Shown here: positions 1-64,000 of the stretch, in pieces | How the letters are laid out: every line of letters starts with the position of its first letter | Position numbering within the stretch: the first letter of the stretch is position 1 | DNA from: Tetradesmus obliquus | Lineage: Eukaryota; Chlorophyta; Chlorophyceae; Sphaeropleales; Scenedesmaceae | Assembly: GCA_030272155.1 (NCBI GenBank) | Contig: CP126200.1 | Coordinates: 3,844,001-3,908,000, forward strand | Length of the DNA: 64,000 nt | Reading direction: 5' to 3' | Made by a program: the position numbers and the translations under genes | The notes under the pieces: model-generated | The model's input: only the letters and a program-made list of their open reading frames with translations | The model's database searches: none | Told to the model about the DNA's origin: nothing

Positions 1-810
1 CATGCAGTTGCCTTCAGCTGGTTTGCATTCGTGTGGTGCTGGCACCTCACCCCCGCAGCATCCCAGCTGCCAGGCAACCAGGGCTTTGGCTGGTTCTTCC
101 GCTTCCTCACCTTCTACAGCTTCAGCCTGCAGACGCTGCAGCTAGGCATGGCTACAGTCGATGACCTGCAGCGCACCTGGTATGGCAAGTCCCGCTGGAC
201 CAAGCCAACCGATGACCTGGCATGTGCCATCTTTGCATTCACACACGTCGTCAGCATCATGTTTTACACAATCCAGGGAACTACCAAGCTGGCAGTAGAG
301 GGAGGCCACGTGCAGCGCCCGCCCTGGCTCGATGTCAGCGTGCACGCCTTTAACACGCTCACAGCATGGGCCGATCTGATCTCGTCAGATCGCCGCAGCT
401 TCAGCAGAACCTCGGAGCGCCTCAGTAGCGTGCTGGTGGTGGTCTACCTCAGCTACCTCATGCTGTGCAGGCACATGAACGGGCGCTTCCCGTATCCTGT
501 GCTGAATGCGCTGTCATTCCCCTGGGGCTTCAGCATGCTGATTGCAGCAGGGCTTATCATCTTTGTGCTGGCTTTCCGGGCAGGCAAAGTGATGAACAAG
601 AAGCTCCGGCACATCAACTTGTCCATCCGCATCACAGAGCGCGTGGAGCGAGTCAGCAGCAGCAGCAGCAGTGACAGCGAAGGAGAGGGTGGCAGCGCCA
701 GCAGCGACGATGGCAGCAGCAGCGGCAGCGCGGGGCAGCAGCCGCGGCGGCGGCAGTACCTGCAACTGGGCCTCACCCGCAGCTGCCGCAGCGCTGCTGT
801 GCGGCAATAG
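1..810 (+). CDS. FAR-17a/AIG1-like membrane protein, 3' part (5' end outside window)
   Basis: The frame is open from base 1 and ends with TAG at 808-810, giving 269 residues of a protein whose start lies upstream. Several hydrophobic helices are visible. The run FLTFYSFSLQ near residues 35-44 and the later SVHAFNTL match the two blocks that carry the catalytic Thr and His of the AIG1/ADTRP family, and the segment ending in the helix before GKVMNKK fits the family C-terminus. Members are multi-pass membrane hydrolases; animal AIG1 and ADTRP cleave fatty-acid esters of hydroxy fatty acids. The activity here is inferred from family only. After the last helix comes a Ser/Asp/Gly-rich tail of about 55 residues encoded by AGC repeats, longer than usual. 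No intron is evident in this part. Confidence 0.7.
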   Translation, partial: HAVAFSWFAFVWCWHLTPAASQLPGNQGFGWFFRFLTFYSFSLQTLQLGMATVDDLQRTWYGKSRWTKPTDDLACAIFAFTHVVSIMFYTIQGTTKLAVEGGHVQRPPWLDVSVHAFNTLTAWADLISSDRRSFSRTSERLSSVLVVVYLSYLMLCRHMNGRFPYPVLNALSFPWGFSMLIAAGLIIFVLAFRAGKVMNKKLRHINLSIRITERVERVSSSSSSDSEGEGGSASSDDGSSSGSAGQQPRRRQYLQLGLTRSCRSAAVRQ

Positions 811-3512
811 ATCTGCTGCGCGACGTTATTTCTGCTGTCACTTTGTCTGCAGCTAGCAGCAGCAGAGTGTTGCAGCTGTAGATTGGTGGAGGTGTGAGTG
901 GAGATTGGTGCTGGTGTGGCAGGCTGGCAAGTGCAAGCTGCAGCAGTGTTGGGTGTGCACAGGGTGTTCGCGCCTGTGGCTTTGACCCAAGCTGGCTGCT
1001 GCTTGCTGTACATCGGTGTTTTGGTGGTGATGCAAGAGGCTTCCTGCATTGCTTTTGTTGATGCTTTGTTGGGGATCCGGCGTTGAGGATTGCCATTGAA
1101 GCATATGGCAATGCTGCAGAGTGGCGCATGGCAGTGAGTGCCGACTTGACTAAAGTGCGACACAGGACTGGTAGACAGAGGTGGCTTGGTTGGACGTGCT
1201 GCTGCTGCTGTGGGTGAGCTTCAGTGGTTAGAGGACAGAGTTCCCCTGCAGCTGCAGCCCCAGCTTTGTGAGGTTCTGATGCTGCATGCTGCTGTCCTTG
1301 TTGTGCAGAATGCTGCAGTGCAGCAGGGGTGTAGTATAGGCAGCACCGTTGGCCCTGACTGTGTGATGTGGCTGTGTGCCCTGCCTGGCTATGTGCCTGC
1401 CTGGCTGCCCTTTGGCTGTGGATCTGAAGTTTGAATGCTACAGATCTATGAGTTAGAGGTGTGCCATGACAAAGTTCGAGCTTGTGGCTCATCAGAGCTT
1501 GGGCAAGCCAGGCAGCCAAGCTGCTGTGCCCAGACTTCTCATTTCACACGTGCATTGCGTACGACAGGCAACGCATGCAGCAGGCTGCACCTGCTGCGGC
1601 CGCTAGCTGCACTGCATTGCGGGCTGCTGCTGGTTTTGTCTGCTGGAGAGCATCTGACAGGAGGGTATGGACTTGCTAGGTACTGCTGAGCAGCAGGAGA
1701 TGCTGCGTCACTTGCCCGGGCTGCTTGCTGCGACAGTCAACGGTGCTGTTGCAGCCGCCCTGGCTGTAAAAGAGGGTTGCATGCAGGCTGGTTGTGCATG
1801 CAGTTGTGCATGTGTTGGGAGCGGTGAAATGCTGCTGACACGCCGCGATGTTCTGGTGACACGCGCGGGCACCTGCAAGAGTAGCCGGTGCAGTTGGTTG
1901 CACTGCATTCCTCTCTTGGCTTGCTGCACTGCTGCACCGCTGCGCTAGATTGCAGTGAGGGCATGCGAGATGACAACACAAGAGTGGCAGGCAATGCTCT
2001 GATCCTGTGACGGCAGCTGCCTGCTGTGAGCTGTGTTGTTTGGGTGTGGGATGCAGCTGCCCAGCTGCATGGCTCTTTAGGATGAGATTGAGATTGAGAT
2101 ACATCTACCTAACGGCACGGTTCTTGGGTGAGATCCACGTATCCAACAGCACAGCTGCTATGTGTGCTTTTGAGAGAGGCATTTGTGTTGTACAGCCATG
2201 CCAGGTTTGGTCATGCCCACAGACAGAGGATTGAAGAGCTGCGCAGCTCATGCCGGCTGACTGGCGGCAGATTGCTGCCTGAAAGCGAAAGCATGTGGGC
2301 TTGAGAGCTACTGTTGACGCTGTTTCTTCTTTGTTTGAGCTCCTGCTGCTGATGTGTGTCTCTGTGTACATCAGTGAACAGTGCCGGCGTCGCCCGTGCT
2401 TACATTTAGGTGTCTTTTGCTGCATGCTGTGCTTGTCATGCCTCCTGTTGCTTCCTGCCAGGCTAGTGCAAGCTGCCAGGCCGCTGCTCTCTGCATGTGC
2501 AGTGCTGCTGTCTGGTGGCCATTCCTAGCTAGGCATTGCCCACCTTGCTACTGCATAATGCTTGTCATATATGCGCTTGACCGTGCCTGCTGCACATGGC
2601 ATGGCGCGGCTTGCGCACTACCATCAACTTGCTGCACATGCATGCACGTTACATATGTGATATCTACATATGTTTGAGGGCAGTTTGGTCCCTCCATACT
2701 TCAGCCCTTCAGGAGTGGTTTTGTAGTTGTTACAGCTATCTATGGTGGCTTAGCGGCTGCCCTAGGATACTGCATGGGTAGCTGCTACTAGCAGCAGCAG
2801 ATATAGTGCCAGCCTCCAACAGACGGGCAGCTTTGCCGGTCTTTTTTGCCGATGTTGGACCTAAGCGTCACTGTTGGGAAGGTTATCCAGCATGGTCTTC
2901 ACTTTTGTCGTCATCTTGGAAGTGTAACAGTTTCAGTTGTATTGCTTTTCTGGCTGTATCACGCGACGGGCAGAGTCAGCAGCAGCAGCTGCAATTCTTG
3001 GTACAGTTAACGTTGCGTGTCCTGCAGCACTTGACGCAGCAGCAGCAGCAACTATTTCAAGACAGCAGCAGCTGCAGCAGCACGTGTGACCTGCAACCTA
3101 TACGTGTGGCAGTCAAATTTCACCTATACCTTTTCCGGACATGCTGCACGTACGCTATTGCTCTCTAGAACGTGATCTGCAGTCCAGTCACTCTCTCACT
3201 GACAGTGACAGTGATGATTCGGTGACGTGCACTGTTCCGTTCCAACGCCGGTAACCCTACAAACTTGACTGCAACTGAGTACGCCACTCCCAACAACGTT
3301 CTTATCTTGACTTCTGACTGGGTCGTTCATTTTCGCGAGACCACGCACTCAATCTGTCTCGTCGCTGCTGACGACGTGTGTGGACTCAGTGTGTGCTGTG
3401 CCCGGGGACTCACAGCCTCTATTTGACGCACGTCGACAGTTCGCTTGTGCTGCAGCAGTTGCATACAGCCAGCGCCTTGGCACGCAGCAAACAGAAGCAG
3501 CTCTGGACCAGC
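811..3512. other. 3' flank of the AIG1-like gene, CTG-rich spacer, then oxygenase upstream region
   Basis: No gene could be supported here. Bases 811 to about 2800 are a patchwork of CTG/GCA/TGCATGC-rich sequence in which all frames yield long Cys/Ala/Leu/Gln-rich reading frames with no recognisable domain. From about 3100 to 3512 the composition is more balanced and CAG runs disappear, as expected of the promoter and 5' UTR of the oxygenase that starts at 3513. No TATA box or other specific promoter element was recognised. Confidence 0.5.
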
Positions 3513-5660
3513 ATGGCACTTGCTGATCAGCCTGTGCTGGAGGGAGTGCCCGTCATCGATGCTTCGCAGTTCCTCGCCCAGGTATGTTATGTGCCATCTG
3601 CCGTGCGTTGTGCTGTCCAGACGGACTGCTGCTACTACTGTTGCTTCTACTACTGCTGCTGCTGCTGCTGCTCCTGTTGCCTTGCTGCTGCCCCTGCTTG
3701 CCAAGTTGTTGATGCTTGAAATCCGCTTGCAAGCAGCTGCCAGCACACTGCGTGTCTCTGATGCGGTCAAGCTTTCCGCTGTTGACGGGTCAAAGTAAAA
3801 CCTTAGCAGCTCGCTGCGCAGCAGCATGCGCCACCTACACCTGCAGCCGCGCTGTCACCACCTCTGCCCTGCTGCCACATGACACGTGTTCAATATTGAC
3901 AAAATCTTTTGTCACATTTATGTCTGCTGTAACGCACCGCAATCCAACTCCCTCTCGCCCCGCCCACCCCAGCAGGGCAACGCAGGCATGCGGCCACCGC
4001 AGGATGTGATAGACCAGATTGTGGAGGCATGCAGCAGCTGGGGCTTCTTCCAGCTGGTGAACCATGGTGTGAGCCAGCAGCTGCTGGACGAGCACTACGC
4101 GGCAATAAAGCAGTGAGTGGCATGCACACAGTAAGCATTACATGTGGTTGTGATCCATGGATCCATGGATGAGCACTACGCGGCAATGAAGCAGTGAGTA
4201 GCATGCGCACAATAAGCATTACATGTCGTGGTTCTGCAGCATAGCATTAGGTGTCAGTGAGGGCCAGTAGCTGTTGAATGAGCACTATGCAGCCATGAAG
4301 CAGTGAGTAGCATGCGCACAGTCAGCAATGCGTGTGGTTGGTGTGCAGCGTAGCATTAAGGGTTAGAGAGCCAGCAGCTGCTGGATGAGCACTACACGGC
4401 AAGAAAGCAGTGTGTGTCATGCGCACAATAAGCAGTACGTATGATTGTCCTGCAGCATAGCATCAGGTGTCAGTCAGAACCAGCAGCTGCTGGACGAGCA
4501 CTGCGCGGCAATGAAGCAGTGACTGGCTTGTGCACAATTAGCAGTACGTGTGGTTGTTGGTCAGCGCAGCTTGCGGTGTTAGTGAGCTTTGCACAGCACG
4601 ATCCAGGCATTGATGGGTGAGCGCTGCACAGCAACGAAGCAGTGGGTTACTGGATTGGATGGTCTCGTTCAATGGCAGCTTGTGTAGTGAGCTTCAGAGA
4701 CACAAGCTGCCATTGAATGAGACCATCATATATATCATATATATCATATATACTTACAGAGTCGGGGTAACACTGTTATCAACACGGCTGAGCGGTATGA
4801 TAGTGGCAGAAGTGCTTTGATAAAGCCACGGATCAGCAGCAGCAGCAGCACAACAAGCTGCCAGACTGCTGCAGAGTGTGCAGGGCTTTGCATGGCTGCT
4901 CACCTGTGACAATGCTGCTGCTGCTGCTGCAGGTTCTTTGCGCTGCCGCTGCCGGAAAAGCAGGCCTGCAAGCGCAGCAAGGACAACTCCATGGTGAGCT
5001 CACTCCAGCAGCAAACCTGAAAGTAGCTTATGTTGTTCATCTGCGAGAGGATTGGCTCGCAAACTGTAACACCCGCAGCGCTGGTTCTATCTTGACGGTC
5101 AGGTCTTGTGCAGGTGCAGCAGTGCAGCCGCCTCACCCCAGCGAGTTTGTGACAGCAGCTCTACCTCACACCGCTTGACCATGCGCTGCTGCCGCTGCTG
5201 CTGCTGCTGCTGTTGTTGTTGCAGGGCTACTTTAATGACGAGTTCACAAAGCAGAAGCTGGACCTGAAAGAGGGTGAGACACTTTGCGCTTAGTGCAAGC
5301 AGTGCTTCAGCATACATGTCGCTTGTCAGTTGCGCTGTTAGACCACCAAGCCACTGGAGGTGGATCAGCGCATCTTTGTGCATTGCTCAAGTTGTTGAAG
5401 TTGACGAGAAACACATAGCAAATCTGATGTCACCCTACCAGCGACGGCATCACTTCACTGTGACAAGGCACTTTCTTTGGTGCTAGCGTGAAGCGTTTGA
5501 CCAAGGACACTCACCACCAATGCTACGTTGCACTGCATGCAGGGTTTGACTTCAGGCACACGCCCAACCCGCAGCAGCCCGATGACCACGCAGACAATTT
5601 TGACCCACAGGGCGTGAACAGGTGGCCGCCGAGCTACCCAGACTTCAAGTGAGGCACTCC

Positions 5661-5704
<44 letters not shown>

Positions 5705-7905
5705 GTGTTGGTGCTTCTACTATTGCTTGGAATTGCAGGTCAACAGAATGTGCATGTACTCAGCGCAAAGAGCTTGCAAGCTCTATCACAAACTTAGCAG
5801 CGCCAGCGCGTTCGTGCGCCCTACGTGCACATAAATGACAGCTAGCAACACGCGTGCTTTTGCCCATGCTGCTTCTCCTGCAAATCATGGAGCAGCCTGC
5901 TCTACCGCAGCATGCACTTCTCACTACCCACCATCCTGCTGCTACCTGCTGCGCCCCGCCTACCTTCCCTCACACCAACACCACCCAGGTCCATCAACCA
6001 GCGCTACTTCACAGAGATGTCCCGCATCTCCTTCCGGCTGCTGGAAATAATTGCAATCGGCCTGGGCCTGCAGCCCACTGCGCTGCATGGCTTGTTCAAG
6101 CCTAGTCACACCAGCTTCCTGCGGCTCAACTTCTTGACTAACAACTGTCCGTGCAGCATGCTCTACACCAACATGCACCCAACACTAACCACCGCGCCTG
6201 CTGCTGCTGCTGCTGTTTGCCGCGCCCCGCCCACCTTCCCTCGCACCAACACCACCCAGGCCCATCAACCAGCGCTACTGCACAGAGATGTCCCGCATCT
6301 CCTTCCGGCTGCTTGAAGTGATTGCAATAGGCCTCAGCCTGCAGCCCACTGCGCTGCATGGCTTGTTTGAACCAAGCCACACCAGCTTCCTGCGGCTCAA
6401 CTTTCTAACTACAAGATGTCCGCACAGCATGCTGTACACCAACAAGCACCCAACACTAACCACCGCCCCTGCTGCTGCCGCTGCTTGCCGCGCCCCACCC
6501 ACCACCCCTCGCACCAAACACATCAGGCCCATCAACCAGCGCTACTTCACAGAGATGTCCCGCATCTCCTTCCGGCTGCTTGAAGTGATTGCAATAGGCC
6601 TCGGCCTGCAGCCCACTGCGCTGCATGGGCTGTTCAAACCATACCACACCAGCTTCCTGCGGCTTAACTTTCTGACTAACAGATGACCATGCAGCATGCT
6701 CTACACCAGCGTGCACCTCTCACTGCCCACCGCCCCTGCTGCTGCTGCTTGCCGCGCACCGCCCACCTTCCCTTGCACCAACAAACTCAGGTCCATCAAC
6801 CAGCGCTACTTCACAGAGATGTCCCGCATCTCCTTCCGGCTGCTTGATGTGATTGCAATCGGCCTGGGCAAGCAGCCCACTGCGCTGCATGGCTTGTTTG
6901 AACCGAGTCACACCAGCTTCTTGCGGCTCAACGTTCTGACCAACAAATGTACGCGCAGCATCTCTACACCAACATGCACCCAACACTAACTGCCGCCCCG
7001 CCCACCATCCCTCGCACCAAAACACGCAGGCCCATCAACCAGCGCTACTTCACAGAGATGTCCCGCATCTCCTTCCGGCTGCTCGAAGTGATTGCAATCG
7101 GCCTCGGCCTGCAGCCCACTGCGCTGCATGGCTTGTTTGAACCAAGCCACACCAGCTTCCTGCGGCTCAATTATTACCCAGTGACGTCTGGGGCTGCGCC
7201 TGACAGCCTAGGTATCTCACCGCACAAGGATGCAGGGTTTCTGACGGTGCTGGTGCAGGACGACGTGGCTGGGCTGCAGGTAAGGCTGGTCAACGCACTG
7301 TTATTGTTATGTTGCTGCACAAACGGTTGTGACTGTTTCCTTATTCAATCGGCCTGGAGGTGCAGCCGACTGCGCTGCATGGCTTGTTGAAGCCCAGTCA
7401 CACCAGCTTCCTGCGGCTCAACTGCTACCCGGTGACACCCGGGGCTGCGCCCGACAGCCTTGGGATGTTGCTGCACAAGCATGCAGGCTTCCTGACGGTG
7501 CTGGTGCAGGACGACGTGGCTGGGCTGCAGGTAAGGCTGGTCAACGCAGTGTTTTGTTGTTTGACCAAGGTTTGTAGTTGTTGTGGTGGTACATGGCGTA
7601 GATGGGCTGCAGTTGTGAGTCGGTGCAAACAAACAAATTGAATGTAGCTTACATTGCTGGTGCAGGATGTCGTTGGTGAGCTGAGCTGGGGAGGGTGTGT
7701 TGCACATACAATGCTCAAGTAATACAGCTTACAGATTCAGAAACTTCATCAGGTGAGAATGGTTTCTGTGTAAGCATTCATGACTGAGGCTTCTTAGTGT
7801 TGTTCTTGGTGGTGGTTCTGTGTGTGTGGTCAATGTGGGGTCACTGCTGACACATGTTGTCACGCTGCTGGTAAGAAGCAGGAACTGAACAAGCACCCAC
7901 CTGCC

Positions 7906-7937
<32 letters not shown>

Positions 7938-9299
7938 ATGTCTGCGTGTCAGGTGCTGCGGGAAGGTGTGTGGCACTTGGTGCAGCCGCTGCCGGGAGCC
8001 TTCACCATCAACGTTGGGGTGAGTGAGCACCTGATGGCCAGCTGATACGCCTGCAGCTTGACCTTAAGGATGATGCTGACAGTCGCACACTCGCTGAGTA
8101 ATGGATGCTGTCAGATGCTTTGACACAACAAGACGGAAACAATGGGCCAGCGCACGCCACGCCGCTGACACAGTTCAACTGCCGTTGGACGCACGACAAT
8201 CACCGGATTGAAGTACAGAGCTTGGCTGTCGAGCTTGGCTGGCACTGTGCGGCTGCTGACACGCTGCTGCGGCACTGCAGATACACGTCAACACACACAG
8301 AGGCATGCAAATCAAGACAGGCAAGACTGTTGATTAACTGCTCCTGCTGCTTGCAGGACATGGCCCAGGTGGCCACCAACGACAAGTTCTTTGCCAGCAA
8401 CCACCGCGTGCTGCAGTCCAGCAGCCGGCCCCGCTACAGCCGCGCGTTCTTCTTCAACCCCAGCCACAGCGTGGACATACAACCGCTGCAGGTGGAGGCG
8501 GTGGGAGGTGCGTCCCCAACATCTAGACGCTGTTTTGCAGCTGTAGCTATAATGCAGCACAGGGTGGACATACGGCTGCTGCAGGTGGGGGCGGTGGCAG
8601 GTGCCTGGCTTGTGGGAATTGAAAGTGTGATAAGCAGCAGCGCTGTAGACTCAGTACCCTAGCAAGGGCACAGAACCCGAATCAACTTGCTGTTTAGTGG
8701 CTGATGCCACCAGCCGTTTAAACTGCCAGCGACTGGCAGTTGAGACTGGCAGCATGGCAGCGAGGGCCTGGGGGTTGTCATGTTTGCAGGCTGGCTGAAC
8801 TCTGCCGCTGGCCTCTGCTGCTGCTGTGCTGCGCCTCTGCTGTGGCTGCTGCAGACAAGGTGCCTCACTACCGGCCCATCAACTGGTGGGAGTTTAGGTG
8901 AGACAAAGACAGCAGAGGCAGCCAGCCAACAAGTCCGGCAGCCAGCCACGTATAGTACCACAAACAAATAAAGACATTGCCGGCATCATTCTGCCGTGGC
9001 CAGGATGTGTGGCACTACTTACTGTATGTTGCGGCTGCACCCACCAGCGAATCTGCTGATTGTGACGTGTATTTCTCTGATCGCCATCGTCTATGCCTGG
9101 TTGCTGCAAGTTAACTCCGCATGGTGGCGTGTGGGGCCGCAGCATCGTTCCTATGGCTGCTGACATGATGATGATGGCTGCTGCGTGGCTGCTGCGCTCC
9201 TGCCGCAGGTCGAAGCGCTACGAGGGCGACTACGCCAATGTGGGCGAGGAGGTGCAGATAGAATGGTACAGGCGGAAGGAGGGCGTGGAGGCGCGCTGA
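3513..9299 (+). CDS. Fe(II)/2-oxoglutarate-dependent oxygenase, isopenicillin-N-synthase-like
   Basis: Ten exons join with consistent phases: 3513-3581, 3976-4112, 4933-4993, 5225-5273, 5543-5648, 7030-7279, 7953-8018, 8357-8507, 8855-8897, 9209-9299 (340 aa, normal for the class). The N-terminal DIOX_N part has PVIDASQF and WGFFQLVNHGV; NRWPPSYPDF follows in exon 5. The double-stranded beta-helix core carries the iron ligands His206-x-Asp208 (SPHKDAGFLTVL) and His262 (SNHRVL), and Arg272-x-Ser274 (RPRYSR) for the 2-oxoglutarate carboxylate. The C-terminus YEGDYANVGEEVQI is typical of plant and fungal members. The family oxidises small molecules with O2 and 2-oxoglutarate; the substrate cannot be told. 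The start ATG at 3513 gives the usual short N-terminus. Exon 6 has several upstream and one downstream damaged copies (listed separately), and 7030-7279 is the only copy with both HxD and a good donor. Confidence 0.88.
4083..4645 (+). repeat. Six tandem copies of an exon 3' end plus splice donor (oxygenase intron 2)
   Basis: The last coding bases of oxygenase exon 2 (reading DEHYAAIKQ) with the donor and about 50 bases of intron recur at roughly 4087, 4169, 4278, 4384, 4492 and 4616, spaced about 80-125 bases. Only the first is preceded by a full exon. Copies 2 and 3 keep GTGAGT, copy 4 has GTGTGT, copy 5 GTGACT and copy 6 GTGGGT, so the donor decays with distance. None of the later copies has an acceptor. 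Confidence 0.85.
4658..4727. other. Near-perfect 28-bp inverted repeat (hairpin) in oxygenase intron 2
   Basis: Arms 4658-4685 and 4700-4727 are reverse complements at 27 of 28 positions. The odd pair would be G-U in RNA of the + strand. The loop is 14 bases (4686-4699). An AT-rich run of ATATC/ATATA units follows at 4727-4751. The size and position in an intron would suit a small-RNA precursor or a tiny terminal-inverted-repeat relic; neither is proven. Confidence 0.8.
5661..5703. repeat. (CTG)n microsatellite in oxygenase intron 5
   Basis: An uninterrupted run of about 14 CTG units starts a few bases after the splice donor of exon 5. Such runs recur in many introns of the window. Confidence 0.9.
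5925..7029 (+). repeat. Four decoy copies of the head of oxygenase exon 6
   Basis: Units of about 240-270 bases each hold an intron 3' end with AG acceptor and the first 59 or so codons of exon 6 (from INQRYFTEMSR to SFLRLN). Exon-like parts begin at 5989, 6260, 6527 and 6791; the intact exon begins at 7030. All four stop resembling the exon right after SFLRLN and run into sequence like that upstream of copy 1, so the repeated unit is intron end plus exon head. None has a donor or the iron-binding HxD block. Reading frames within the exon-like parts remain open, with few substitutions between copies. Confidence 0.88.
7346..7553 (+). repeat. Damaged second copy of the 3' half of oxygenase exon 6
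   Basis: Downstream of the intact exon, 7346-7532 repeats its 3' two thirds, including the donor GTAAGG at 7533. The acceptor-proximal part is missing, and the iron motif reads LLHKHAG instead of SPHKDAG, so the metal-binding Asp is lost. If spliced in, it could not complete the active site. Confidence 0.85.
8557..8606 (+). repeat. Copy of the tail of oxygenase exon 8
   Basis: About 50 bases after the donor of exon 8, the segment encoding VDI-x-PLQVEAV together with a GTGCCTGG in place of the donor GTGCGTCC is repeated once. Confidence 0.75.
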
Positions 9300-10948
9300 A
9301 GGGTCATCATCATCAGACTATCTATCGATAGAGTAGTTAGTATAGTTGATATCAAGCATAGCACTGAAGGGTGGCCACTCTGTGTTACTGTGCCGGGCAT
9401 GCACCCATCCTGATGGACAACTGTGCAAGTGCTGTTACGGATACCTGGCGGGACATGGACCGCCGGCAAGAGTTGCAGAGCCTGCTTGTATTATCATCTG
9501 CTCGCTCAACTCTGTCAGCGTGTTCCTGAAGCCTGTGCCCTGCAGGAAACCCTACTCAGCATGCCCAGCACCGAATGTAAAGCACTTCTTGAGCGGCATT
9601 GCTTAAGTGCCACTTGTTGCAAGTGTGGGCTTTGCTGTGACGCAGCCAACTGTAAAGCAAATACTCCTCGTGAGATGAGCCATTGTGTGGCATGTGCAGA
9701 TGCAGATGCAACATTGTACCTGCTTTATGCATGGCAGCTGCAGGCTGTGCGCCGGCATGCCCAATGTACACTTGACAGGTGCAGCACCTGACGCATTTGA
9801 TTTCCTGAATGTGCTGACAGCGTTGCTTGGATGCACTGCTTGAATGCAGTTCCGTCTTTTGTTTCAGCTCATACTTGGCAAGCATGGCTTGGCGCACATA
9901 TTGATCGGGCCTCAACCTGAGCGGCCGCCACACGCACGTGCACGTGGCTTGATGTTTAATGTGGTGCAGGACTGGCTACTCTGGCAGATGTTAAAGCATC
10001 ATCCAGTGCATTTTTTTGTTGCAGACAATGCATGCGGCCCCATGCATTGCTGCAGCTTACCAGTGCTGACATGGGATTGTGCAGGGTAGTGCGTGGTCTC
10101 CACTGTAGTCCAGCCAGCACTGGCTGCTAGCACTTGTGTAATGCCCAAGCCAAAGTTTGTGGGGCAATTGTGCGCTGTGTGCACATGCTACTTGGTGTCA
10201 CACCCAGAGTCGGGCGCCGGTCTCAAATTGCTTTCTTGCAAGCTGCGTGATCAGCCAAAAGCGGCTCAACAGCGGCGCTGCACACAGTACTAGTAGGCTT
10301 GCCTGCCAGTACAGTAGCGGCTATCTTACTTCAGCACAATGGGCTATAGGTGCAGCCAGAGCGGCAGCAGCTGTAGCCATGCATTTCAGTTGACTAATCA
10401 GCCTCACAAGCAGAATAAATGAATCGTCGCCACCATGAAAGGCACCTTGGGTCATCATCATCATGGGTGATCACGTTACATTGAAGACATGCTATGCTGC
10501 CGTACTATGCAGCGGCTGCAGAGCCATGACACCCGCACTGTGAGCTTCAGCTGTCATCTATCTGTTACTTCTTCCACCAAACGTTGGTAGATCCGATTGA
10601 AGCGCGCCATCCCCAATCCATGCGCACACTTGCAACAAAGTCAAAACAGAGAGAATCAAACCACGGGATTCAAACCTGTGGCACAGCAGCCAGCGCATGG
10701 CTTCCAAAACACAAGCTTTTGCTTACAGCGCAAAGTCGCAAAATCTATTTGGTTGTTATGCGGCAATTGCTCTTCCAAGAGCATCCAGCAACCAGCATTT
10801 TGCGTGCAGCACAAGCATCAACCACATGCCCCTCCCAACCAATCCCACACAAGTTGCTGTCAGACTTATTGCGTTGTGCGCACACGTGCGTGCATTGTAC
10901 AGCCGCCGCACCACAGCTGATTGTACACTATTCAAAAATACACCGAGC
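9300..10948. other. Convergent spacer between the oxygenase and the Lifeguard gene
   Basis: No gene supported. A TGTAA at 9576-9580, 277 bases past the oxygenase stop, is a possible polyadenylation signal of the green-algal type. On the other strand, TTACA at about 10720 could serve the Lifeguard gene. A short AT-rich palindrome (ACTATCTATCGATAGAGTAG) lies at about 9316-9336. Confidence 0.45.
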
Positions 10949-12498
10949 TCAGCTGTCGCGCTGCATCTCGCTTATGAACCGCAGCAGGTGCAGGAACAGG
11001 TTCACAACATCCAGGTACACCTGGATGGCTCCCACCACATACTCATCAGCCGAGAGCTGCATCGCATTGTGCTTGCCGCCCGCAATCATCTGCACATCGT
11101 ACACAATGTAACACCCGAACAGCGCCGCACCCCCGCCCGCTAGCAGCAGCTGCAGCGCGGGGCTCTGAGTAGCCACCCCGAAGAGCCCCACCAGCAGCAG
11201 CGTGCACAGCAGCGTGCACAGCATGCCTCCTTGCATGGTGAAGTCGCGCTTTGTGGACAGAGCATAAGCGGTGAGGCCCACAGTGATTGCTGCTGTCATG
11301 GCTACTGCCAGCAAAATGGCTTGCAGCTGGTACTGTGAGGTGATGGCGCCGACTAGGACGCCCTCTGCTGCTGTAAAGGCCGCCAGCAGCAGCAGGTTGG
11401 TGGGGTGTGTGTGGCGTGCTGATTCGGAAAAGCTGAGCGTGAGCAGCAGCACCAGAGAGCCGACCATGGCCTGCAGGAAAAGGAGAAGCAGAGCATGCGG
11501 CACGCAGAGTGTGAGCAGAAGCAGCAAGGCGGTTGTGATGAACGAAGATGAGTGCATGCTGAAGGTTGAAGGTTCCGTTACTGAAGGTACTTGTGCATGG
11601 TACGCAGCCTGCTGATGTGCGTTGCTGCGCTATGCTGCACACGTGGCCAGGCGCCTGCCGTCCTCGTGCAGGAAACCATGAACAGGTTGCAAGTAGCAAC
11701 CGACTATGCCAAGACATGCCAAGTTCCTGCTGCTGCATAGCCGCGTATCCTCACACACCATGCCAGCTGGTGCTCAGCAAAAAGCAGAACAATACAACTT
11801 GAGCATGCATCCTGCTGGCCTGCTGCCACTGCTGTGCTGTGACTACAGCAGTCAAGGCCAAAGCCACGCACCAGCATGGTCACCCATGGGCTGGTCATCA
11901 CATATGCCTTAACTCCACTGTGCATCACAATGGGCGCTGCTACCACTGCAGTGAGCACCAGCTGGGCACTCAGCAGGCCAAACACCTTCCTGCAAGCGTA
12001 ACAGCGGACAAGCAACAGCAGCAGCAACTGAGACGATGTAGTTAGGCAAGGTTAACGAGCATGCTCACTGGCCCCCTTGGTGCTGTCCCTGCTGTTGCTG
12101 CTGCTGCCACTGCTGCTGTCCCTGATTGGCTGCTCCAAGGCCACAACAAAAGCCCCTGCTGCGCATCCAACGGCTTTCACGATGTTTGCTGAGCTCTCAA
12201 CAGGGTATCTGGTCCCCAAGATGCATCACACACCCATTCCGAGCAGCTTCGTGCAGCTGGCACCAATGGGGACAAGGCGTCTCAGTGCAAAGCTCTTACA
12301 CACTCTCTGCTGGCAATAGTTCTGTCTTGTAATGTTGTAGATGGTTTCAACTTGCCTGATGAAGCCCAGACGCATCTGCGCATGGGCGATGTTTGCGGGG
12401 TCATCCTCCAAGCATGTTGCCTGTTTCTCGACATCCACAAAGTCCACTGACGCATACTGCGGATACGCTGAGGGGTACCCAGCTGTCTTGGCTGCCAT
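10949..12498 (-). CDS. Bax inhibitor-1 / Lifeguard (TMBIM) family membrane protein
   Basis: Three exons on the minus strand: 12356-12498, 11872-11989, 10949-11470 (260 aa). The N-terminus is a short cytosolic stretch with YPSAYPQY. It is followed by the family signature FIRKVFGLLSAQLVLTA at the exon 1/2 junction, six to seven hydrophobic helices, TKRDFT before helix 4, and a C-terminal block with the Asp-containing YDVQMIAGG and GAIQVYLDVVNLFLHLLRFI. Lifeguard proteins sit in ER, Golgi or vacuolar membranes, leak Ca2+ and dampen stress-induced cell death; this role is inferred. FIRKVFG is restored only if exon 1 ends AG followed by GCAAGT, that is a GC-AG intron; no GT donor gives a consistent phase. 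The ATG at 12498 is the first in frame and gives a normal length. Confidence 0.86.
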
Positions 12499-13166
12499 GG
12501 TGCTCAGAAAGCAAAAAGCTGGGACAAGGGAGCAAGGCCACTAGCTGAAGCAGAGGCGTCGTGTAAACGAGTGATCAAACGAACCTTTACACACAAAAAA
12601 ACATACTTTGTCTGGCCGTGGCGTCTGCAACCACTGCTCTGCTACTTGTCCAATGCTGGCCCACAGGGCTGAGACCTTCCTAACATGTGACGTGCATGGT
12701 GTGCCACAGCACTTTAAGTGGCGCTGTTCATGTGGGCTCTAAGTCGCCACACGCCGAACTAGCACCTCCGAACCACCTTTCTACGCTGTGTATCCTGCGC
12801 TGTCCACTCTGCCACAGCAGTGGGACTGCGGCAGAGATCACCAGCTGCCAGTGGGTGGGACCCATCAATTAATCAGGGCATCACAGGTTGACCACACACA
12901 GCAGCGGCACATATTGCAGTGCCCTTTCAACTTCACTGCAGGGTGGCTGCATCCCACAACGTTGGAAAGTAGGCGGCCACAGGCCAGCAGGACTCAGACA
13001 ATGAGCGCAATGTCAACAGCAATCTTGGTGAGCATTGCCATCCACTGGAAGTGATTGCTGGTTCACTGCTGCAGTGAGGCAAGCCCCACAGCTGCCATCA
13101 AAGCACTGCCACAGACAGCACTCACAAAAGCATCAATATCAAGCCTTGCCTATTGACACACTGTAC
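12499..13166. other. Spacer between the Lifeguard promoter side and the SPRTN 3' end
   Basis: Holds the upstream region of the Lifeguard gene (near 12499-12700, moderately AT-rich with an A-run at about 12593-12602) and the 3' flank of the SPRTN gene. No coding sequence or RNA gene recognised. Confidence 0.4.
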
Positions 13167-15352
13167 CTAGTGCATGCGCGCCAGGCATGCATCCAGGTGT
13201 GCATTCAGCTGCGCATTGCTGATCTCACCAGGCAGCCACTCCTGGCAGCACACAGGGCAGCACAAACTACTCGTTCCTACAGCTAATACATCAGCAGCCT
13301 GCGCTGTTTGTGCTGCTGACCTGCTGCGTGCAGCCACTGTCGTGGTGGCCACACTAGCACCAGCACCAGCAGCCAGCTTGGGAAGCGCTTGGCCGGCTTG
13401 CAGCTGTGGGTGCTGCTGCTGCTGCTGCTGCTGCTGATCATCATCCTCGCCTTCTGATGACAACAGCTCAACAACCTCCAAGCCAGCTGCGTCTGGCTCT
13501 CTGTGCAGCTGGTGAAGCCGCTGCTGCTGCTGCTGCTGCTGTATCACGACACTATGCGGGGGTTTGATCCCTGGCTGCCCCTGCTGCTGGCTGCTTACAC
13601 CCACCACCACCGCGCCTCGCCCTAGCTGCACACCTCCTGCCCTGGCATGCACGCTGGTGCTGTCCCCAAGCACATTACCCTTGCCTAGACTACCCCAGTA
13701 ATCCTGCACTGACTGCTGCTGCTGCTGAAGGTTTAATTGCTGGTCTTGCTGCTGTAGTGCTGATGGCTGCTGCTGCTGCTGCTGGTGCTGCTGCTGCTGC
13801 CGCTGCTGCTGCTGCTGCTGAGACTCGCGCAGAGGTTGGTTGTGCTGCTGCGCTTGCCCTTGGCTAGACTCCTGCTGCTTCTGCTTCTGGGGTTTGAAGA
13901 AGGCTGCTATAGGCTGCATGCCAGCAGGTGCTGCTGCTGCTGCAGCAGCTGCTGCTGGCTGCTTGGGCCGCTTCCCACCGCCGGCGCCAGCGCTGCTGCC
14001 GCTACTGCAGCTGCCAGCTTTGCTGGCGGCTGCAGGCTGCTGCTTTTCAGGCTCCTGGATCTGCAGAGCAGTGCGGAGAGCATGCTTGAGCGCAACAGCA
14101 GAAGTTTCTGCACCATGCTGATGCCATGCTACCTGCTGCAGGCGGTCCACACCCAACCAATGGCTTCAACCGGCTTGAAATATCATGATTTTTGCAATGC
14201 AGCTGCCACCGGCCTCAGTCAGTTGGCATGCAGGCCATGTGGCATTACCATTACTGCAAGCACTGCTTGCACAGTCAGCAGGCGCAGATGACTCAACGCT
14301 GTCCCAGCACAACCTTGCTACCCCAGCCCCCATTGACCGCTGCCATGCTGCTGGCACATCAAGGTGCGTAGTTGTGCATTGACCTAGCTTCTGCTGAAAC
14401 ACTAGAAGCCCAATACACCTGCCCTTGTATAGCATACACTCTCACCTTATTGTACTGCCCGCCACAATGCTTCGAGTGCATGTGGAACCAGCAGCGAGCA
14501 TCCCTGCAATGCAGCAAACCCCAGAAGTCAAGCGGAAGCACCAGTCAAGCAGCGCCGGGAACAAGTGTGATATTTGCTGAATTGGTGACACGCCACAGGG
14601 CAGCAGTGCACTACTCGTTTCATGGTGTCTGGCATGGACTCAGCAATGATGAAGCTCAATCTTTTGAGGTGCGCTGTCATCATCTGCGCTTGAATAACCG
14701 CAGCCGTGACATCAACAACAAGATCGTATCCCATGAGTCCCCTTAGCCCTCATACTCTGCAAACTTCGCAACCACGCACTTGCAGTACGCCCCTGGCGTG
14801 CCCGCCGCTGCTGCTGCAGCTGCTGCCGCCTTTGTGAAAGCCCTGCAGTCAGCCTCCTGCGGGGGCCGATTCATGGAGCGCTTCACAGTGTTGCCGCAGC
14901 GGCTGCAGGCCCACACGTGTGTTCTGTACACGTTGACCTCATCATGCATGGTGTGGAACACAGTGATGTGGTAGCCGCCAGGCGGGCGCTGCGTGTCAGA
15001 AACCACAACCACAAGGAAATCGCATGCGTGAAGCCGCAAAGTTAGCACGGGATGCGCGGTAGGTGACTCGACTGTTGGTGACAAATGAGCTGAGCGGCCG
15101 CCAAGCTAGGACTGTAGCCTCTGCATGCGCATCAAGCGGAATGAGCTTCAACTTCGTGCATCAGCCGTGAATCAATTGGTATTTGTAGAGAAAGAAGACT
15201 GCAGGAGCTGCAGCGCGTAACTGAGCACATATGCACGTGCTGCAACTGAAACGAAACGCAGTGCTACCTGTGGGTCGCTGCATGTGGCCTTGTTGATGGC
15301 ATCCATGCGTGACCTGCCGAAATGGCAGCAGCAGCATCAGCACCAGCAGCAT

Positions 15353-15393
<41 letters not shown>

Positions 15394-16919
15394 GAGAAGA
15401 AGTCATAATCATGCAGCAACACCCCTGCTGAACAATCCGTTGCTGCACCGTCATGCTTGTGGTTTGCCTGCGTGACAGCCACCAGATGCTGCTGCTGTAA
15501 CACATTGTACGCGCTGCTGCTTGCAGCAGCTTCTCCCACTTCTGTCTGCTGGTAACGCTGCACAGCTGATGAGGTTTGTGTGACACCACTGCAACCAGCC
15601 TCACCATATTGGTGTTCAACCCAAATCAAACCCAAACCAAACCTGCAAGGCGGGCGCAATTTTGACACACTGCGCACGTGTGGCTTCAGCTCTAGCAGCT
15701 GCACTCCTCTGTACCACCTGTCCTGCCATGCTCCTTGGCACACCTGAAAACCTTGCCGTGGTCGCCATCGTCCCTCACACCCTTTAAAAACAGCTCTGCA
15801 TGAATCATCTCGTGCAGCAGCGTGTCCTTGAGGTCCCTCAGAGGCCTGCAGGGATGCAAATGTGCACCAACACAGCAAAAGCATGCACAACATAGTGTGG
15901 GTGCAAAAGTACTGGCAGCTGTAGCGTGGATCATCTCGTGCAGCAGCGTGGCCTTCAGGTCCCTCAAACGCCTGCAAGCATGACGATGGACAGTCACCAA
16001 CAGCAAGCAGCATTGTATCTTAAGGTCAGCCAGGCCGGCACTGCTGCTACCGCTAGCATGTAGCACTGCTTGATGTGACAAAGAGTCTTCATTGTGCATG
16101 TAAGCAGTGGGCCTGAGCTGGTGTGTGTCAGCGCATACAGCTGCTGCCCGAGGTGCGGCCATCCACTGACAGCAAGCAAGGGCCCAACACTACAACATGG
16201 TCATGTACAGCCGCACTTCTTCTGTATGCCTGCTGCTTATTAACAAGCAAGTGAGCACCGCATTAGTCAAGAGCAGCCCCTCGTTACCTGAGTTTGAGCA
16301 GTGGCTCCGACAGCTTGATGCGGCAGCCGCCGCCCCGCTGGAAGTGGCACACGCCAGCACACCTGTGGTTGCACACAGACAGCGATGCGACAAGCTGTTT
16401 TGATACAGCAACACAGCTTGAAATATGAAGGTGCTGGCATGATGCCGGCAACTGATAGCCGCATGGCATTGTGAAAATGACATCGACAGGTGATGCATTT
16501 GCTGCCAGCTGGTGCTGCCGGCGCGTAGGCTCTGCTTGCAACTGCACCGCAGCTGTGTCTGCACTGCTGTGTGAACGCAGGCATACACGCGTGACTGTGC
16601 ATTGCCTTCAGGCGGTTTTCAGCATGCTGCACGACAAAATGACATGTCCGAAGGCTTGCATGAACGTTCTGAGCACAGCTGCACAGCTGCAAGTCATGTC
16701 ATGCACAGCACATGCAGGTGCCATCACCACCACAGCTTGCAGGACAGCAGTTGCTCACAGTGTCATGCGCTTGGTGCTCCACTCCACACTGCATGCGCCA
16801 AGGCACTCATCAAAGTAGGTGCTGTTGTAGTGGCTGAACAGCGCATGCACATCTGGATGGGGGTCCAGTGCTTCTAGCTCATCTGCTGTGAGGCCTCCAA
16901 AGCCTTCTGCTTCTGCCAT
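13167..16919 (-). CDS. SPRTN: SPRTN/DVC1 (Spartan) DNA-protein-crosslink metalloprotease
   Basis: Seven minus-strand exons with consistent phases: 16759-16919, 16288-16362, 15744-15845, 15268-15313, 14780-14988, 14446-14503, 13167-14060 (514 aa). The SprT domain opens with DPHPDVHALF, then MTLCAGVC, RIKLSEPLLKLR and the zinc site His90-Glu91-x-x-His94 (HEMIHA) with His108 in DHG. TVFHTMHDEV and a zinc-ribbon-like C/H region ending CWFHMHSKHCGGQY follow. The C-terminal half is Ala/Gln-rich but carries three short interaction motifs: QPIAAFF (PCNA-binding PIP box), GKGNVLG (SHP-like p97/Cdc48 motif), and a UBZ4 finger Cys485-x2-Cys488, His505, Cys509 at the very end. SPRTN cleaves proteins crosslinked to DNA during replication, in the nucleus. 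Head-to-head with uL16m, 535 bases apart. The start ATG at 16919 precedes the conserved domain by few residues. Confidence 0.9.
15344..15393. repeat. Compound CAT/CAG microsatellite in SPRTN intron 3
   Basis: A run of CAT units followed by a run of CAG units, 30-80 bases upstream (on the minus strand) of the short 46-base exon 4. Confidence 0.85.
15923..15976 (-). repeat. Decoy copy of the SPRTN catalytic exon head
   Basis: In the intron upstream of exon 3 lies a second copy of that exon's first 50 or so bases, with its own TTGCAG acceptor, reading RRLRDLKATLLHEMIHA. After HEMIHA it diverges into intron-like sequence. The true exon at 15744-15845 continues through the third zinc ligand. Confidence 0.85.
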
Positions 16920-17454
16920 GCTGCTGCAGCCCAGCAAGGGGCGCAAGTTATCGTAGCTGTAAGTCAAAAATAAACTTTGTGTGGGTAGTGCAGTGCAGAG
17001 GCTAATACAACTGCCTGGCCTGAGAAGGCAGCATCAGCAGCGTGCAATGGTGACCAACCAAACCAGCTCAGCAGAAACCAGAAAAGAACCAGAATATGTG
17101 AGGATCGCAGCACCAGCTTCGACATCTGGTGCCTGCAGCGTTGAGAACCACTGTTTGAAGCATGACACAGTTCGTCACACCCCCTTCATCTTCCTGGAAG
17201 TAGAGGTCAGAGAGTGGCTCTGAAGTGCGCAGAAACAAACAAGTTGTAGTTATCGTTTGGCAGTAGTTTTTCAAACTGCTGGCTGAAGTCCCTGGTCACC
17301 AAGCTTGCAGCCCTATCGTTTGTCAGCGCTGTTCATTGTGCGAACTGCTCAATTGACATTCATTAAGTGATCGTACATCGGTACTCTGCACGTTCGCGGA
17401 CAGGCAGGCGGTCTTCAAGGGCGTTCCTCTGCTACAGATCCCCTGCTGGCAACC
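16920..17454. promoter_or_regulatory. Bidirectional promoter region, SPRTN (-) and uL16m (+)
   Basis: The two start codons point away from each other across 535 bases that lack CAG arrays and convincing coding potential, so both promoters and 5' UTRs should lie here. No TATA box or other specific element was recognised. Confidence 0.5.
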
Positions 17455-18853
17455 ATGAGGGGCTTCTCGGCAGGCAGGCTCTGTCGAGGTGTGCTGCTGT
17501 GCCATTCTTCCCAATATTTAGCATTTTGTCTTGTGAAGCTGTTCAATGACGTGACTCGCCTTTGCAGGGCTCCTGGAGGTTGGCTGTAGGGCAGCTGCAA
17601 TGGACTGCACAGTGACGGCAGCAGCAGCACAGCAGCAGTGGCCATCCCTATGGAGGTGAGACAAGCAACCACAACAGTATAATCACAGTTTATTGTCTTA
17701 CTGTTAGTGCCACCACGTGCTGCTTCTCCGTCTGCCATCTATGTGCTGTGGTTTGTTTGGCACAACGCACTGCCTTGCACCGCCACCACTGCCGAAGCAT
17801 GACCAACTTGATCGATGCCTGCAGGCAAGGAGCATCACTGTTCAGCACATCTAGGACAGCAGCTGCAGGGTTGTGCAGCCAGGTGAGTGAGGAGGTACCC
17901 CAGTGTTGCACTGCAGGGTTTGGCCGTGATGCAGGGACACGTATGTTAGCACGCACAGCTGTTCAAAACAGGCATCAGGAAGCAGTGGTGAAGATGCATG
18001 CTGCGTGCCAGTGCTTTTGAGGGGGCTACAGCTCAGTGCTGCACTGTACAGCCTGAAATTGTGCAATTGTGAAACTTGCAAAATGTTATTCATTGTGTGA
18101 AGTGTTTTCTTCCACTTGCGCAACCCAGCGGTCAGTCATTGGCGCCTTCAACGCTGCCTCATACTATTGCCATGTGTGCAGGGCTCTGCAGTGCAGCAGC
18201 TTTGCAGCAGCAGCAGCAGCAGTGGCGTCAGTAGCCTCAGCAACAGCAGGGCACTCTCATCACTGACTCAGACGCTCTCTCGCTTCCAGCAGCAACAGCA
18301 GCAGCCGCTGCTGATGTCAGCCTTTGCCCAAACACAGCAGCAGCCGCTGCTGCCAGGCCGGCCGCTAGGCTTGCCTCTAGCCTTCAAGCAGCAGCAGGGC
18401 ATGTTACAGCAGCAGCAGCGAGGCAGCGTGCGCAGCTTTGTGCTAATGCCCAGGCGCATCAAGTACCGCAAAGCCCACAAGAGCATGGGGTTCAATGAGA
18501 CGATATGCGGCAACACGCGCCAGCTGGCGTTTGGGCTGTATGGCATCAGGGCGATGGAGCACTGCCGCATTCCTGCAAGGACGCTGGAGGCAGCGAGGTG
18601 AGCTTGCGGGCAGCACAATTGTAAAAGCTACATCAAAGTAACACACGATACCTTCAAGTACACTCCTACAGGATGTTACGCACGTCATGCTCCTTATCGT
18701 GTGCCATGACACTGGTTGTGATGCAGAGGTGTGAGGGTATATGCAGAACTGTGCTGGCTGACAGCGGCGCGCGTGCTTCCAGCACGCAGGTTTACATCAC
18801 CGTACCCATGTCTGGCAGTTGCTGTGCTCGTAGCATGTGTTCAGCCTACAAAA

Positions 18854-18891
<38 letters not shown>

Positions 18892-19682
18892 CGGCTGTGT
18901 CTGCAGGCGCACGCTGCGCCGCACGATCAAGAAGACAGCCATGCTGTGGATCCGGGTGACGCCCAACGTGCCCGTCACTAGCAAGCCTGCAGAGGTGCGG
19001 CGTGGCATGAAGCAAGCAGCAGCAGCAGCAGCCGCAGCAGCAGCAGCAGACTGGCGAAGATCAGCAGTTCCACCGGGTACTAGCAATACAGGCTTTAGAG
19101 TGAAGTAACGTGCCTGCTTTTCTGCGCCTCTTCAATTTGAAATGTTGTGACTTTGGTGTTGTAGATCGTGCTTGCTGGTCATCATGCGCCTGCTTACAGT
19201 AGGGCTCGAGAATATCCAGTACCTGGTGATACATGCAGACGAAGCTTGCGTGGTCAGCGCAGTCCCACCCCTAGATCATCATCTGTCAGGCTGACCCATG
19301 CCCATCTTGCTGCTGCTGCTGCCGCAGGTGCGTATGGGCGAGGTCAAGGGTGCACTGGACCACTGGGCTGCACAAACTCACCCTGCTGCTGCTGCCGCTG
19401 CTGCTGCTGTAGGTGCGTATGGGCAAGGGCAAGGGTACGCTAGACTACTGGGCTGCACTTCTCATTCTGCTGCTGCCGCTGTCGCTGCTGCTGCTGCCGC
19501 TGCTGCTGCCATAGGTGCGCATGGGCAAGGGTAAGGGTACGCTTGACTACTGGGCTGCGCCGGTGCGCGCCGGGCAGATCCTGTTTGAGATGGACCGTTG
19601 CAGCAAGGCCGATGTGCAGGCCGCACTGCACTCCATCCAAGCCAAGATGCCCATCAAGCTTGGCTTTGTGGAGTGGAGCTGA
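17455..19682 (+). CDS. Mitochondrial large-subunit ribosomal protein uL16m
   Basis: Six exons: 17455-17488, 17568-17655, 17825-17882, 18182-18597, 18907-18994, 19515-19682 (283 aa). The conserved half starts at SFVLMPRRIKYRKAHK and runs through RQLAFGLYGIRAME, TIKKTAMLWIRV, VTSKPAEVRMGKGKG, YWAAPVRAGQILFEMD to the stop, matching bacterial L16 throughout. Before it lie about 110 residues rich in Ser, Gln, Ala and Arg that start MRGFSAGRLCR, suitable as a mitochondrial presequence, so a mitochondrial rather than plastid protein is likely. uL16 sits at the peptidyl-transferase/tRNA corridor of the large subunit. The first three exons rest on phase continuity only and are less certain than exons 4-6. 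Intron 5 carries two decoy heads of exon 6. Confidence 0.85.
19328..19475 (+). repeat. Two decoy heads of uL16m exon 6 in intron 5
   Basis: Segments starting at 19328 and 19413, each behind a pyrimidine/CTG tract and AG, read VRMGEVKGALDHWAA and VRMGKGKGTLDYWAA. The true exon begins identically at 19515. The second is almost identical to the real exon over 43 bases, then turns into CTG-rich intron. Neither has a donor. Confidence 0.88.
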
Positions 19683-19684
19683 AC

Positions 19685-19703
19685 TCAGCTGACTCAGCGC
19701 TGG

Positions 19704-19753
<50 letters not shown>

Positions 19754-20140
19754 GTGCCGTGCAGCAGCCGCTGCACTCCATCCAAGCCAAGATGCCCATC
19801 AAGCTTGGCTTTGTGGAGTGGAGCTGAGCTAGCTACCTGCTGTGTGTGCAGTGGAGCTGAGCTGAGGCAGCGCAGCTTAGTGGGCTGTACAGCAGCAGTA
19901 GCAGCAGCAGGCCGCAACATGCAGCAGCTGAGCTGCAGCTGCTGTGTGTCACCTATCGTAGGTGGTAGGCTTATGATAAGTTTAGCTGAGCTGGCCAGCA
20001 GCAGCAGGCCACGGCGTGCAGTTCTGCGGCAGCTCCGCTGGAAGGCTGCACGGTCTATCAGGCGGTGTTTGTTTGTACATGCAGCTGAGCTGCAGCCGCT
20101 TGTGTGTGTGGAGAGTTGCGCTGAGCTGGCCAGCAGCCGT
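19685..20140 (+). repeat. Duplicated uL16m 3' end with CAG array behind the stop codon
   Basis: A (CAG)n run at about 19708-19751 separates the real 3' end from a near-identical second copy of the last 55 coding bases including the TGA (about 19771-19828). Shorter echoes of GTGGAGCTGAGCTG and of GAGCTGGCCAGCAGCAG recur near 19850, 19985 and 20124. Confidence 0.82.
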
Positions 20141-20204
20141 GTAATTGCTACAACTGTTTGGCTTGTCATTGACGCGACAAGCGTCATCATGATGATTCAT
20201 GCTG

Positions 20205-20833
20205 ATCATGAATGTTGCGTCTGTTGGTAGTGGACTGCGCATCGCTGGTTCATTCATCCCTGCCCCAGGGTGGTGCCCACTGTGTTATGGTAACAACTGC
20301 ACAGCTGTCACTGCATGTAACTTACATGAGGCCCTTACAGGATCGGATCCTTCCATCTCGTCTCCAACGACTTGGTCACAGGCGTTCCGCCAGGCTAGCG
20401 CTAGCCATGCTAGCATGTACTTGTACATACTGCACAGTTGTACATACTGCACAGGCTGTCAGTGATCCTCGAGTGTCCCTCATCACTGTTGCTAAGTTTG
20501 CGACGATAGCTGCAAAGTTCTGCTTGCGGACCACTTTTTGCAGTAACAAGATGACAGCGGTGTCACCAGCAGCAGCCGGTAGCAACGTATAGTCTGTTGG
20601 TTACAGCCGTCCACATGCCAGACCAACTGCTACGCAGCCGCAGCTGCTGCAGGCCAGCTCTTGGCCTCAAGCAGCAGCAGGCACGGAACCACAGCAACAC
20701 CACGGCACCACGGCCGGCACCAGCAGCCACTCGCCGCATAGCACCCCGGCCGCCGCCTCCCAGATACAGCGCCGCAGGGCTTCTGCTGCAGTGGAAATAT
20801 CTCCCAGATATCCAAGATATCTCCTGGAGATAT
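20205..20833. other. Convergent spacer between uL16m and eL21
   Basis: No gene supported. It contains a small palindromic cluster (GCTAGCGCTAGC, about 20394-20405) and a 16-base unit TTGTACATACTGCACA repeated twice (about 20423-20455). TTACA at 20601-20605 reads TGTAA on the minus strand, 229 bases past the eL21 stop, and may be its polyadenylation signal. Confidence 0.45.
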
Positions 20834-20835
20834 TT
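20795..20835 (-). other. Hairpin abutting the eL21 stop codon
   Basis: On the minus strand the TAA stop runs into an inverted repeat: arms AAATATCTCC/GGAGATATTT (20826-20835 and 20795-20804) with internal GATATC echoes between them. The first arm overlaps the last two bases of the stop codon. A 3' UTR structure is possible; its role is unknown. Confidence 0.6.
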
Positions 20836-23800
20836 ACTGCAGGCCCTCCTTGACGATATCGTAGGGGATGGCGGTGATGGTCTCCATGGTCACGTTCTCC
20901 AGCGTGAAGCCGTCGCGGGGGCCCTTGGGCAGGCGCTTGGTGCTGGGGGGCTTCTCTGCGGGCGCAAAAGTAACGAGGCGCAGGAGAAAAGGTGAGAACA
21001 CAGCAGGGAGCACGAGGCAGAACACAGTTGAACACAGGACGAGAAAGGTGAGAAAACACCAGGTGGGCGAAGCACTTGCACTGCGGGCAGCCAGCCAGGC
21101 AGTAAGTGGCTGGACAACACACAACCCAGGTCAAGCCAACCGCAAGCAGTTGTCCTGACATCTTGCTGCCAGCGCGCCACTGCCGACCAGCTCAAACAAC
21201 GCAGCTGCAACAGCCAACAGGAAGCTGCAACAGGCAGGTGCTTCCTGACTGTACATCAGGGTGATCAACTGTGCACCTGCTGGCACGGCCCCCACCGCCG
21301 CCGTCAACATAACAGCACCCCTTCGTACAGCCCTGCTGCTGCAAGCTCTGCCAGTTTCGCTCTTGTGCGCCACCAATGCTGCTGCTGCTGGTGGCGTTTG
21401 CTGTGACCTCCATTGCCACCTGCTCATCCCGAGCCTTGACAGACTGCTGGAGTTTCTTGAAGCAAGTCCCAGGCACATAGCGCGGACCCTGTGGATGTCG
21501 CCAAACGAGTTCAAAACAGCTCAACCAAAGACTCTTTGGCGAAGAGCCAACAAACAGCGCAGGGCTCTCACCTCCCTTGACCTTGGCCTCGTGCTTGATG
21601 CGGTCGTTGGTCTCGCGCCTGCGCAGGAAGTCCTCGCGGCAGCGGCTGGGCTGCACGTGCTCGATGCGCACGTGCAGGCGCTTGCGGATGATGCGGCCGT
21701 TCACCTGCACAGCATAAGAAAGGCATGTTGCAGATAAAGGGTAAGAAGCAATGCACGTGCAGGCGCTTGCGGATGATGCGGCCGTTCACCTGCACAGGAA
21801 AGGAGGCGGGTTGCAGATAACGGGTAAGAAGCAATGCACGTGAAGGCGCTTGCAAATGATGTGGCTGTACACATGTGTTGACAGTTGCAATTTTGACTGG
21901 AATAGCAGGGACAGCAGGGCGCAGGGTAAGAAAAGATAACTGCCTGTCATGTGCTTGCAGATGATGGGGCAGTAACAGCAGCAGGTTGCATAGAGATTGT
22001 GTTGCACAACACAGCACAACACAGCACAGGTAAGAGCATACGCATACATACGTTTTTGATGAGTGCTGCAAAGACAGCAAGGCAAAGCCAGGAGCAGCAG
22101 ACAGCAAGGTGAAGAGCCAGGCTACCTGATGCGAAGACAAACACGAAGATACATGATTGCTGCATGCGTGTCTTTTCGTTGTCAATGTTGGTGACAACGA
22201 AAAGACAGGCATGCAGCAACTACACATGAAAAACATATTCAGTCACTGGCGACACACAGGACAGCAGGACGTGCTGGGATCCATGTAATGCGTGAGCACA
22301 ATCCAAAGCCCCCAGCACATCCAGTTGTCCAGTCTGGCCAACACGCGCTGCTCGCCGTTGCTGGCCGCTTTACTGCAACCGCACAAACCAACATAACACA
22401 CATGATAATGTAACACGCATCATGGGGCGACACATTACACGCTGCAGTCACTGAACTACATCAACGGCAGCATGCTGCAGCTGCAGCTGACCACACTCTC
22501 TGCCCCAAGGCCTGCAGGAAACCCCTGGAAGCCAGGCAAGCCATATAAGCTGACAGACCACAAACACGATGGCAGCCAAACATGCAAGACCAGCGACACA
22601 CAATGCACGTTGCCTCTTTTTTGCTGCAGCTCGCTGTTGCTACGCCTGCTGCACTGCGCCAGCTAATGGCCAAGACCAGCTTGCAGATGCGTGCAACTGG
22701 TGCACCACCACTGAAACCTGCACATCTGCAGCCTGTCTTTGATGCACTCTCCAAGGCCGCGTGTGCTGCTGCTGAGCACAGCGCTGCTGCTGTTGGCGCT
22801 GCTGCTGTTGTTTGCGCGTGTGCCGCAAAGCCCGGCTGCAGACGTTGTGCGCAGGCTGCTGCAACTCTGCACTGCTGGCCGATCAGCGCCCGACTGCATG
22901 ATTCGCTGCGGCCGGCGACCAGGGTGAGTGGCGCTGCAGCATATTGATACCTTCTGAGCAATCTGCTATTGCTGCTCCAGCCGTTGTGGCTGATCCAGCG
23001 ACCGCCAACCACGCTGCTGCTGCTGCTGCTGCCGCCGCTGTCTTTGCAGCTGCCACTCCAGCAAGCCACGGAGCCCGCTGACACGGCATTGCAGCTGCCT
23101 ATCATGTGTGCCCTGGCACCTCAGCCGCAGGCCTGCTTGCTGCAGCCCGCTGCTCCAGCTCCAGACTGCTGCTGCTGCTGTCCTGCAGCCGTGCGCTGCT
23201 GCTGCTGCTGTTGCAGACGGCGCCAGCACACGCCCGCTGAAGGCACATGCTCTCGCACCAACCCCATGACAAGCGGAAGACAAACAACATTCTATGCACA
23301 AGAATAAAAACAACAAAGACATAGCACACAGCAAGTAACGGGTGGCATCATGCAGGTGCGCACCGTCTTGTTGACCTCCACACCCAGTGCGCGCTTGGTC
23401 ACGTTCCACACGATGCCGGTCTTGCCGTGGTACCACTTGAAGGCCATACCCTGCAGGAAACAGCCAGGCAAGAAGATAGTTCAAATGTTGCGATCATAGT
23501 CCAAAATAAGCATGCACGCATGTATCCATTGCCATCCTGCAGGGACAGCAGCTGCGCAGCGCGCCGTGCGCCAAGAAGCCCAGTCCTCCTGCGGCTGTGC
23601 TGCAGCCCGTCAGCTGCAGTAACAACGTCTGATCACCCTCTGATGTTTAACGCCGAGCATGGTATACGGCCAAAGGGCTCCAGGCTTGCTGCTGCTGGCA
23701 GACTGCTGGCTGCTGCTACTGCTTATGGCTGCTAACTCCATGCTGCAGGGCGCCAACTGAACCAGTCGCACCTTCTGCTGTGCGGGGTTCATCTTAATGT

Positions 23801-23921
23801 CCACATAGTCGCCCAGCTTGTATGTACGCAGGTAGGTGGTGAGGGGGATGAAGCCCTTCTGCCTGAATCCGCGCTGGAACAGATCGCGGGTGCGATGGCG
23901 GAGACCCTGACCACCAGGCAT
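20834..23921 (-). CDS. RPL21: Cytosolic 60S ribosomal protein eL21
   Basis: Four minus-strand exons: 23772-23921, 23364-23450, 21572-21704, 20834-20955 (163 aa, family about 160). Exon 1 reads [15 protein letters not shown] and [21 protein letters not shown]. Exon 2 has [23 protein letters not shown], exon 3 [20 protein letters not shown], and exon 4 TKRLPKGP and ITAIPYDIV. This is the eukaryote/archaeal eL21, not the bacterial bL21, so it belongs to the cytosolic ribosome. Phases are 0, 0, 1. The ATG at 23921 matches the conserved start; an AG at about 23937 just upstream could end a 5' UTR intron. Intron 2 is 1.66 kb and carries decayed copies of the exon 3 head and a 27-bp hairpin. Confidence 0.93.
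21751..21876 (-). repeat. Decoy heads of eL21 exon 3 in intron 2
   Basis: The acceptor and first 40 or so bases of exon 3 ([12 protein letters not shown]) recur at 21751-21795 (almost perfect) and 21834-21876 (decayed, acceptor damaged), with the flanking GGGTAAGAAGCAATGCAC also repeated at a period of about 84 bases. A shorter trace lies near 21945-21975. Confidence 0.85.
22157..22219. other. Near-perfect 27-bp inverted repeat (hairpin) in eL21 intron 2
   Basis: Arms 22157-22183 and 22193-22219 are reverse complements at 26 of 27 positions, around a 9-base loop. It is very like the intronic hairpin at 4658-4727 in arm length and loop size, but of different sequence. Confidence 0.8.
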
Positions 23922-25242
23922 CTTGTCTGATGTTTTTCTGCACACACAAGAGACCCAGGCACTTCAGTCCCGTTCGCGAGGGCCCCAGCTCACAGCAGCA
24001 GCCAGCGGCGACAACAGCTCAACCTGCAACGCACCTAACTTACTCCGCCAGGGTTGAAAAGGGTCGAAGCAGCGAGGCGCAGGGACCTTAGTCCAGTGCC
24101 TGGTGTGGTGGCTGCGCTAAACCTCGCTCAAGCTTGAACGTTGCGGAGCGATGTGGCTCCCATGTGCTTCTCAAGTGGCTTCATCCTGTACATGAAGAGT
24201 TGATATGTACTTGTGGGTACATGGTGCTTGCGGCAACCGCTTTCACTGCATCTGGCCTGAACATTTCGTGGTCGCCCAGTGGTGGCACGCTGCCCACTGC
24301 ATCGTTGTGCAAACAGACATTGCACTTGAACATCCATGACAGCATTGCACCTGATTTGCTGCAGGGCTTTGCAGTGCAGTGGAACACAGCAGTAAACACC
24401 TGCTGTTGCGCAGTTGACTGGCTGGCAACAGCAGCAGCAGCCATAGTCTGCTCCAGTTGTGCCTGGCACAGGTGAACGGCAGCAACACAAGATGATCCTG
24501 CAGCGTCCTATCATTAAATGCCTGATTACGCACCCCTTGAGCAGCCACCAGAGCAGCGTACTGTGCTGTGTCTGACAGCTTGTCAGCAGTGACACCGCCT
24601 GCTTGCCAGTGGCAATTGCAACCTGTGGCTGATGGGGTCCAGTTGCTCACCGTGAATGTTTGGATATATATCCAGGCAGCCTGAAATTTCAAGTGTTCAG
24701 TGTTATGCAGCGTTGCCGGCTGTGACCTGCCCATCAGCTTGGTATGCTGTGACACCAGTGACATGCATGTGTCATGATGAGCACCTCCCAAATATACTGT
24801 GCAGACTGCAGCTTGCTTCGAGACAATTTGCAGCAGTTTCAGAGGGGCCCATAGCAGACAGTGTCAGCTGCAGCCAGTCCAGCAACGCTGCTGCACTTGC
24901 ATGGTCTTTCCGTATGACACACAGGGGACAGGTGCATCGCAGTTTCAAATTTGCAGTCCACTGCAAGCGGCTGCTTGTTGCACAGCTGTCTGGGGGAATG
25001 CATGCCAACTGCGCAATTGCTTGTGTGCGCAAGGCGTGCCTTGAGCAGCGATGCATGTGCCACTCTGGTGCTTCATTTGCCTCCAGGGCCTGCATACTTA
25101 TTACTCTAGACGTGCTCTAGAGAAGATCCTTGGAGGCTGCTGTCCGCGTGTACATGCTCTTTTTTTACATGCTCTTGATGCCCTGCTGCCCAGGCCAGTC
25201 TCAGCAGCCACTGATAGACCAACTTGGTCTATCTTGAAGCAT
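23922..25242. other. Region upstream of eL21; no firm gene
   Basis: The first 150-200 bases should hold the eL21 promoter and 5' UTR. Between 24130 and 25240 the minus strand has several mid-sized open segments, for example around 24420-24480 (AQLEQTMAAAAVASQ, between plausible AG and GT borders) and 24784-24960. I could not link them into a gene or match them to a family. They may be downstream exons of the minus-strand frame that starts at 25743. Confidence 0.35.
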
Positions 25243-25743
25243 TCAGCGTTGGCCACTTGATTCCGGTATGCCCTGACAACAATTTGTAGGGATGTGTTCC
25301 ACAGCTTGGGGCGACATCATGATCCCCTCCTCCAGGCCGTCCAGCACTCCTTCCAGCACGCCCTCTGCTGGCGCAGCACCTTCCCTGGCTGTTGCACAGA
25401 GCTGCCGCAGGCCCAGGGTCACAGCTGAGACAGCTGCTGCTGCTGCGTCAGACGCCACACCCAGCCGCAGCACTGGCTTGGCTGTGCTCATCACACGCTC
25501 GCATGCTGCTGCCACCTCGGCTGTGTCAAGCACAAGCACCAGGTCAGTCACAGCATCCCTGGCTGCTTCCAGCAGCTGCTGGGGGCACCTGCAGACTGCT
25601 TCAGCTCCAAGTGCGCTGCTGGCAGCTGGGCTGGGCACAACAGCAGGTGCCGGCTGCTGCTCTGGCTGCTGCTGCTGTGCTGCTGCACGCCTAGCCCGCT
25701 GCTGCGTCACTGTCTGGGTCACAGTGACCTTCAGTGATGCCAT
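25243..25743 (-). CDS. Hypothetical Ala-rich protein (possible first exon), unrecognised
   Basis: An open frame starts at ATG 25743 (MASLKVTVTQTVTQQRARRA), passes a Gln/Pro/Ala linker and then a helical, Ala/Val/Leu-rich stretch with balanced charges (ARDAVTDLVLVLDTAEVAAACERV, given here in part, and LEGVLDGLEEGIM) up to TGA at 25243. The second half looks more protein-like than the low-complexity shadows elsewhere, but I recognise no family. An exon boundary near 25310 is possible, with further exons downstream on the minus strand. It could also be a chance frame in CTG-rich DNA. Confidence 0.3.
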   Translation of the reverse strand: MASLKVTVTQTVTQQRARRAAAQQQQPEQQPAPAVVPSPAASSALGAEAVCRCPQQLLEAARDAVTDLVLVLDTAEVAAACERVMSTAKPVLRLGVASDAAAAAVSAVTLGLRQLCATAREGAAPAEGVLEGVLDGLEEGIMMSPQAVEHIPTNCCQGIPESSGQR

Positions 25744-27730
25744 GGCATGTTGAAACTGCACCGTGCTGGGTTGCACTGCACGGCATATCGTGCACTGGCA
25801 GTTGCATACGTTTGAGATTGATCTGATCTGCCATTCTATCAACATGAGCCACGCTTGCAAACCAGTGCACGGTTGCAAACCAGTGCTGCCGTCGACTGTG
25901 GGTACTGGCAGCAGCTTGCTAGTGATTGCGTGTAGTGCCTGCCATGCACAGTCTGTGCAACACAGACATCAGCCATACGAAAAGAGGATCACCACTTTTA
26001 ATGTGTGAACATCTCACCAATATGTGCGCATTGCTTCAACCTGCCGTACTGCTGCGCATCCTCAGGCGTCCTGGGCTGTATCATCAGGCCCACCGGCAAA
26101 CGCAACACTGGATCGCAGCGCGGGTGTGTGGTTGAGCGTTGCAGCCATCGATTAGTTTCAATGCGATTATTAAACGTATTCTTTCACTGATCAATAGCAA
26201 GCACAGGTCAAGGAGGTCCGACTGCTGTGCTTGAACATGACAGTTACTACAGCTGTGGTTGACTGCTGCTGGTGCTGTTGGACACGCTTCAGACACGTAG
26301 GTTCTCAATGAGGATGGTGGCTGTGGTCGGGATTGAGCTTCTTCAAACATACAGCGGGGCACAGTTTTCATTGTCTGTTACCAGTTCAAATTGCCGAGGA
26401 GCGACTGTACACACCTTGTTGTGCCGAAGCAGCTGCCAATTCGCAGATCGAGCTTTCTTTAGTCTATTGGGACGCGGCGAACGCTTTTCAGACTCGCATG
26501 CCAGCCTTCAACTTGCCACTGCTGTTTTTCCTACCTCTCTGCGACTGGCACAGCTATTAAGAGCTGGTAGGCATATAATGCTTGATAGTAACTTCTTTTA
26601 CTGTCCGGCATAGAAACCGCTTGTCTAGGCAGATGCAGTAGGACTGGCAGTGGGCAGGCCAGCACGCGGACCAGTTCGGCTTCTTCGAGCAGCTGGGGAC
26701 CTACAAACAGCGACAAGAACTGATTTAGAGTGTGATCAAACCAACAAGGGTCGTGCTTGCTTGCAGAGTGTGGCGGTGGACGTTCTGGCTGGCCAGCAGA
26801 ATGCCAGTTGAGGCAAGCATGATGGCGGTAAGTGGGAAGCAGGGAGCCAGCTGCCCTGTCTGGGTTCTGATGTGGCTACCATCAATGAATACCTGTTGTT
26901 TGGCACAACTGCAAGGCACGCATGCACCAGCGGCAGCAGCCATGGCCGTTATTGGTCATTCAACTGTCGTGCTACTGTTGAACTCCCCTCCGTGCAGGCC
27001 GACCGACCAGAGACGCCTTCAGCAGCAGACGACTGGTCTCTGAAAGCCACAGGGGTGAGTAAAACAACAGCAGTGGCGCTGTGCAATACATCAGGCTGGA
27101 TTGTTAGTGGCAAGTAGTGGCAGAGCTTGTGCACAGCAAGCACAGTCAGAATGCCTCGGATGGATGGCAGTGCTGCTGTAACCAACAACCTTGTTGCAGC
27201 AAATGGTACGTGGGAGGTCTCCAACTGCAAGCAGTGTACAGCGCACGGAGAGGATCAACATGCCTTATGCTGGTGGCTGTCAGTGAAACAAGCATGCTCT
27301 GTTCTCTGTTGCCGCTGTGCAGTCTGAGCCTGGCTTTCTGACACCGCCAACGGCACGGAGGTTGCAATCACTGTCAGGACATGAAGAGTCGTTCCAGGTG
27401 CGGCTGTGTTTGCTTTTGGCGCGCCGCCTAGCGGCAGTCTAGGTATTGCAAGCGCTTCAAGTTGCAGCAAGTGCGTTGGCGCGGTGTGACTGAAAGCATC
27501 AACAACGCCTGCAACAGTGCCTCAGATGCTTACAGCGCAACAGCACAGGCAACAGCAGCCGCATGATGGGGGTGGGATAGGTGCAACTGCTGAGGCACAG
27601 TGACGTCTGACAACGCATGCAGCAGCATCACTATATGTGTGGCAACAAACTGGGGTGTGTTCGCGTGCTGGTGCAGCTGCACAACTGCATGCCCTCAATA
27701 TCATTCCATGCACTCTTTTTCTATGCGCAG
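25744..27730. other. KCBP upstream region and possible N-terminal exon(s)
   Basis: From about 26100 to 26620 the sequence is balanced, largely free of CAG runs, and looks like a promoter or 5' UTR. A candidate KCBP exon lies at 26998-27054 (AG acceptor, 19 codons reading ADRPETPSAADDWSLKATG, donor GTGAGT, phase 0 at both ends), which would suit the disordered N-terminus of a KCBP. I could not build a full chain from an ATG to the exon at 27731. The start of KCBP therefore remains open. Confidence 0.35.
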
Positions 27731-30700
27731 GTGGACAGCTTCAACCGTGCAGCGCACCGCAACACAACAGCGGGCAAGCTCACACAGCTGTTTAAGACCA
27801 AGATGCTCAGCCGCACCAGCATGAGCTCAGGAGCCAGCCCAGCATCATCTTCCAAGAGCCCAGGGGGCAGCAGCGGCGGCGCTGCAGCACCAGCCTCAGC
27901 AGATGATCTGCTGCAGTGGTCAAACGTGAGCGTGCTGTTTGTTTGACTGAAAAAAAGCCATTTCAGCAGCTGAGAGGTTCAGCACTGCATGGGCAGCAGC
28001 AGCATGTGTGCGCAGGCGCACCGTCAGACGCTGCTTATGCCTATTATGCCTGGGCAGCTGACGCAGACGTACGGCAAACGGACAGTAGATGTTCGCTTCA
28101 CTTTTAAGCACATAAGCAGAATGGTACACAATTGAGATTGCTTGGTGTGCGGCAGTCCATTCTGCTTGAGCCACAGCAGCGCGCATGCCTGCAGCCCGTG
28201 TCAAACGCGCTGCTTCCGCACTGGCTGCCTTGCGCCACTGCCCTTGCACTGCATGCCTGCAGGAGCCGGTGCCAACTTCGCTGCTGCGCCTCGCACCAGA
28301 GCATGCGGCGCGCGCGGTGAAGATGTTTGTGGGCATCCTGCGCTACTGCGGAGATGCACCGGGCTCCGAGCAGATCAGCCAGGCACAGGCCATTGAGACA
28401 GCACAGAAGCTGCTGCATCAGGTGCGCTGGCAGCCCTATTTGGGCCATCTTGTGTTCTGGCGCAAAAATGCCAGCAGGGGATGTCAGCAGCGTAGCTGCA
28501 CGATAAGTGGGCGATAGTTTATGTGTAGGTGTTGTGGCGGCGCAGCAGATGCTTTGGGGCATTGTTGCCGGCTGATTCTATGGTTGCGTCGAATGTATGT
28601 TGTTGTGGTGTGCAGGGCCTGAAGCGCCCTGAGCTGCGCGACGAGCTGTACATGCAGCTGGTGAAGCAGACGCGCGGCAACCCCAGCCCCTCTAGCCGCT
28701 CCAAGGCCTGGGGCCTGTTCAACCTGGTGGCAGCATCCATGCCGCCTTCGAAGGACTTCACGGGGCTCATCAGCGAGTACGTGCACAGCGCGCTGCAGGT
28801 GCGGAGGATGAACAGAAGTCCTACAGCAGGACTGGCAGCGGATGGTCTTACATGCATGTTTGCAACACGCGTATGACGATGTGGTGGCTGTGGCAGCGAC
28901 TGAGGCGGTTTCTCCTACATGTCACACCACCTGCAGCAGCACAGTGTATGCGCAGCCGTCAACAATGATGTATTGTATGCACCTTGTGTTATGATTGTGA
29001 TGTGGAGAGTACCAGTTTATCACAGCATTCATGTGCCGTGCTGACTCGTGCCTTGCAGGACATGGAGGAGGGCGAGGAGGCAAAGGAGGCAGCAGCAGCA
29101 ACCTGGGCAGCACTCAAACGCAGCACCAAATGCGGGCCGCGCCGCACGGTGAGGAGGCATGCAGCAGCGCTGCACTTGTTGCAGCTAGCAGTACGAAATA
29201 TGACAGCATGGAACAGCAAGTGGGCTGGCAGGCAGGCTGCAGCAGGCAGCTGCTGGCGACTTGGGGTGATCGGTCAGTTTGCGTAGGGTTCATGTGTGTG
29301 TTAGACATGCCTAGCAGTGGCTGCGGTAGGCGACGGCATCTGACAGCTGTTACAGAACTGACATAGCTGTGGCAAGATGATGCTGGCCAGGCAAATGTGC
29401 AAGCAGGTTCACCACAGCACCAATTGAGAACTGCCTGCGCAATCACACAGCAACAGCGCAGTGCGTCGTCTCTTGCCATTACATTCCCGCTCATGCCGCG
29501 CCCCCCATGCTGCATTACTTCACTCTTCCATGCAGCTGCCGTCGGTGGAGGAGATTGTGGCGCACCTGTCTGGTGTGAAGCTGACCACAATCGTGTTCTT
29601 CCTGGATGAGACGTTTGAGGAGGTGGCGTATGACATCACCACGAGCGTGGCAGAGGCAGTAGAGCAGCTGGCAGGCCTGATCCGGCTGCAGAACTTCCAA
29701 ACGTTCACGCTGTACGAGGCGGTAAGGCCAGCAAGCTGCTGTGATACGTATATGCCACAACAGCATAGATATGTTGATGTGTGCTGTGCAAGCGGCGGCG
29801 AAAGAGCAGCTTAAGCATGGGTGCAGTTGCCGCATCATCAGCAACCACAACCTTGTGCGCCTTTTCAAAATTGCCATGTCTCCAAGCATGTGTGCATGAG
29901 GAGATAGCATACGCACAACGCCAACTGGCAAATGTTCTCCACCATCATGTGTTGCTGGTGTGTTGCTGTGCCTGCTTTGCAGGTGCGGCCGGTGAACCCT
30001 AAGCTGAACCCCGAGCCTCTGCCTGATGAGCACCTGCTGCTGGATGAGCACAGGTGCGCGTGCTGCATGCAGCATATGCAGCTGCAGCAATGGCCTGACA
30101 GCAAGCCTCCATACCCTGGCAGAGCTCATGGATGGGTCGTTATGCAGCAGTAGCATGATTTGGCAGCACGACGTGATCAGTGTGAGGGTGCTTGCAGGAT
30201 GTGTGCTGCAGCATGCAGAATGTCGACGCCCAGGCCTGTGTCAAGCCGCTGCGGATTGTTGACTGCTGCTTATTCATTTTCCCTTTATCTTTCTGCGTGC
30301 CGCACAGGTATGTGGCTGACATTGTGGCTGAGCTGCGTCACCCGCGCGTGGTGCGGGAGGGCTGCCAGAGCAGGCTGCTGTTCAAGAAGCGCATGTTCAG
30401 GTGAGCAGTGGACAGGAGCAGGCTTGATTGAGCAGCAGCAGGCAGCAGCAGCAAGCAGGCAGCAGGTTCGTATGAGCAGCAGTAGGCTGCTCTTCAAGAA
30501 GTGCATGTTCAGGTGAGCAGCGGGCAGGAGCAGCAAGCAGCAGGCTCGAGTGAGCAGCAGCAGCAATCAGCAGATTGAGGTGAGCAGCAGCAGGCAGCAG
30601 CAAGCATGCAACAGGTTTGTGTGAGCGGCAGCAAGCAGCATGTTCGGGTGGGCAGCAGCAGCCAGCAGCATGTTTGTTTGAGCAGCGGACAGGAGCAGCA

Positions 30701-33700
30701 AGCAGGAGTGGTGTGAGGAGCAGCACGTAGTAGTGAGCAGCGGGTTGAGGTGAGCAGTAGACAGGAGCAGCAGGCAGCAGATTGCGTGAGCAGCAGCACA
30801 CAGCAGCGAGCAACAGGTTGTGGTCAGCAGCAGCAGCAGCAGGGAGCAGCAAGCAGCGTGTTCTGGTGGGCAGCAACAGGCAGCAGCGAGCAGCTGATCT
30901 GAACACACAAGGTCGACAATCTGGTCCTCACCACTGCCTGACTGGCTGCTGCTGCTGTGTGCCGCAGGGAGACTGACGAGTCTGTGAGCGAGCCGCAGTT
31001 CATCAACCTGAGCTACGTGCAGGCGCAGCACGACTACCTGGCAGGCAACTACCCAGTAGTGCGGGAGGACGCAGCGCAGGTGCGTGTTGGGGCATGTGTG
31101 TACCTTTTGTTTGAGTTGATGCTGCTGCACCAGGCCCCATGCCGGCATGGCACCCTTGTGCCAGCTGCTGCACAGCAACGCTGCTGCCTGTTGTTGAACC
31201 TGCAATGCTGCGCCATGCTTGCGCGTGTGGAGACAGCTATGCTGCAACTGGTACTACTGTCACTGCAGCAGCCCTGCCCTGCTGACGCATGTGTCTGTGC
31301 CCTGCCTGCATTGATTGGCATGAGGCAACCCGCTATTGCCACTGCAGATGGCTGCGCTGCAGCTGCATGCTGAGCACGGGCCTGGGCTGGACTTGGACCC
31401 GGAGGCCTTCATGCCATGCCTGTCCACCTCCTGCAATAGCTGTTTGTTGCGCTGCCTGCTCCTACACTGCTACAAATGGCTGCGCTGCAGCTGCATGCTG
31501 AGCACGGGCCTGGGTGTATTTTGCGAACCTGAGGCTTTGATGGCATGCATGCCTGTGCACCTCCTAAACTACCTGCTGTTTCATTGCTCTGCTGCAGATG
31601 GCTGCGCTGCAGCTGCATGCGGAGCACGGGCCTGGTCTGGACTTGGACCCCGAGGCGTTCATGGCAGGCATTGAGCGCTTTGTTACGCGGCAGGTGCTCA
31701 TGACGCGCCCGCGCGAGGAGTGGCGCGCAGATGTTGGCTCTCGGTAAGAGGCTGCACCGCGGCGCTGCTGGCAAACCCCGCTTGCAGCAACGTCACTGCT
31801 TCACCTGATCACACACCTCCACCTGTTGACGCACCTTCACCAGTTGCCACTTCCTTGCGTGCTGACGTGCCTTTGCCTTTCAATTGCACGCCCATGCCAT
31901 CCTGCAGCTACATTGCGCTGGCGTAGCACACCATGCACATGTCTAAACACACCATGTCTAGACTTTCTGCATACCACCGACGCGCAACCCTCACCGCCAC
32001 CGACAAAGCTTCATCTTTCTTGTTTCGTTTGCGCAGCTACAAGGCGCTGGCGCAGCACACCAAGGAGGACGCGCGCACGCAGTTCATGCGCATCCTGCGC
32101 ACACTGCCCTACGGCAACGCCACCTTCTTCGCAGTGCGCCGCATCGAGGACCCCATCGGGCTGCTGCCGCCGCGGCTGATCCTGGGCATCAACAAGCGCG
32201 GCGTGCACTTCTTCAGGCCTGTGCCCAAGGAGTACCTGCACAGCGCGGAGCTGCGCGACATCATGCAGGTGCGGCTGTGTATTGTGTATAATAGCATGCT
32301 AGTGTAATGCAAGTTTAATGCACACGCGTACTGCGCAGTGCTGCGTAGTGTTGTGGATTCTTCATCCGCATGCATCCTGCTGCTGCGCAGGCAGTTGTAG
32401 GTGCACAGGCACAGCACACCCTGCCGCGTTACATACACGCCTGACGTACAACCGACGCTGAGTTGACCTGTGCATAAACAAAACATGTGTTACTGCTGCG
32501 TGCTGCCCCGCAGTTTGGCAGCAGCAGCCAGGCCGTGTTCTTCAAGATGCGCGTGGCGGGCGTGCTGCACATCTTCCAGTTTGAGACGCGCCAGGGCGAG
32601 GACATCTGCATGGCGCTGCAGACACACATCAATGACATCATGATGAAGCGGTACAGCAAGGTGCGGCCCGGTTTGGGCTTGGTCAGCAAAAAGCAAGCTC
32701 AGTAGAGGTAGCAGCCGCACATGCCTCATATTTAAAATACCAATCAAGCCATAGCAATGACGCCGTAGGCCATGCGCGCCTCTGGAGCGGCACAAAGACA
32801 GAAGCCGCACATGCCTGATGCCTGCGTGAGCATCTGCAGTGGCAGGCGACGCGGGTGTTGAGTCGCGGCTGAGTCTACCTGTTCTGGCAGATCGGCATGC
32901 ATGGCACTGCGGACATGTTCATTAGGAACAAGACCGTGCGAGCTAATCGAGGAAAGTTGCTGCGTGTGTGGTTGTTGGCGCAGGTGAAGGCAGCGACTGA
33001 GGCGCACCCCACGGGCGACGCAGCGCAGCAGCAGGCAGCAGGCAGCCAGAGCGTGTGTGGCGGCGTGATGGGCGGCAACGCAGCATACAACAACAAGATG
33101 GAGGAGCACCTCAAGGAGCAGCAGGCGCAGCTGGAGCAGGCGCAGCAGGCGCTGGCAGCAGCGCAGCAAGCTGAGAGCCAGATACGGTGAGCTGCTGCTG
33201 CACCTGCTACACTGCTTGTCCTGCAAGGATACTGTGTGCGCTGCCTGCGCCATACCCCTGTTTGGTTCGGCTGAAAGAGGCAAAGCACATGTATGTCCTT
33301 GTATACACATGCTATTGCGTAGCACGATACGCCTGCAGCGCTGCATAGCTTGAATCATACATCATTTGTGCAACTTTGGTTTGGCTGCAGCTGCAACAAC
33401 AGCGTGCTGCAGGGTGAGCTGGCGGACTCGCGCAAGCTGATGGCGGGGGATGCTGCGCCTGCCTGCAACAACACACTACTGATGCACCTGCCTGTGTGCC
33501 AATGTTAGTTTCCTTTTGCATCTGCGACGACGACGCGCTACAGGGTGAGCTAGCTGACCTGCGCGAGCTGATGGCGGGCGAAGCACTGATGGTTTACTCT
33601 GTGTCGCTGTTACTGCGCCTATTGTCTGGCTGCATCTGTGACAACGACGCGCTACAGGGTGAGCTAGCTGACCTGCGCGAGCTGATGGCGGGCGAGGCTG

Positions 33701-36700
33701 CACTTGCCGGCAACAACGCACTACTGATGCATCTGCCTCTGTGCCAATGTTTCATTTTCTTTTGCAGCTGCGACAACGACGCGCTATAGGCCGAGGTAGC
33801 TGACCTGCGCGAGCTGATGGCGCACGAGGCACTAGTGGTTTACTCTGTGTCACTGTTACTGCTCCCATTGTCTGGTTGCAGCTGTGACAACGACGCGCTA
33901 CAGGGCGAGCTGGCAGACCTGCGGGAGCTGATGGCGGGCGAGGCAGCCAGTCGCGTAGCCTTGCAGGACTCGCTGGATGAGAGCGAGCGGCAGCTGGGGG
34001 AGCTGCGCAACGAGCTGGACATGACCAAGTCGGTGAGTTTTCAGTTATTCGCAAAAGCTGGGCACAAGCTGGCATGCGCGTTGTGTGTTGCGCTGCTGTC
34101 ATACGTGCAATGGGTTGGCTGCGGCGCTGGCCAGCACGCACAGCGGGCGCGCCGAGGTGGAGCACAGCTCAGCCACAATCCTTCAGCCACCACATCCTCA
34201 GCCCCTTTTACTCAAATGTTTTTTCAACTGCTGTTGCAATGTCGCTGCAGGCGCTGACTGCAGCCACGGCGCTAGCCAGCGAGCACAGCGGGCGCGCCGA
34301 GGTGGAGCACGCGCGGCTGGCCGAGCTTGAAGGACTGCTGGAGGCCAAGCACAAGGAGCTGGAGGAGGCGCAGGTGCGAAAAACTAAGATCCATTGCAGG
34401 CAGTTGGCTGCTTTGTGTTTGTTCACTCTGAGTATGCGCTGGTCAAGTGCGCTGGTTGTGTTTTGGTCTGTGGGGGCCACGCACAAGGAGCTGGAGGAGG
34501 CGCAGGTGCGAAAGCTTTACTACATTGAAACTGTTACACTAAAGAACCAGGCCAGTGTTTGTTTTGTTTATGGTGTTGTTGCATGTGTGCTGGCTGAGTT
34601 GGGAGGGCTTCCGGAGGCCAAGCACAAGGAGCTGGAGGAGGCGCAGGTGCGGGAACCTAAAACCTTGGGATGATTGCAGGCAATTGGCTGCTTTGTGTTT
34701 GTTGATGCTGAGTATGTCCTGGGTGTGTCTTGGTCTGTGGCAGTTTTGTGTTTGGTGGTGCTGAGTGTATGCTGGGTGTGTGCTGAGTGTGTTTTTTGCC
34801 CTTTCCAGAGCAGTGCCATATCCGTGGTCTTCAACCTGACTGCTCGGTGCCTTGCATCCAAATTGGCCGATGCCATGTTGCAATGTAATGGAATTTCGTT
34901 CAATTGCACGGTTGCGCCGCTGCTGCTGCTGCAGGCGCGCTGCGCTGCCGCGTCGCGTGCTGCGGAGGCTGCTGCTGCTGAGCGTGACCTGCTGGAGCGC
35001 AAGGTGGCGCGCCTGGAGAAGGGCAAGGAGTCAGAGCTCAAGGGTGCGTCGCTGAGCATTGATATTATTAAACATTTGGTATTGTTAGAAGTATCGAAAC
35101 CAGTGAACTTGCAATCATGCATAGTCCAAAGCATTGCTTGGGGTGATTGTCAGAGCTGTGCTTGGTGATGTGCTGGTTGTGAAGCTTGAGTACTGGCTTG
35201 GGGGTGGCGGCAATAGTGCAGTGCTTGAGCTGCACGGCCTGGTGAGGTCCGGCCTGGTGCCTCATACTGTGCCGGAGTCTAAGCACACGCACGCTGCTTG
35301 ATAGGTGCCTCACTGCTGTGCACACATCACTCCGAGCATTTGTCACCGAGCATGTCTTAAGTTTGACGTGGACTCACCATCTCTGGTGGCTGCAGAGCTC
35401 AAGGAGGCGTACGAGTCTGCTGCACTTGAAATGCGCAAACATGAGTCACATGGTCTTCCTGCAACTGCGTGCTTACTAACTGCCTGCTTACTGACTGCCT
35501 GCAGAGCTTAAGGAGTCGTATGAGTCAGCTGCGCTGGAGATGCGCTCGCAGCTCAAGGCGCGCGGCGAGCGCCTGGGAGAGCTGATGGAGGCAGCTGCAC
35601 ACAACGCGGCGCAGCTTGAGGAGATGCGCCACGAGGTGGAGGAGGTGAGTGTGGCTGATGGCCAGCTGGTGTGTAAAGGTACCTTTATGCTGTGCACTGC
35701 ATGGTCGAGAGGGTGCATGAAAGCTGATGGAGGCAGCAGCACACAACGCAGCACAGCTGCAGGAGATGCGCCACGAGGTGGAGGAGGTGAGCAATGAGGC
35801 GCAGATGAAGTTGATGGTCACGAGGTGTGCTGCATGGCACCCCAGTTGCCGCTGGTTACAAGTGCACGAGCTTTTGTGGATCCTTGTTGCAGGGTTGGCA
35901 CGCTGCTTTTGCACACTAAATTCCACCACACCGAACACCCTGCCGCTGAATCATGCCTTGAAACCTCACGCTAATTGTACTATTGTGTTGCGGCTACTCG
36001 CACGCTTTGCACTGCAGGTGCGTGCTGAGGCTGCTGAGCTGGAGGAGCTGCGTGAGCTCAAGAAGGACATCGAGCGCAAGGAGAAGCAGCAGGCGGCCAT
36101 CATCGAGAACCAGGTGGGCACAGCACAGTGCTGATCTTGGCTACCCAGCTGCGCAACTGCCAACTGCAGATCTGTATGCTGTATCGTGCTTGGTCTTGAG
36201 CGGGCAGCAGGCTGTGCAGGCGCAGCTGGCTGCAGCATCCGCGACAGCTCAATGGCTTGATGTTGCTGCATACACCCCAATGTTAATGATCCTGCACCGC
36301 CTTGTTCCATGCAACATGCCGAAAGAGTGGTGATCAATCCTTGAATCACCCCTTAAAGTTCAACAATCTGCGCTGCGCTGCAGGCCAAGCGCCTGGAGGA
36401 GCTTGACCGGCTGTACCGCGAGGAGGTGGTGGCGCGCACACTTGCAAACATGCTGATCAACCAATCAGATTCACTCACCCTTGTTAAGATACGCACCATT
36501 CTGTCTGTCAAACCCGTCTGCAGGCCAAGCGCCTGGAGGAACTCGACAGGCGTACCGCGAGGAGGTGGTGGCGCGCACACTTGCAAACATGCTGATCAAC
36601 CAACCAGATTCACTTACCCTTGTTGAAATACAATCCATCCTGTTTGTCAAATCTATCTGCAGGCCAAGCGCCTGGAGGAGCTCGACAGGCTGTACCGCGA

Positions 36701-39700
36701 GGAGGTGGTGGCGCGCAAGCGCGCACACAACGCGCTGCAGGACGCCAAGGGCAAGATCCGCGTGTACTGCCGCGTGCGGCCGATGCTAGAGTTCGAGGCA
36801 GCCAAGAGCCAGACGCCCGCTGTGAGCATGCCCAACGAGCTGACTGTGTCGCACTTCTGGCGCGACGAGAAGCGGCCGCGCGAGTATGACTTTGACGCAG
36901 TCTTCGGCCCACAGCACACGCAGGTGCGCAGTCTATCTTGGGGTTTAAATAGTGCAGGTTACAAGCAGGAGATATAAAGCAGCAGAAGCTTAGCGTGTAA
37001 GAGGAGCAAGAACAAATTTGTGGCGGTCTTCACACATGGTCAACTTGCAGTATTTGCAGCAACGTGCATGCCTTGCTTGATTTGTGCCGACAATGCATGC
37101 ACTGCTGTCGCAATTGATCAGTCAGCATGCAGTCCTTGTTTAGTTGCGCCACTGCATTTCTGGTACAATCTGATACCTGTCGCTGCAACCCCGACCAGGA
37201 ACATCGAACCCCAGCCCTTACCTAAGTCACATCTGCAAGAGGATATGTTTGCCGACACCGAGCAACTGGTGCGCTCTGCGCTGGACACTCTTACTGACCT
37301 GCCGCTGCAACCCCGCTCGATTCCATATCTATCTTAAACGTTTGCAGGAGGACGTGTTTGAGGACACCAAGCACCTGGTGCGCTCCGCGCTTGACGGCTA
37401 CAACGTGTGCGTCTTCGCGTACGGCCAGACCGGCAGCGGCAAGACCTTCACGATCTACGGCAATGAAGCCTGCCCTGGCCTCACACCGCGCGGCGTGCGC
37501 GAGATGTTTGCGCAGATCGACAAGGATGCCGGCAAGGCCAGCTACAGCGTGCGTGTGCAGATGCTGGAGCTGTACCAGGTGCGCCTGACACCGGATGCTT
37601 TTGTGTGTAACGCAAGGCGCAAGGGCCAGTGTATAATGTGTTCCGAGGCGGGGTTGCAGGATGATGGCGTGAGGGCGTGGGAGGTTGGTGAATGAGCAGA
37701 TTCAGCCGTTGGGTTGCTGCAGCAGGTGCAGCACCTCCATCAAGGAAGGCATGGTCACATGTGTTTGCCTGCAAGCCCTGGTATTTTGCAACCAATTGCA
37801 ATTTGTAAAAGGACAAATCCCTAATCATGAAATACCAAGGTGATGCATAGTTACGAACCTTCGAGTAGTGCTGCGATCTGTGCCGCTGGTTGTCTCCTGC
37901 AGGACACGCTGATGGACCTGCTGCTGCCAGATGCGATGCGCCGTACCGCCACTGACGCTGTCCCAGCCATGCTGCTTACATTTTCCTGCACGCTAACTCC
38001 CGCTGCTGCTGCAAACTTTGCTTGCTTCCTGCAGGACACGCTGATGGACCTGCTGCTGCCAGATGCAGTGCGGCGCAACGCCACTGGCGCTGGCGCAGGC
38101 AGGCACAGCAACGAGCCGCAGCTGCCAAAGCTAGACATCAAGAAGGACCCCAAGGGTCTTGTCACTGTGGTTGGGGCTACGGACCTCAGTGTGACCAGCG
38201 AGCAGCAGCTGCTGACAGCCATCGAGCAGGTGAGCGGCAGCGGGCAGTTGAAGCAGTGTGGTGGTTGCAGGAATTCAAGCATGCACAGTGTGGCAGTCGA
38301 CCATTTTCACTTTGCAGGCTGTGAATGTAGGTTGCTTAATGCGGCACACTTATCGTGCGCTACTGCATTGGCTTACCCGCTGCAGGGCCTGGCGCGTCGC
38401 CACACCAGCAGCACGGCCACGAATCGCGCACAAACCCTGACGTGTATTGCTGCTGCCCTGAATGCACTGTGCACTGCAGGGCCTGGCGCGTCGCCACACC
38501 AGCAGCACGGCCATGAACCGCGCACAAACCCTGACGTGTATTGCTGCATGCTGCTGCACTGCATGCACTGTGCACCGCAGGGCCTGGCGCGTCGCCACAC
38601 CAGCAGCACGGCCATGAACCGCGAGTCCAGCCGCAGCCACCTCATCATCAGCTGCATGATCGAGGGCGTCAACATGCAGAGCCAGGCGGTCACGCGCGGC
38701 AAGCTGTCCTTCGTGGACCTGGCAGGCAGCGAGCGGTGAGTGGTGGGGTGACTGGCAGCAGCACATGGCTTGCCCGTCAGCCGGCCACAGCTAGCAAGAG
38801 CTTGGGTTCAATGGTTGATGGCAGCAGCACGTGGCTTGCCAGTCAGGGAAATAGATGCAACGGCTGAGATGCATGCAGTGCTGTAGGCTCCTGCCTTGCT
38901 GTCTCATCTCACCCTGATCATCAGCCCACACACTTCATCAACTCCAGTTGTTTGAAAATCTCCACCACTGTGACGCTTGAACCCAACCCAACCGTGACTG
39001 ACTCATGCACCCACTTTGCTCATCGTTGTTCACTATGGTCTGCAGTGTGAAGAAGAGCGGCAGACGGCATTTAGCATTCTCCTCTTTCTAGATCACGTGG
39101 TAATGCTCACCGAACATGTTTTGACCTTGATCTGCAGTGTGAAGAAGAGCGGCAGCACTGGCGAGTGCCTGAAGGAGGCGCAGGCCATCAACAAGAGCCT
39201 CTCCGCGCTGGGTGATGTAATCAGCGCACTGGCAGCAGAGCAGCCACACATACCCTACAGGTGGGGCTGCAGCGCCAGCTGCTGCGCTGTCTGCTGTCAG
39301 TTCCTGCAACATGCCCTGTGCAGTATGGCCCATGTGTCTGTCATTCAGGCGCGTCATAGTGCGTTGCGGGTGCAGTGCAGGTGCAGCACACAGCCCTCTG
39401 TCACTGCGCTGCAGGCGACACTGCACACCCAGCATCTCGTGTACTTCTGTCTGACGTTCTTTTTATGCCGCCTTGCAGGAACCACAAGCTGACAATGCTC
39501 ATGAGCGATTCGCTGGGCGGCAACGCCAAGACGCTCATGTTTGTCAACGTGGCGCCCACAGACGCAAACCTGGACGAGAGCCAGAACAGCCTGGTGTATG
39601 CCACGCGCGTGCGCACCATCAAGAACAACGCGCTGCGCGACGAGGCAAACAAGGACGTGCTGCGGTGCGTGGATGCGATTTGCACATATACCGCTTTGTA

Positions 39701-40226
39701 GGTTGAGTCTGTTGGCCGAGCTGCTTAGGTTGGGTGCCGAACTGTGATTGTCACGCTGGTGTGCTACATCAGGCTTGGCTGTGTACAATACCAGGGAGCC
39801 TGGCATGAGGGCGGTTGAACTAATCTCTGCACATATGTCATGAACACAATACTAAAGCACACCACCCGCTGCTGTGACAAACTGGTACAACCACGCAGGC
39901 TGCGCAAGCAGGTTGACTTCTGGAAGGAGCAGGCAGGCCTGCTCAGTGCGGAGGCCAAGACAGCAGCAGACCTCAGCGACATCGCTGACCGGCGCTGCGA
40001 CTCGCCAGCAGCAGCAAGCACAGGCACCGCAGCAGACGCCGACGCAGCAGTGCCAGGCAGCGGGGTCAGCAGCACAGCAGGCAGCAGACCGAGCACTGCT
40101 GCGGGCAGGACTATGGCGGCAGCAGCAGTGCTGCAGGCGGCAGCTGCGGCAGCTGCGGCACCGGCGATTGGCGGGGAGGAGTCGCCTGACAGCCGCAGCA
40201 GCTGCGAAGGCTCTGAAACGCTGTGA
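27731..40226 (+). CDS. KCBP: Kinesin-like calmodulin-binding protein (MyTH4-FERM-coiled coil-C-terminal kinesin)
   Basis: Twenty-four exons join in phase: 27731-27925, 28263-28421, 28616-28798, 29059-29148, 29536-29721, 29983-30053, 30308-30400, 30968-31079, 31598-31743, 32037-32268, 32514-32660, 32984-33186, 33882-34032, 34251-34373, 34935-35043, 35505-35644, 36018-36113, 36663-36923, 37348-37578, 38035-38229, 38581-38735, 39138-39260, 39479-39664, 39899-40226; 1304 residues from 27731, the very N-terminus missing. MyTH4 covers about 60-210 ([23 protein letters not shown]), FERM about 240-540 ([32 protein letters not shown]), coiled coil about 540-840. The motor starts at [11 protein letters not shown], with P-loop GQTGSGKT (925-932), NRESSRSH and [21 protein letters not shown] after the motor is the calmodulin-binding helix region. 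KCBPs are minus-end microtubule motors inhibited by Ca2+/calmodulin, in division, cell shape and flagella. Many introns hold decoy exon copies. Confidence 0.93.
30401..30967 (+). repeat. AGCAGC minisatellite with echoes of an exon tail and donor (KCBP)
   Basis: After the donor of exon 30308-30400, its last 30 bases with the donor ([17 protein letters not shown]) recur at about 30482-30519, one codon changed. From there to about 30900 the intron is built from variants of GGTGAGCAGCAG..., so donor-like GGTGAGCAG strings appear again near 30574 and 30747. Shorter TTCGGGTGGGCAGCAG forms also occur. Confidence 0.8.
31348..31516 (+). repeat. Two decoy heads of KCBP exon 31598-31743
   Basis: The exon head ([21 protein letters not shown]) recurs at 31348 behind an intact CTGCAG and at 31476 behind CTACAA, where the acceptor AG is lost. 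The first copy runs about 66 bases before diverging, the second about 40. No donor follows either. Confidence 0.88.
33391..33860 (+). repeat. Four decoy heads of KCBP coiled-coil exon 33882-34032
   Basis: Copies of [19 protein letters not shown] start at 33391, 33522, 33646 and 33768, about 110-130 bases apart. Copy 1 keeps the acceptor but is the most diverged in sequence. Copies 2 and 3 have GCAT in place of the GCAG acceptor. Copy 4 has an acceptor but a TAG at 33787-33789. Only the fifth, at 33882, continues to a donor (GTGAGT at 34033). Confidence 0.88.
34128..34650 (+). repeat. Copies around KCBP exon 34251-34373 (one head, two tails)
   Basis: A partial copy of the exon interior ([13 protein letters not shown]) precedes the exon at about 34128-34170. 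Two copies of its tail with donor ([14 protein letters not shown] / GTGCGG) follow, ending at about 34505 and 34646. The segments between the tails also share a repeated stretch around TTGGCTGCTTTGTGTTTGTT. Confidence 0.82.
35396..35445 (+). repeat. Decoy head of KCBP exon 35505-35644
   Basis: A TGCAG acceptor and [14 protein letters not shown] precede the real exon ([14 protein letters not shown]) by 109 bases, then diverge. Confidence 0.85.
35723..35790 (+). repeat. Copy of the tail of KCBP exon 35505-35644
   Basis: [21 protein letters not shown] with the donor GTGAGC is repeated 142 bases downstream of the real exon end, differing at a few positions. It has no acceptor of its own nearby. 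Confidence 0.85.
36384..36662 (+). repeat. Two decoy heads of the KCBP motor-start exon (36663-36923)
   Basis: Units of 139-140 bases begin at 36384 and 36524 behind CTGCAG and read [18 protein letters not shown], then share an intron-like stretch containing CAAACATGCTGATCAACCAA. Copy 2 has lost one base in the LDRLY codons and is frameshifted. The real exon at 36663 continues into [11 protein letters not shown]. Confidence 0.9.
37238..37292 (+). repeat. Decoy head of KCBP P-loop exon (37348-37578)
   Basis: [16 protein letters not shown] is a diverged copy of [16 protein letters not shown] 110 bases upstream, behind TGCAA instead of TGCAG, so its acceptor is broken. Confidence 0.82.
37903..37960 (+). 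repeat. Decoy head of KCBP exon 38035-38229
   Basis: [17 protein letters not shown] with CTGCAG acceptor precedes the real [17 protein letters not shown] by 132 bases and then becomes intron-like. Confidence 0.88.
38386..38580 (+). repeat. Two decoy heads of the KCBP switch-I exon (38581-38735)
   Basis: [14 protein letters not shown] is present at 38386 (T for M), 38480 and 38581, each behind GCAG, at periods of 94 and 101 bases. The first two turn into ...AQTLTCIAA and never reach the ESSRSH nucleotide-binding residues. Confidence 0.9.
39046..39066 (+). repeat. Short decoy head of KCBP exon 39138-39260
   Basis: TCTGCAG plus VKKSGR, 92 bases upstream of the real TCTGCAG plus VKKSGS, then unrelated sequence. 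Confidence 0.75.
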
Positions 40227-41762
40227 GCTGGTGCATACACCACTGTTTTTACGACAGCATCAGAAGGAGCTGCGGTAGATTTGCATGGCAGCAGCTGCGC
40301 TGTGTGGAGCGATGGATTTGGTTCAGCATGGGGTCGCGGTCATTTATCATTCTGCGCTATAGTAGGTAGAGCTAGGCCGAAATAGGGGTAAGCAGGCGGT
40401 GTGCCTGCAGGCTGAGGAGAGTGTTGCAGCCAGCTGCCAAGCAGAGGCGTTGGTGTGTGGCTGCTGGCTGCCTGCATGGAAAGCAGCCCCCCACGTAGTA
40501 TGTTTGTCACCTGGCATCTGCTGCTGTGGCAAACATGCAACCATGAATGGGTGAAACTGACCACTGCAAATAGCACTTTGTCGCATGTGTGCGCAGCTGG
40601 GGCTCGAGCCTGCCTGTGGAGCTAGCCGTCCCGCCTGCTGCACCTTTTGTAAGCTGCAAAGCGCCGCGAGCAGCCCAACAGCAGCTGCATGCGTGTGCTG
40701 ATCGGTGGGAGTTCTGCCCTGCGCTTTGGAGCAGCAGCGGCATGGCCATGTAGGCGCAGCTGGCTTGCGCGCTGTGTGCCCGCATGCTGCACAACGCAGC
40801 GCAGCCATGTGGCCTGCATGCGTGCATGGTTAGTGTTGTAGGTGCTTGATGCATGCAAGCACATGAATGTACTAGCACTGCTGGGTGAGCATGTGGTGTC
40901 ATCCATCAGCCCTTTGATGGCAGCTGCTTTGTGGTGGCAATCGTGCTGTGAGGTATGGTGTGTGTTAGTGTGCTGTCTATGCTCATGCCTGCATTGCATT
41001 GCCCGCCCAGGAGTTTTGTTCCATGTGTGGTGAAGTGAAGCAGAGGGCGGGTGCTGAGGCGCTGTGGCGAGGGCGTAGGAGGCACGCAGGGTGTGCTGTT
41101 GTTCGCAGCCCTGACAGCAGTGCTCTGCTCTGCTATATGCTACAGGCCAGCAGCAGTTGCCTGTTACAATGCTTACGTGATGCTTGATCTATGAAATGGC
41201 TGGTTGCATGCACTTGAAAGCGGTGCATCATTTTTTGTGCGAAGTAGTGGGGTGATGAAGTGTGGTGGGCTAGCGCTGATGTGGCGCAGGGTTGCTGCAT
41301 ACGCTTTTTTTAGAGCGGCTGCTGGCTCAAAGCAGCAGAATTCAAGGGGATGATGTTGGGCGTGTGTTGGTATGACAACTAATTATGTGGGCGATATATC
41401 GGCAGACGTACGACGCCGACTGGTTGGACCATTTGGTAGGGTTTAGATATTGACCTGGTATGGTGGGTCGTATGCTGACGTTGGGCGCATATAGGGCTTT
41501 CAGGTTTTGACTGCCTGCATAACAACAGGCGACTGTGTGTCTTACGCGCTGTTCCTTGTTCTCAAACAAGCTTGCATTTGAGTCAGCTGTTCGAAGTGGT
41601 GTGTGCCCTGCTTTGACTGCAGTGCCCACCCAGCCTGTAACTCGCCTTATTCGTGGCGATGACAAAAACCTGGCGAAAAAGTGGAGGTTACAGCGGAGTG
41701 TGCTCGTGCGTGTCCTTGAGTCTTCGTAAAACATAAGACACCCTGTCACCCCAACCGACAGC
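40227..41762. other. KCBP 3' flank and permease upstream region
   Basis: No gene supported. A TGTAA at about 40648, roughly 420 bases past the KCBP stop, is a possible polyadenylation signal. From about 41200 to 41762 the sequence loses its CAG/CTG bias and probably holds the permease promoter and 5' UTR. Confidence 0.45.
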
Positions 41763-44713
41763 ATGGCTCTCCCGCCGGACAGGGAGGAGCGACGACACCG
41801 AGTGCAAGTTAACAAGCGTAATCTCAGCAATGTTATGTTAAGCGCTGGGCGTGCTCAGGCACTCATGGAGCATGAGGAACAGCACCATGAAGAAGTTCCT
41901 CTACAGCTAGACAGCTCGGGCCCTTCAGATGGCATCTTCCGCGATACGATAACAAGCCTGGGGGCGCTGGGGTCTCACCACGGAGGCCACAGTAAGTGCA
42001 GCATGCGTCCACGCGGGCAAACTGGCAGCAGCACTGCACTGTGGCAGCACTGTGACATGCCAGGCAGCAGCAACAGCAGATTGCAAAGCACTTACAATCA
42101 AACCCTTCAGCTAATTGCGCATGACTGACATTCTCAGCTGCCCTTCGCACCTGCAGGCTCTTGGGGTGCAGCAACTGGCCACATCATCACAGCAGTGGTT
42201 GGCGCTGGCGTGCTCACTCTGCCGCATGCTGTCTCATGGCTCGGCTGGCTTGCTGGGCCGCTGTGCTTGACTGTCTTCTTCGTCATCAACATATGGTGTG
42301 CCTTCATGCTGGCAGACGTGTACGAGGTACGAGCAGCTGCAGCAGCGGCAAGCATTGCCAGGGCACTGATGCCCCTGGCAGAGCACCTGTCAGTTTGCAG
42401 GCCAGTTTGCAGGAAGTGCATGCCGCAAAATCGCTGCTGGATCAGCAACTGCAAGTCATCCATTGTAACATTGATTGACTTGGCAGGTGCAGCAACCTTG
42501 CAATCTGCCGTCTGCCAGATGTTTGAATAATTCATCCATATCACCAGGATATGGGGGGCCTAACAAGGGAGAACTTGCACCGTAGCTATTGGGCGCCGAA
42601 CACCTAATTCAATACATCTGCTGGTAATCGGCCATGCGCAATTGTGCAGCCGCTAGCAAGACAACCTTATGGCGTCAGGCTTGCATTCGCTCTGTTTGCT
42701 GCCCTGCAGGTCAACGGCCGGCGGCACAACCGCTACAAGCATGCTGTGTACTACATCTTAGGTAAGGCGAGCTTGCTGCTGTTGCCTGCTGACTGCTGCT
42801 GCCCAGGTCGCTGCTTGCTGCAACCCTCGTTTGGGCTGCTTGCACGTGCGCACGGCATCCAAGGCATCCACTTGCGCAGATACACAACAACACCAGCCAC
42901 CGCAATGAATGCTCATGTGCACAGCCACCCCACTCTGCTTGTGCACTTTGCACATGCTGCGCTGTATGTTTGTGTGTGCTGGCTGCACTGACAAAATGCT
43001 TGCCTGCTGGCTGCTGCTGTGTGTTGTGTTTGTGTCCTGCTGCAAGTGCAGGCCCCAAGCAGAGTGGGCTGCTGAGCCTTGCGCAGCACTTGCACCTGGT
43101 GCTGCTCACCATAGGATACCACATTGCAGCTGCTGACAGTATGAGGTGGGTGGTGTGGCGGCGGCAGCGCTATAATGCACAGCAGTTGAGAGTGCAGCTA
43201 CAGCGCTGCAGTGCGAAGCAGCGCCACCACTGCGCCCGAACAATCGCCTGTTAGTGCACGCGCCCTATCTCAGCAGTATGCGATGCATAGAGCTTGTTTA
43301 CAGTGCACCATGTCCATCGAGTTCGAGCTGTACTACAGCTAGTAGGGCTTGCTCAATCAAGGTGCATTGATGCCTGATGTGTGCAGTCAAACCCGCCTGC
43401 CTGCAGGTTCCTGGTGCAGCAGGGTTGCGAGGCCGCCAACCGGGGCAACTGCCCCAGCCAGCAGTGGCTGTGGACACTGGCCTTTGGTGTGCTGCAGGTG
43501 TGGCCACAAAGTTCTATGCATCGGCACTCGCATTCGCCAGCGTTCTGTTGCCGATTCAAATGTATAGACTGCTGTGGACACTTGCTTTTGGCTTGCTGCA
43601 GGTGGGGCCACAAAGTTCTATGTAATGGCACTTGCATTTGCCAGCGTTCTGTTGCAGATTCAGATAGATAGACAGGCTGCCCCAGCCAGCAGTGGCTGTG
43701 GACACTGGCCTTTGGCGCGCTGCAGGTGCGGCTGCGGCAGTTAGAGGGCCTTGGGGGTTTGAAGGTCTGGCAGCAGACTGGCCATGCAGGCAACAGCATC
43801 TACTGACAACATCTTTGTCATTAACTTCAGCATATAAAGAAGCAAGCTGTTCACACCACCAACCAAGCCACAGCAACAAGGCCGCCACCCCACAGCACGT
43901 GCGGACATGTGCTGTAATTGTGTTAGGACTTTTGGGCGCGACTTGCGCTTGGTAGTACGAGCAAAGTTGGCTTGTGCCCTCAATCTGCAGCCGCCGCTGC
44001 TGCTGCTGCTGCCGCAGGTGCTGCTGAGCTGCCTGACTTCACACTGCTGCTGCCGCCGCCGCCGCTGCTGCTGCTGCTGGTGCTGGTGCTGCTGCTGCTG
44101 CAGGTGCTGCTGAGCTTCATGCCTGACCTTGAGTCGGCGTGGCTGTGCAGCATGCTGGGTGCAGCCATGTCTCTGGGCTACTCCTTCATAGCGCTGGGCC
44201 TGGGCGCAGCACAGGTGAGGGTGCGAAGCGGCTGCTGGCGGCGCTGCATGCACCATCATGTACTGTCATGAATAGAGCACGCCACAATCCAGCAAAGACC
44301 TAGGAACCAACTCTAGACAGGTCAGACACTCCCGGCCGCTCCACTGGTTGTGTAGCTAGGAGCAGCACATGTGCGGCTCCGATGCGGCTGGTGGCGGCGC
44401 TGCATGCACCAGTACTGTTGAGCACGTCATACGAGCACGCCAGCACGTAGTGATGACCTAGAACCCGGACCTCTAGAGAAAGGTCAAGTACTTTTGATGG
44501 CAGGCGCTGAAGGGCGGCTGATGCACAAACACATTATGTCTAGCTCGCTTGTGCTGTTGCTGTTTGATCCGCAGGCGCACAATGGCTTGGGGGAGCTGGC
44601 TGGCCGCTCAGCGCCGCCTGTGGACAAGCTGTTTGGCGTGCTGACGTCACTCGGCAACGTGGCGTTTGCGTACAACTCGTGCGTGGTGATGATTGAGATC
44701 CAGGTGAGCCCCG

Positions 44714-44769
<56 letters not shown>

Positions 44770-46982
44770 CTCCTCACGGCCGGCGCCAGCCCAGCAGATA
44801 GATGGTGCTGGCATCAACCTACCCGTTCAAGTTGCATTGCCACGCCGTTGCCTGCCAGCCTTGTCTGAGCTCACCAGCTGCGTTGTAACGATACCCCAAA
44901 AGGCGACGCCTTTGTGCCTCGTTTCTGGACTATAGGCACCATCACGCTACATGCATACATGGATACTTAGGGCCTGGGAACTCACCATCAGCTGCTGGCT
45001 GCTGCCAAACCTGCCCTTCACACCAGAGTCTACACAAGCCACAGCAAGTGGCCCAGCTATCTAAGCATGTCCATAACCCAACTGCCTGCCGGCCTTGCTG
45101 CTGGTCTTGCAGGACACGCTTCGCGAGCCGCCGCGAGCTGCTGTGTCGATGCGCAAGGCCATCACCGCCTCCATGAGCACCTGCTTCTGCCTGTACATGG
45201 CAGTGGGCTGCCTCGGCTACGCAGCGCTGGGGGATGCTGTGCCGGCCTCCATACTGCAGGTGGGCTGATGTGTTGAGTGTTAGTTGCAACTAACGTCAAT
45301 TGGTATGTCATAACAGGCTTCTGCCTGTACATGGTGGTGGGCTGCCTCGGCTACGCAGCGCTGGGGGATGCTGTGCCGGCCTCCATACTGCCAGTATGGA
45401 CTCACGCCTGAGGTGTGAGTTGCACTGATGGCATCAACTGCCATCAGTGATGTGCTGTATGTGTCATATGCTTTTACATAACATGTTGGCGGCCATGCAG
45501 TAAGCGCCGCTGCTGGATCGACAGCGCACACGCTCGCAGATTCTACTGTAGTACAGCGCCGCTGCTGGATCGACAGCGCACACGCTCGCAGATTCTACTG
45601 TAGTACATCGCACAGCGCAATTGTGGCCGAATGATCTTGTGTGGCTCGACCCTGCCCTCTCGCTGTGGTGCTGCCTTGCAGGGCTTCCCCGCTGCTCCAG
45701 CCTGGGCTCGCAGCCTGGGCAATCTGATGGTGCTGGTGCACATGGCGCCCGCATACCAGGTGGGAGGCTGCAGCCGCTGCAGCAATCTAGAAGTTCAGAC
45801 ATTCGACCAGTGATGTACAGCCATGATTTTCAAGTGTTGTGTATCATGCATGGGAGGTGCTGGTGCACATGGCGCCGGCATACCAGGTGGGAAGATGCAG
45901 CCGCTGCAGCAATCTACAAGCCCAGAATCTCAGCCAGCCATAACATCACTACACGATAGTATCGTGTGTCATGCTGATGGTGCTTGTGCACATGGCGCCA
46001 GTATACCAGGTGGGAAGATGCAGCCGCTGCAGCAAATGCTAGGAACCCAGGAGTGCAGCCAGTGATAAATATCACTGTTGTGTGCCATGCTGATGGTGCT
46101 GGTGCACATGGCTCCCACATACCAGTTGCCGCTGTTGCATGCGGCACGTATCAGCTGTGTGCAGTGTGGCTTCCTGCGCATGCGGCTGTATTTGCAGTGG
46201 CTGTTGCGTGTGCCGCTGCTTAAGCAAGCTGCTGTGCCTGATATGCAGCTTGATGAGCCACCAGCCCTCGCCTCCGTATCTTGCCGCTGGCCACACTGCA
46301 ATATTATCGCGTTTGCCCAGCCCAGGCATGCCGCCCGTACAGGATTGCAGTCATTGGTGCTACCAGTGATTGCACAATTGACCCCCTTGCCGCTGCTGCT
46401 GCTGCTACTGTTGCTGCTGCTGCTTCTGCTGCGCAGGTGTTTGCCCAGCCCATGTATGCCACAATCGAGGATTGGCTGATTTCGTGCATGCCGTCCCTAG
46501 CAGTTGTGGGTGCCCTTCCAACACAGCAGCAACAACAACAGCAGCAGCAACAGCGGAAAGCGCTGGGCAGCAGCAGCAGCAGCAGCAGCAGCAGCGCGCC
46601 ACGCTGGCGTCGCTGCTGCAGCGTAACTGGGGCTCTGCCTGCTGGTGCCACACTCGTACGAGCAGCGTACCGCACCCTATATGTGTGCTGCACCACGTTG
46701 GTTGCTGCTGCGCTGCCATTTTTTGGCGCATTTGGTGGGCTAATAGGTGCAGTGACATTCTATCCGACAGCTGTATACTTCCCATCCGCAATGTACTGCA
46801 AGGTATATAGGCCCTCCAAACGCAGCGCGACCTGGCTGGCCATTGTGGCCGTGAATGTTGTGATTGCTGTGGTGACGCTGCTGGCAACTGCCGGCTCGAT
46901 CTCTAACATTGTAAAGCAGGCCGTGAGTATGCAGCCGTTTGGGGGCAGCGGTGATGATGTGGTGCCTATGCATGGGCGGTAA
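41763..46982 (+). CDS. Amino-acid permease, AAAP/AAP type (APC superfamily)
   Basis: Ten exons in phase: 41763-41991, 42157-42326, 42710-42761, 43052-43145, 43407-43497, 44104-44214, 44575-44703, 45113-45259, 45682-45759, 46437-46982 (548 aa). A hydrophilic N-terminus of about 75 residues is followed by TM1 with GAATGHIITAVVGAGVLTLP, the AAAP signature. Further helices are visible, with HNRYKHAVYYILG after TM2, SFIALGLG, VAFAYNSCVVMIEIQDTLREPP and MAVGCLGYAALGD. The region after exon 10 start (VFAQPMYATIEDW) carries an inserted Gln/Ser/Arg stretch of roughly 65 residues, then two to three helices and a short Gly/Asp/His-rich tail. Plant AAPs are plasma-membrane H+/amino-acid symporters; substrate cannot be told. 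The ATG at 41763 is the first in frame, after an intron-free leader. Several introns hold decoy exon copies. Confidence 0.88.
43505..43730 (+). repeat. Two copies of permease exon 43407-43497 tail with donor
   Basis: The exon end (QWLWTLAFGVLQ) with GTG donor is followed by copies ending at 43601 and 43725. The intervening intron stretch (ACAAAGTTCTATG ... GCCAGCGTTCTGTTGC) is also duplicated, so the unit of about 104-124 bases spans exon tail plus intron head. Confidence 0.85.
44018..44045 (+). repeat. Short decoy head of permease exon 44104-44214
   Basis: CCGCAG followed by GTGCTGCTGAGC and then CTGCCTGACTTC, 86 bases upstream of the real CTGCAG plus GTGCTGCTGAGC. The copy is short and CTG-rich, so chance similarity is possible. 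Confidence 0.5.
44718..44767. repeat. (CTG)n microsatellite after permease exon 7
   Basis: About 16 CTG units begin 15 bases behind the donor of exon 44575-44703. Confidence 0.9.
45317..45395 (+). repeat. Copy of the 3' half of permease exon 45113-45259
   Basis: FCLYMVVGCLGYAALGDAVPASIL is repeated 60 bases after the real exon, differing mainly at one codon (MVV for MAV). The end reads CTGCCAGTATGG rather than CTGCAGGTGGGC, so the donor is destroyed. Confidence 0.85.
45504..45607. repeat. Perfect 52-bp tandem duplication in permease intron 8
   Basis: Bases 45504-45555 and 45556-45607 are identical, which marks a very recent duplication. The unit starts GCGCCGCTGCTGGATCGACA and is not obviously exonic. 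Confidence 0.88.
45857..46130 (+). repeat. Three copies of permease exon 45682-45759 tail with donor
   Basis: The exon end LMVLVHMAPAYQ is repeated with ends at 45886 (LVHMAPAYQ, donor GTGGGA), 46009 (LVHMAPVYQ, GTGGGA) and 46125 (LVHMAPTYQ, TTGCCG: donor lost). Spacing is about 115-127 bases. An intron stretch GATGCAGCCGCTGCAGCAA follows copies 2 and 3, and GGCTGCAGCCGCTGCAGCAA the original. Confidence 0.88.
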
Positions 46983-46988
46983 GTGCAT

Positions 46989-47006
46989 GGGGGGGGGGGG
47001 GGGGGC
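46989..47006. repeat. G homopolymer of about 18 bases just behind the permease stop
   Basis: An uninterrupted G run starts 7 bases after the TAA stop. It could fold as G-quadruplex in the 3' UTR, or be a place where length is miscalled. Confidence 0.8.
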
Positions 47007-50000
47007 TACAGCCCGTCTCTGGCTCTTGCTAGCACGTTGCAGCAGTGTGCACTGCTGCGGTCATATAATGTTGCTTGACTTAGTTAGCAGGCCACAAATG
47101 GCTTTCTTGGCGCATCAAACACAATCCGTGTGTTGCAACATATCTGGTGTTGTCATGTTGTGATGTGGGTGCGCAAGTTTTTGGTTGCGCATAAGCAGGC
47201 CTTGTATCGTAAGAAAGCCGTCCATGCACTTCCATCTGCTAGCACTGCTGCTGTTTTGTGGCTGCTTTGCAATGCCTGCCGCATCAAAGGGCAGCATGGT
47301 GTCCTGCTGTCAAACATCAACCACTCTCTGCAACAAGGACCATCATGGTAGCATGATGCTGCAAGCACCACTGTTCTCAGAACAATTCAAGGCTTGAACT
47401 CAATCCGCAACTTCGTCAGTTCTATTTTGCAAAGTGGCATGTCGTTGTTGCTACTTGTGCAATTGCTAGAGGCTCTTTAACAATCAAAGAAGTGCAGCTG
47501 CTGGACAGCTGGCCATTGCTGCACACATCGTGTTTATGTGCTGTGTACACTGTTGCAAGTGGGTCTGCGCTTTCACGAGCTCGTGTGTGCAACATGACTC
47601 ATGATCATGCTGTTGCTGCTGTGAACTTCAACATGCACAGCTGTTGCCTTACCAACTTGTAGTTATACTGTTGCGTCGCAGCAAAAGTAACACTCAACTG
47701 GTGCCCCACTGCCACGTCCTTACCTGTCACAGCCCTGGAGCAGCAGCAGCCTGCGGGTGTGCACAGGCAGCAGCAGACGCAGCACAGCATTGTCAGCATG
47801 GCTGTAAACAGTGTGCTGAGTTCTCTGGATGGGTGCTTGTGCATCCCTACAGCCGCAGTGCTGCTGCTCAGCTGCGAAGGTTTCTCACGTCACACACAAA
47901 CACAGCAACATCACAAACAACATCAAAAAACAACAAGACGCGAGCCCCTGGATCAGTCAAATGCGGTCGTCACAGCGTTGGTGCCGCAACATGCCCAGGC
48001 ATCTGCACCGACAGCATGCCGCCCAAGACGCGGCCAGTTTTGTGTGGGCAGCACTACAGCAATGGCTTGCAGGAACTTGATGCAGCCACTGCATGCCCTA
48101 CTGCTGCATACATGCAGCAATAGGGCATGTGCCAGCCCTTGATAGTCAAAGGTTTGTCCTTGCGTTTGCGAGGCACACTGCCTTGGCTTAAAGGCATGTG
48201 CCGGGTTGCACAAGGCATGCAGCACTCAGGCAGACACACTGTGGCACACATGCTGCCAGACGGCATGCTGCTGCACCACTCAGACCTTTTACCAATACCA
48301 TCACTTCCAGGGGCGTACATGGACACGCAGAACAGCAACTCATCAAACAGACACATGCAGCAATTGATCCTGTTCTGAACAGATCTGCTGCTGACCACCA
48401 CGTACCTGCTGTTGCTGCTCCAGGGCGTGAGATGCACGGCGATCGGTCCCATTGTAAGACTATATTGGGTTTAGATTAGACTCAAGATTCAGGGCTATTG
48501 AAAGCGACACTGTGGGCGCACACGGTGCACCAGCGTAACTGCTGCTTCCATCTTCAATGTCGCTCAGCATCAAAAGCAGGAAACGAAGCGTTTCTTATGG
48601 ATATTGCTTGCCCGTGCGCTTTTGCCCCATCTAGCGTCCACCACCAGCTGGGACCCCAAAACCCTGCCAGGAATTTGATTTGCACACATGACGCTTTTGA
48701 CCACTCTTGTGCCTGCCAGCTCCCGATGCAGCGAAAGCACATGTATTCCATGTATCAGGTGCAATAGGGTCTGCCCTCAAGTTTGGCAGCGGTGGGATTT
48801 TCACGCTGTGCAAATTGATGTCAGGGGGCGCCCCGCCTGAGCCTGCCTGAACCGCTCAGCATTGCAGTGCACAAGCCCCCCCCCCCTTTCAAGCCTACTG
48901 GCACGCTGGCTTTGACAGCACACTGCAAAAATTCACGGTTACGCATAAAGAGCGAAATTCAACGTTCTAGTCATCATGTGTCAGGCTACAATCAGGCTGC
49001 GGCAAGGCAGCACGCACTACGCCGCACAGCATCGCGGCGCCGCACTGCCGGCAGCGCCGGCATGCACCGCAGAGCAGAACGAGCCTGGAAGGCCTTGCAG
49101 CCCCACAGTACAGGGATTCTGAATGTGTGACACGTGTACACACGCATCAACCGTCAAACCACACGCAGTGGTGAGCACTACTATGCAGGGGCAGTGACGG
49201 GCAGCTCTGACATGACAACTTGGATGTTTGAAACATCAGAGCTGCCAAAACTTGGACCCCCTGTCAAGACACAAGACACGCAACGCCGGAAAGTTCCAAG
49301 TATGCACCTGGTGTCCGGCGTGTGTCTGCAGGATTCACTCTTGTCGCAAAAACCTGGTTGCAAACCCAGGCAAAGCCCTAGGAGCCATAGCACGCTGGGG
49401 TAAAAACAGTGCAGGCGGCTTATGCTGTGGCCTGCAAGCAGATAGCTTCGACATACAAACGTGCTAGTTCAAATACTGCTAAGTTTGGCAACTTGCACAG
49501 CAGTGTGACCGCTGCACCAACAAGCTCATATGCACAGTCAAACACAAATTGATACACACACCCTGCTGTACACACCGTGTAACTCGGCCATTCACAGTAC
49601 ACACCAGAATACAAAGCGGCACGCAAAGACCATGAAATGTTCGCACTCATCTGTTGGTTGCCTCCCTCTCAATCAGTCCACAGCACAGGCCAAGCACATC
49701 ACACACATACACTTAGCGTTCAGCTCTCCAGTGCTCTAGCAGTTGCCGGGCCTGTGCTGGGCACAGCCTCTACTGGCAACTGTTTGGCATGTTCAGGCAC
49801 CATGCACACACACCAGAACACCCACAGCCGGCTACAGTCTGCAACCAGTGCATCCCTCTTGACATTGCAAACATCCGACATGTGCTTTGCAGACTTGCAT
49901 ACACGTCAGGCACGCCCCCACCCTGCGATGCATGCACATCATGTGGCATGCACACCGGCAGCAGCAGATCCAACACAACACTCACGAGCAAGAAGCAGCA

Positions 50001-50193
50001 CCAGCATGTTCCAAGAGTCGGCTGAAAAACGGTCCAGGCATGCATGACATCAAAGAGCAATGGAACTTTAGACAGCTCCTGCAGCTTATCCGACCGACCA
50101 TGCCAACCACCACCTAGCATGCCTGGCTTGCCTCTGGCAGCACATATTGCAGAACATATAAAGGCAGCTGCCCTTAATCAACATCAACCCAAG

Positions 50194-50310
50194 CCCCTTG
50201 CACAGCCGCGTGGCGTGCCAGGAAGCTGGTCACAATGTCAGCAAACAGCTGCGGCTCCTCCTCCTGGGGGCAGTGCCCCGCCCGCTTCACCACAGCAAGC
50301 CGGCAGCATG
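50194..50310 (-). repeat. Duplicated 3' end of the alpha/beta hydrolase
   Basis: About 115 bases matching 50448-50563 (C-terminal codons from the catalytic-His region to near the stop) lie 254 bases beyond the real 3' end, with several substitutions. It is out of the gene as annotated and has no stop-codon match. Confidence 0.85.
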
Positions 50311-50443
50311 GCACGAATCTGAAAACCAGTAGCGTCCTGCATGGCATCAGCACGGCTCCACCTGGTCACATTCGACACGCCTGCCTTGCCTCAAGCAGCA
50401 AACTAGGCTGCATCTCCGGTCAAACCAACACAGAGCGCTACAT

Positions 50444-52934
50444 CTAGGCCCCTTGCACAGCTGTGTGGCGTGCCAGGAAGCTGGTCACAATGTCAGCAAA
50501 CAGCTCCGGCTCTTCCTCCTGGGGGCAGTGCCCCGCGCGCTTCACCACAGCAAGCCTGCAGCCCTTCACAAGCCTCGCCAGCTTCATGCTGTTACTTGCA
50601 GGCACCAGCTTATCCCCAGCGCCATGCACAATCAGCACTGGCGTGTTGTGTGCGGCTACTGCTGCTGCAAACCGCGTGGCGAGCCCGGCATCTTCCAGCC
50701 CGCCCATAGGTGCTGCACCCGCTGCTGCTGCTGCACTGGTGGCTGTTGTGCTGCCGCCAGCACCCAGGCGCGCCAGCAGGAACTGCACCATACCGCTTTC
50801 CCAGCCTTTTACGAGCTGCGGGAGCCGGTACGCATCTACTGCTGCTGGAGTAACCTTGGACTGATCATAGTAGGCTTGGCGCAGTGTGTTGGCCCAGAAG
50901 GTTCGGGAGCGTACCAGCGAGCGCAGCAGCAGCACGATGGCCGGCCGCAGCAGCGACAGCACCAGCACTGTCGACAGCATCACAGCCGTCTGCACCAGTG
51001 CCAGCACGCGTGATAGCAGCGTGCTGAGCAAGTTTCCGTTGCCGTTCTTGCTGCCATTGGGCTTCAGCAGCGCAGCAAACTGCGACTCATCGCCCCGCGT
51101 GGCGTATAAAGCGACGTCGCCGGCAGCTGCTGCTGCATTCAGGGACTCACTACGCGACAGCTCGCCGCCCCTGCCTTGCGCGCTGCTGCTGCTGCTGCTG
51201 CTGCTCTCTGCTGCCATTGCATCCAGGTCGCTGCTGCTGGCCTCCGACCTGCTGCTGCTGCTGCTGAGCCGCGCGGCACGTGCTGCTGCTTCAGCCTGCT
51301 GTGCTGCAGCTGCTGCTGCTGCTGGCTGCTCAAACTCCCCGCTAGCAAGGCTGCGGGTGAATGCACTGCCGTCTTGCAGCTGCTCCAGCTGGCTGCTGCC
51401 ATTGCTGCGCAGTCCTGCAATGATTGCTGGGTCCACCAGAATCACTGCTGCATACTCCGAAGCGTTGAAAACATACTCAAGCGCTGCACAGGCCCCTCCA
51501 AGGCTATGCCCCATCAGCACTCGCTTCACCCGCTGCTGATCCGATTTGCTGCTGCTCCTGCTGCTGCTGCTGCTGCTGCTTGGCGCCTTTGCAGCATCAG
51601 CTGCCGCACTTGCCTCACTACTGCTGCCGGCTGCAGCTTCTGCTACTGCTGCTGCAGCGCCCTTTACAAAGCCCGTCACACTGCCCTCGCCTGCTGCTGC
51701 TGCTGTTGCCTGCAGCGGAGACTCCATCCCCTGCTCTACTGCTGCTGCTGCAGCCTCAGTTGCAGACCCACCACTCTCACGCTCAAGTGCCTGTACTGCT
51801 GCCGGCTCCTGCTCCACTGCAGCTGCTGCTGCAGCAGCTGTTGGGTCCGCCACTGCTGCTGCCGCTGCTGCCGGTGCAGTGTCTGCACGCTCGTGCACAC
51901 TGGTGTGCGGGTAGCCTGCTTCGCTGGACTTTGCTGCTGCTGCGCGGCTCAGCAGGCCTCTCACTGTGAGTTCATAGTCCATTGCTAAGCGGCCCAGCCT
52001 GCCGTTGAAGGCCAGGTAGTAACCTGACAGGTCGGTGGGCCTGCAATGACAACACAGCAACAGCAGCAGCAGCAGCAGCAGCAGTACCATTGTCAGTGAG
52101 TGGCAGTTTGCCTTGTGGCCTTGTGGGAGACAGATTCCTGGTCCATTGTTGCAGCTAGCAGGGAGCGGCAAAGCCAGGTACCGCCATGTGGTAGCACTTT
52201 CATACATTGAACGGAAAAGCTAAGCAGTACACTAGCAGCCAATCCTGCAACATACCTTTGAGTGAGGCCAAAGCCTGGCATGTCATGCGCAGTGACCAGC
52301 GCCCCCAGCCGCTCAGCCAGCTGCTGCTGCACCAGAGACCAGGACCAGGTGTTGCTGCCAAAGCCATGATAGCAGTGCACTGCAGGCACTGGGCCTTGCA
52401 GGCGCGCTGCTGCTGCTGGCGGCGGTGCGAGGCGCGCTGCTGCTGCTGTGGGCGCCGGCGGCGGCAGCGATCGTGAGGCCTTCACCTGTGACACATGGCA
52501 GTGGCACATGACATAGTAAGCAGCTATCAGAAGGTGACTTGGCTGACAGAACTGTTGACTGTGCACAGAGCTGGTGGACGTCTAGGTGGTGAGTCTTGCA
52601 AAGTGTTTTGTTTGCGCGTCAGCAGGAAGCCGTTGCTGGAATGGTGTATACAAGCATCCCAGCAATGTGAGCTGTCAGTGCAGCAGGCAGCACAACAGCC
52701 CCAACTCGCCAGCAATCGCCAGCACAGGTTAGGTCCTCTGCTTGCATGTATAATGCATACTTATGTGAGCTCTTTGAGTACAGCTACATCCCGGCGGCAG
52801 CAGCAGCTGCAGCGCCAGCAGCGCCAGCAACTCTCATTTGTGTTTTGTGCGCACCTTGACGTGCACTGAGAGGTTGTCGATGTGCCTGAACCGCGAGTCA
52901 GGGTCGCCTAGGTCAGCCTCGATGCGCTCACGAG

Positions 52935-52974
<40 letters not shown>

Positions 52975-53409
52975 GCAGCAGCAGCCATGTGTTCGGTCAG
53001 ATGCTTCTGGGAAATGTTCAGCTTCAAGTTTTCAACGTGTCACACACAGCTCGCTTGATTTGGCCCCATCTTTCTTGGTATATAACATACACAAGCACTG
53101 CACTGCATCTGTGTTACAACATGGCGAACCGACGTTTCAAAAAAATGCTCAGGTCCTTGTCCGCCGCACCTTGTACAGCTCCTCAAGCAGCGCATTGCGC
53201 AGCATGTACAGCACGAGGCCAAACAGCAGCCCGATGCACGTGGCGTACGGTATGCTCACGCCCGCTGGCGCCGTGAACAGGTACACCACGCATGCTGTGA
53301 TGGCTGCGCAGCTCCAGCAGACTATCTCTTGTGTGGCTGAGAGGCTGGGCCTCCAGTCGAGGTCTACTGACAGGTCAGCATCTGAAGGCAGCGCTGCTGC
53401 ATTGGCCAT
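50444..53409 (-). CDS. Alpha/beta hydrolase with N-terminal membrane anchor
   Basis: Four minus-strand exons in phase: 53170-53409, 52855-52935, 52256-52485, 50444-52040 (715 aa). The N-terminus has one or two hydrophobic helices (about residues 24-72). The fold starts near 140 with the oxyanion-hole motif HGFGSNTWSW (147-156) and DMPGFGLT. The nucleophile elbow GHSLGG puts Ser at about 362, and VHGAGD and AGHCPQEEEPE give Asp660 and His688. This matches the plant/algal chloroplast-or-membrane alpha/beta hydrolases of lipase type; the substrate is unknown. Two long Ala/Ser/Glu-rich insertions (before the elbow and in the lid region) roughly double the usual 300-350 aa. A 5' UTR intron may end at the AG about 15-20 bases upstream of the ATG at 53409. 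Confidence 0.82.
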
Positions 53410-56400
53410 GGCGACTGCATTCAGGACCTGCCGATTGCAAATGCACCAGGAAGTGAGGGTAGTTAATACACAGATGAGCAGGGTGTGCACCAGGTGGTAG
53501 CCTGCGATTATATCTGCTAGTTGGTGTTGTGCCAGCATGCTGGCAAGTAATCGCCACAAGCCCATGCATGCTAGCAGGATATGTCTGCGGCTGCAGCAGC
53601 ACACTGACATTATGGCAAACCCTGATTGCAATAACATACTCCTATTGTGCTAGCGATTGCACCCCAGAGCTGGACGCAAACTGATGCTGAACCTGTGTCT
53701 GCAGAATCAGCAGATCTGCCATCCTGCATGGCATGACAGGCCAGCACAGCAGCTGCCAGTATCCTTGCAAAAGCCCAAGAGCACGTGCCATACTGCAGGA
53801 TTCAATAATGCTGTCTGATTCTGACAGCTGGACTGACGGCTGGACTGTTGTGCGTGTGCATTGTCCACTGGCAACTGCAGGTCATAGCAGTGTACAGCAG
53901 ACCCACCTTGAGGGAGTGCCTGCTAAGGCTCCGAACGACAGTAGAGCCCAGCTTGACTGGAGAGGCAGCTGTTGCAACAACAGAAGAACGCTGCACGTAG
54001 GAAGACCATGCTACGGCTTTGTCCCTGGCTCTCCTGACCAGCCGAGCACCGGGGTAAGCAGGCCTGCCTGCTGTTGATCCCTCCAAGCGACTGACACTCG
54101 GCACCCTCCTCATTATGGAAGATTAACTAAGATCTTAATGAACCAAGCTGAGCACTTGATCGGCTGAGCACTGCCCTGCCAGGCGCTCTCTCGGGCCTAT
54201 TGCCAGGGTGGGCGACAACAAAGATCCACAGCACGAACAACTAGCGTTCTAAAAACAATTATGCCGTGCGATGGCGTGGCTTCAATGTGCGTTGATGCGG
54301 CAACTGTTGTTCCGTTCACGTAGATCAAAAGCCAGGCCCAGGGTATCCCTCGGCTTACAAATACAGATCTTTTAAAGCCGTACTTGAGCAGATGTATGGC
54401 TGTCGCAGGTCTATGTCTGCCGCCAGATCCCGGCATCAGTTAACAAACGGTCGATTACTCAGCATGCCGATCTACATTCTCCAGACCACGTTGCCGTGTT
54501 GCCAGCATCCCTCTGGCGAAGCTTTCTTGATCACGTCCATGTCGAAACTAACTAGGCATTTACACATGCACACCTTGCTGTGAGCGTGTTCACCGCAAAA
54601 CAGGTCAGCATCAGGAGATGTTGACCAGGTGACCCCTGGTTGACTCAACCCCTGGGCCAGGGGCCACCTGGGCCAGAATTGCTTGTAGATCCCTAATGTC
54701 ATAGGTGCATAACTGGTATAGGTGCATAACTATTCCTTTACATGTCATGCTGGTGTTCAGCCCGGCAGAACACACACAGCCTGCACGTTCATATGCCAGC
54801 AAATAACCCTTGCCACCCGGCCGTGCACATACTGATGTATGCTGCAAGCTGCAGCACAACACCATCTGGTGATGCGGCCGTGACTTGCAAAGGAAGCGTA
54901 CGCCACTCAGTGACAGGCAGCCGCACCTGCGGCACGCAGCCGACGCATGCACCCGTCACCACATCATCTGAGCAGGCAAACCAGAGGGACCTGCACACAA
55001 TGCACACAATTCATATAGATAGATGCACAACTAAAACCAATGGTCGTGCATCGCCAACCAGCCCAGAAGCCACGCAAAGCAATGCCTGCTTCGCACGGCG
55101 CCGCTCTGCAAGCCTTGCCAAGGCTGAGCCCAAACAGACGCTTGCAGATGCTGGCCCCTTCCTGCCGGCATATCATTTGGCAGCAAGGAAGCGCTGAATG
55201 TAAAAGGACGAATGTATACGGCTCCAAGATCCCGAAAGACCATGGTATTGCATAGCTGCGCACGGGCGTGAATGTTTACGCCCACTCCGGCGTAATGAGC
55301 AGCAGCCTGCACTGCTACTGCACACGCACCTTGCCGCTGTCTGCCTCGCAGACACACTCACACACACATTGCATGGATGTACAAGCGAGAGCCCTGCGTA
55401 AAAGCCCAGCCCCCGGCACACCTGCCTTACGAGCCCTGCAATCGAACCAGCAGGCACACGCCTGCCAAATGCCATCTCAGCATGTGACACTGCATGATAC
55501 TAGGCCACGGGGCCGCTATATATTGGCATGAAAGCAATGCTGCTGCGCTGCCTCCTCTCATGCATGCAAGATGCCGCATGATCACCTGCAAAGTAGAAAG
55601 ATACAGATCCAAGCCGCTGCAGAGAGACACATACACTAGATACACAAGCTATGCAATGCCGCATGCTTGGTCACAGTGTTTGCATAACTAAGCTTGACAC
55701 CTGTGTGCTGGACACATGAACCGCTGCAAGAGGATGCATCTCGCAAGAATGAACCTCAGTGAACCTCGTAAGCTGCAAGGGTATTGTGTACTAAACCAGT
55801 GTGCTAACAACACACACCACAAAAAAGGGTGCTTGCTGCCTTGTCCTGCAAGAGCAGCATGCAGAAGCTGACACCATACAATTCACACAAGCGTTGCCAG
55901 CTCTACAGCAGCGCAGCGCAGCCGCGCTGCTCATCACATGGGAAAGCATCACATCACAGCATACCTCAAGAGGTTTTTTCAGCCCAAGAGGTAAGGTGAG
56001 CTCACAGCCCATGCTCATCATCACTTGCCTGACTTGCCATTGTTTGCAGCGCAGCGGCTGCTGCACCTGGCACCCACTCCGGCACTCCCAAGCAGGCCTG
56101 CCTGTTTGCACAGGCGCTGCCGAAACTACGCTGAATCCCACACAAACCAGATGATGTTGACATGCATCCCAGACTCTTGCTGACACTGCCACTGCCTGCA
56201 TAATGACAACAGAAGATGAGGTATTGCTGTGCTGTCATCCATAAACAGACCTCATCACATGCTCACACTGCTTGCAAAACACATGCAGGTCACAGTACAA
56301 AAGTCCCTGTTGCTGAGCATCGACCATGCACACACGCAGGCGCAACTGCACACAGGCAGCCGAGCCTGCCACATCTCACTCATCACATCACCACACAGAT

Positions 56401-56733
56401 TGATCACAGTCCTGCTGTCGTTTGCTGCACAGCCCCTCGCTTGCTGCACAGCCCCTCACAAAACCCCTTCCGCACCCCATAGGCGCCAAGGTACAACAAG
56501 CCATTGCGATGCCAGCTGCTGACGCTGCTGCCGCCAGCGCTGCTGCCATCGGACTCGCTGGCTCTGCTGCACCTGCTTGCAGGAAATCTACTTGTAACCA
56601 AAAAAACGTGTGCTGAAAATAAAATACAGGACGCTCTGTTGCGGGAAAGCTGCCTGCAACACCTGCTTGCAGGAACATGCGGAACATGCTTGCAGGAAAC
56701 TCGCCGAACCTGCTTGCAGGAGAATGCCCAAGC
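53410..56733. other. Spacer between the hydrolase promoter and the PAQR 3' end
   Basis: No gene supported over 3.3 kb. From about 53650 to 54700 the composition is more balanced than elsewhere and contains an imperfect inverted repeat (54627-54639 with 54657-54669) in the CCCCTGG-rich stretch. From 54750 to 56500 it is CA-rich, with short open frames only. A motif CTGCTTGCAGGAA recurs four times at about 56570-56720, next to the PAQR stop codon. Confidence 0.45.
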
Positions 56734-58375
56734 TCATGCTGTCTGCAGCATGCTCTGCTTGTGCAGCTCCCACACAAACAGGTACTCCAGCACATGCGCA
56801 ATTGCTGCAAACACGTGCATCAGCTGGTGAGAAAAGAAGGCATAGTCAAACACGCCAGGGAAGTGCTTCTCAGGAAAGCCTGCTGCAAACACCCAGCCGC
56901 CAAGCTGCAGCGACACAAACGTGCCAATGGCTAGCCACGTTGCTGGCGTTGGCTGCAGCTGTGCAAGCTCCTTGCCCGCCTGGTATGCCATGGGGAACCT
57001 GCGTTTGTAACAGCAGCAGCAAGCAGCCGTCAGATGCACTGCTGACAGCGCCAACTGACAAACTGTTGTTTACCAGCCAACACCAGAACATGCAACAAAG
57101 CACAAGCTTGTGACGTCAGCGCTTAGTGTGCCTCCCGCTCACCAGTAAGCCAGCACAATGGTGCCCACAAACACCACCATCTGCCCACGGTGCCGCTGGA
57201 AGTGCGGCTGCAGGGTCACAATCTCCCGCACGCCCATGCCTGCCACTAGCGCTGCACATCCGGTGTTGACGGCGATGCCAATCCAGCTGGAGTACACGTG
57301 CCATGACAGCGCAAAAGCGATGAGGATGGAAACCAGGAAGATGAACGCCTGGCAGCAGGAAGCAGCAGCATTTGACGCAGGGGCAGGACACAAGTGGATT
57401 TGGGTGCTGTGCAACACACATGGGAGACGATGGCAGACAGGTGGTGTTGCCAGCATGCCTGTGCAGCAGGCGCCGCCCTAACATCACATGCCGCACATGC
57501 AGTGGCCCCAGCAAACAACAAATCCGGCTACATGTAAGCGCCCTGCATGCCTGCAACCAGTGCGTGCAACCACAGATCAAGCTGTGCTGTGTGCACACCT
57601 GGTCCAGGCGCCGCCACAGGTTGTACACATCAACGTTGATGCCCCTGAACAGGTGGAAGCACACACTGAAGGGCATGTGTATCAGCACTGCCGCTGTAAG
57701 GGCCAGGAAGGGCACCACTGCCAGCGCAGAGCCATGTGTTGCCACAATGACCCAGGCCAGCATCGCACTGCTGACAACGCCGCCGGCAATCATCGTCCAG
57801 GCGTTGAATGTCTCAGTGTGCAGCTCAAACAGAGCAGCTGTGCAGCGTTTGTAGTCACCACCGCAGCGATAGCCCCTGCAAGCGGTGCACACAAGGTGTC
57901 GCAAGCAGTGGTGCATGTGTCGAAGGAACTGGCCAGCAGCGCCAGCAGTCTGAGGTGGCTGCTGGTTGTGCTAACTGCGAACTGTTATGCAGTGTTGAGA
58001 ATAACAAATTGAGTAGTGCTTAAGCAAACACAAAGGCTTTCCATTGTGCTGCTGGATGGTATGCTGTGCTGTCTGCAACCTGCTGCTGTTTGGTTGACCT
58101 GTAGCCTGGACCAGGATCAAAGCAACAATACAGGCATCAGGCCGCCTACTGTTTGTTACCATTTGGACACAATCCTCTCTCTCAAGACGCCAACAGGCAT
58201 GCTTGACAATGAGCTATGGCCAGCCCAGCACCTTCCTGCTTTGGACCCGACTCTTCTCCTAACTGCCCCTCGCTCACCTGAGCACGTAGGGGTACGTGAC
58301 GTATGCTGGAGCTTCATCTTTTGTCAATTCTGTTCTATACTTTTCGAACTTCGGGACAAGCTCTGTTGCAGACAT
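56734..58375 (-). CDS. PAQR family (adiponectin/progestin-receptor-like, HlyIII fold) membrane protein
   Basis: Four minus-strand exons in phase: 58278-58375, 57599-57875, 57143-57348, 56734-56998 (281 aa, usual size). After a short hydrophilic N-terminus comes YPYVLRGYRCGGDYKRC and LFELHTETFNAWT, the classic PAQR block before TM1. The metal-site residues of the CREST superfamily are present: Ser103 and His107 (SVCFH), Asp124 (RRLDQ), and His251-x3-His255 (SHQLMH). Seven hydrophobic helices can be drawn. Animal and fungal members are receptors or ceramidase-like hydrolases of the plasma membrane or Golgi; the ligand here is unknown. The ATG at 58375 is chosen because upstream in-frame sequence has no earlier ATG (GTG at 58462). 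Head-to-head with the U5-40K gene. Confidence 0.88.
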
Positions 58376-58863
58376 GCTACTGCTCGAGTCCAGCTGGTGC
58401 TGACTGTGGCGTGTCGCAGCGCTGATACGCCAGTTTGATCTATAGTTGAGCTCAGTCGCCACGAATAGCTCAGAACAAAGTAGTCAGCGAGGCACAGACT
58501 ACGTTCTACTTGCTGAGTAAAAGCCTCTTCTCTGAAACTGCAGCTTCTCTAACATCAGCGAGTTATACGCTGAAGCGGATGACATACTCAGAAGGGTGCA
58601 AGGGGGAAATTTGAGCGAGCTCTCAAACGCTCAAGTGCCAGAACACTGGCAGGTGGTGGGACTCCAAGTCACCGCCCACTCATTCCAGATTTTCCGATTG
58701 CAAACATGTTTGATCTCTCCAATGGTTTTGTGTTAGCAGTGGCCGCGGGAACATCATAAACAGCACGCCACTCTAGTGCTTGTTGTCCTCTTCATCAAAG
58801 TCGAGCGGTCTCGTTTATTGAAGTAGACTACTTATCAGTTGAAGAGCTCCCTGCACCTTCAAA
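58376..58863. promoter_or_regulatory. Bidirectional promoter region, PAQR (-) and U5-40K (+)
   Basis: 488 bases between divergent start codons with balanced composition, no CAG runs and no coding signal. Both promoters should be here; no specific element was recognised. Confidence 0.5.
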
Positions 58864-61456
58864 ATGGCTGCAGTGGGGCAGCGGAGGCCCCACTCGCCAG
58901 ACCACCTGCAGAACAGCCAAGCTTTAGTGAAGAGACAAAGAACGGATGATCAGCAGCTAATTATTGGATCAGTGACAAAAGATGTGAGCAGAGATGCTGG
59001 CCTTTGCATAGATGCTTTGAGCTAAGCTGGGTTCAGGAGCAAGCAGAAAGGGGATCCTACTGTTGCTGCGGCAGCCATTGCAGATATATGCAGTGCCACA
59101 GCCTGTCAGCCACAGCAACAGCTGCTGAAGTTACAACTACAACGCAGCAGCAGATCATCTGTCACTATGGCTGCCACTGCTGCTGAGCATTTCTGTGACT
59201 GTGGGTGCAGCGTGCGCGTGCTTTGCGCTGCACGTCTCTGGCACAGCAAAACAACACAACACTGCAGCTGCATCCGTGCAACAGCTACAGCAGCTACATC
59301 CCCCACATACCCAGGCACCCTCAAATCCGCCTGCCCCGTTCTGCGTTGCCTGTTTCTCCGCTGATTTCAAAACTCTTTTCCTGCAGGGCATCCGCCGCAC
59401 CTCCAACCTGCTGGCACCCATCATGCAGCTGGTGGGCCACGGGGGCGAGGTGCTCGGCATGCGGTTTAGCCCCGACGGCCAAACCCTAGCGTCAGCCTCA
59501 GCAGACCGCACGCTGCTGCTGTGGCGCACGTATGACGAGTGCGAGAACTTCATGATGCTACGCGGGCACAAGAACGCAGTGCTGGAGGTGCACTGGTTCA
59601 GCAATGGCGAGACGTTGCTGTCGTGCTCAGCAGACAAGAGTGTGCGCTGCTGGGACACAGAGGCGGGCGTGCAGGTGGGCGGAAGCGCAGTGCATTAGTT
59701 TGGACGCGCTTGCCGCACGCGGCAGATGTGCTGTTGTCCTGGCGCCTGTTTATATTGTATCCTGCGGTGCTGTGCGTTGCATGATGTCAAACGACTGATG
59801 TTGCCAGCACTGGGCTCACTTTTGCTGCTGTGTTGCAGGTGAAGCGGCTGTCGGAGCACACAGCGATAGTGAACAGCTGCTGCCCGCTGCAGCGCGGGCC
59901 GCCGCTGTTTGTGTCTGGCGGCGACGACAGCAGAGTCAAGGTGCGCTGGCAGCGGTGACAGCAACAACAGTCAGCAGCAGCAGCAGCAGCAGCGTCTATT
60001 GTTCAGCACAGCAGGAGCAGCAGAGGCACCGTGGAAGTGCCAACAGACATATGTGTGCAGCAGCAGCAGGGTGCATGCAGTACAGCGCAGACCACACCAT
60101 GAGGTGAATCGGCTGTTGGCGGGGCTGGCCTGTGGCTCGGTGCTCAAGGGGTGCAGAGGCATGTTGTTGCAGGCACTGCCATGTACATCTGCTCACAACT
60201 GTGTGTCTATCTTCACGCCTGACCCTGCCTGCAACCGTGTACAAACCGCCAGGTGTGGGACATGCGGTCGAAGCGCAGCATACAGACCATAGAGGCGCCG
60301 GCCCCCGTCTGCGCAGTCGCATTCTCGGCAGCCGGCGACCAGGTGTATAGCGCTGGTCTGGACAACAATATCACAGCCTGGGAGCTGCGCAAGGGAGCAG
60401 CAGGACTCACGCTGCAGGGGCATGCAGACACCATCACAGGGCTGCGGGTTAGCCCTGAGGGCAACCACCTGCTCAGCAACAGCATGGATAACACGCTGCG
60501 GATTTGGGACATGCGGCCGTACGCACCAGCAAACAGGTGCGCGCTCGGCGGAGTAAGGCAGATATTTGTTATACAGTATGATCTCACTGCAGCGCAGCTG
60601 CTGCTGCTGCTGTCATGCAAAGGGGGGCTGTTGCCTGTTGCCATCAGCTTTCTGCGCGCGTCTGTGCGGGCTGACAGCTTGTCTCTTTGAGTAGTGGCTA
60701 GGCGCTGAACAGAAGGGACATTGAGAGGCAATCTGCTTGGCGCAGTCGCATCACACACAGCCTGCATCACACAGCCTGCATCATGCGCTGTCGCCTGCTG
60801 CAGGTGTGAGAAGGTGCTGCACGGCCACCAGCACAGCTTTGAGCAGGGGCTGCTGCGCTGCGACTGGTCGCCAGACGGCAGCAGGGTGGCAGCAGGCAGT
60901 GCAGACCGCGTGGTGTATGTGTGGGACCCAGGTGGGCGACGACCTTGTTACTAATTGGGATTAGTAATCAGGATTATACTCCCAAGCAGAAGCAGGGAGT
61001 AGAGGATGGTGCATGCAGCAGCAGATGCCATAATGCATGCAGCAGCAGGTTCCACAATGCATGCAGCAAATATTTCGGCAGGGATGCAGCAGCTGGTGTC
61101 GCGTGGTGCACACACACCCACTAAGCCACGGCCCAGCAATTGGACATGCGCCAGCAGCACCTGCTGCTGTCTGTGTCGCCTCGCAGACTCTGGCGAGGTG
61201 CAGTATGCGCTGCCAGGCCACAAGGGCAGCGCTCACGCTCAGTTGTCGCCCTGACCACCTGCACTCACTGCGCTGACGCATGCATCGTGCCTGCTTTTGC
61301 TGCCTGTTCGGCCCCGCAGTGTCTGGCGAGGTGCAATATGCGCTGCCAGGCCACAAGGGCAGCGTGAACGAGGTTGTGTTCCACCCCAAGGAGCCCATCG
61401 TGGGCTCATGCAGCAACGACCGCACGCTGTTCCTTGGGGAGCTCGCGTACGCTTGA
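58864..61456 (+). CDS. SNRNP40: U5 snRNP 40-kDa WD40 protein (Prp8-binding)
   Basis: Six exons in phase: 58864-58983, 59387-59674, 59839-59940, 60253-60536, 60804-60931, 61320-61456 (352 aa; human 357). The N-terminus has ALVKRQRTDDQQLIIG, then APIMQLVGHGGEVLGMRFSPDG and seven WD repeats ending in WRTYDECENF, CWDTEAG, VKVWDMR, AWELRKG, RIWDMRPYAP, VYVWDP and a last blade closing with SNDRTLFLGEL. PYAPANRCEKVLHGHQHSFEQGLLRCDWSPDGSRVAAGSADR is cited here only in parts: PYAP...RC and LLRCDWSPDGS are diagnostic of SNRNP40 over other WD40 proteins. It is a nuclear splicing factor in U5 and the tri-snRNP. Exon 1 ends AAAGAT before GTGAGC, phase 0. A decoy head of the last exon lies at 61187. Confidence 0.92.
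61187..61240 (+). repeat. Decoy head of U5-40K last exon
   Basis: Behind TCGCAG the copy reads SGEVQYALPGHKGS, as the real exon at 61320 does, then diverges (AHAQLSP, stop). Joined to exon 5 it would restore Asp at the junction (PDSGEV), the residue usual in this blade. The real exon gives Val (PVSGEV). Confidence 0.88.
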
Positions 61457-61500
61457 GCAGCGCAGCAGCGGTGTGGAACTCGGAGAGCTGGCTGCTTTAG

Positions 61501-61756
61501 CGCACGCTGTTCCCCGGGGAGCTCGCGTATGCTTAACTGCTGAGCGTACGCTGCGTGGGCTTTGGCCGATTGCGTGTGCGTGAGCGGCTGAGCGTACGCT
61601 GCTCCTCGGCCGAGTGCGTGTGGGTGAGCGGTTGCGCGCCGCTGTTCCTTGGGGTGCTTGCGTACGCTTGAGCGGCTGGGCGTACGCTGCATGGGCTCTG
61701 GGCGATTGTGTATGTGTTAGCAGCATGCTGTTCCTTGGGGAGCTCGCGTACGCTTG
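61501..61756 (+). repeat. Tandem tails of U5-40K last exon, each with a stop codon
   Basis: The final coding bases (TLFLGELAYA plus stop, 61421-61456) recur at 61501-61536 (stop TAA), 61640-61671 (TGA) and 61722-61756 (TGA), linked by shorter GCGTACGCT/GAGCGGCTGAG units. The spacing of the three copies is irregular (about 80-140 bases). Confidence 0.85.
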
Positions 61757-61759
61757 AGA

Positions 61760-62821
61760 GTGCAAGCATTAGCAGTCGAGCAGAGCAGCAGTCAAGATTG
61801 GTGTGTGGCTTTCCTGCTGTGCGGCTGGGGCCCTCATTGAGCCGCACCTGTGTTTGGAAGTAGCAGCTGCTGGCGCACATGCTGCATGCGATGTGCAGTG
61901 CATGGGGTGCACTGTGGTACTGCAGCTGCAGCACAACAGGCCCCTGTGAATGCGGGTGTGTTTTGTGTGCAGGCAGTGCAGCGATGTACGCGTGGTGTGT
62001 GCCTCGATGTCGTCGTGATGCACCAAGCTGTGCCTGCCAGACTTAGCACGCCAAGCACTGCTGTGCAGCGGCTCAACTACGACCTTTCTCTGTTGTTAAA
62101 GCATCCTTTTGCTGAGCAGGATGCACATGACACACATTGCTGCTGATTCCAGCCTTCGTGCTTACTGTGCTATCCGACATCTACTTGTGCAAGCAACTGG
62201 CTGCGTTAAGGCAAGCTTGAAGGCATCAGGATGCAGGATGCACATGACTCAAGCTTGAAGGCATTACCTCGCTAGAGTGGTTGCAGCTACTGCAGCCTGC
62301 AGAGCCAGCATACAAAGATGTTCACGGCTGCAGCGTTGTCTTGTATCGGGCGTATTGGACTTCGTTTGTAAGTCTCCTGTTTGCTGTGAACCCCGTATTA
62401 TGGCTTTTGAGACTGTCCTGGTACCTCCACAAGTTCTGTCATCGACAGCAGTAGGTTACAGCAGGCCACCTACTGCTGCAGCTGCTGGGCGTCATGCTGG
62501 CTGTGCTGCAGCTGCTGGGCGTCATGCTGGCTGTACTTTGCCTAGCTCGGACCAGCCTAGATTAACAATGCCGGAAAGCTGATCAGAAAACGCCGAGTCA
62601 CCTTGAGCTGAGGTGTCATGTGTCAGGCCAGGGATGTTGTTCCGGAGTTGTCAACTACACTCTCGTGGCTGTGTTGCAGCCCATAATGAGCAGTTTTCTC
62701 GACACCCGCACACCATTTTGATGCCTCAACTGCATCAGCCTTGACTACACACTACGTGTCGTGTCCAGTGCTACTGGCTACGCCCATCTCCGAGACGCTC
62801 GAGTGCTGTTGAAAAATTCAA
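61760..62821. other. U5-40K 3' flank and upstream region of the last gene
   Basis: No gene supported. A TGTAA is seen at about 62369. A 33-base unit around GCAGCTGCTGGGCGTCATGCTGGCTGT is duplicated at about 62476-62535. From 62580 the sequence becomes balanced and should hold the promoter and 5' UTR of the gene that starts at 62822. Confidence 0.45.
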
Positions 62822-64000
62822 ATGGCTTCATTGGCGTCAAAGCACAGCATGAGCACAGCGTCGGTGCATCGGCCAGCGCCAGCGCTGCTGGCACCACGCG
62901 TGCTGCCCCAAAGGCACTGTCCAGTACACACCAGAAGCTCATTGGCCGATAAGATCAAGCACTCGCTGGACTTCAACAAGAAAGGGCGGCTTGAAGTCAT
63001 TGACAAGCTTTACAGGTGAGCAACAGGCTGCCCTGGAGCTGCTGCACGATCAAGGGGAGAACGCACCTGTCTGCTGCAGGACGGTGTTGGTGGTTTGCAA
63101 GCAGCAGACAGTACAGAACTTAAGCACACAAGCAACTTGTCTGCAGCGTCTTCTTGTCTAATTAATTCACAATTTGGTGCTGTACCTCAGCAGCATGCTC
63201 AGCAGCAGGCGTTTGCGCATGTTAAGTGATTTGAGCATGGGCACTGCAGTGCCATGCTGCAGCACCACAGCAGCGACAGTCACAGCCCTAGCCACCAACT
63301 TGCCTGCTGCGCCAACATGCCAGCCACCGTGAACTGTGCGCATACTTCTCACCTGCTTTCATGCGTGCACTGTCTCGGCTTGCAACCTCTTTTACCGCTG
63401 TGTGTCCCCTGTAACGGTCCGCTGCTCACCTGCTGCTAGCCTGGCATAGTGCGGTGCCTGGGACGCCCTTGCTGTCTTGAACGCTGCACTTGCAGCCGTC
63501 GCAGTGGCGAGCTTCTGCTGTGAATCACAATAAGATTGCACCTCGGTGGCTCATACACAGGTTTTGAGTGAACCTGTGCCTTGCCCCACAAGACAACCAT
63601 ATGGAATGCGTTATGGGGTGGCTCATCATCATGTTACCATCGACCCATAGCATCAACGTTCTAGGTTGGCTGTGCTGCAGGAACCCCAGCAAAGCGTCGC
63701 TGGAGGCTGTGCTGGCGGATGACTTAAGATGGGGGAGGAGGGCTACACCAAGAAGTTCACAAAAGCAGGTGGGCCTGCGGTTTTAAGGTCCTTAACTGTA
63801 GTGCTTGTGGTGGGGTGTGCAGGTGTGTGCGCGCATGCGTGCATGCTGTTAATTTGCAGGGCGCGGGTATGGTGCACACCTCCTACATGCAGGTGTACAA
63901 TTGGGTGTGGGTGACTGGGAAAAAGAGCGTTGTTGTGCTGTGGGTCCTGAGGGGGCTGTGGGGCTGTGCTGGCGGATGACTTCAAGATAGGGGAGGAGGG
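62822..64000 (+). CDS. Unrecognised protein with probable organelle transit peptide (5' part; runs off the window)
   Basis: Exon 1, 62822-63015, starts MASLASKHSMSTASVHRPAP, continues Ala/Arg/Ser-rich up to about residue 40 (transit-peptide-like), then ADKIKHSLDFNKKGRLEVIDKLYR. Exon 2 begins at 63681 (phase fits) and reads NPSKASLEAVLADD before a problem: the sequence DDFKIGEEG expected from the copy at 63964-64000 is frameshifted here by one missing base, giving DDLRWGRR. Ending at 63775 or nearby, it may join an exon at 63860-63891 (GAGMVHTSYMQ). I do not recognise the family. The frameshift may be a sequencing error, or exon 2 as written may be one of the decoy copies so common here and the true exon may be the one cut by the window edge. 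Confidence 0.5.

Follow-up and report, generated by a model that had tools for sequence, protein, structure and literature searches.

Copies of exon edges in introns and 3′ flanks of Tetradesmus obliquus genes, most likely left by small local DNA duplications

Introduction

In a 64,000-nucleotide window of the Tetradesmus obliquus genome, exon edges are found copied into the introns and 3′ flanks beside them. The copies are genuine, and in the genes examined they occur in about two introns in five. Most likely they were left by small DNA duplications that did not change the encoded protein. Arguments about how introns lengthen, and how new exons and introns arise, usually rest on isolated examples. 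In this window, an adjoining exon edge recurs on the same strand in 21 of 51 introns (Smith-Waterman score of at least 40), and these introns display duplication at different stages, with the source beside the copy. All counts of introns and edges refer to this one window and to the six genes modelled in it.

Exon edges are repeated next to their source

Exon models for the six genes are homology-based; for some of the first and last exons, the ends were placed by eye. The coding sequence at each exon edge (up to 80 bp) was compared with the intron or 3′ flank adjoining it, a Smith-Waterman score of at least 40 being the threshold. The first-pass annotation had claimed that exon heads and tails recur in adjoining introns or past stop codons. 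This is borne out: 23 of 108 edges reach the threshold once 3′ flanks are included. The controls gave no match at this score, whether the targets were dinucleotide-shuffled introns (20 rounds), other introns (20 rounds) or non-adjacent edges of the same gene (2,868 pairs), or the 108 edges were reverse-complemented. A broader control, made up of 4,925 non-adjacent exon-edge/intron comparisons, gave a top score of 42. For older, sub-threshold copies there was no significant excess (rank test p = 0.32), despite an elevated upper tail.

The same picture emerges at the level of the whole window. Self-BLAST at E 1e-6 gave 53 direct and 2 inverted matches, and all but one of the direct matches (52) lie within 1.3 kb. 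Seven far matches appear at E 1e-3 and are CTG-rich, as read by eye. Tandem Repeats Finder (TRF) reports 11 loci with a period of at least 80 bp, where the array units are imperfect, head-to-tail and 83–271 bp long; every one of these loci includes, or consists of copies of, modelled exon edges. A tRNA scan (bacterial-code setting) and an Rfam scan of the window returned no matches.

Copies are present in all six modelled genes, and two genes recognised by Pfam only, the SprT-like and the alpha/beta-hydrolase gene, have one each (Table 1). FAR-17a, Bax-inhibitor and PAQR-like genes have no copies at E 1e-3. The earlier tally was at least nine genes out of thirteen; thirteen genes were not reproduced, about eleven being counted in the window. 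One to six repeats per edge were proposed earlier, and the maximum found is four.

Table 1. Exon edges and their copies, by gene (positions in the window).
Gene	Feature	Positions	Strand	Remark
2OG oxygenase	exon 2 tail and GT donor (exon at 3976-4112); copied downstream at 4166, 4257, 4368, 4477	4067..4647	+	
2OG oxygenase	exon 6 head and AG acceptor; copied upstream at 5958, 6229, 6498, 6761	5892..7023	+	unit ~265 bp
2OG oxygenase	true exon 6	7030..7279	+	spliced alignment to P0121
2OG oxygenase	exon 6 tail with GT donor, downstream copy	7346..7558	+	
2OG oxygenase	copy of exon 8 (8357-8507) tail with donor	8558..8604	+	
SprT-like	exon head with LLHEMIHA; one upstream copy	15791..15982	-	offset 125; putative exon border
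uL16 (mitochondrial-type)	exon 19515 head; two upstream copies, 19308, 19383	19308..19558	+	
uL16	stop-containing tail of last exon; 3′-flank copy at 19759	19614..19834	+	
eL21	exon 21704-21572 head; one upstream copy	21668..21875	-	unit ~85 bp; 37/37 coding bases identical
KCBP kinesin	exon 30308-30400 tail; copy at 30481, then CAGCAG-rich minisatellite	30369..30894	+	
KCBP	exon 31598 head; two copies upstream	31342..31671	+	
KCBP	exon 33882 head; four copies upstream	33379..33947	+	AG lost in two, stop in one
KCBP	exon 34251; exon-internal block copied upstream at 34122	34122..34310	+	
KCBP	exon 34251-34373 tail and donor; copied at 34465, 34589	34316..34740	+	
KCBP	portion of exon 34251-34373 tail copy	34599..34646	+	16-residue in-frame exon in T. 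obliquus P0001
KCBP	exon 35505 head; one copy upstream	35387..35545	+	
KCBP	exon 35505-35644 tail and donor; copied once downstream, at 35719	35577..35791	+	
KCBP	exon 36663 head; two copies upstream	36378..36717	+	unit 140
KCBP	exon 37348 head; one copy upstream	37234..37395	+	
KCBP	exon 38035 head; one copy upstream	37887..38104	+	
KCBP	exon 38581 head; two copies upstream	38380..38623	+	unit 94-101
KCBP	exon 39138 head; single short copy upstream (18 coding bases)	39036..39155	+	score 51
Amino-acid permease	exon 43407-43497 tail; two copies downstream	43449..43732	+	
Permease	exon 44104 head; short upstream copy, 20 coding bases	43996..44127	+	score 62 including intron flank; CTG-rich, weak
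Permease	exon 44104-44214 tail with intron; one tandem copy	44200..44477	+	
Permease	exon 45113-45259 tail; one downstream copy	45183..45391	+	75/77 coding bases identical
Permease	exon 45682-45759 tail and donor; copied three times downstream	45724..46128	+	unit ~127
Alpha/beta-hydrolase	last exon end; one 3′-flank copy, 95% identical	50193..50562	-	unit 255; putative border
U5-40K WD40 protein	last exon (61320) head; one upstream copy	61165..61364	+	
U5-40K	stop-containing tail of last exon; copied three times in 3′ flank	61422..61764	+	

Structure of the copies

The copies fall into 26 families. The nearest copy lies 80–251 bp from the true edge, and in 24 families 80–156 bp; the offset is a multiple of three in only five. 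In most recognisable copies, 35–120 bp of exon are joined by intron sequence ranging from a few bp up to about 30 bp. The KCBP exon 39138 copy scores below 40 on coding sequence alone. The first-pass annotation had described units of about 80–270 bases holding exon and intron sequence. Both parts are indeed copied; what is recognisable is mostly the exon edge, the remainder of the unit being far more decayed. Intron interiors between copies resemble each other in many arrays. Array edges are decayed.

At the intron positions flanking the copied exon, 697 of 799 are identical. The intron flank was thus copied along with the exon, and the source was not spliced mRNA. Spliced copies lacking intron flanks, the mark of retroposed fragments, were not found. 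An RNA-based mechanism, with similarity ending exactly at the splice signals, was dropped after whole-unit alignment.

Past the outermost copy, the unit is recognisable (z of at least 2.5) in 13 of the 26 families. For KCBP exons 36663 and 38581, weak similarity past the outer copy is seen by eye, with z of 3.4 and 0.9, the latter not significant. The other 13 families have no residual similarity there, and in 10 of these the exon part is 91–100% identical. The uL16 tail copy, for example, matches 65 of 65 exon bases without a recognisable outer unit. Because exon parts are so often near-identical where the outer unit is missing, some copies may originally have been spaced and templated. That is, a short exon-edge fragment would have been copied into the adjoining intron during break repair, and arrays would have grown by later exchange. 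The arrangement of these 13 families, E-X-E or E-X-E-X-E, fits this proposal, whereas the recognisable outer unit of the other 13 does not. Templated insertions are often inverted, and not one of the 108 borders has a reverse-complement copy. We regard templated insertion as rather unlikely and prefer tandem duplication.

Copies change more than the true edge

Several states of decay are seen, in agreement with the earlier description of substitutions, lost AG or GT, frameshifts and stops. The splice dinucleotide is retained in 34 of 40 assessable copies, with about 30 expected by chance at flank divergence. In-frame stops occur in 2 of 45 copies and gaps in the exon part in 6 of 45. Within multi-copy arrays, divergence has no clear trend with distance from the true exon, as read by eye.

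The direction of change was obtained for three genes by polarising 75 amino-acid (nonsynonymous codon) differences with homologues: in 48 the copy has the derived state, in 4 the true exon does, and 23 are ambiguous. Thirteen of the 48 hit residues invariant across all six or seven aligned homologues. In the downstream copy of 2OG exon 6, for instance, the Asp of the HKD (HxD) stretch has become His. In three of the four 2OG exon 2 copies, Met is found as in close homologues, and the true exon has Ile. The 48 to 4 ratio indicates that the copies are decaying and are not other alleles.

This asymmetry bears on whether the arrays are an assembly artefact, in which haplotypes or repeated contig ends were stitched head to tail. 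Third-position bias, and exon parts more similar than intron parts, do resemble allelic differences. Functional alleles would split derived missense changes evenly, however, and a haplotype mis-join was rejected on the 48:4 asymmetry. In addition, arrays hold up to four differing copies. The window's KCBP is 99.8% identical to a T. obliquus protein, and differs from T. obliquus P0001 at two residues and one gap. One KCBP copy recurs in P0001, with one residue different. An artefact is accordingly very improbable, and the earlier argument against simple assembly duplication stands, on the copy-specific missense decay and on the copy that recurs. A relative, P0162, has the left end of the 2OG exon 6 array running uninterrupted into one complete exon, although P0162 was read from a short assembled contig, where a repeat may have collapsed.

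Might the copies serve as alternative exon edges or new cassette exons under selection? Differences between copy and exon are enriched 3.03-fold at third codon positions (family bootstrap 2.39–3.76). A factor of about 2 is expected if copies drift freely from birth; the observed value exceeds this. The scarcity of stops and the retained splice dinucleotides, though the latter are near the chance number, would also agree with function. One copy forms an in-frame exon in P0001. Spliced models fit the homologues while skipping the copies, with this one exception, at 34599–34646. As an exon, annotated in P0001, it would turn 34374–34598 into a new intron, the sole candidate for intron creation. 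Against function stand the copy-derived missense changes, including the HxD Asp, the finding that copies mostly contain one exon border each, and the few offsets that are multiples of three. We regard selected function as improbable for the copies.

Intron length and position relative to genes

Introns with copies have a median length of 520 bp, and those without, 291.5 bp (rank test p = 6e-7). In the six gene spans, 5,507 of 21,766 intronic bases fall in local duplications. Intron growth by local duplication is thus supported, as is the earlier suggestion that tandem duplication of junction-containing DNA lengthens introns.

It is possible, though not the favoured reading, that tandem duplication is random and occurs everywhere. 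Exon-edge cases would be easier to detect, one side being constrained, and dense exons would make border overlap common. Duplications overlap exons in 22 of 26 families, and random placement in gene spans gives 17.0 (P = 0.022). Exon parts also remain recognisable for longer than intron parts, and intron-only repeats do exist, scoring at least 50 in 2 of the 30 introns without an exon-edge copy. Within gene bodies, then, the border preference is in large part geometry. The rarity of such duplications outside genes is not accounted for by geometry. Outside gene spans (33,853 bases), the sole local repeat at E 1e-6 away from a likely exon is at 63705–64000, and an internal direct repeat scoring at least 50 is found in 2 of 50 400-bp pieces. 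When exons and copies are masked, the 19,451 noncoding bases of the gene spans hold nine local-repeat groups (E 1e-6). All nine belong to exon-edge arrays, the one at 30530–30898 only via a 32-base match.

A model for the origin of the copies

We propose that local tandem duplications cross splice junctions or stop codons, are tolerated via splicing, decay, and are copied again from the conserved edge. This is the account we consider probable. Segments of about 80–156 bp, sometimes about 240–265 bp, that cross an exon–intron border or a stop codon would be duplicated in tandem, through end-joining, slippage or unequal exchange. Where the unit covers an exon start, the upstream copy would become intronic, as splicing would take the acceptor that lies closest to the exon's remaining part. 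Where it covers an exon end, the first donor would be used and the copy left within the intron. A unit over a stop codon would place its copy in the 3′ flank. Since the encoded protein is unchanged, the duplication would be tolerated and the intron lengthened. The copy would afterwards decay, with missense changes at invariant residues, occasional stops and loss of AG or GT. The true edge, kept constant by selection, would go on pairing well in new rounds of slippage or unequal exchange, and could re-seed arrays as the nearby intron sequence drifts beyond recognition. The proposal is consistent with copies that are direct, adjacent and local, with the direction of amino-acid decay, with the longer introns and with the single-copy relative at one array. 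Counting against it are the third-position factor above the value for free drift, the 13 families whose outer unit has left no trace, and the lack of a clear divergence trend within arrays; the repeat collapse conceivable in P0162 weakens the case from the relative.

A bolder version, which we hold only tentatively and think doubtful, makes exon edges conserved anchors that seed 80–156 bp duplications as a main engine of intron growth in this lineage. Some copies would be transiently coding, as cassette exons, explaining the third-position bias.

Significance and comparison with known systems

The copies call for caution in gene prediction, as one is already an exon in a public protein. Exon-edge duplication could help explain the mean intron of 462 bp in T. 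obliquus; in the table of PMC5966456, which covers five algae, this is the longest. Sequenced assemblies exist for several strains of T. obliquus and for relatives, as listed in PMC12571836, where GCA_030272055.1 and GCA_030272155.1 have 17 sequences each, so that the birth, decay and use of copies could be directly dated.

Among the papers listed by our literature search, none describes such exon-edge copying in its title or in the first lines of its abstract. Intronic minisatellites, in the sense of Tandem Repeats Finder, have the same head-to-tail imperfect units. The 11 TRF loci are arrays of this kind and differ in that all include or consist of exon edges; single spaced copies are not arrays. 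In tandem exon duplication with mutually exclusive splicing, whole exons are duplicated in the neighbouring intron. Exon sequence is likewise duplicated in the adjoining intron here, but the algal copies are edges with one splice site, decaying at invariant residues. Complete exons duplicated together with both of their splice sites, and constrained as coding sequence, were not found, although the third-position bias permits partial constraint.

We know of no link between exon edges and the duplications made by end-joining of staggered breaks. Such end-joining, which makes small tandem duplications as summarised in PMC8355091, may plausibly be a source of the alga's direct local duplications. 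Introners and introner-like elements are dispersed similar introns, with green algae among their hosts according to the outline in PMC9860276. They too involve a large change in intron content. In contrast, the algal copies adjoin their source, and there is hardly any dispersed similarity (1 of the 53 direct matches, within the window); near-identical introns dispersed over many loci were not seen in the window. The idea of a dispersed element was rejected on this ground.

A further parallel is intron gain by tandem duplication in potato RdRp, where, as outlined in PMC4974935, the duplicated segment crosses an intron–exon boundary. Compared with that outline, the algal copies stay in existing introns or behind the stop codon, repeatedly and in many introns, and a new intron in a mature gene is represented by one annotated candidate only. 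What the two share is local tandem duplication of genic DNA across an intron–exon boundary, and in the alga the duplications are local and direct and the protein is intact.

Genes and Exon Models

The G+C content across the 64,000-base window is 56%. Exon models were obtained with a purpose-written spliced protein-to-DNA aligner for six genes, encoding a 2OG-Fe(II) oxygenase, a KCBP-type kinesin, an amino-acid permease, eL21, U5-40K, and a mitochondrial-type uL16. The kinesin is the pieced-together product of the long gene at 27–40 kb; its best match is the T. obliquus protein P0001, with 99.78% identity to the spliced window protein over 1,364 aligned residues (two mismatches, one gap). Genes of the FAR-17a/AIG1, Bax-inhibitor, SprT-like, and alpha/beta-hydrolase types were recognized by Pfam only, and the gene at 56.7–57.8 kb, read without a Pfam match, is likely of the PAQR type. 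The six modelled genes have 57 exons and 51 introns, a count that leaves out one suspect exon (34599–34646); some terminal exons had their outer limits placed by eye.

Features discussed in the text, with window coordinates
Feature	Coordinates	Description
Inverted repeat	4658–4727	Imperfect, about 70 bp; directly behind the 2OG oxygenase exon-2 copy array
Left edge of 2OG exon 6 array	5881–5958	Matched by a P0162 peptide
Inverted repeat	22157–22219	Imperfect, about 63 bp
Minisatellite	30524–30885	CAGCAG-rich, several periods (27–72 bp); adjoins a KCBP exon-tail copy
Possible new intron	34374–34598	Conditional on splicing of 34599–34646
Suspect exon	34599–34646	Decayed exon-tail copy in the KCBP gene
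Permease intron	44215–44574	Compared with P0268
Intron-only tandem duplication	45499–45611	Permease gene; 52-bp unit, 2.2 copies, 96% matches
Direct repeat	63705–64000	38–39 bp, 257 bp spacing, 95% identity; extends to window end; without gene model

Copies of Exon Edges

The first-pass annotation held that introns and 3′ flanks carry copies of the neighboring exon borders, and these copies are real. Of 108 exon edges, taken as coding sequence alone and each searched in the intron or 3′ flank that adjoins it, 23 scored at least 40. No such score was found in shuffled introns (20 rounds), in other introns (20 rounds), among 2,868 same-gene non-adjacent pairs, or on the reverse strand; in a larger control of 4,925 comparisons between non-adjacent sequences, scores went no higher than 42. 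Exon heads have copies upstream in 12 of 51 cases, and exon tails have copies downstream in 11 of 57. On the opposite side, downstream matches were seen for 2 of 51 heads and upstream matches for 0 of 51 tails. Altogether, 21 of the 51 introns are affected.

With a query including a little intron flank, 26 edge families, each an exon edge plus its copies, hold 45 copies. The distance between an edge and its nearest copy is 80–156 bp in 24 families; the remaining two have distances of 239 and 251 bp. Self-comparison of the window gave 53 direct matches, 52 of them local, versus 2 inverted ones, the two inverted repeats of the table being the sole such matches at E 1e-6. TRF independently reported 11 loci with a period of at least 80, every one including or built of exon edges; shorter-period arrays are mostly without them.

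Origin of the Copies

Intron flank was copied along with the exon, as 697 of 799 flank positions are identical (46 copies). Thus, the template is DNA or unspliced RNA, not mature mRNA. In 13 of the 26 families, the intron part can still be recognized outward of the outermost copy (z at least 2.5); the remaining families may have started from a spaced, templated copy.

Units of the 2OG exon 6 array are about 265–271 bp long. In P0162, a relative's sequence, the peptide matching the left edge of the array continues straight into a single complete exon 6 and donor. Where P0162 has one exon 6, the window carries four additional copies, although the P0162 ORF comes from a short contig of 1,129 bases, where a repeat may be collapsed.

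In the six modelled genes, 21 of the 51 acceptors carry at least two tandem CTG units within roughly the final 30 bp; for comparison, about 8% of 30-bp windows taken from the KCBP span do so. CTG tracts might favor slippage close to exon starts.

Decay of the Copies

The copies decay while the true exon is preserved. In three genes, 75 nonsynonymous codon differences were polarized by homologues: 48 are derived in the copy versus 4 (at two sites) in the true exon, and 23 are ambiguous. Synonymous differences number a further 93. Residues invariant across all aligned homologues are hit by 13 of the 48 copy-derived changes. One 2OG copy has an altered Asp, invariant in the six aligned homologues, in the HxD iron-binding motif. 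At 2OG residue 67, the Met of close homologues is kept in three of four copies, and the true exon now has Ile.

Per-site differences at codon positions 1, 2, and 3 are 44/823, 39/824, and 126/824. The third-position ratio of 3.03 (family bootstrap 2.39–3.76; 45 copies) is higher than the roughly twofold bias expected with free drift from birth, an expectation that assumes a true exon altered at silent sites alone. The bias persists (3.2) after stratification into CpG, other G/C, and A/T sites; in single-copy families (n = 15) its interval is wide, 1.7–5.2. Changes present in only some copies of multi-copy families number 29, 21, and 52 at positions 1, 2, and 3. Between purely intronic copies, the exon-like parts differ by 10.1, 6.9, and 15.8% and the intron parts by 19.7%, the latter figure being inflated since unit boundaries were picked by alignment. 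The bias could stem from an early coding phase of the copy or from its birth from another haplotype.

One Copy Annotated as an Exon

In the public protein P0001, the decayed exon-tail copy at 34599–34646 forms a 16-residue exon in frame, with one residue differing from the window. A motif search found the repeated stretch twice in P0001; among eight homologues, it occurs once in three and is absent from five. This copy is a candidate gene-prediction trap or young cassette exon. If it is spliced, the segment preceding it would be a new intron made by exon-edge duplication. Since P0001 differs from the window protein, two distinct sequences contain the copy. This makes assembly error unlikely at this site, in keeping with the earlier view that simple assembly duplication is an improbable source of the copies.

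Border Preference and Intron Turnover

Of 26 local families at E 1e-6, 22 overlap a modelled exon by at least 15 bp; the other four involve a SprT exon, a hydrolase exon, a 6-bp exon contact, and the direct repeat at the window end. Random placement window-wide gave a mean of 8.9 overlapping families (maximum 18; 5,000 trials), and placement within gene spans gave 17.0 versus the 22 observed (P = 0.022). Within genes, most of the border association is thus to be expected from the density of the exons, and the excess may come partly from exon sequence staying recognizable longer. Masking of exons and their copies leaves nine repeat groups in the 19,451 noncoding bases inside the spans. Outside them (33,853 bases), such duplications are nearly missing, the terminal direct repeat being the sole local one away from any likely exon.

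Introns within the six gene spans total 21,766 bases, of which 5,507 belong to local duplications. Introns with copies have a median length of 520 bp versus 291.5 bp without (p = 6e-7). The proposal that copying enlarges introns is therefore supported within the window; its other half, intron birth by copying, stands as a candidate. Among 30 copy-free introns, internal direct repeats exceed the shuffled maximum of 26 in 8 and reach at least 47 in 3; duplications confined to intron sequence thus occur, though in small number. A wholly intronic tandem duplication is also present in the permease gene (table).

Against P0268, from a metagenomic relative, the flanking permease exons are closely alike and the tabulated intron is barely alignable in translation. 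Introns therefore seem to turn over fast relative to the protein.

Comparison with Known Systems

Our literature search, covering titles and abstract openings, found no account of exon-edge copies filling introns. The T. obliquus UTEX393 mean intron, 462 bp, is the longest among the five algae tabulated in PMC5966456. Introners, described as dispersed (PMC9860276), do not fit the local copies of the window. Gain of introns by tandem duplication has long been proposed, and in potato RdRp the duplication spans an intron–exon border (PMC4974935). The pattern in the window is a form of such tandem-duplication-driven intron change, one of high density, border-straddling, and protein-neutral.
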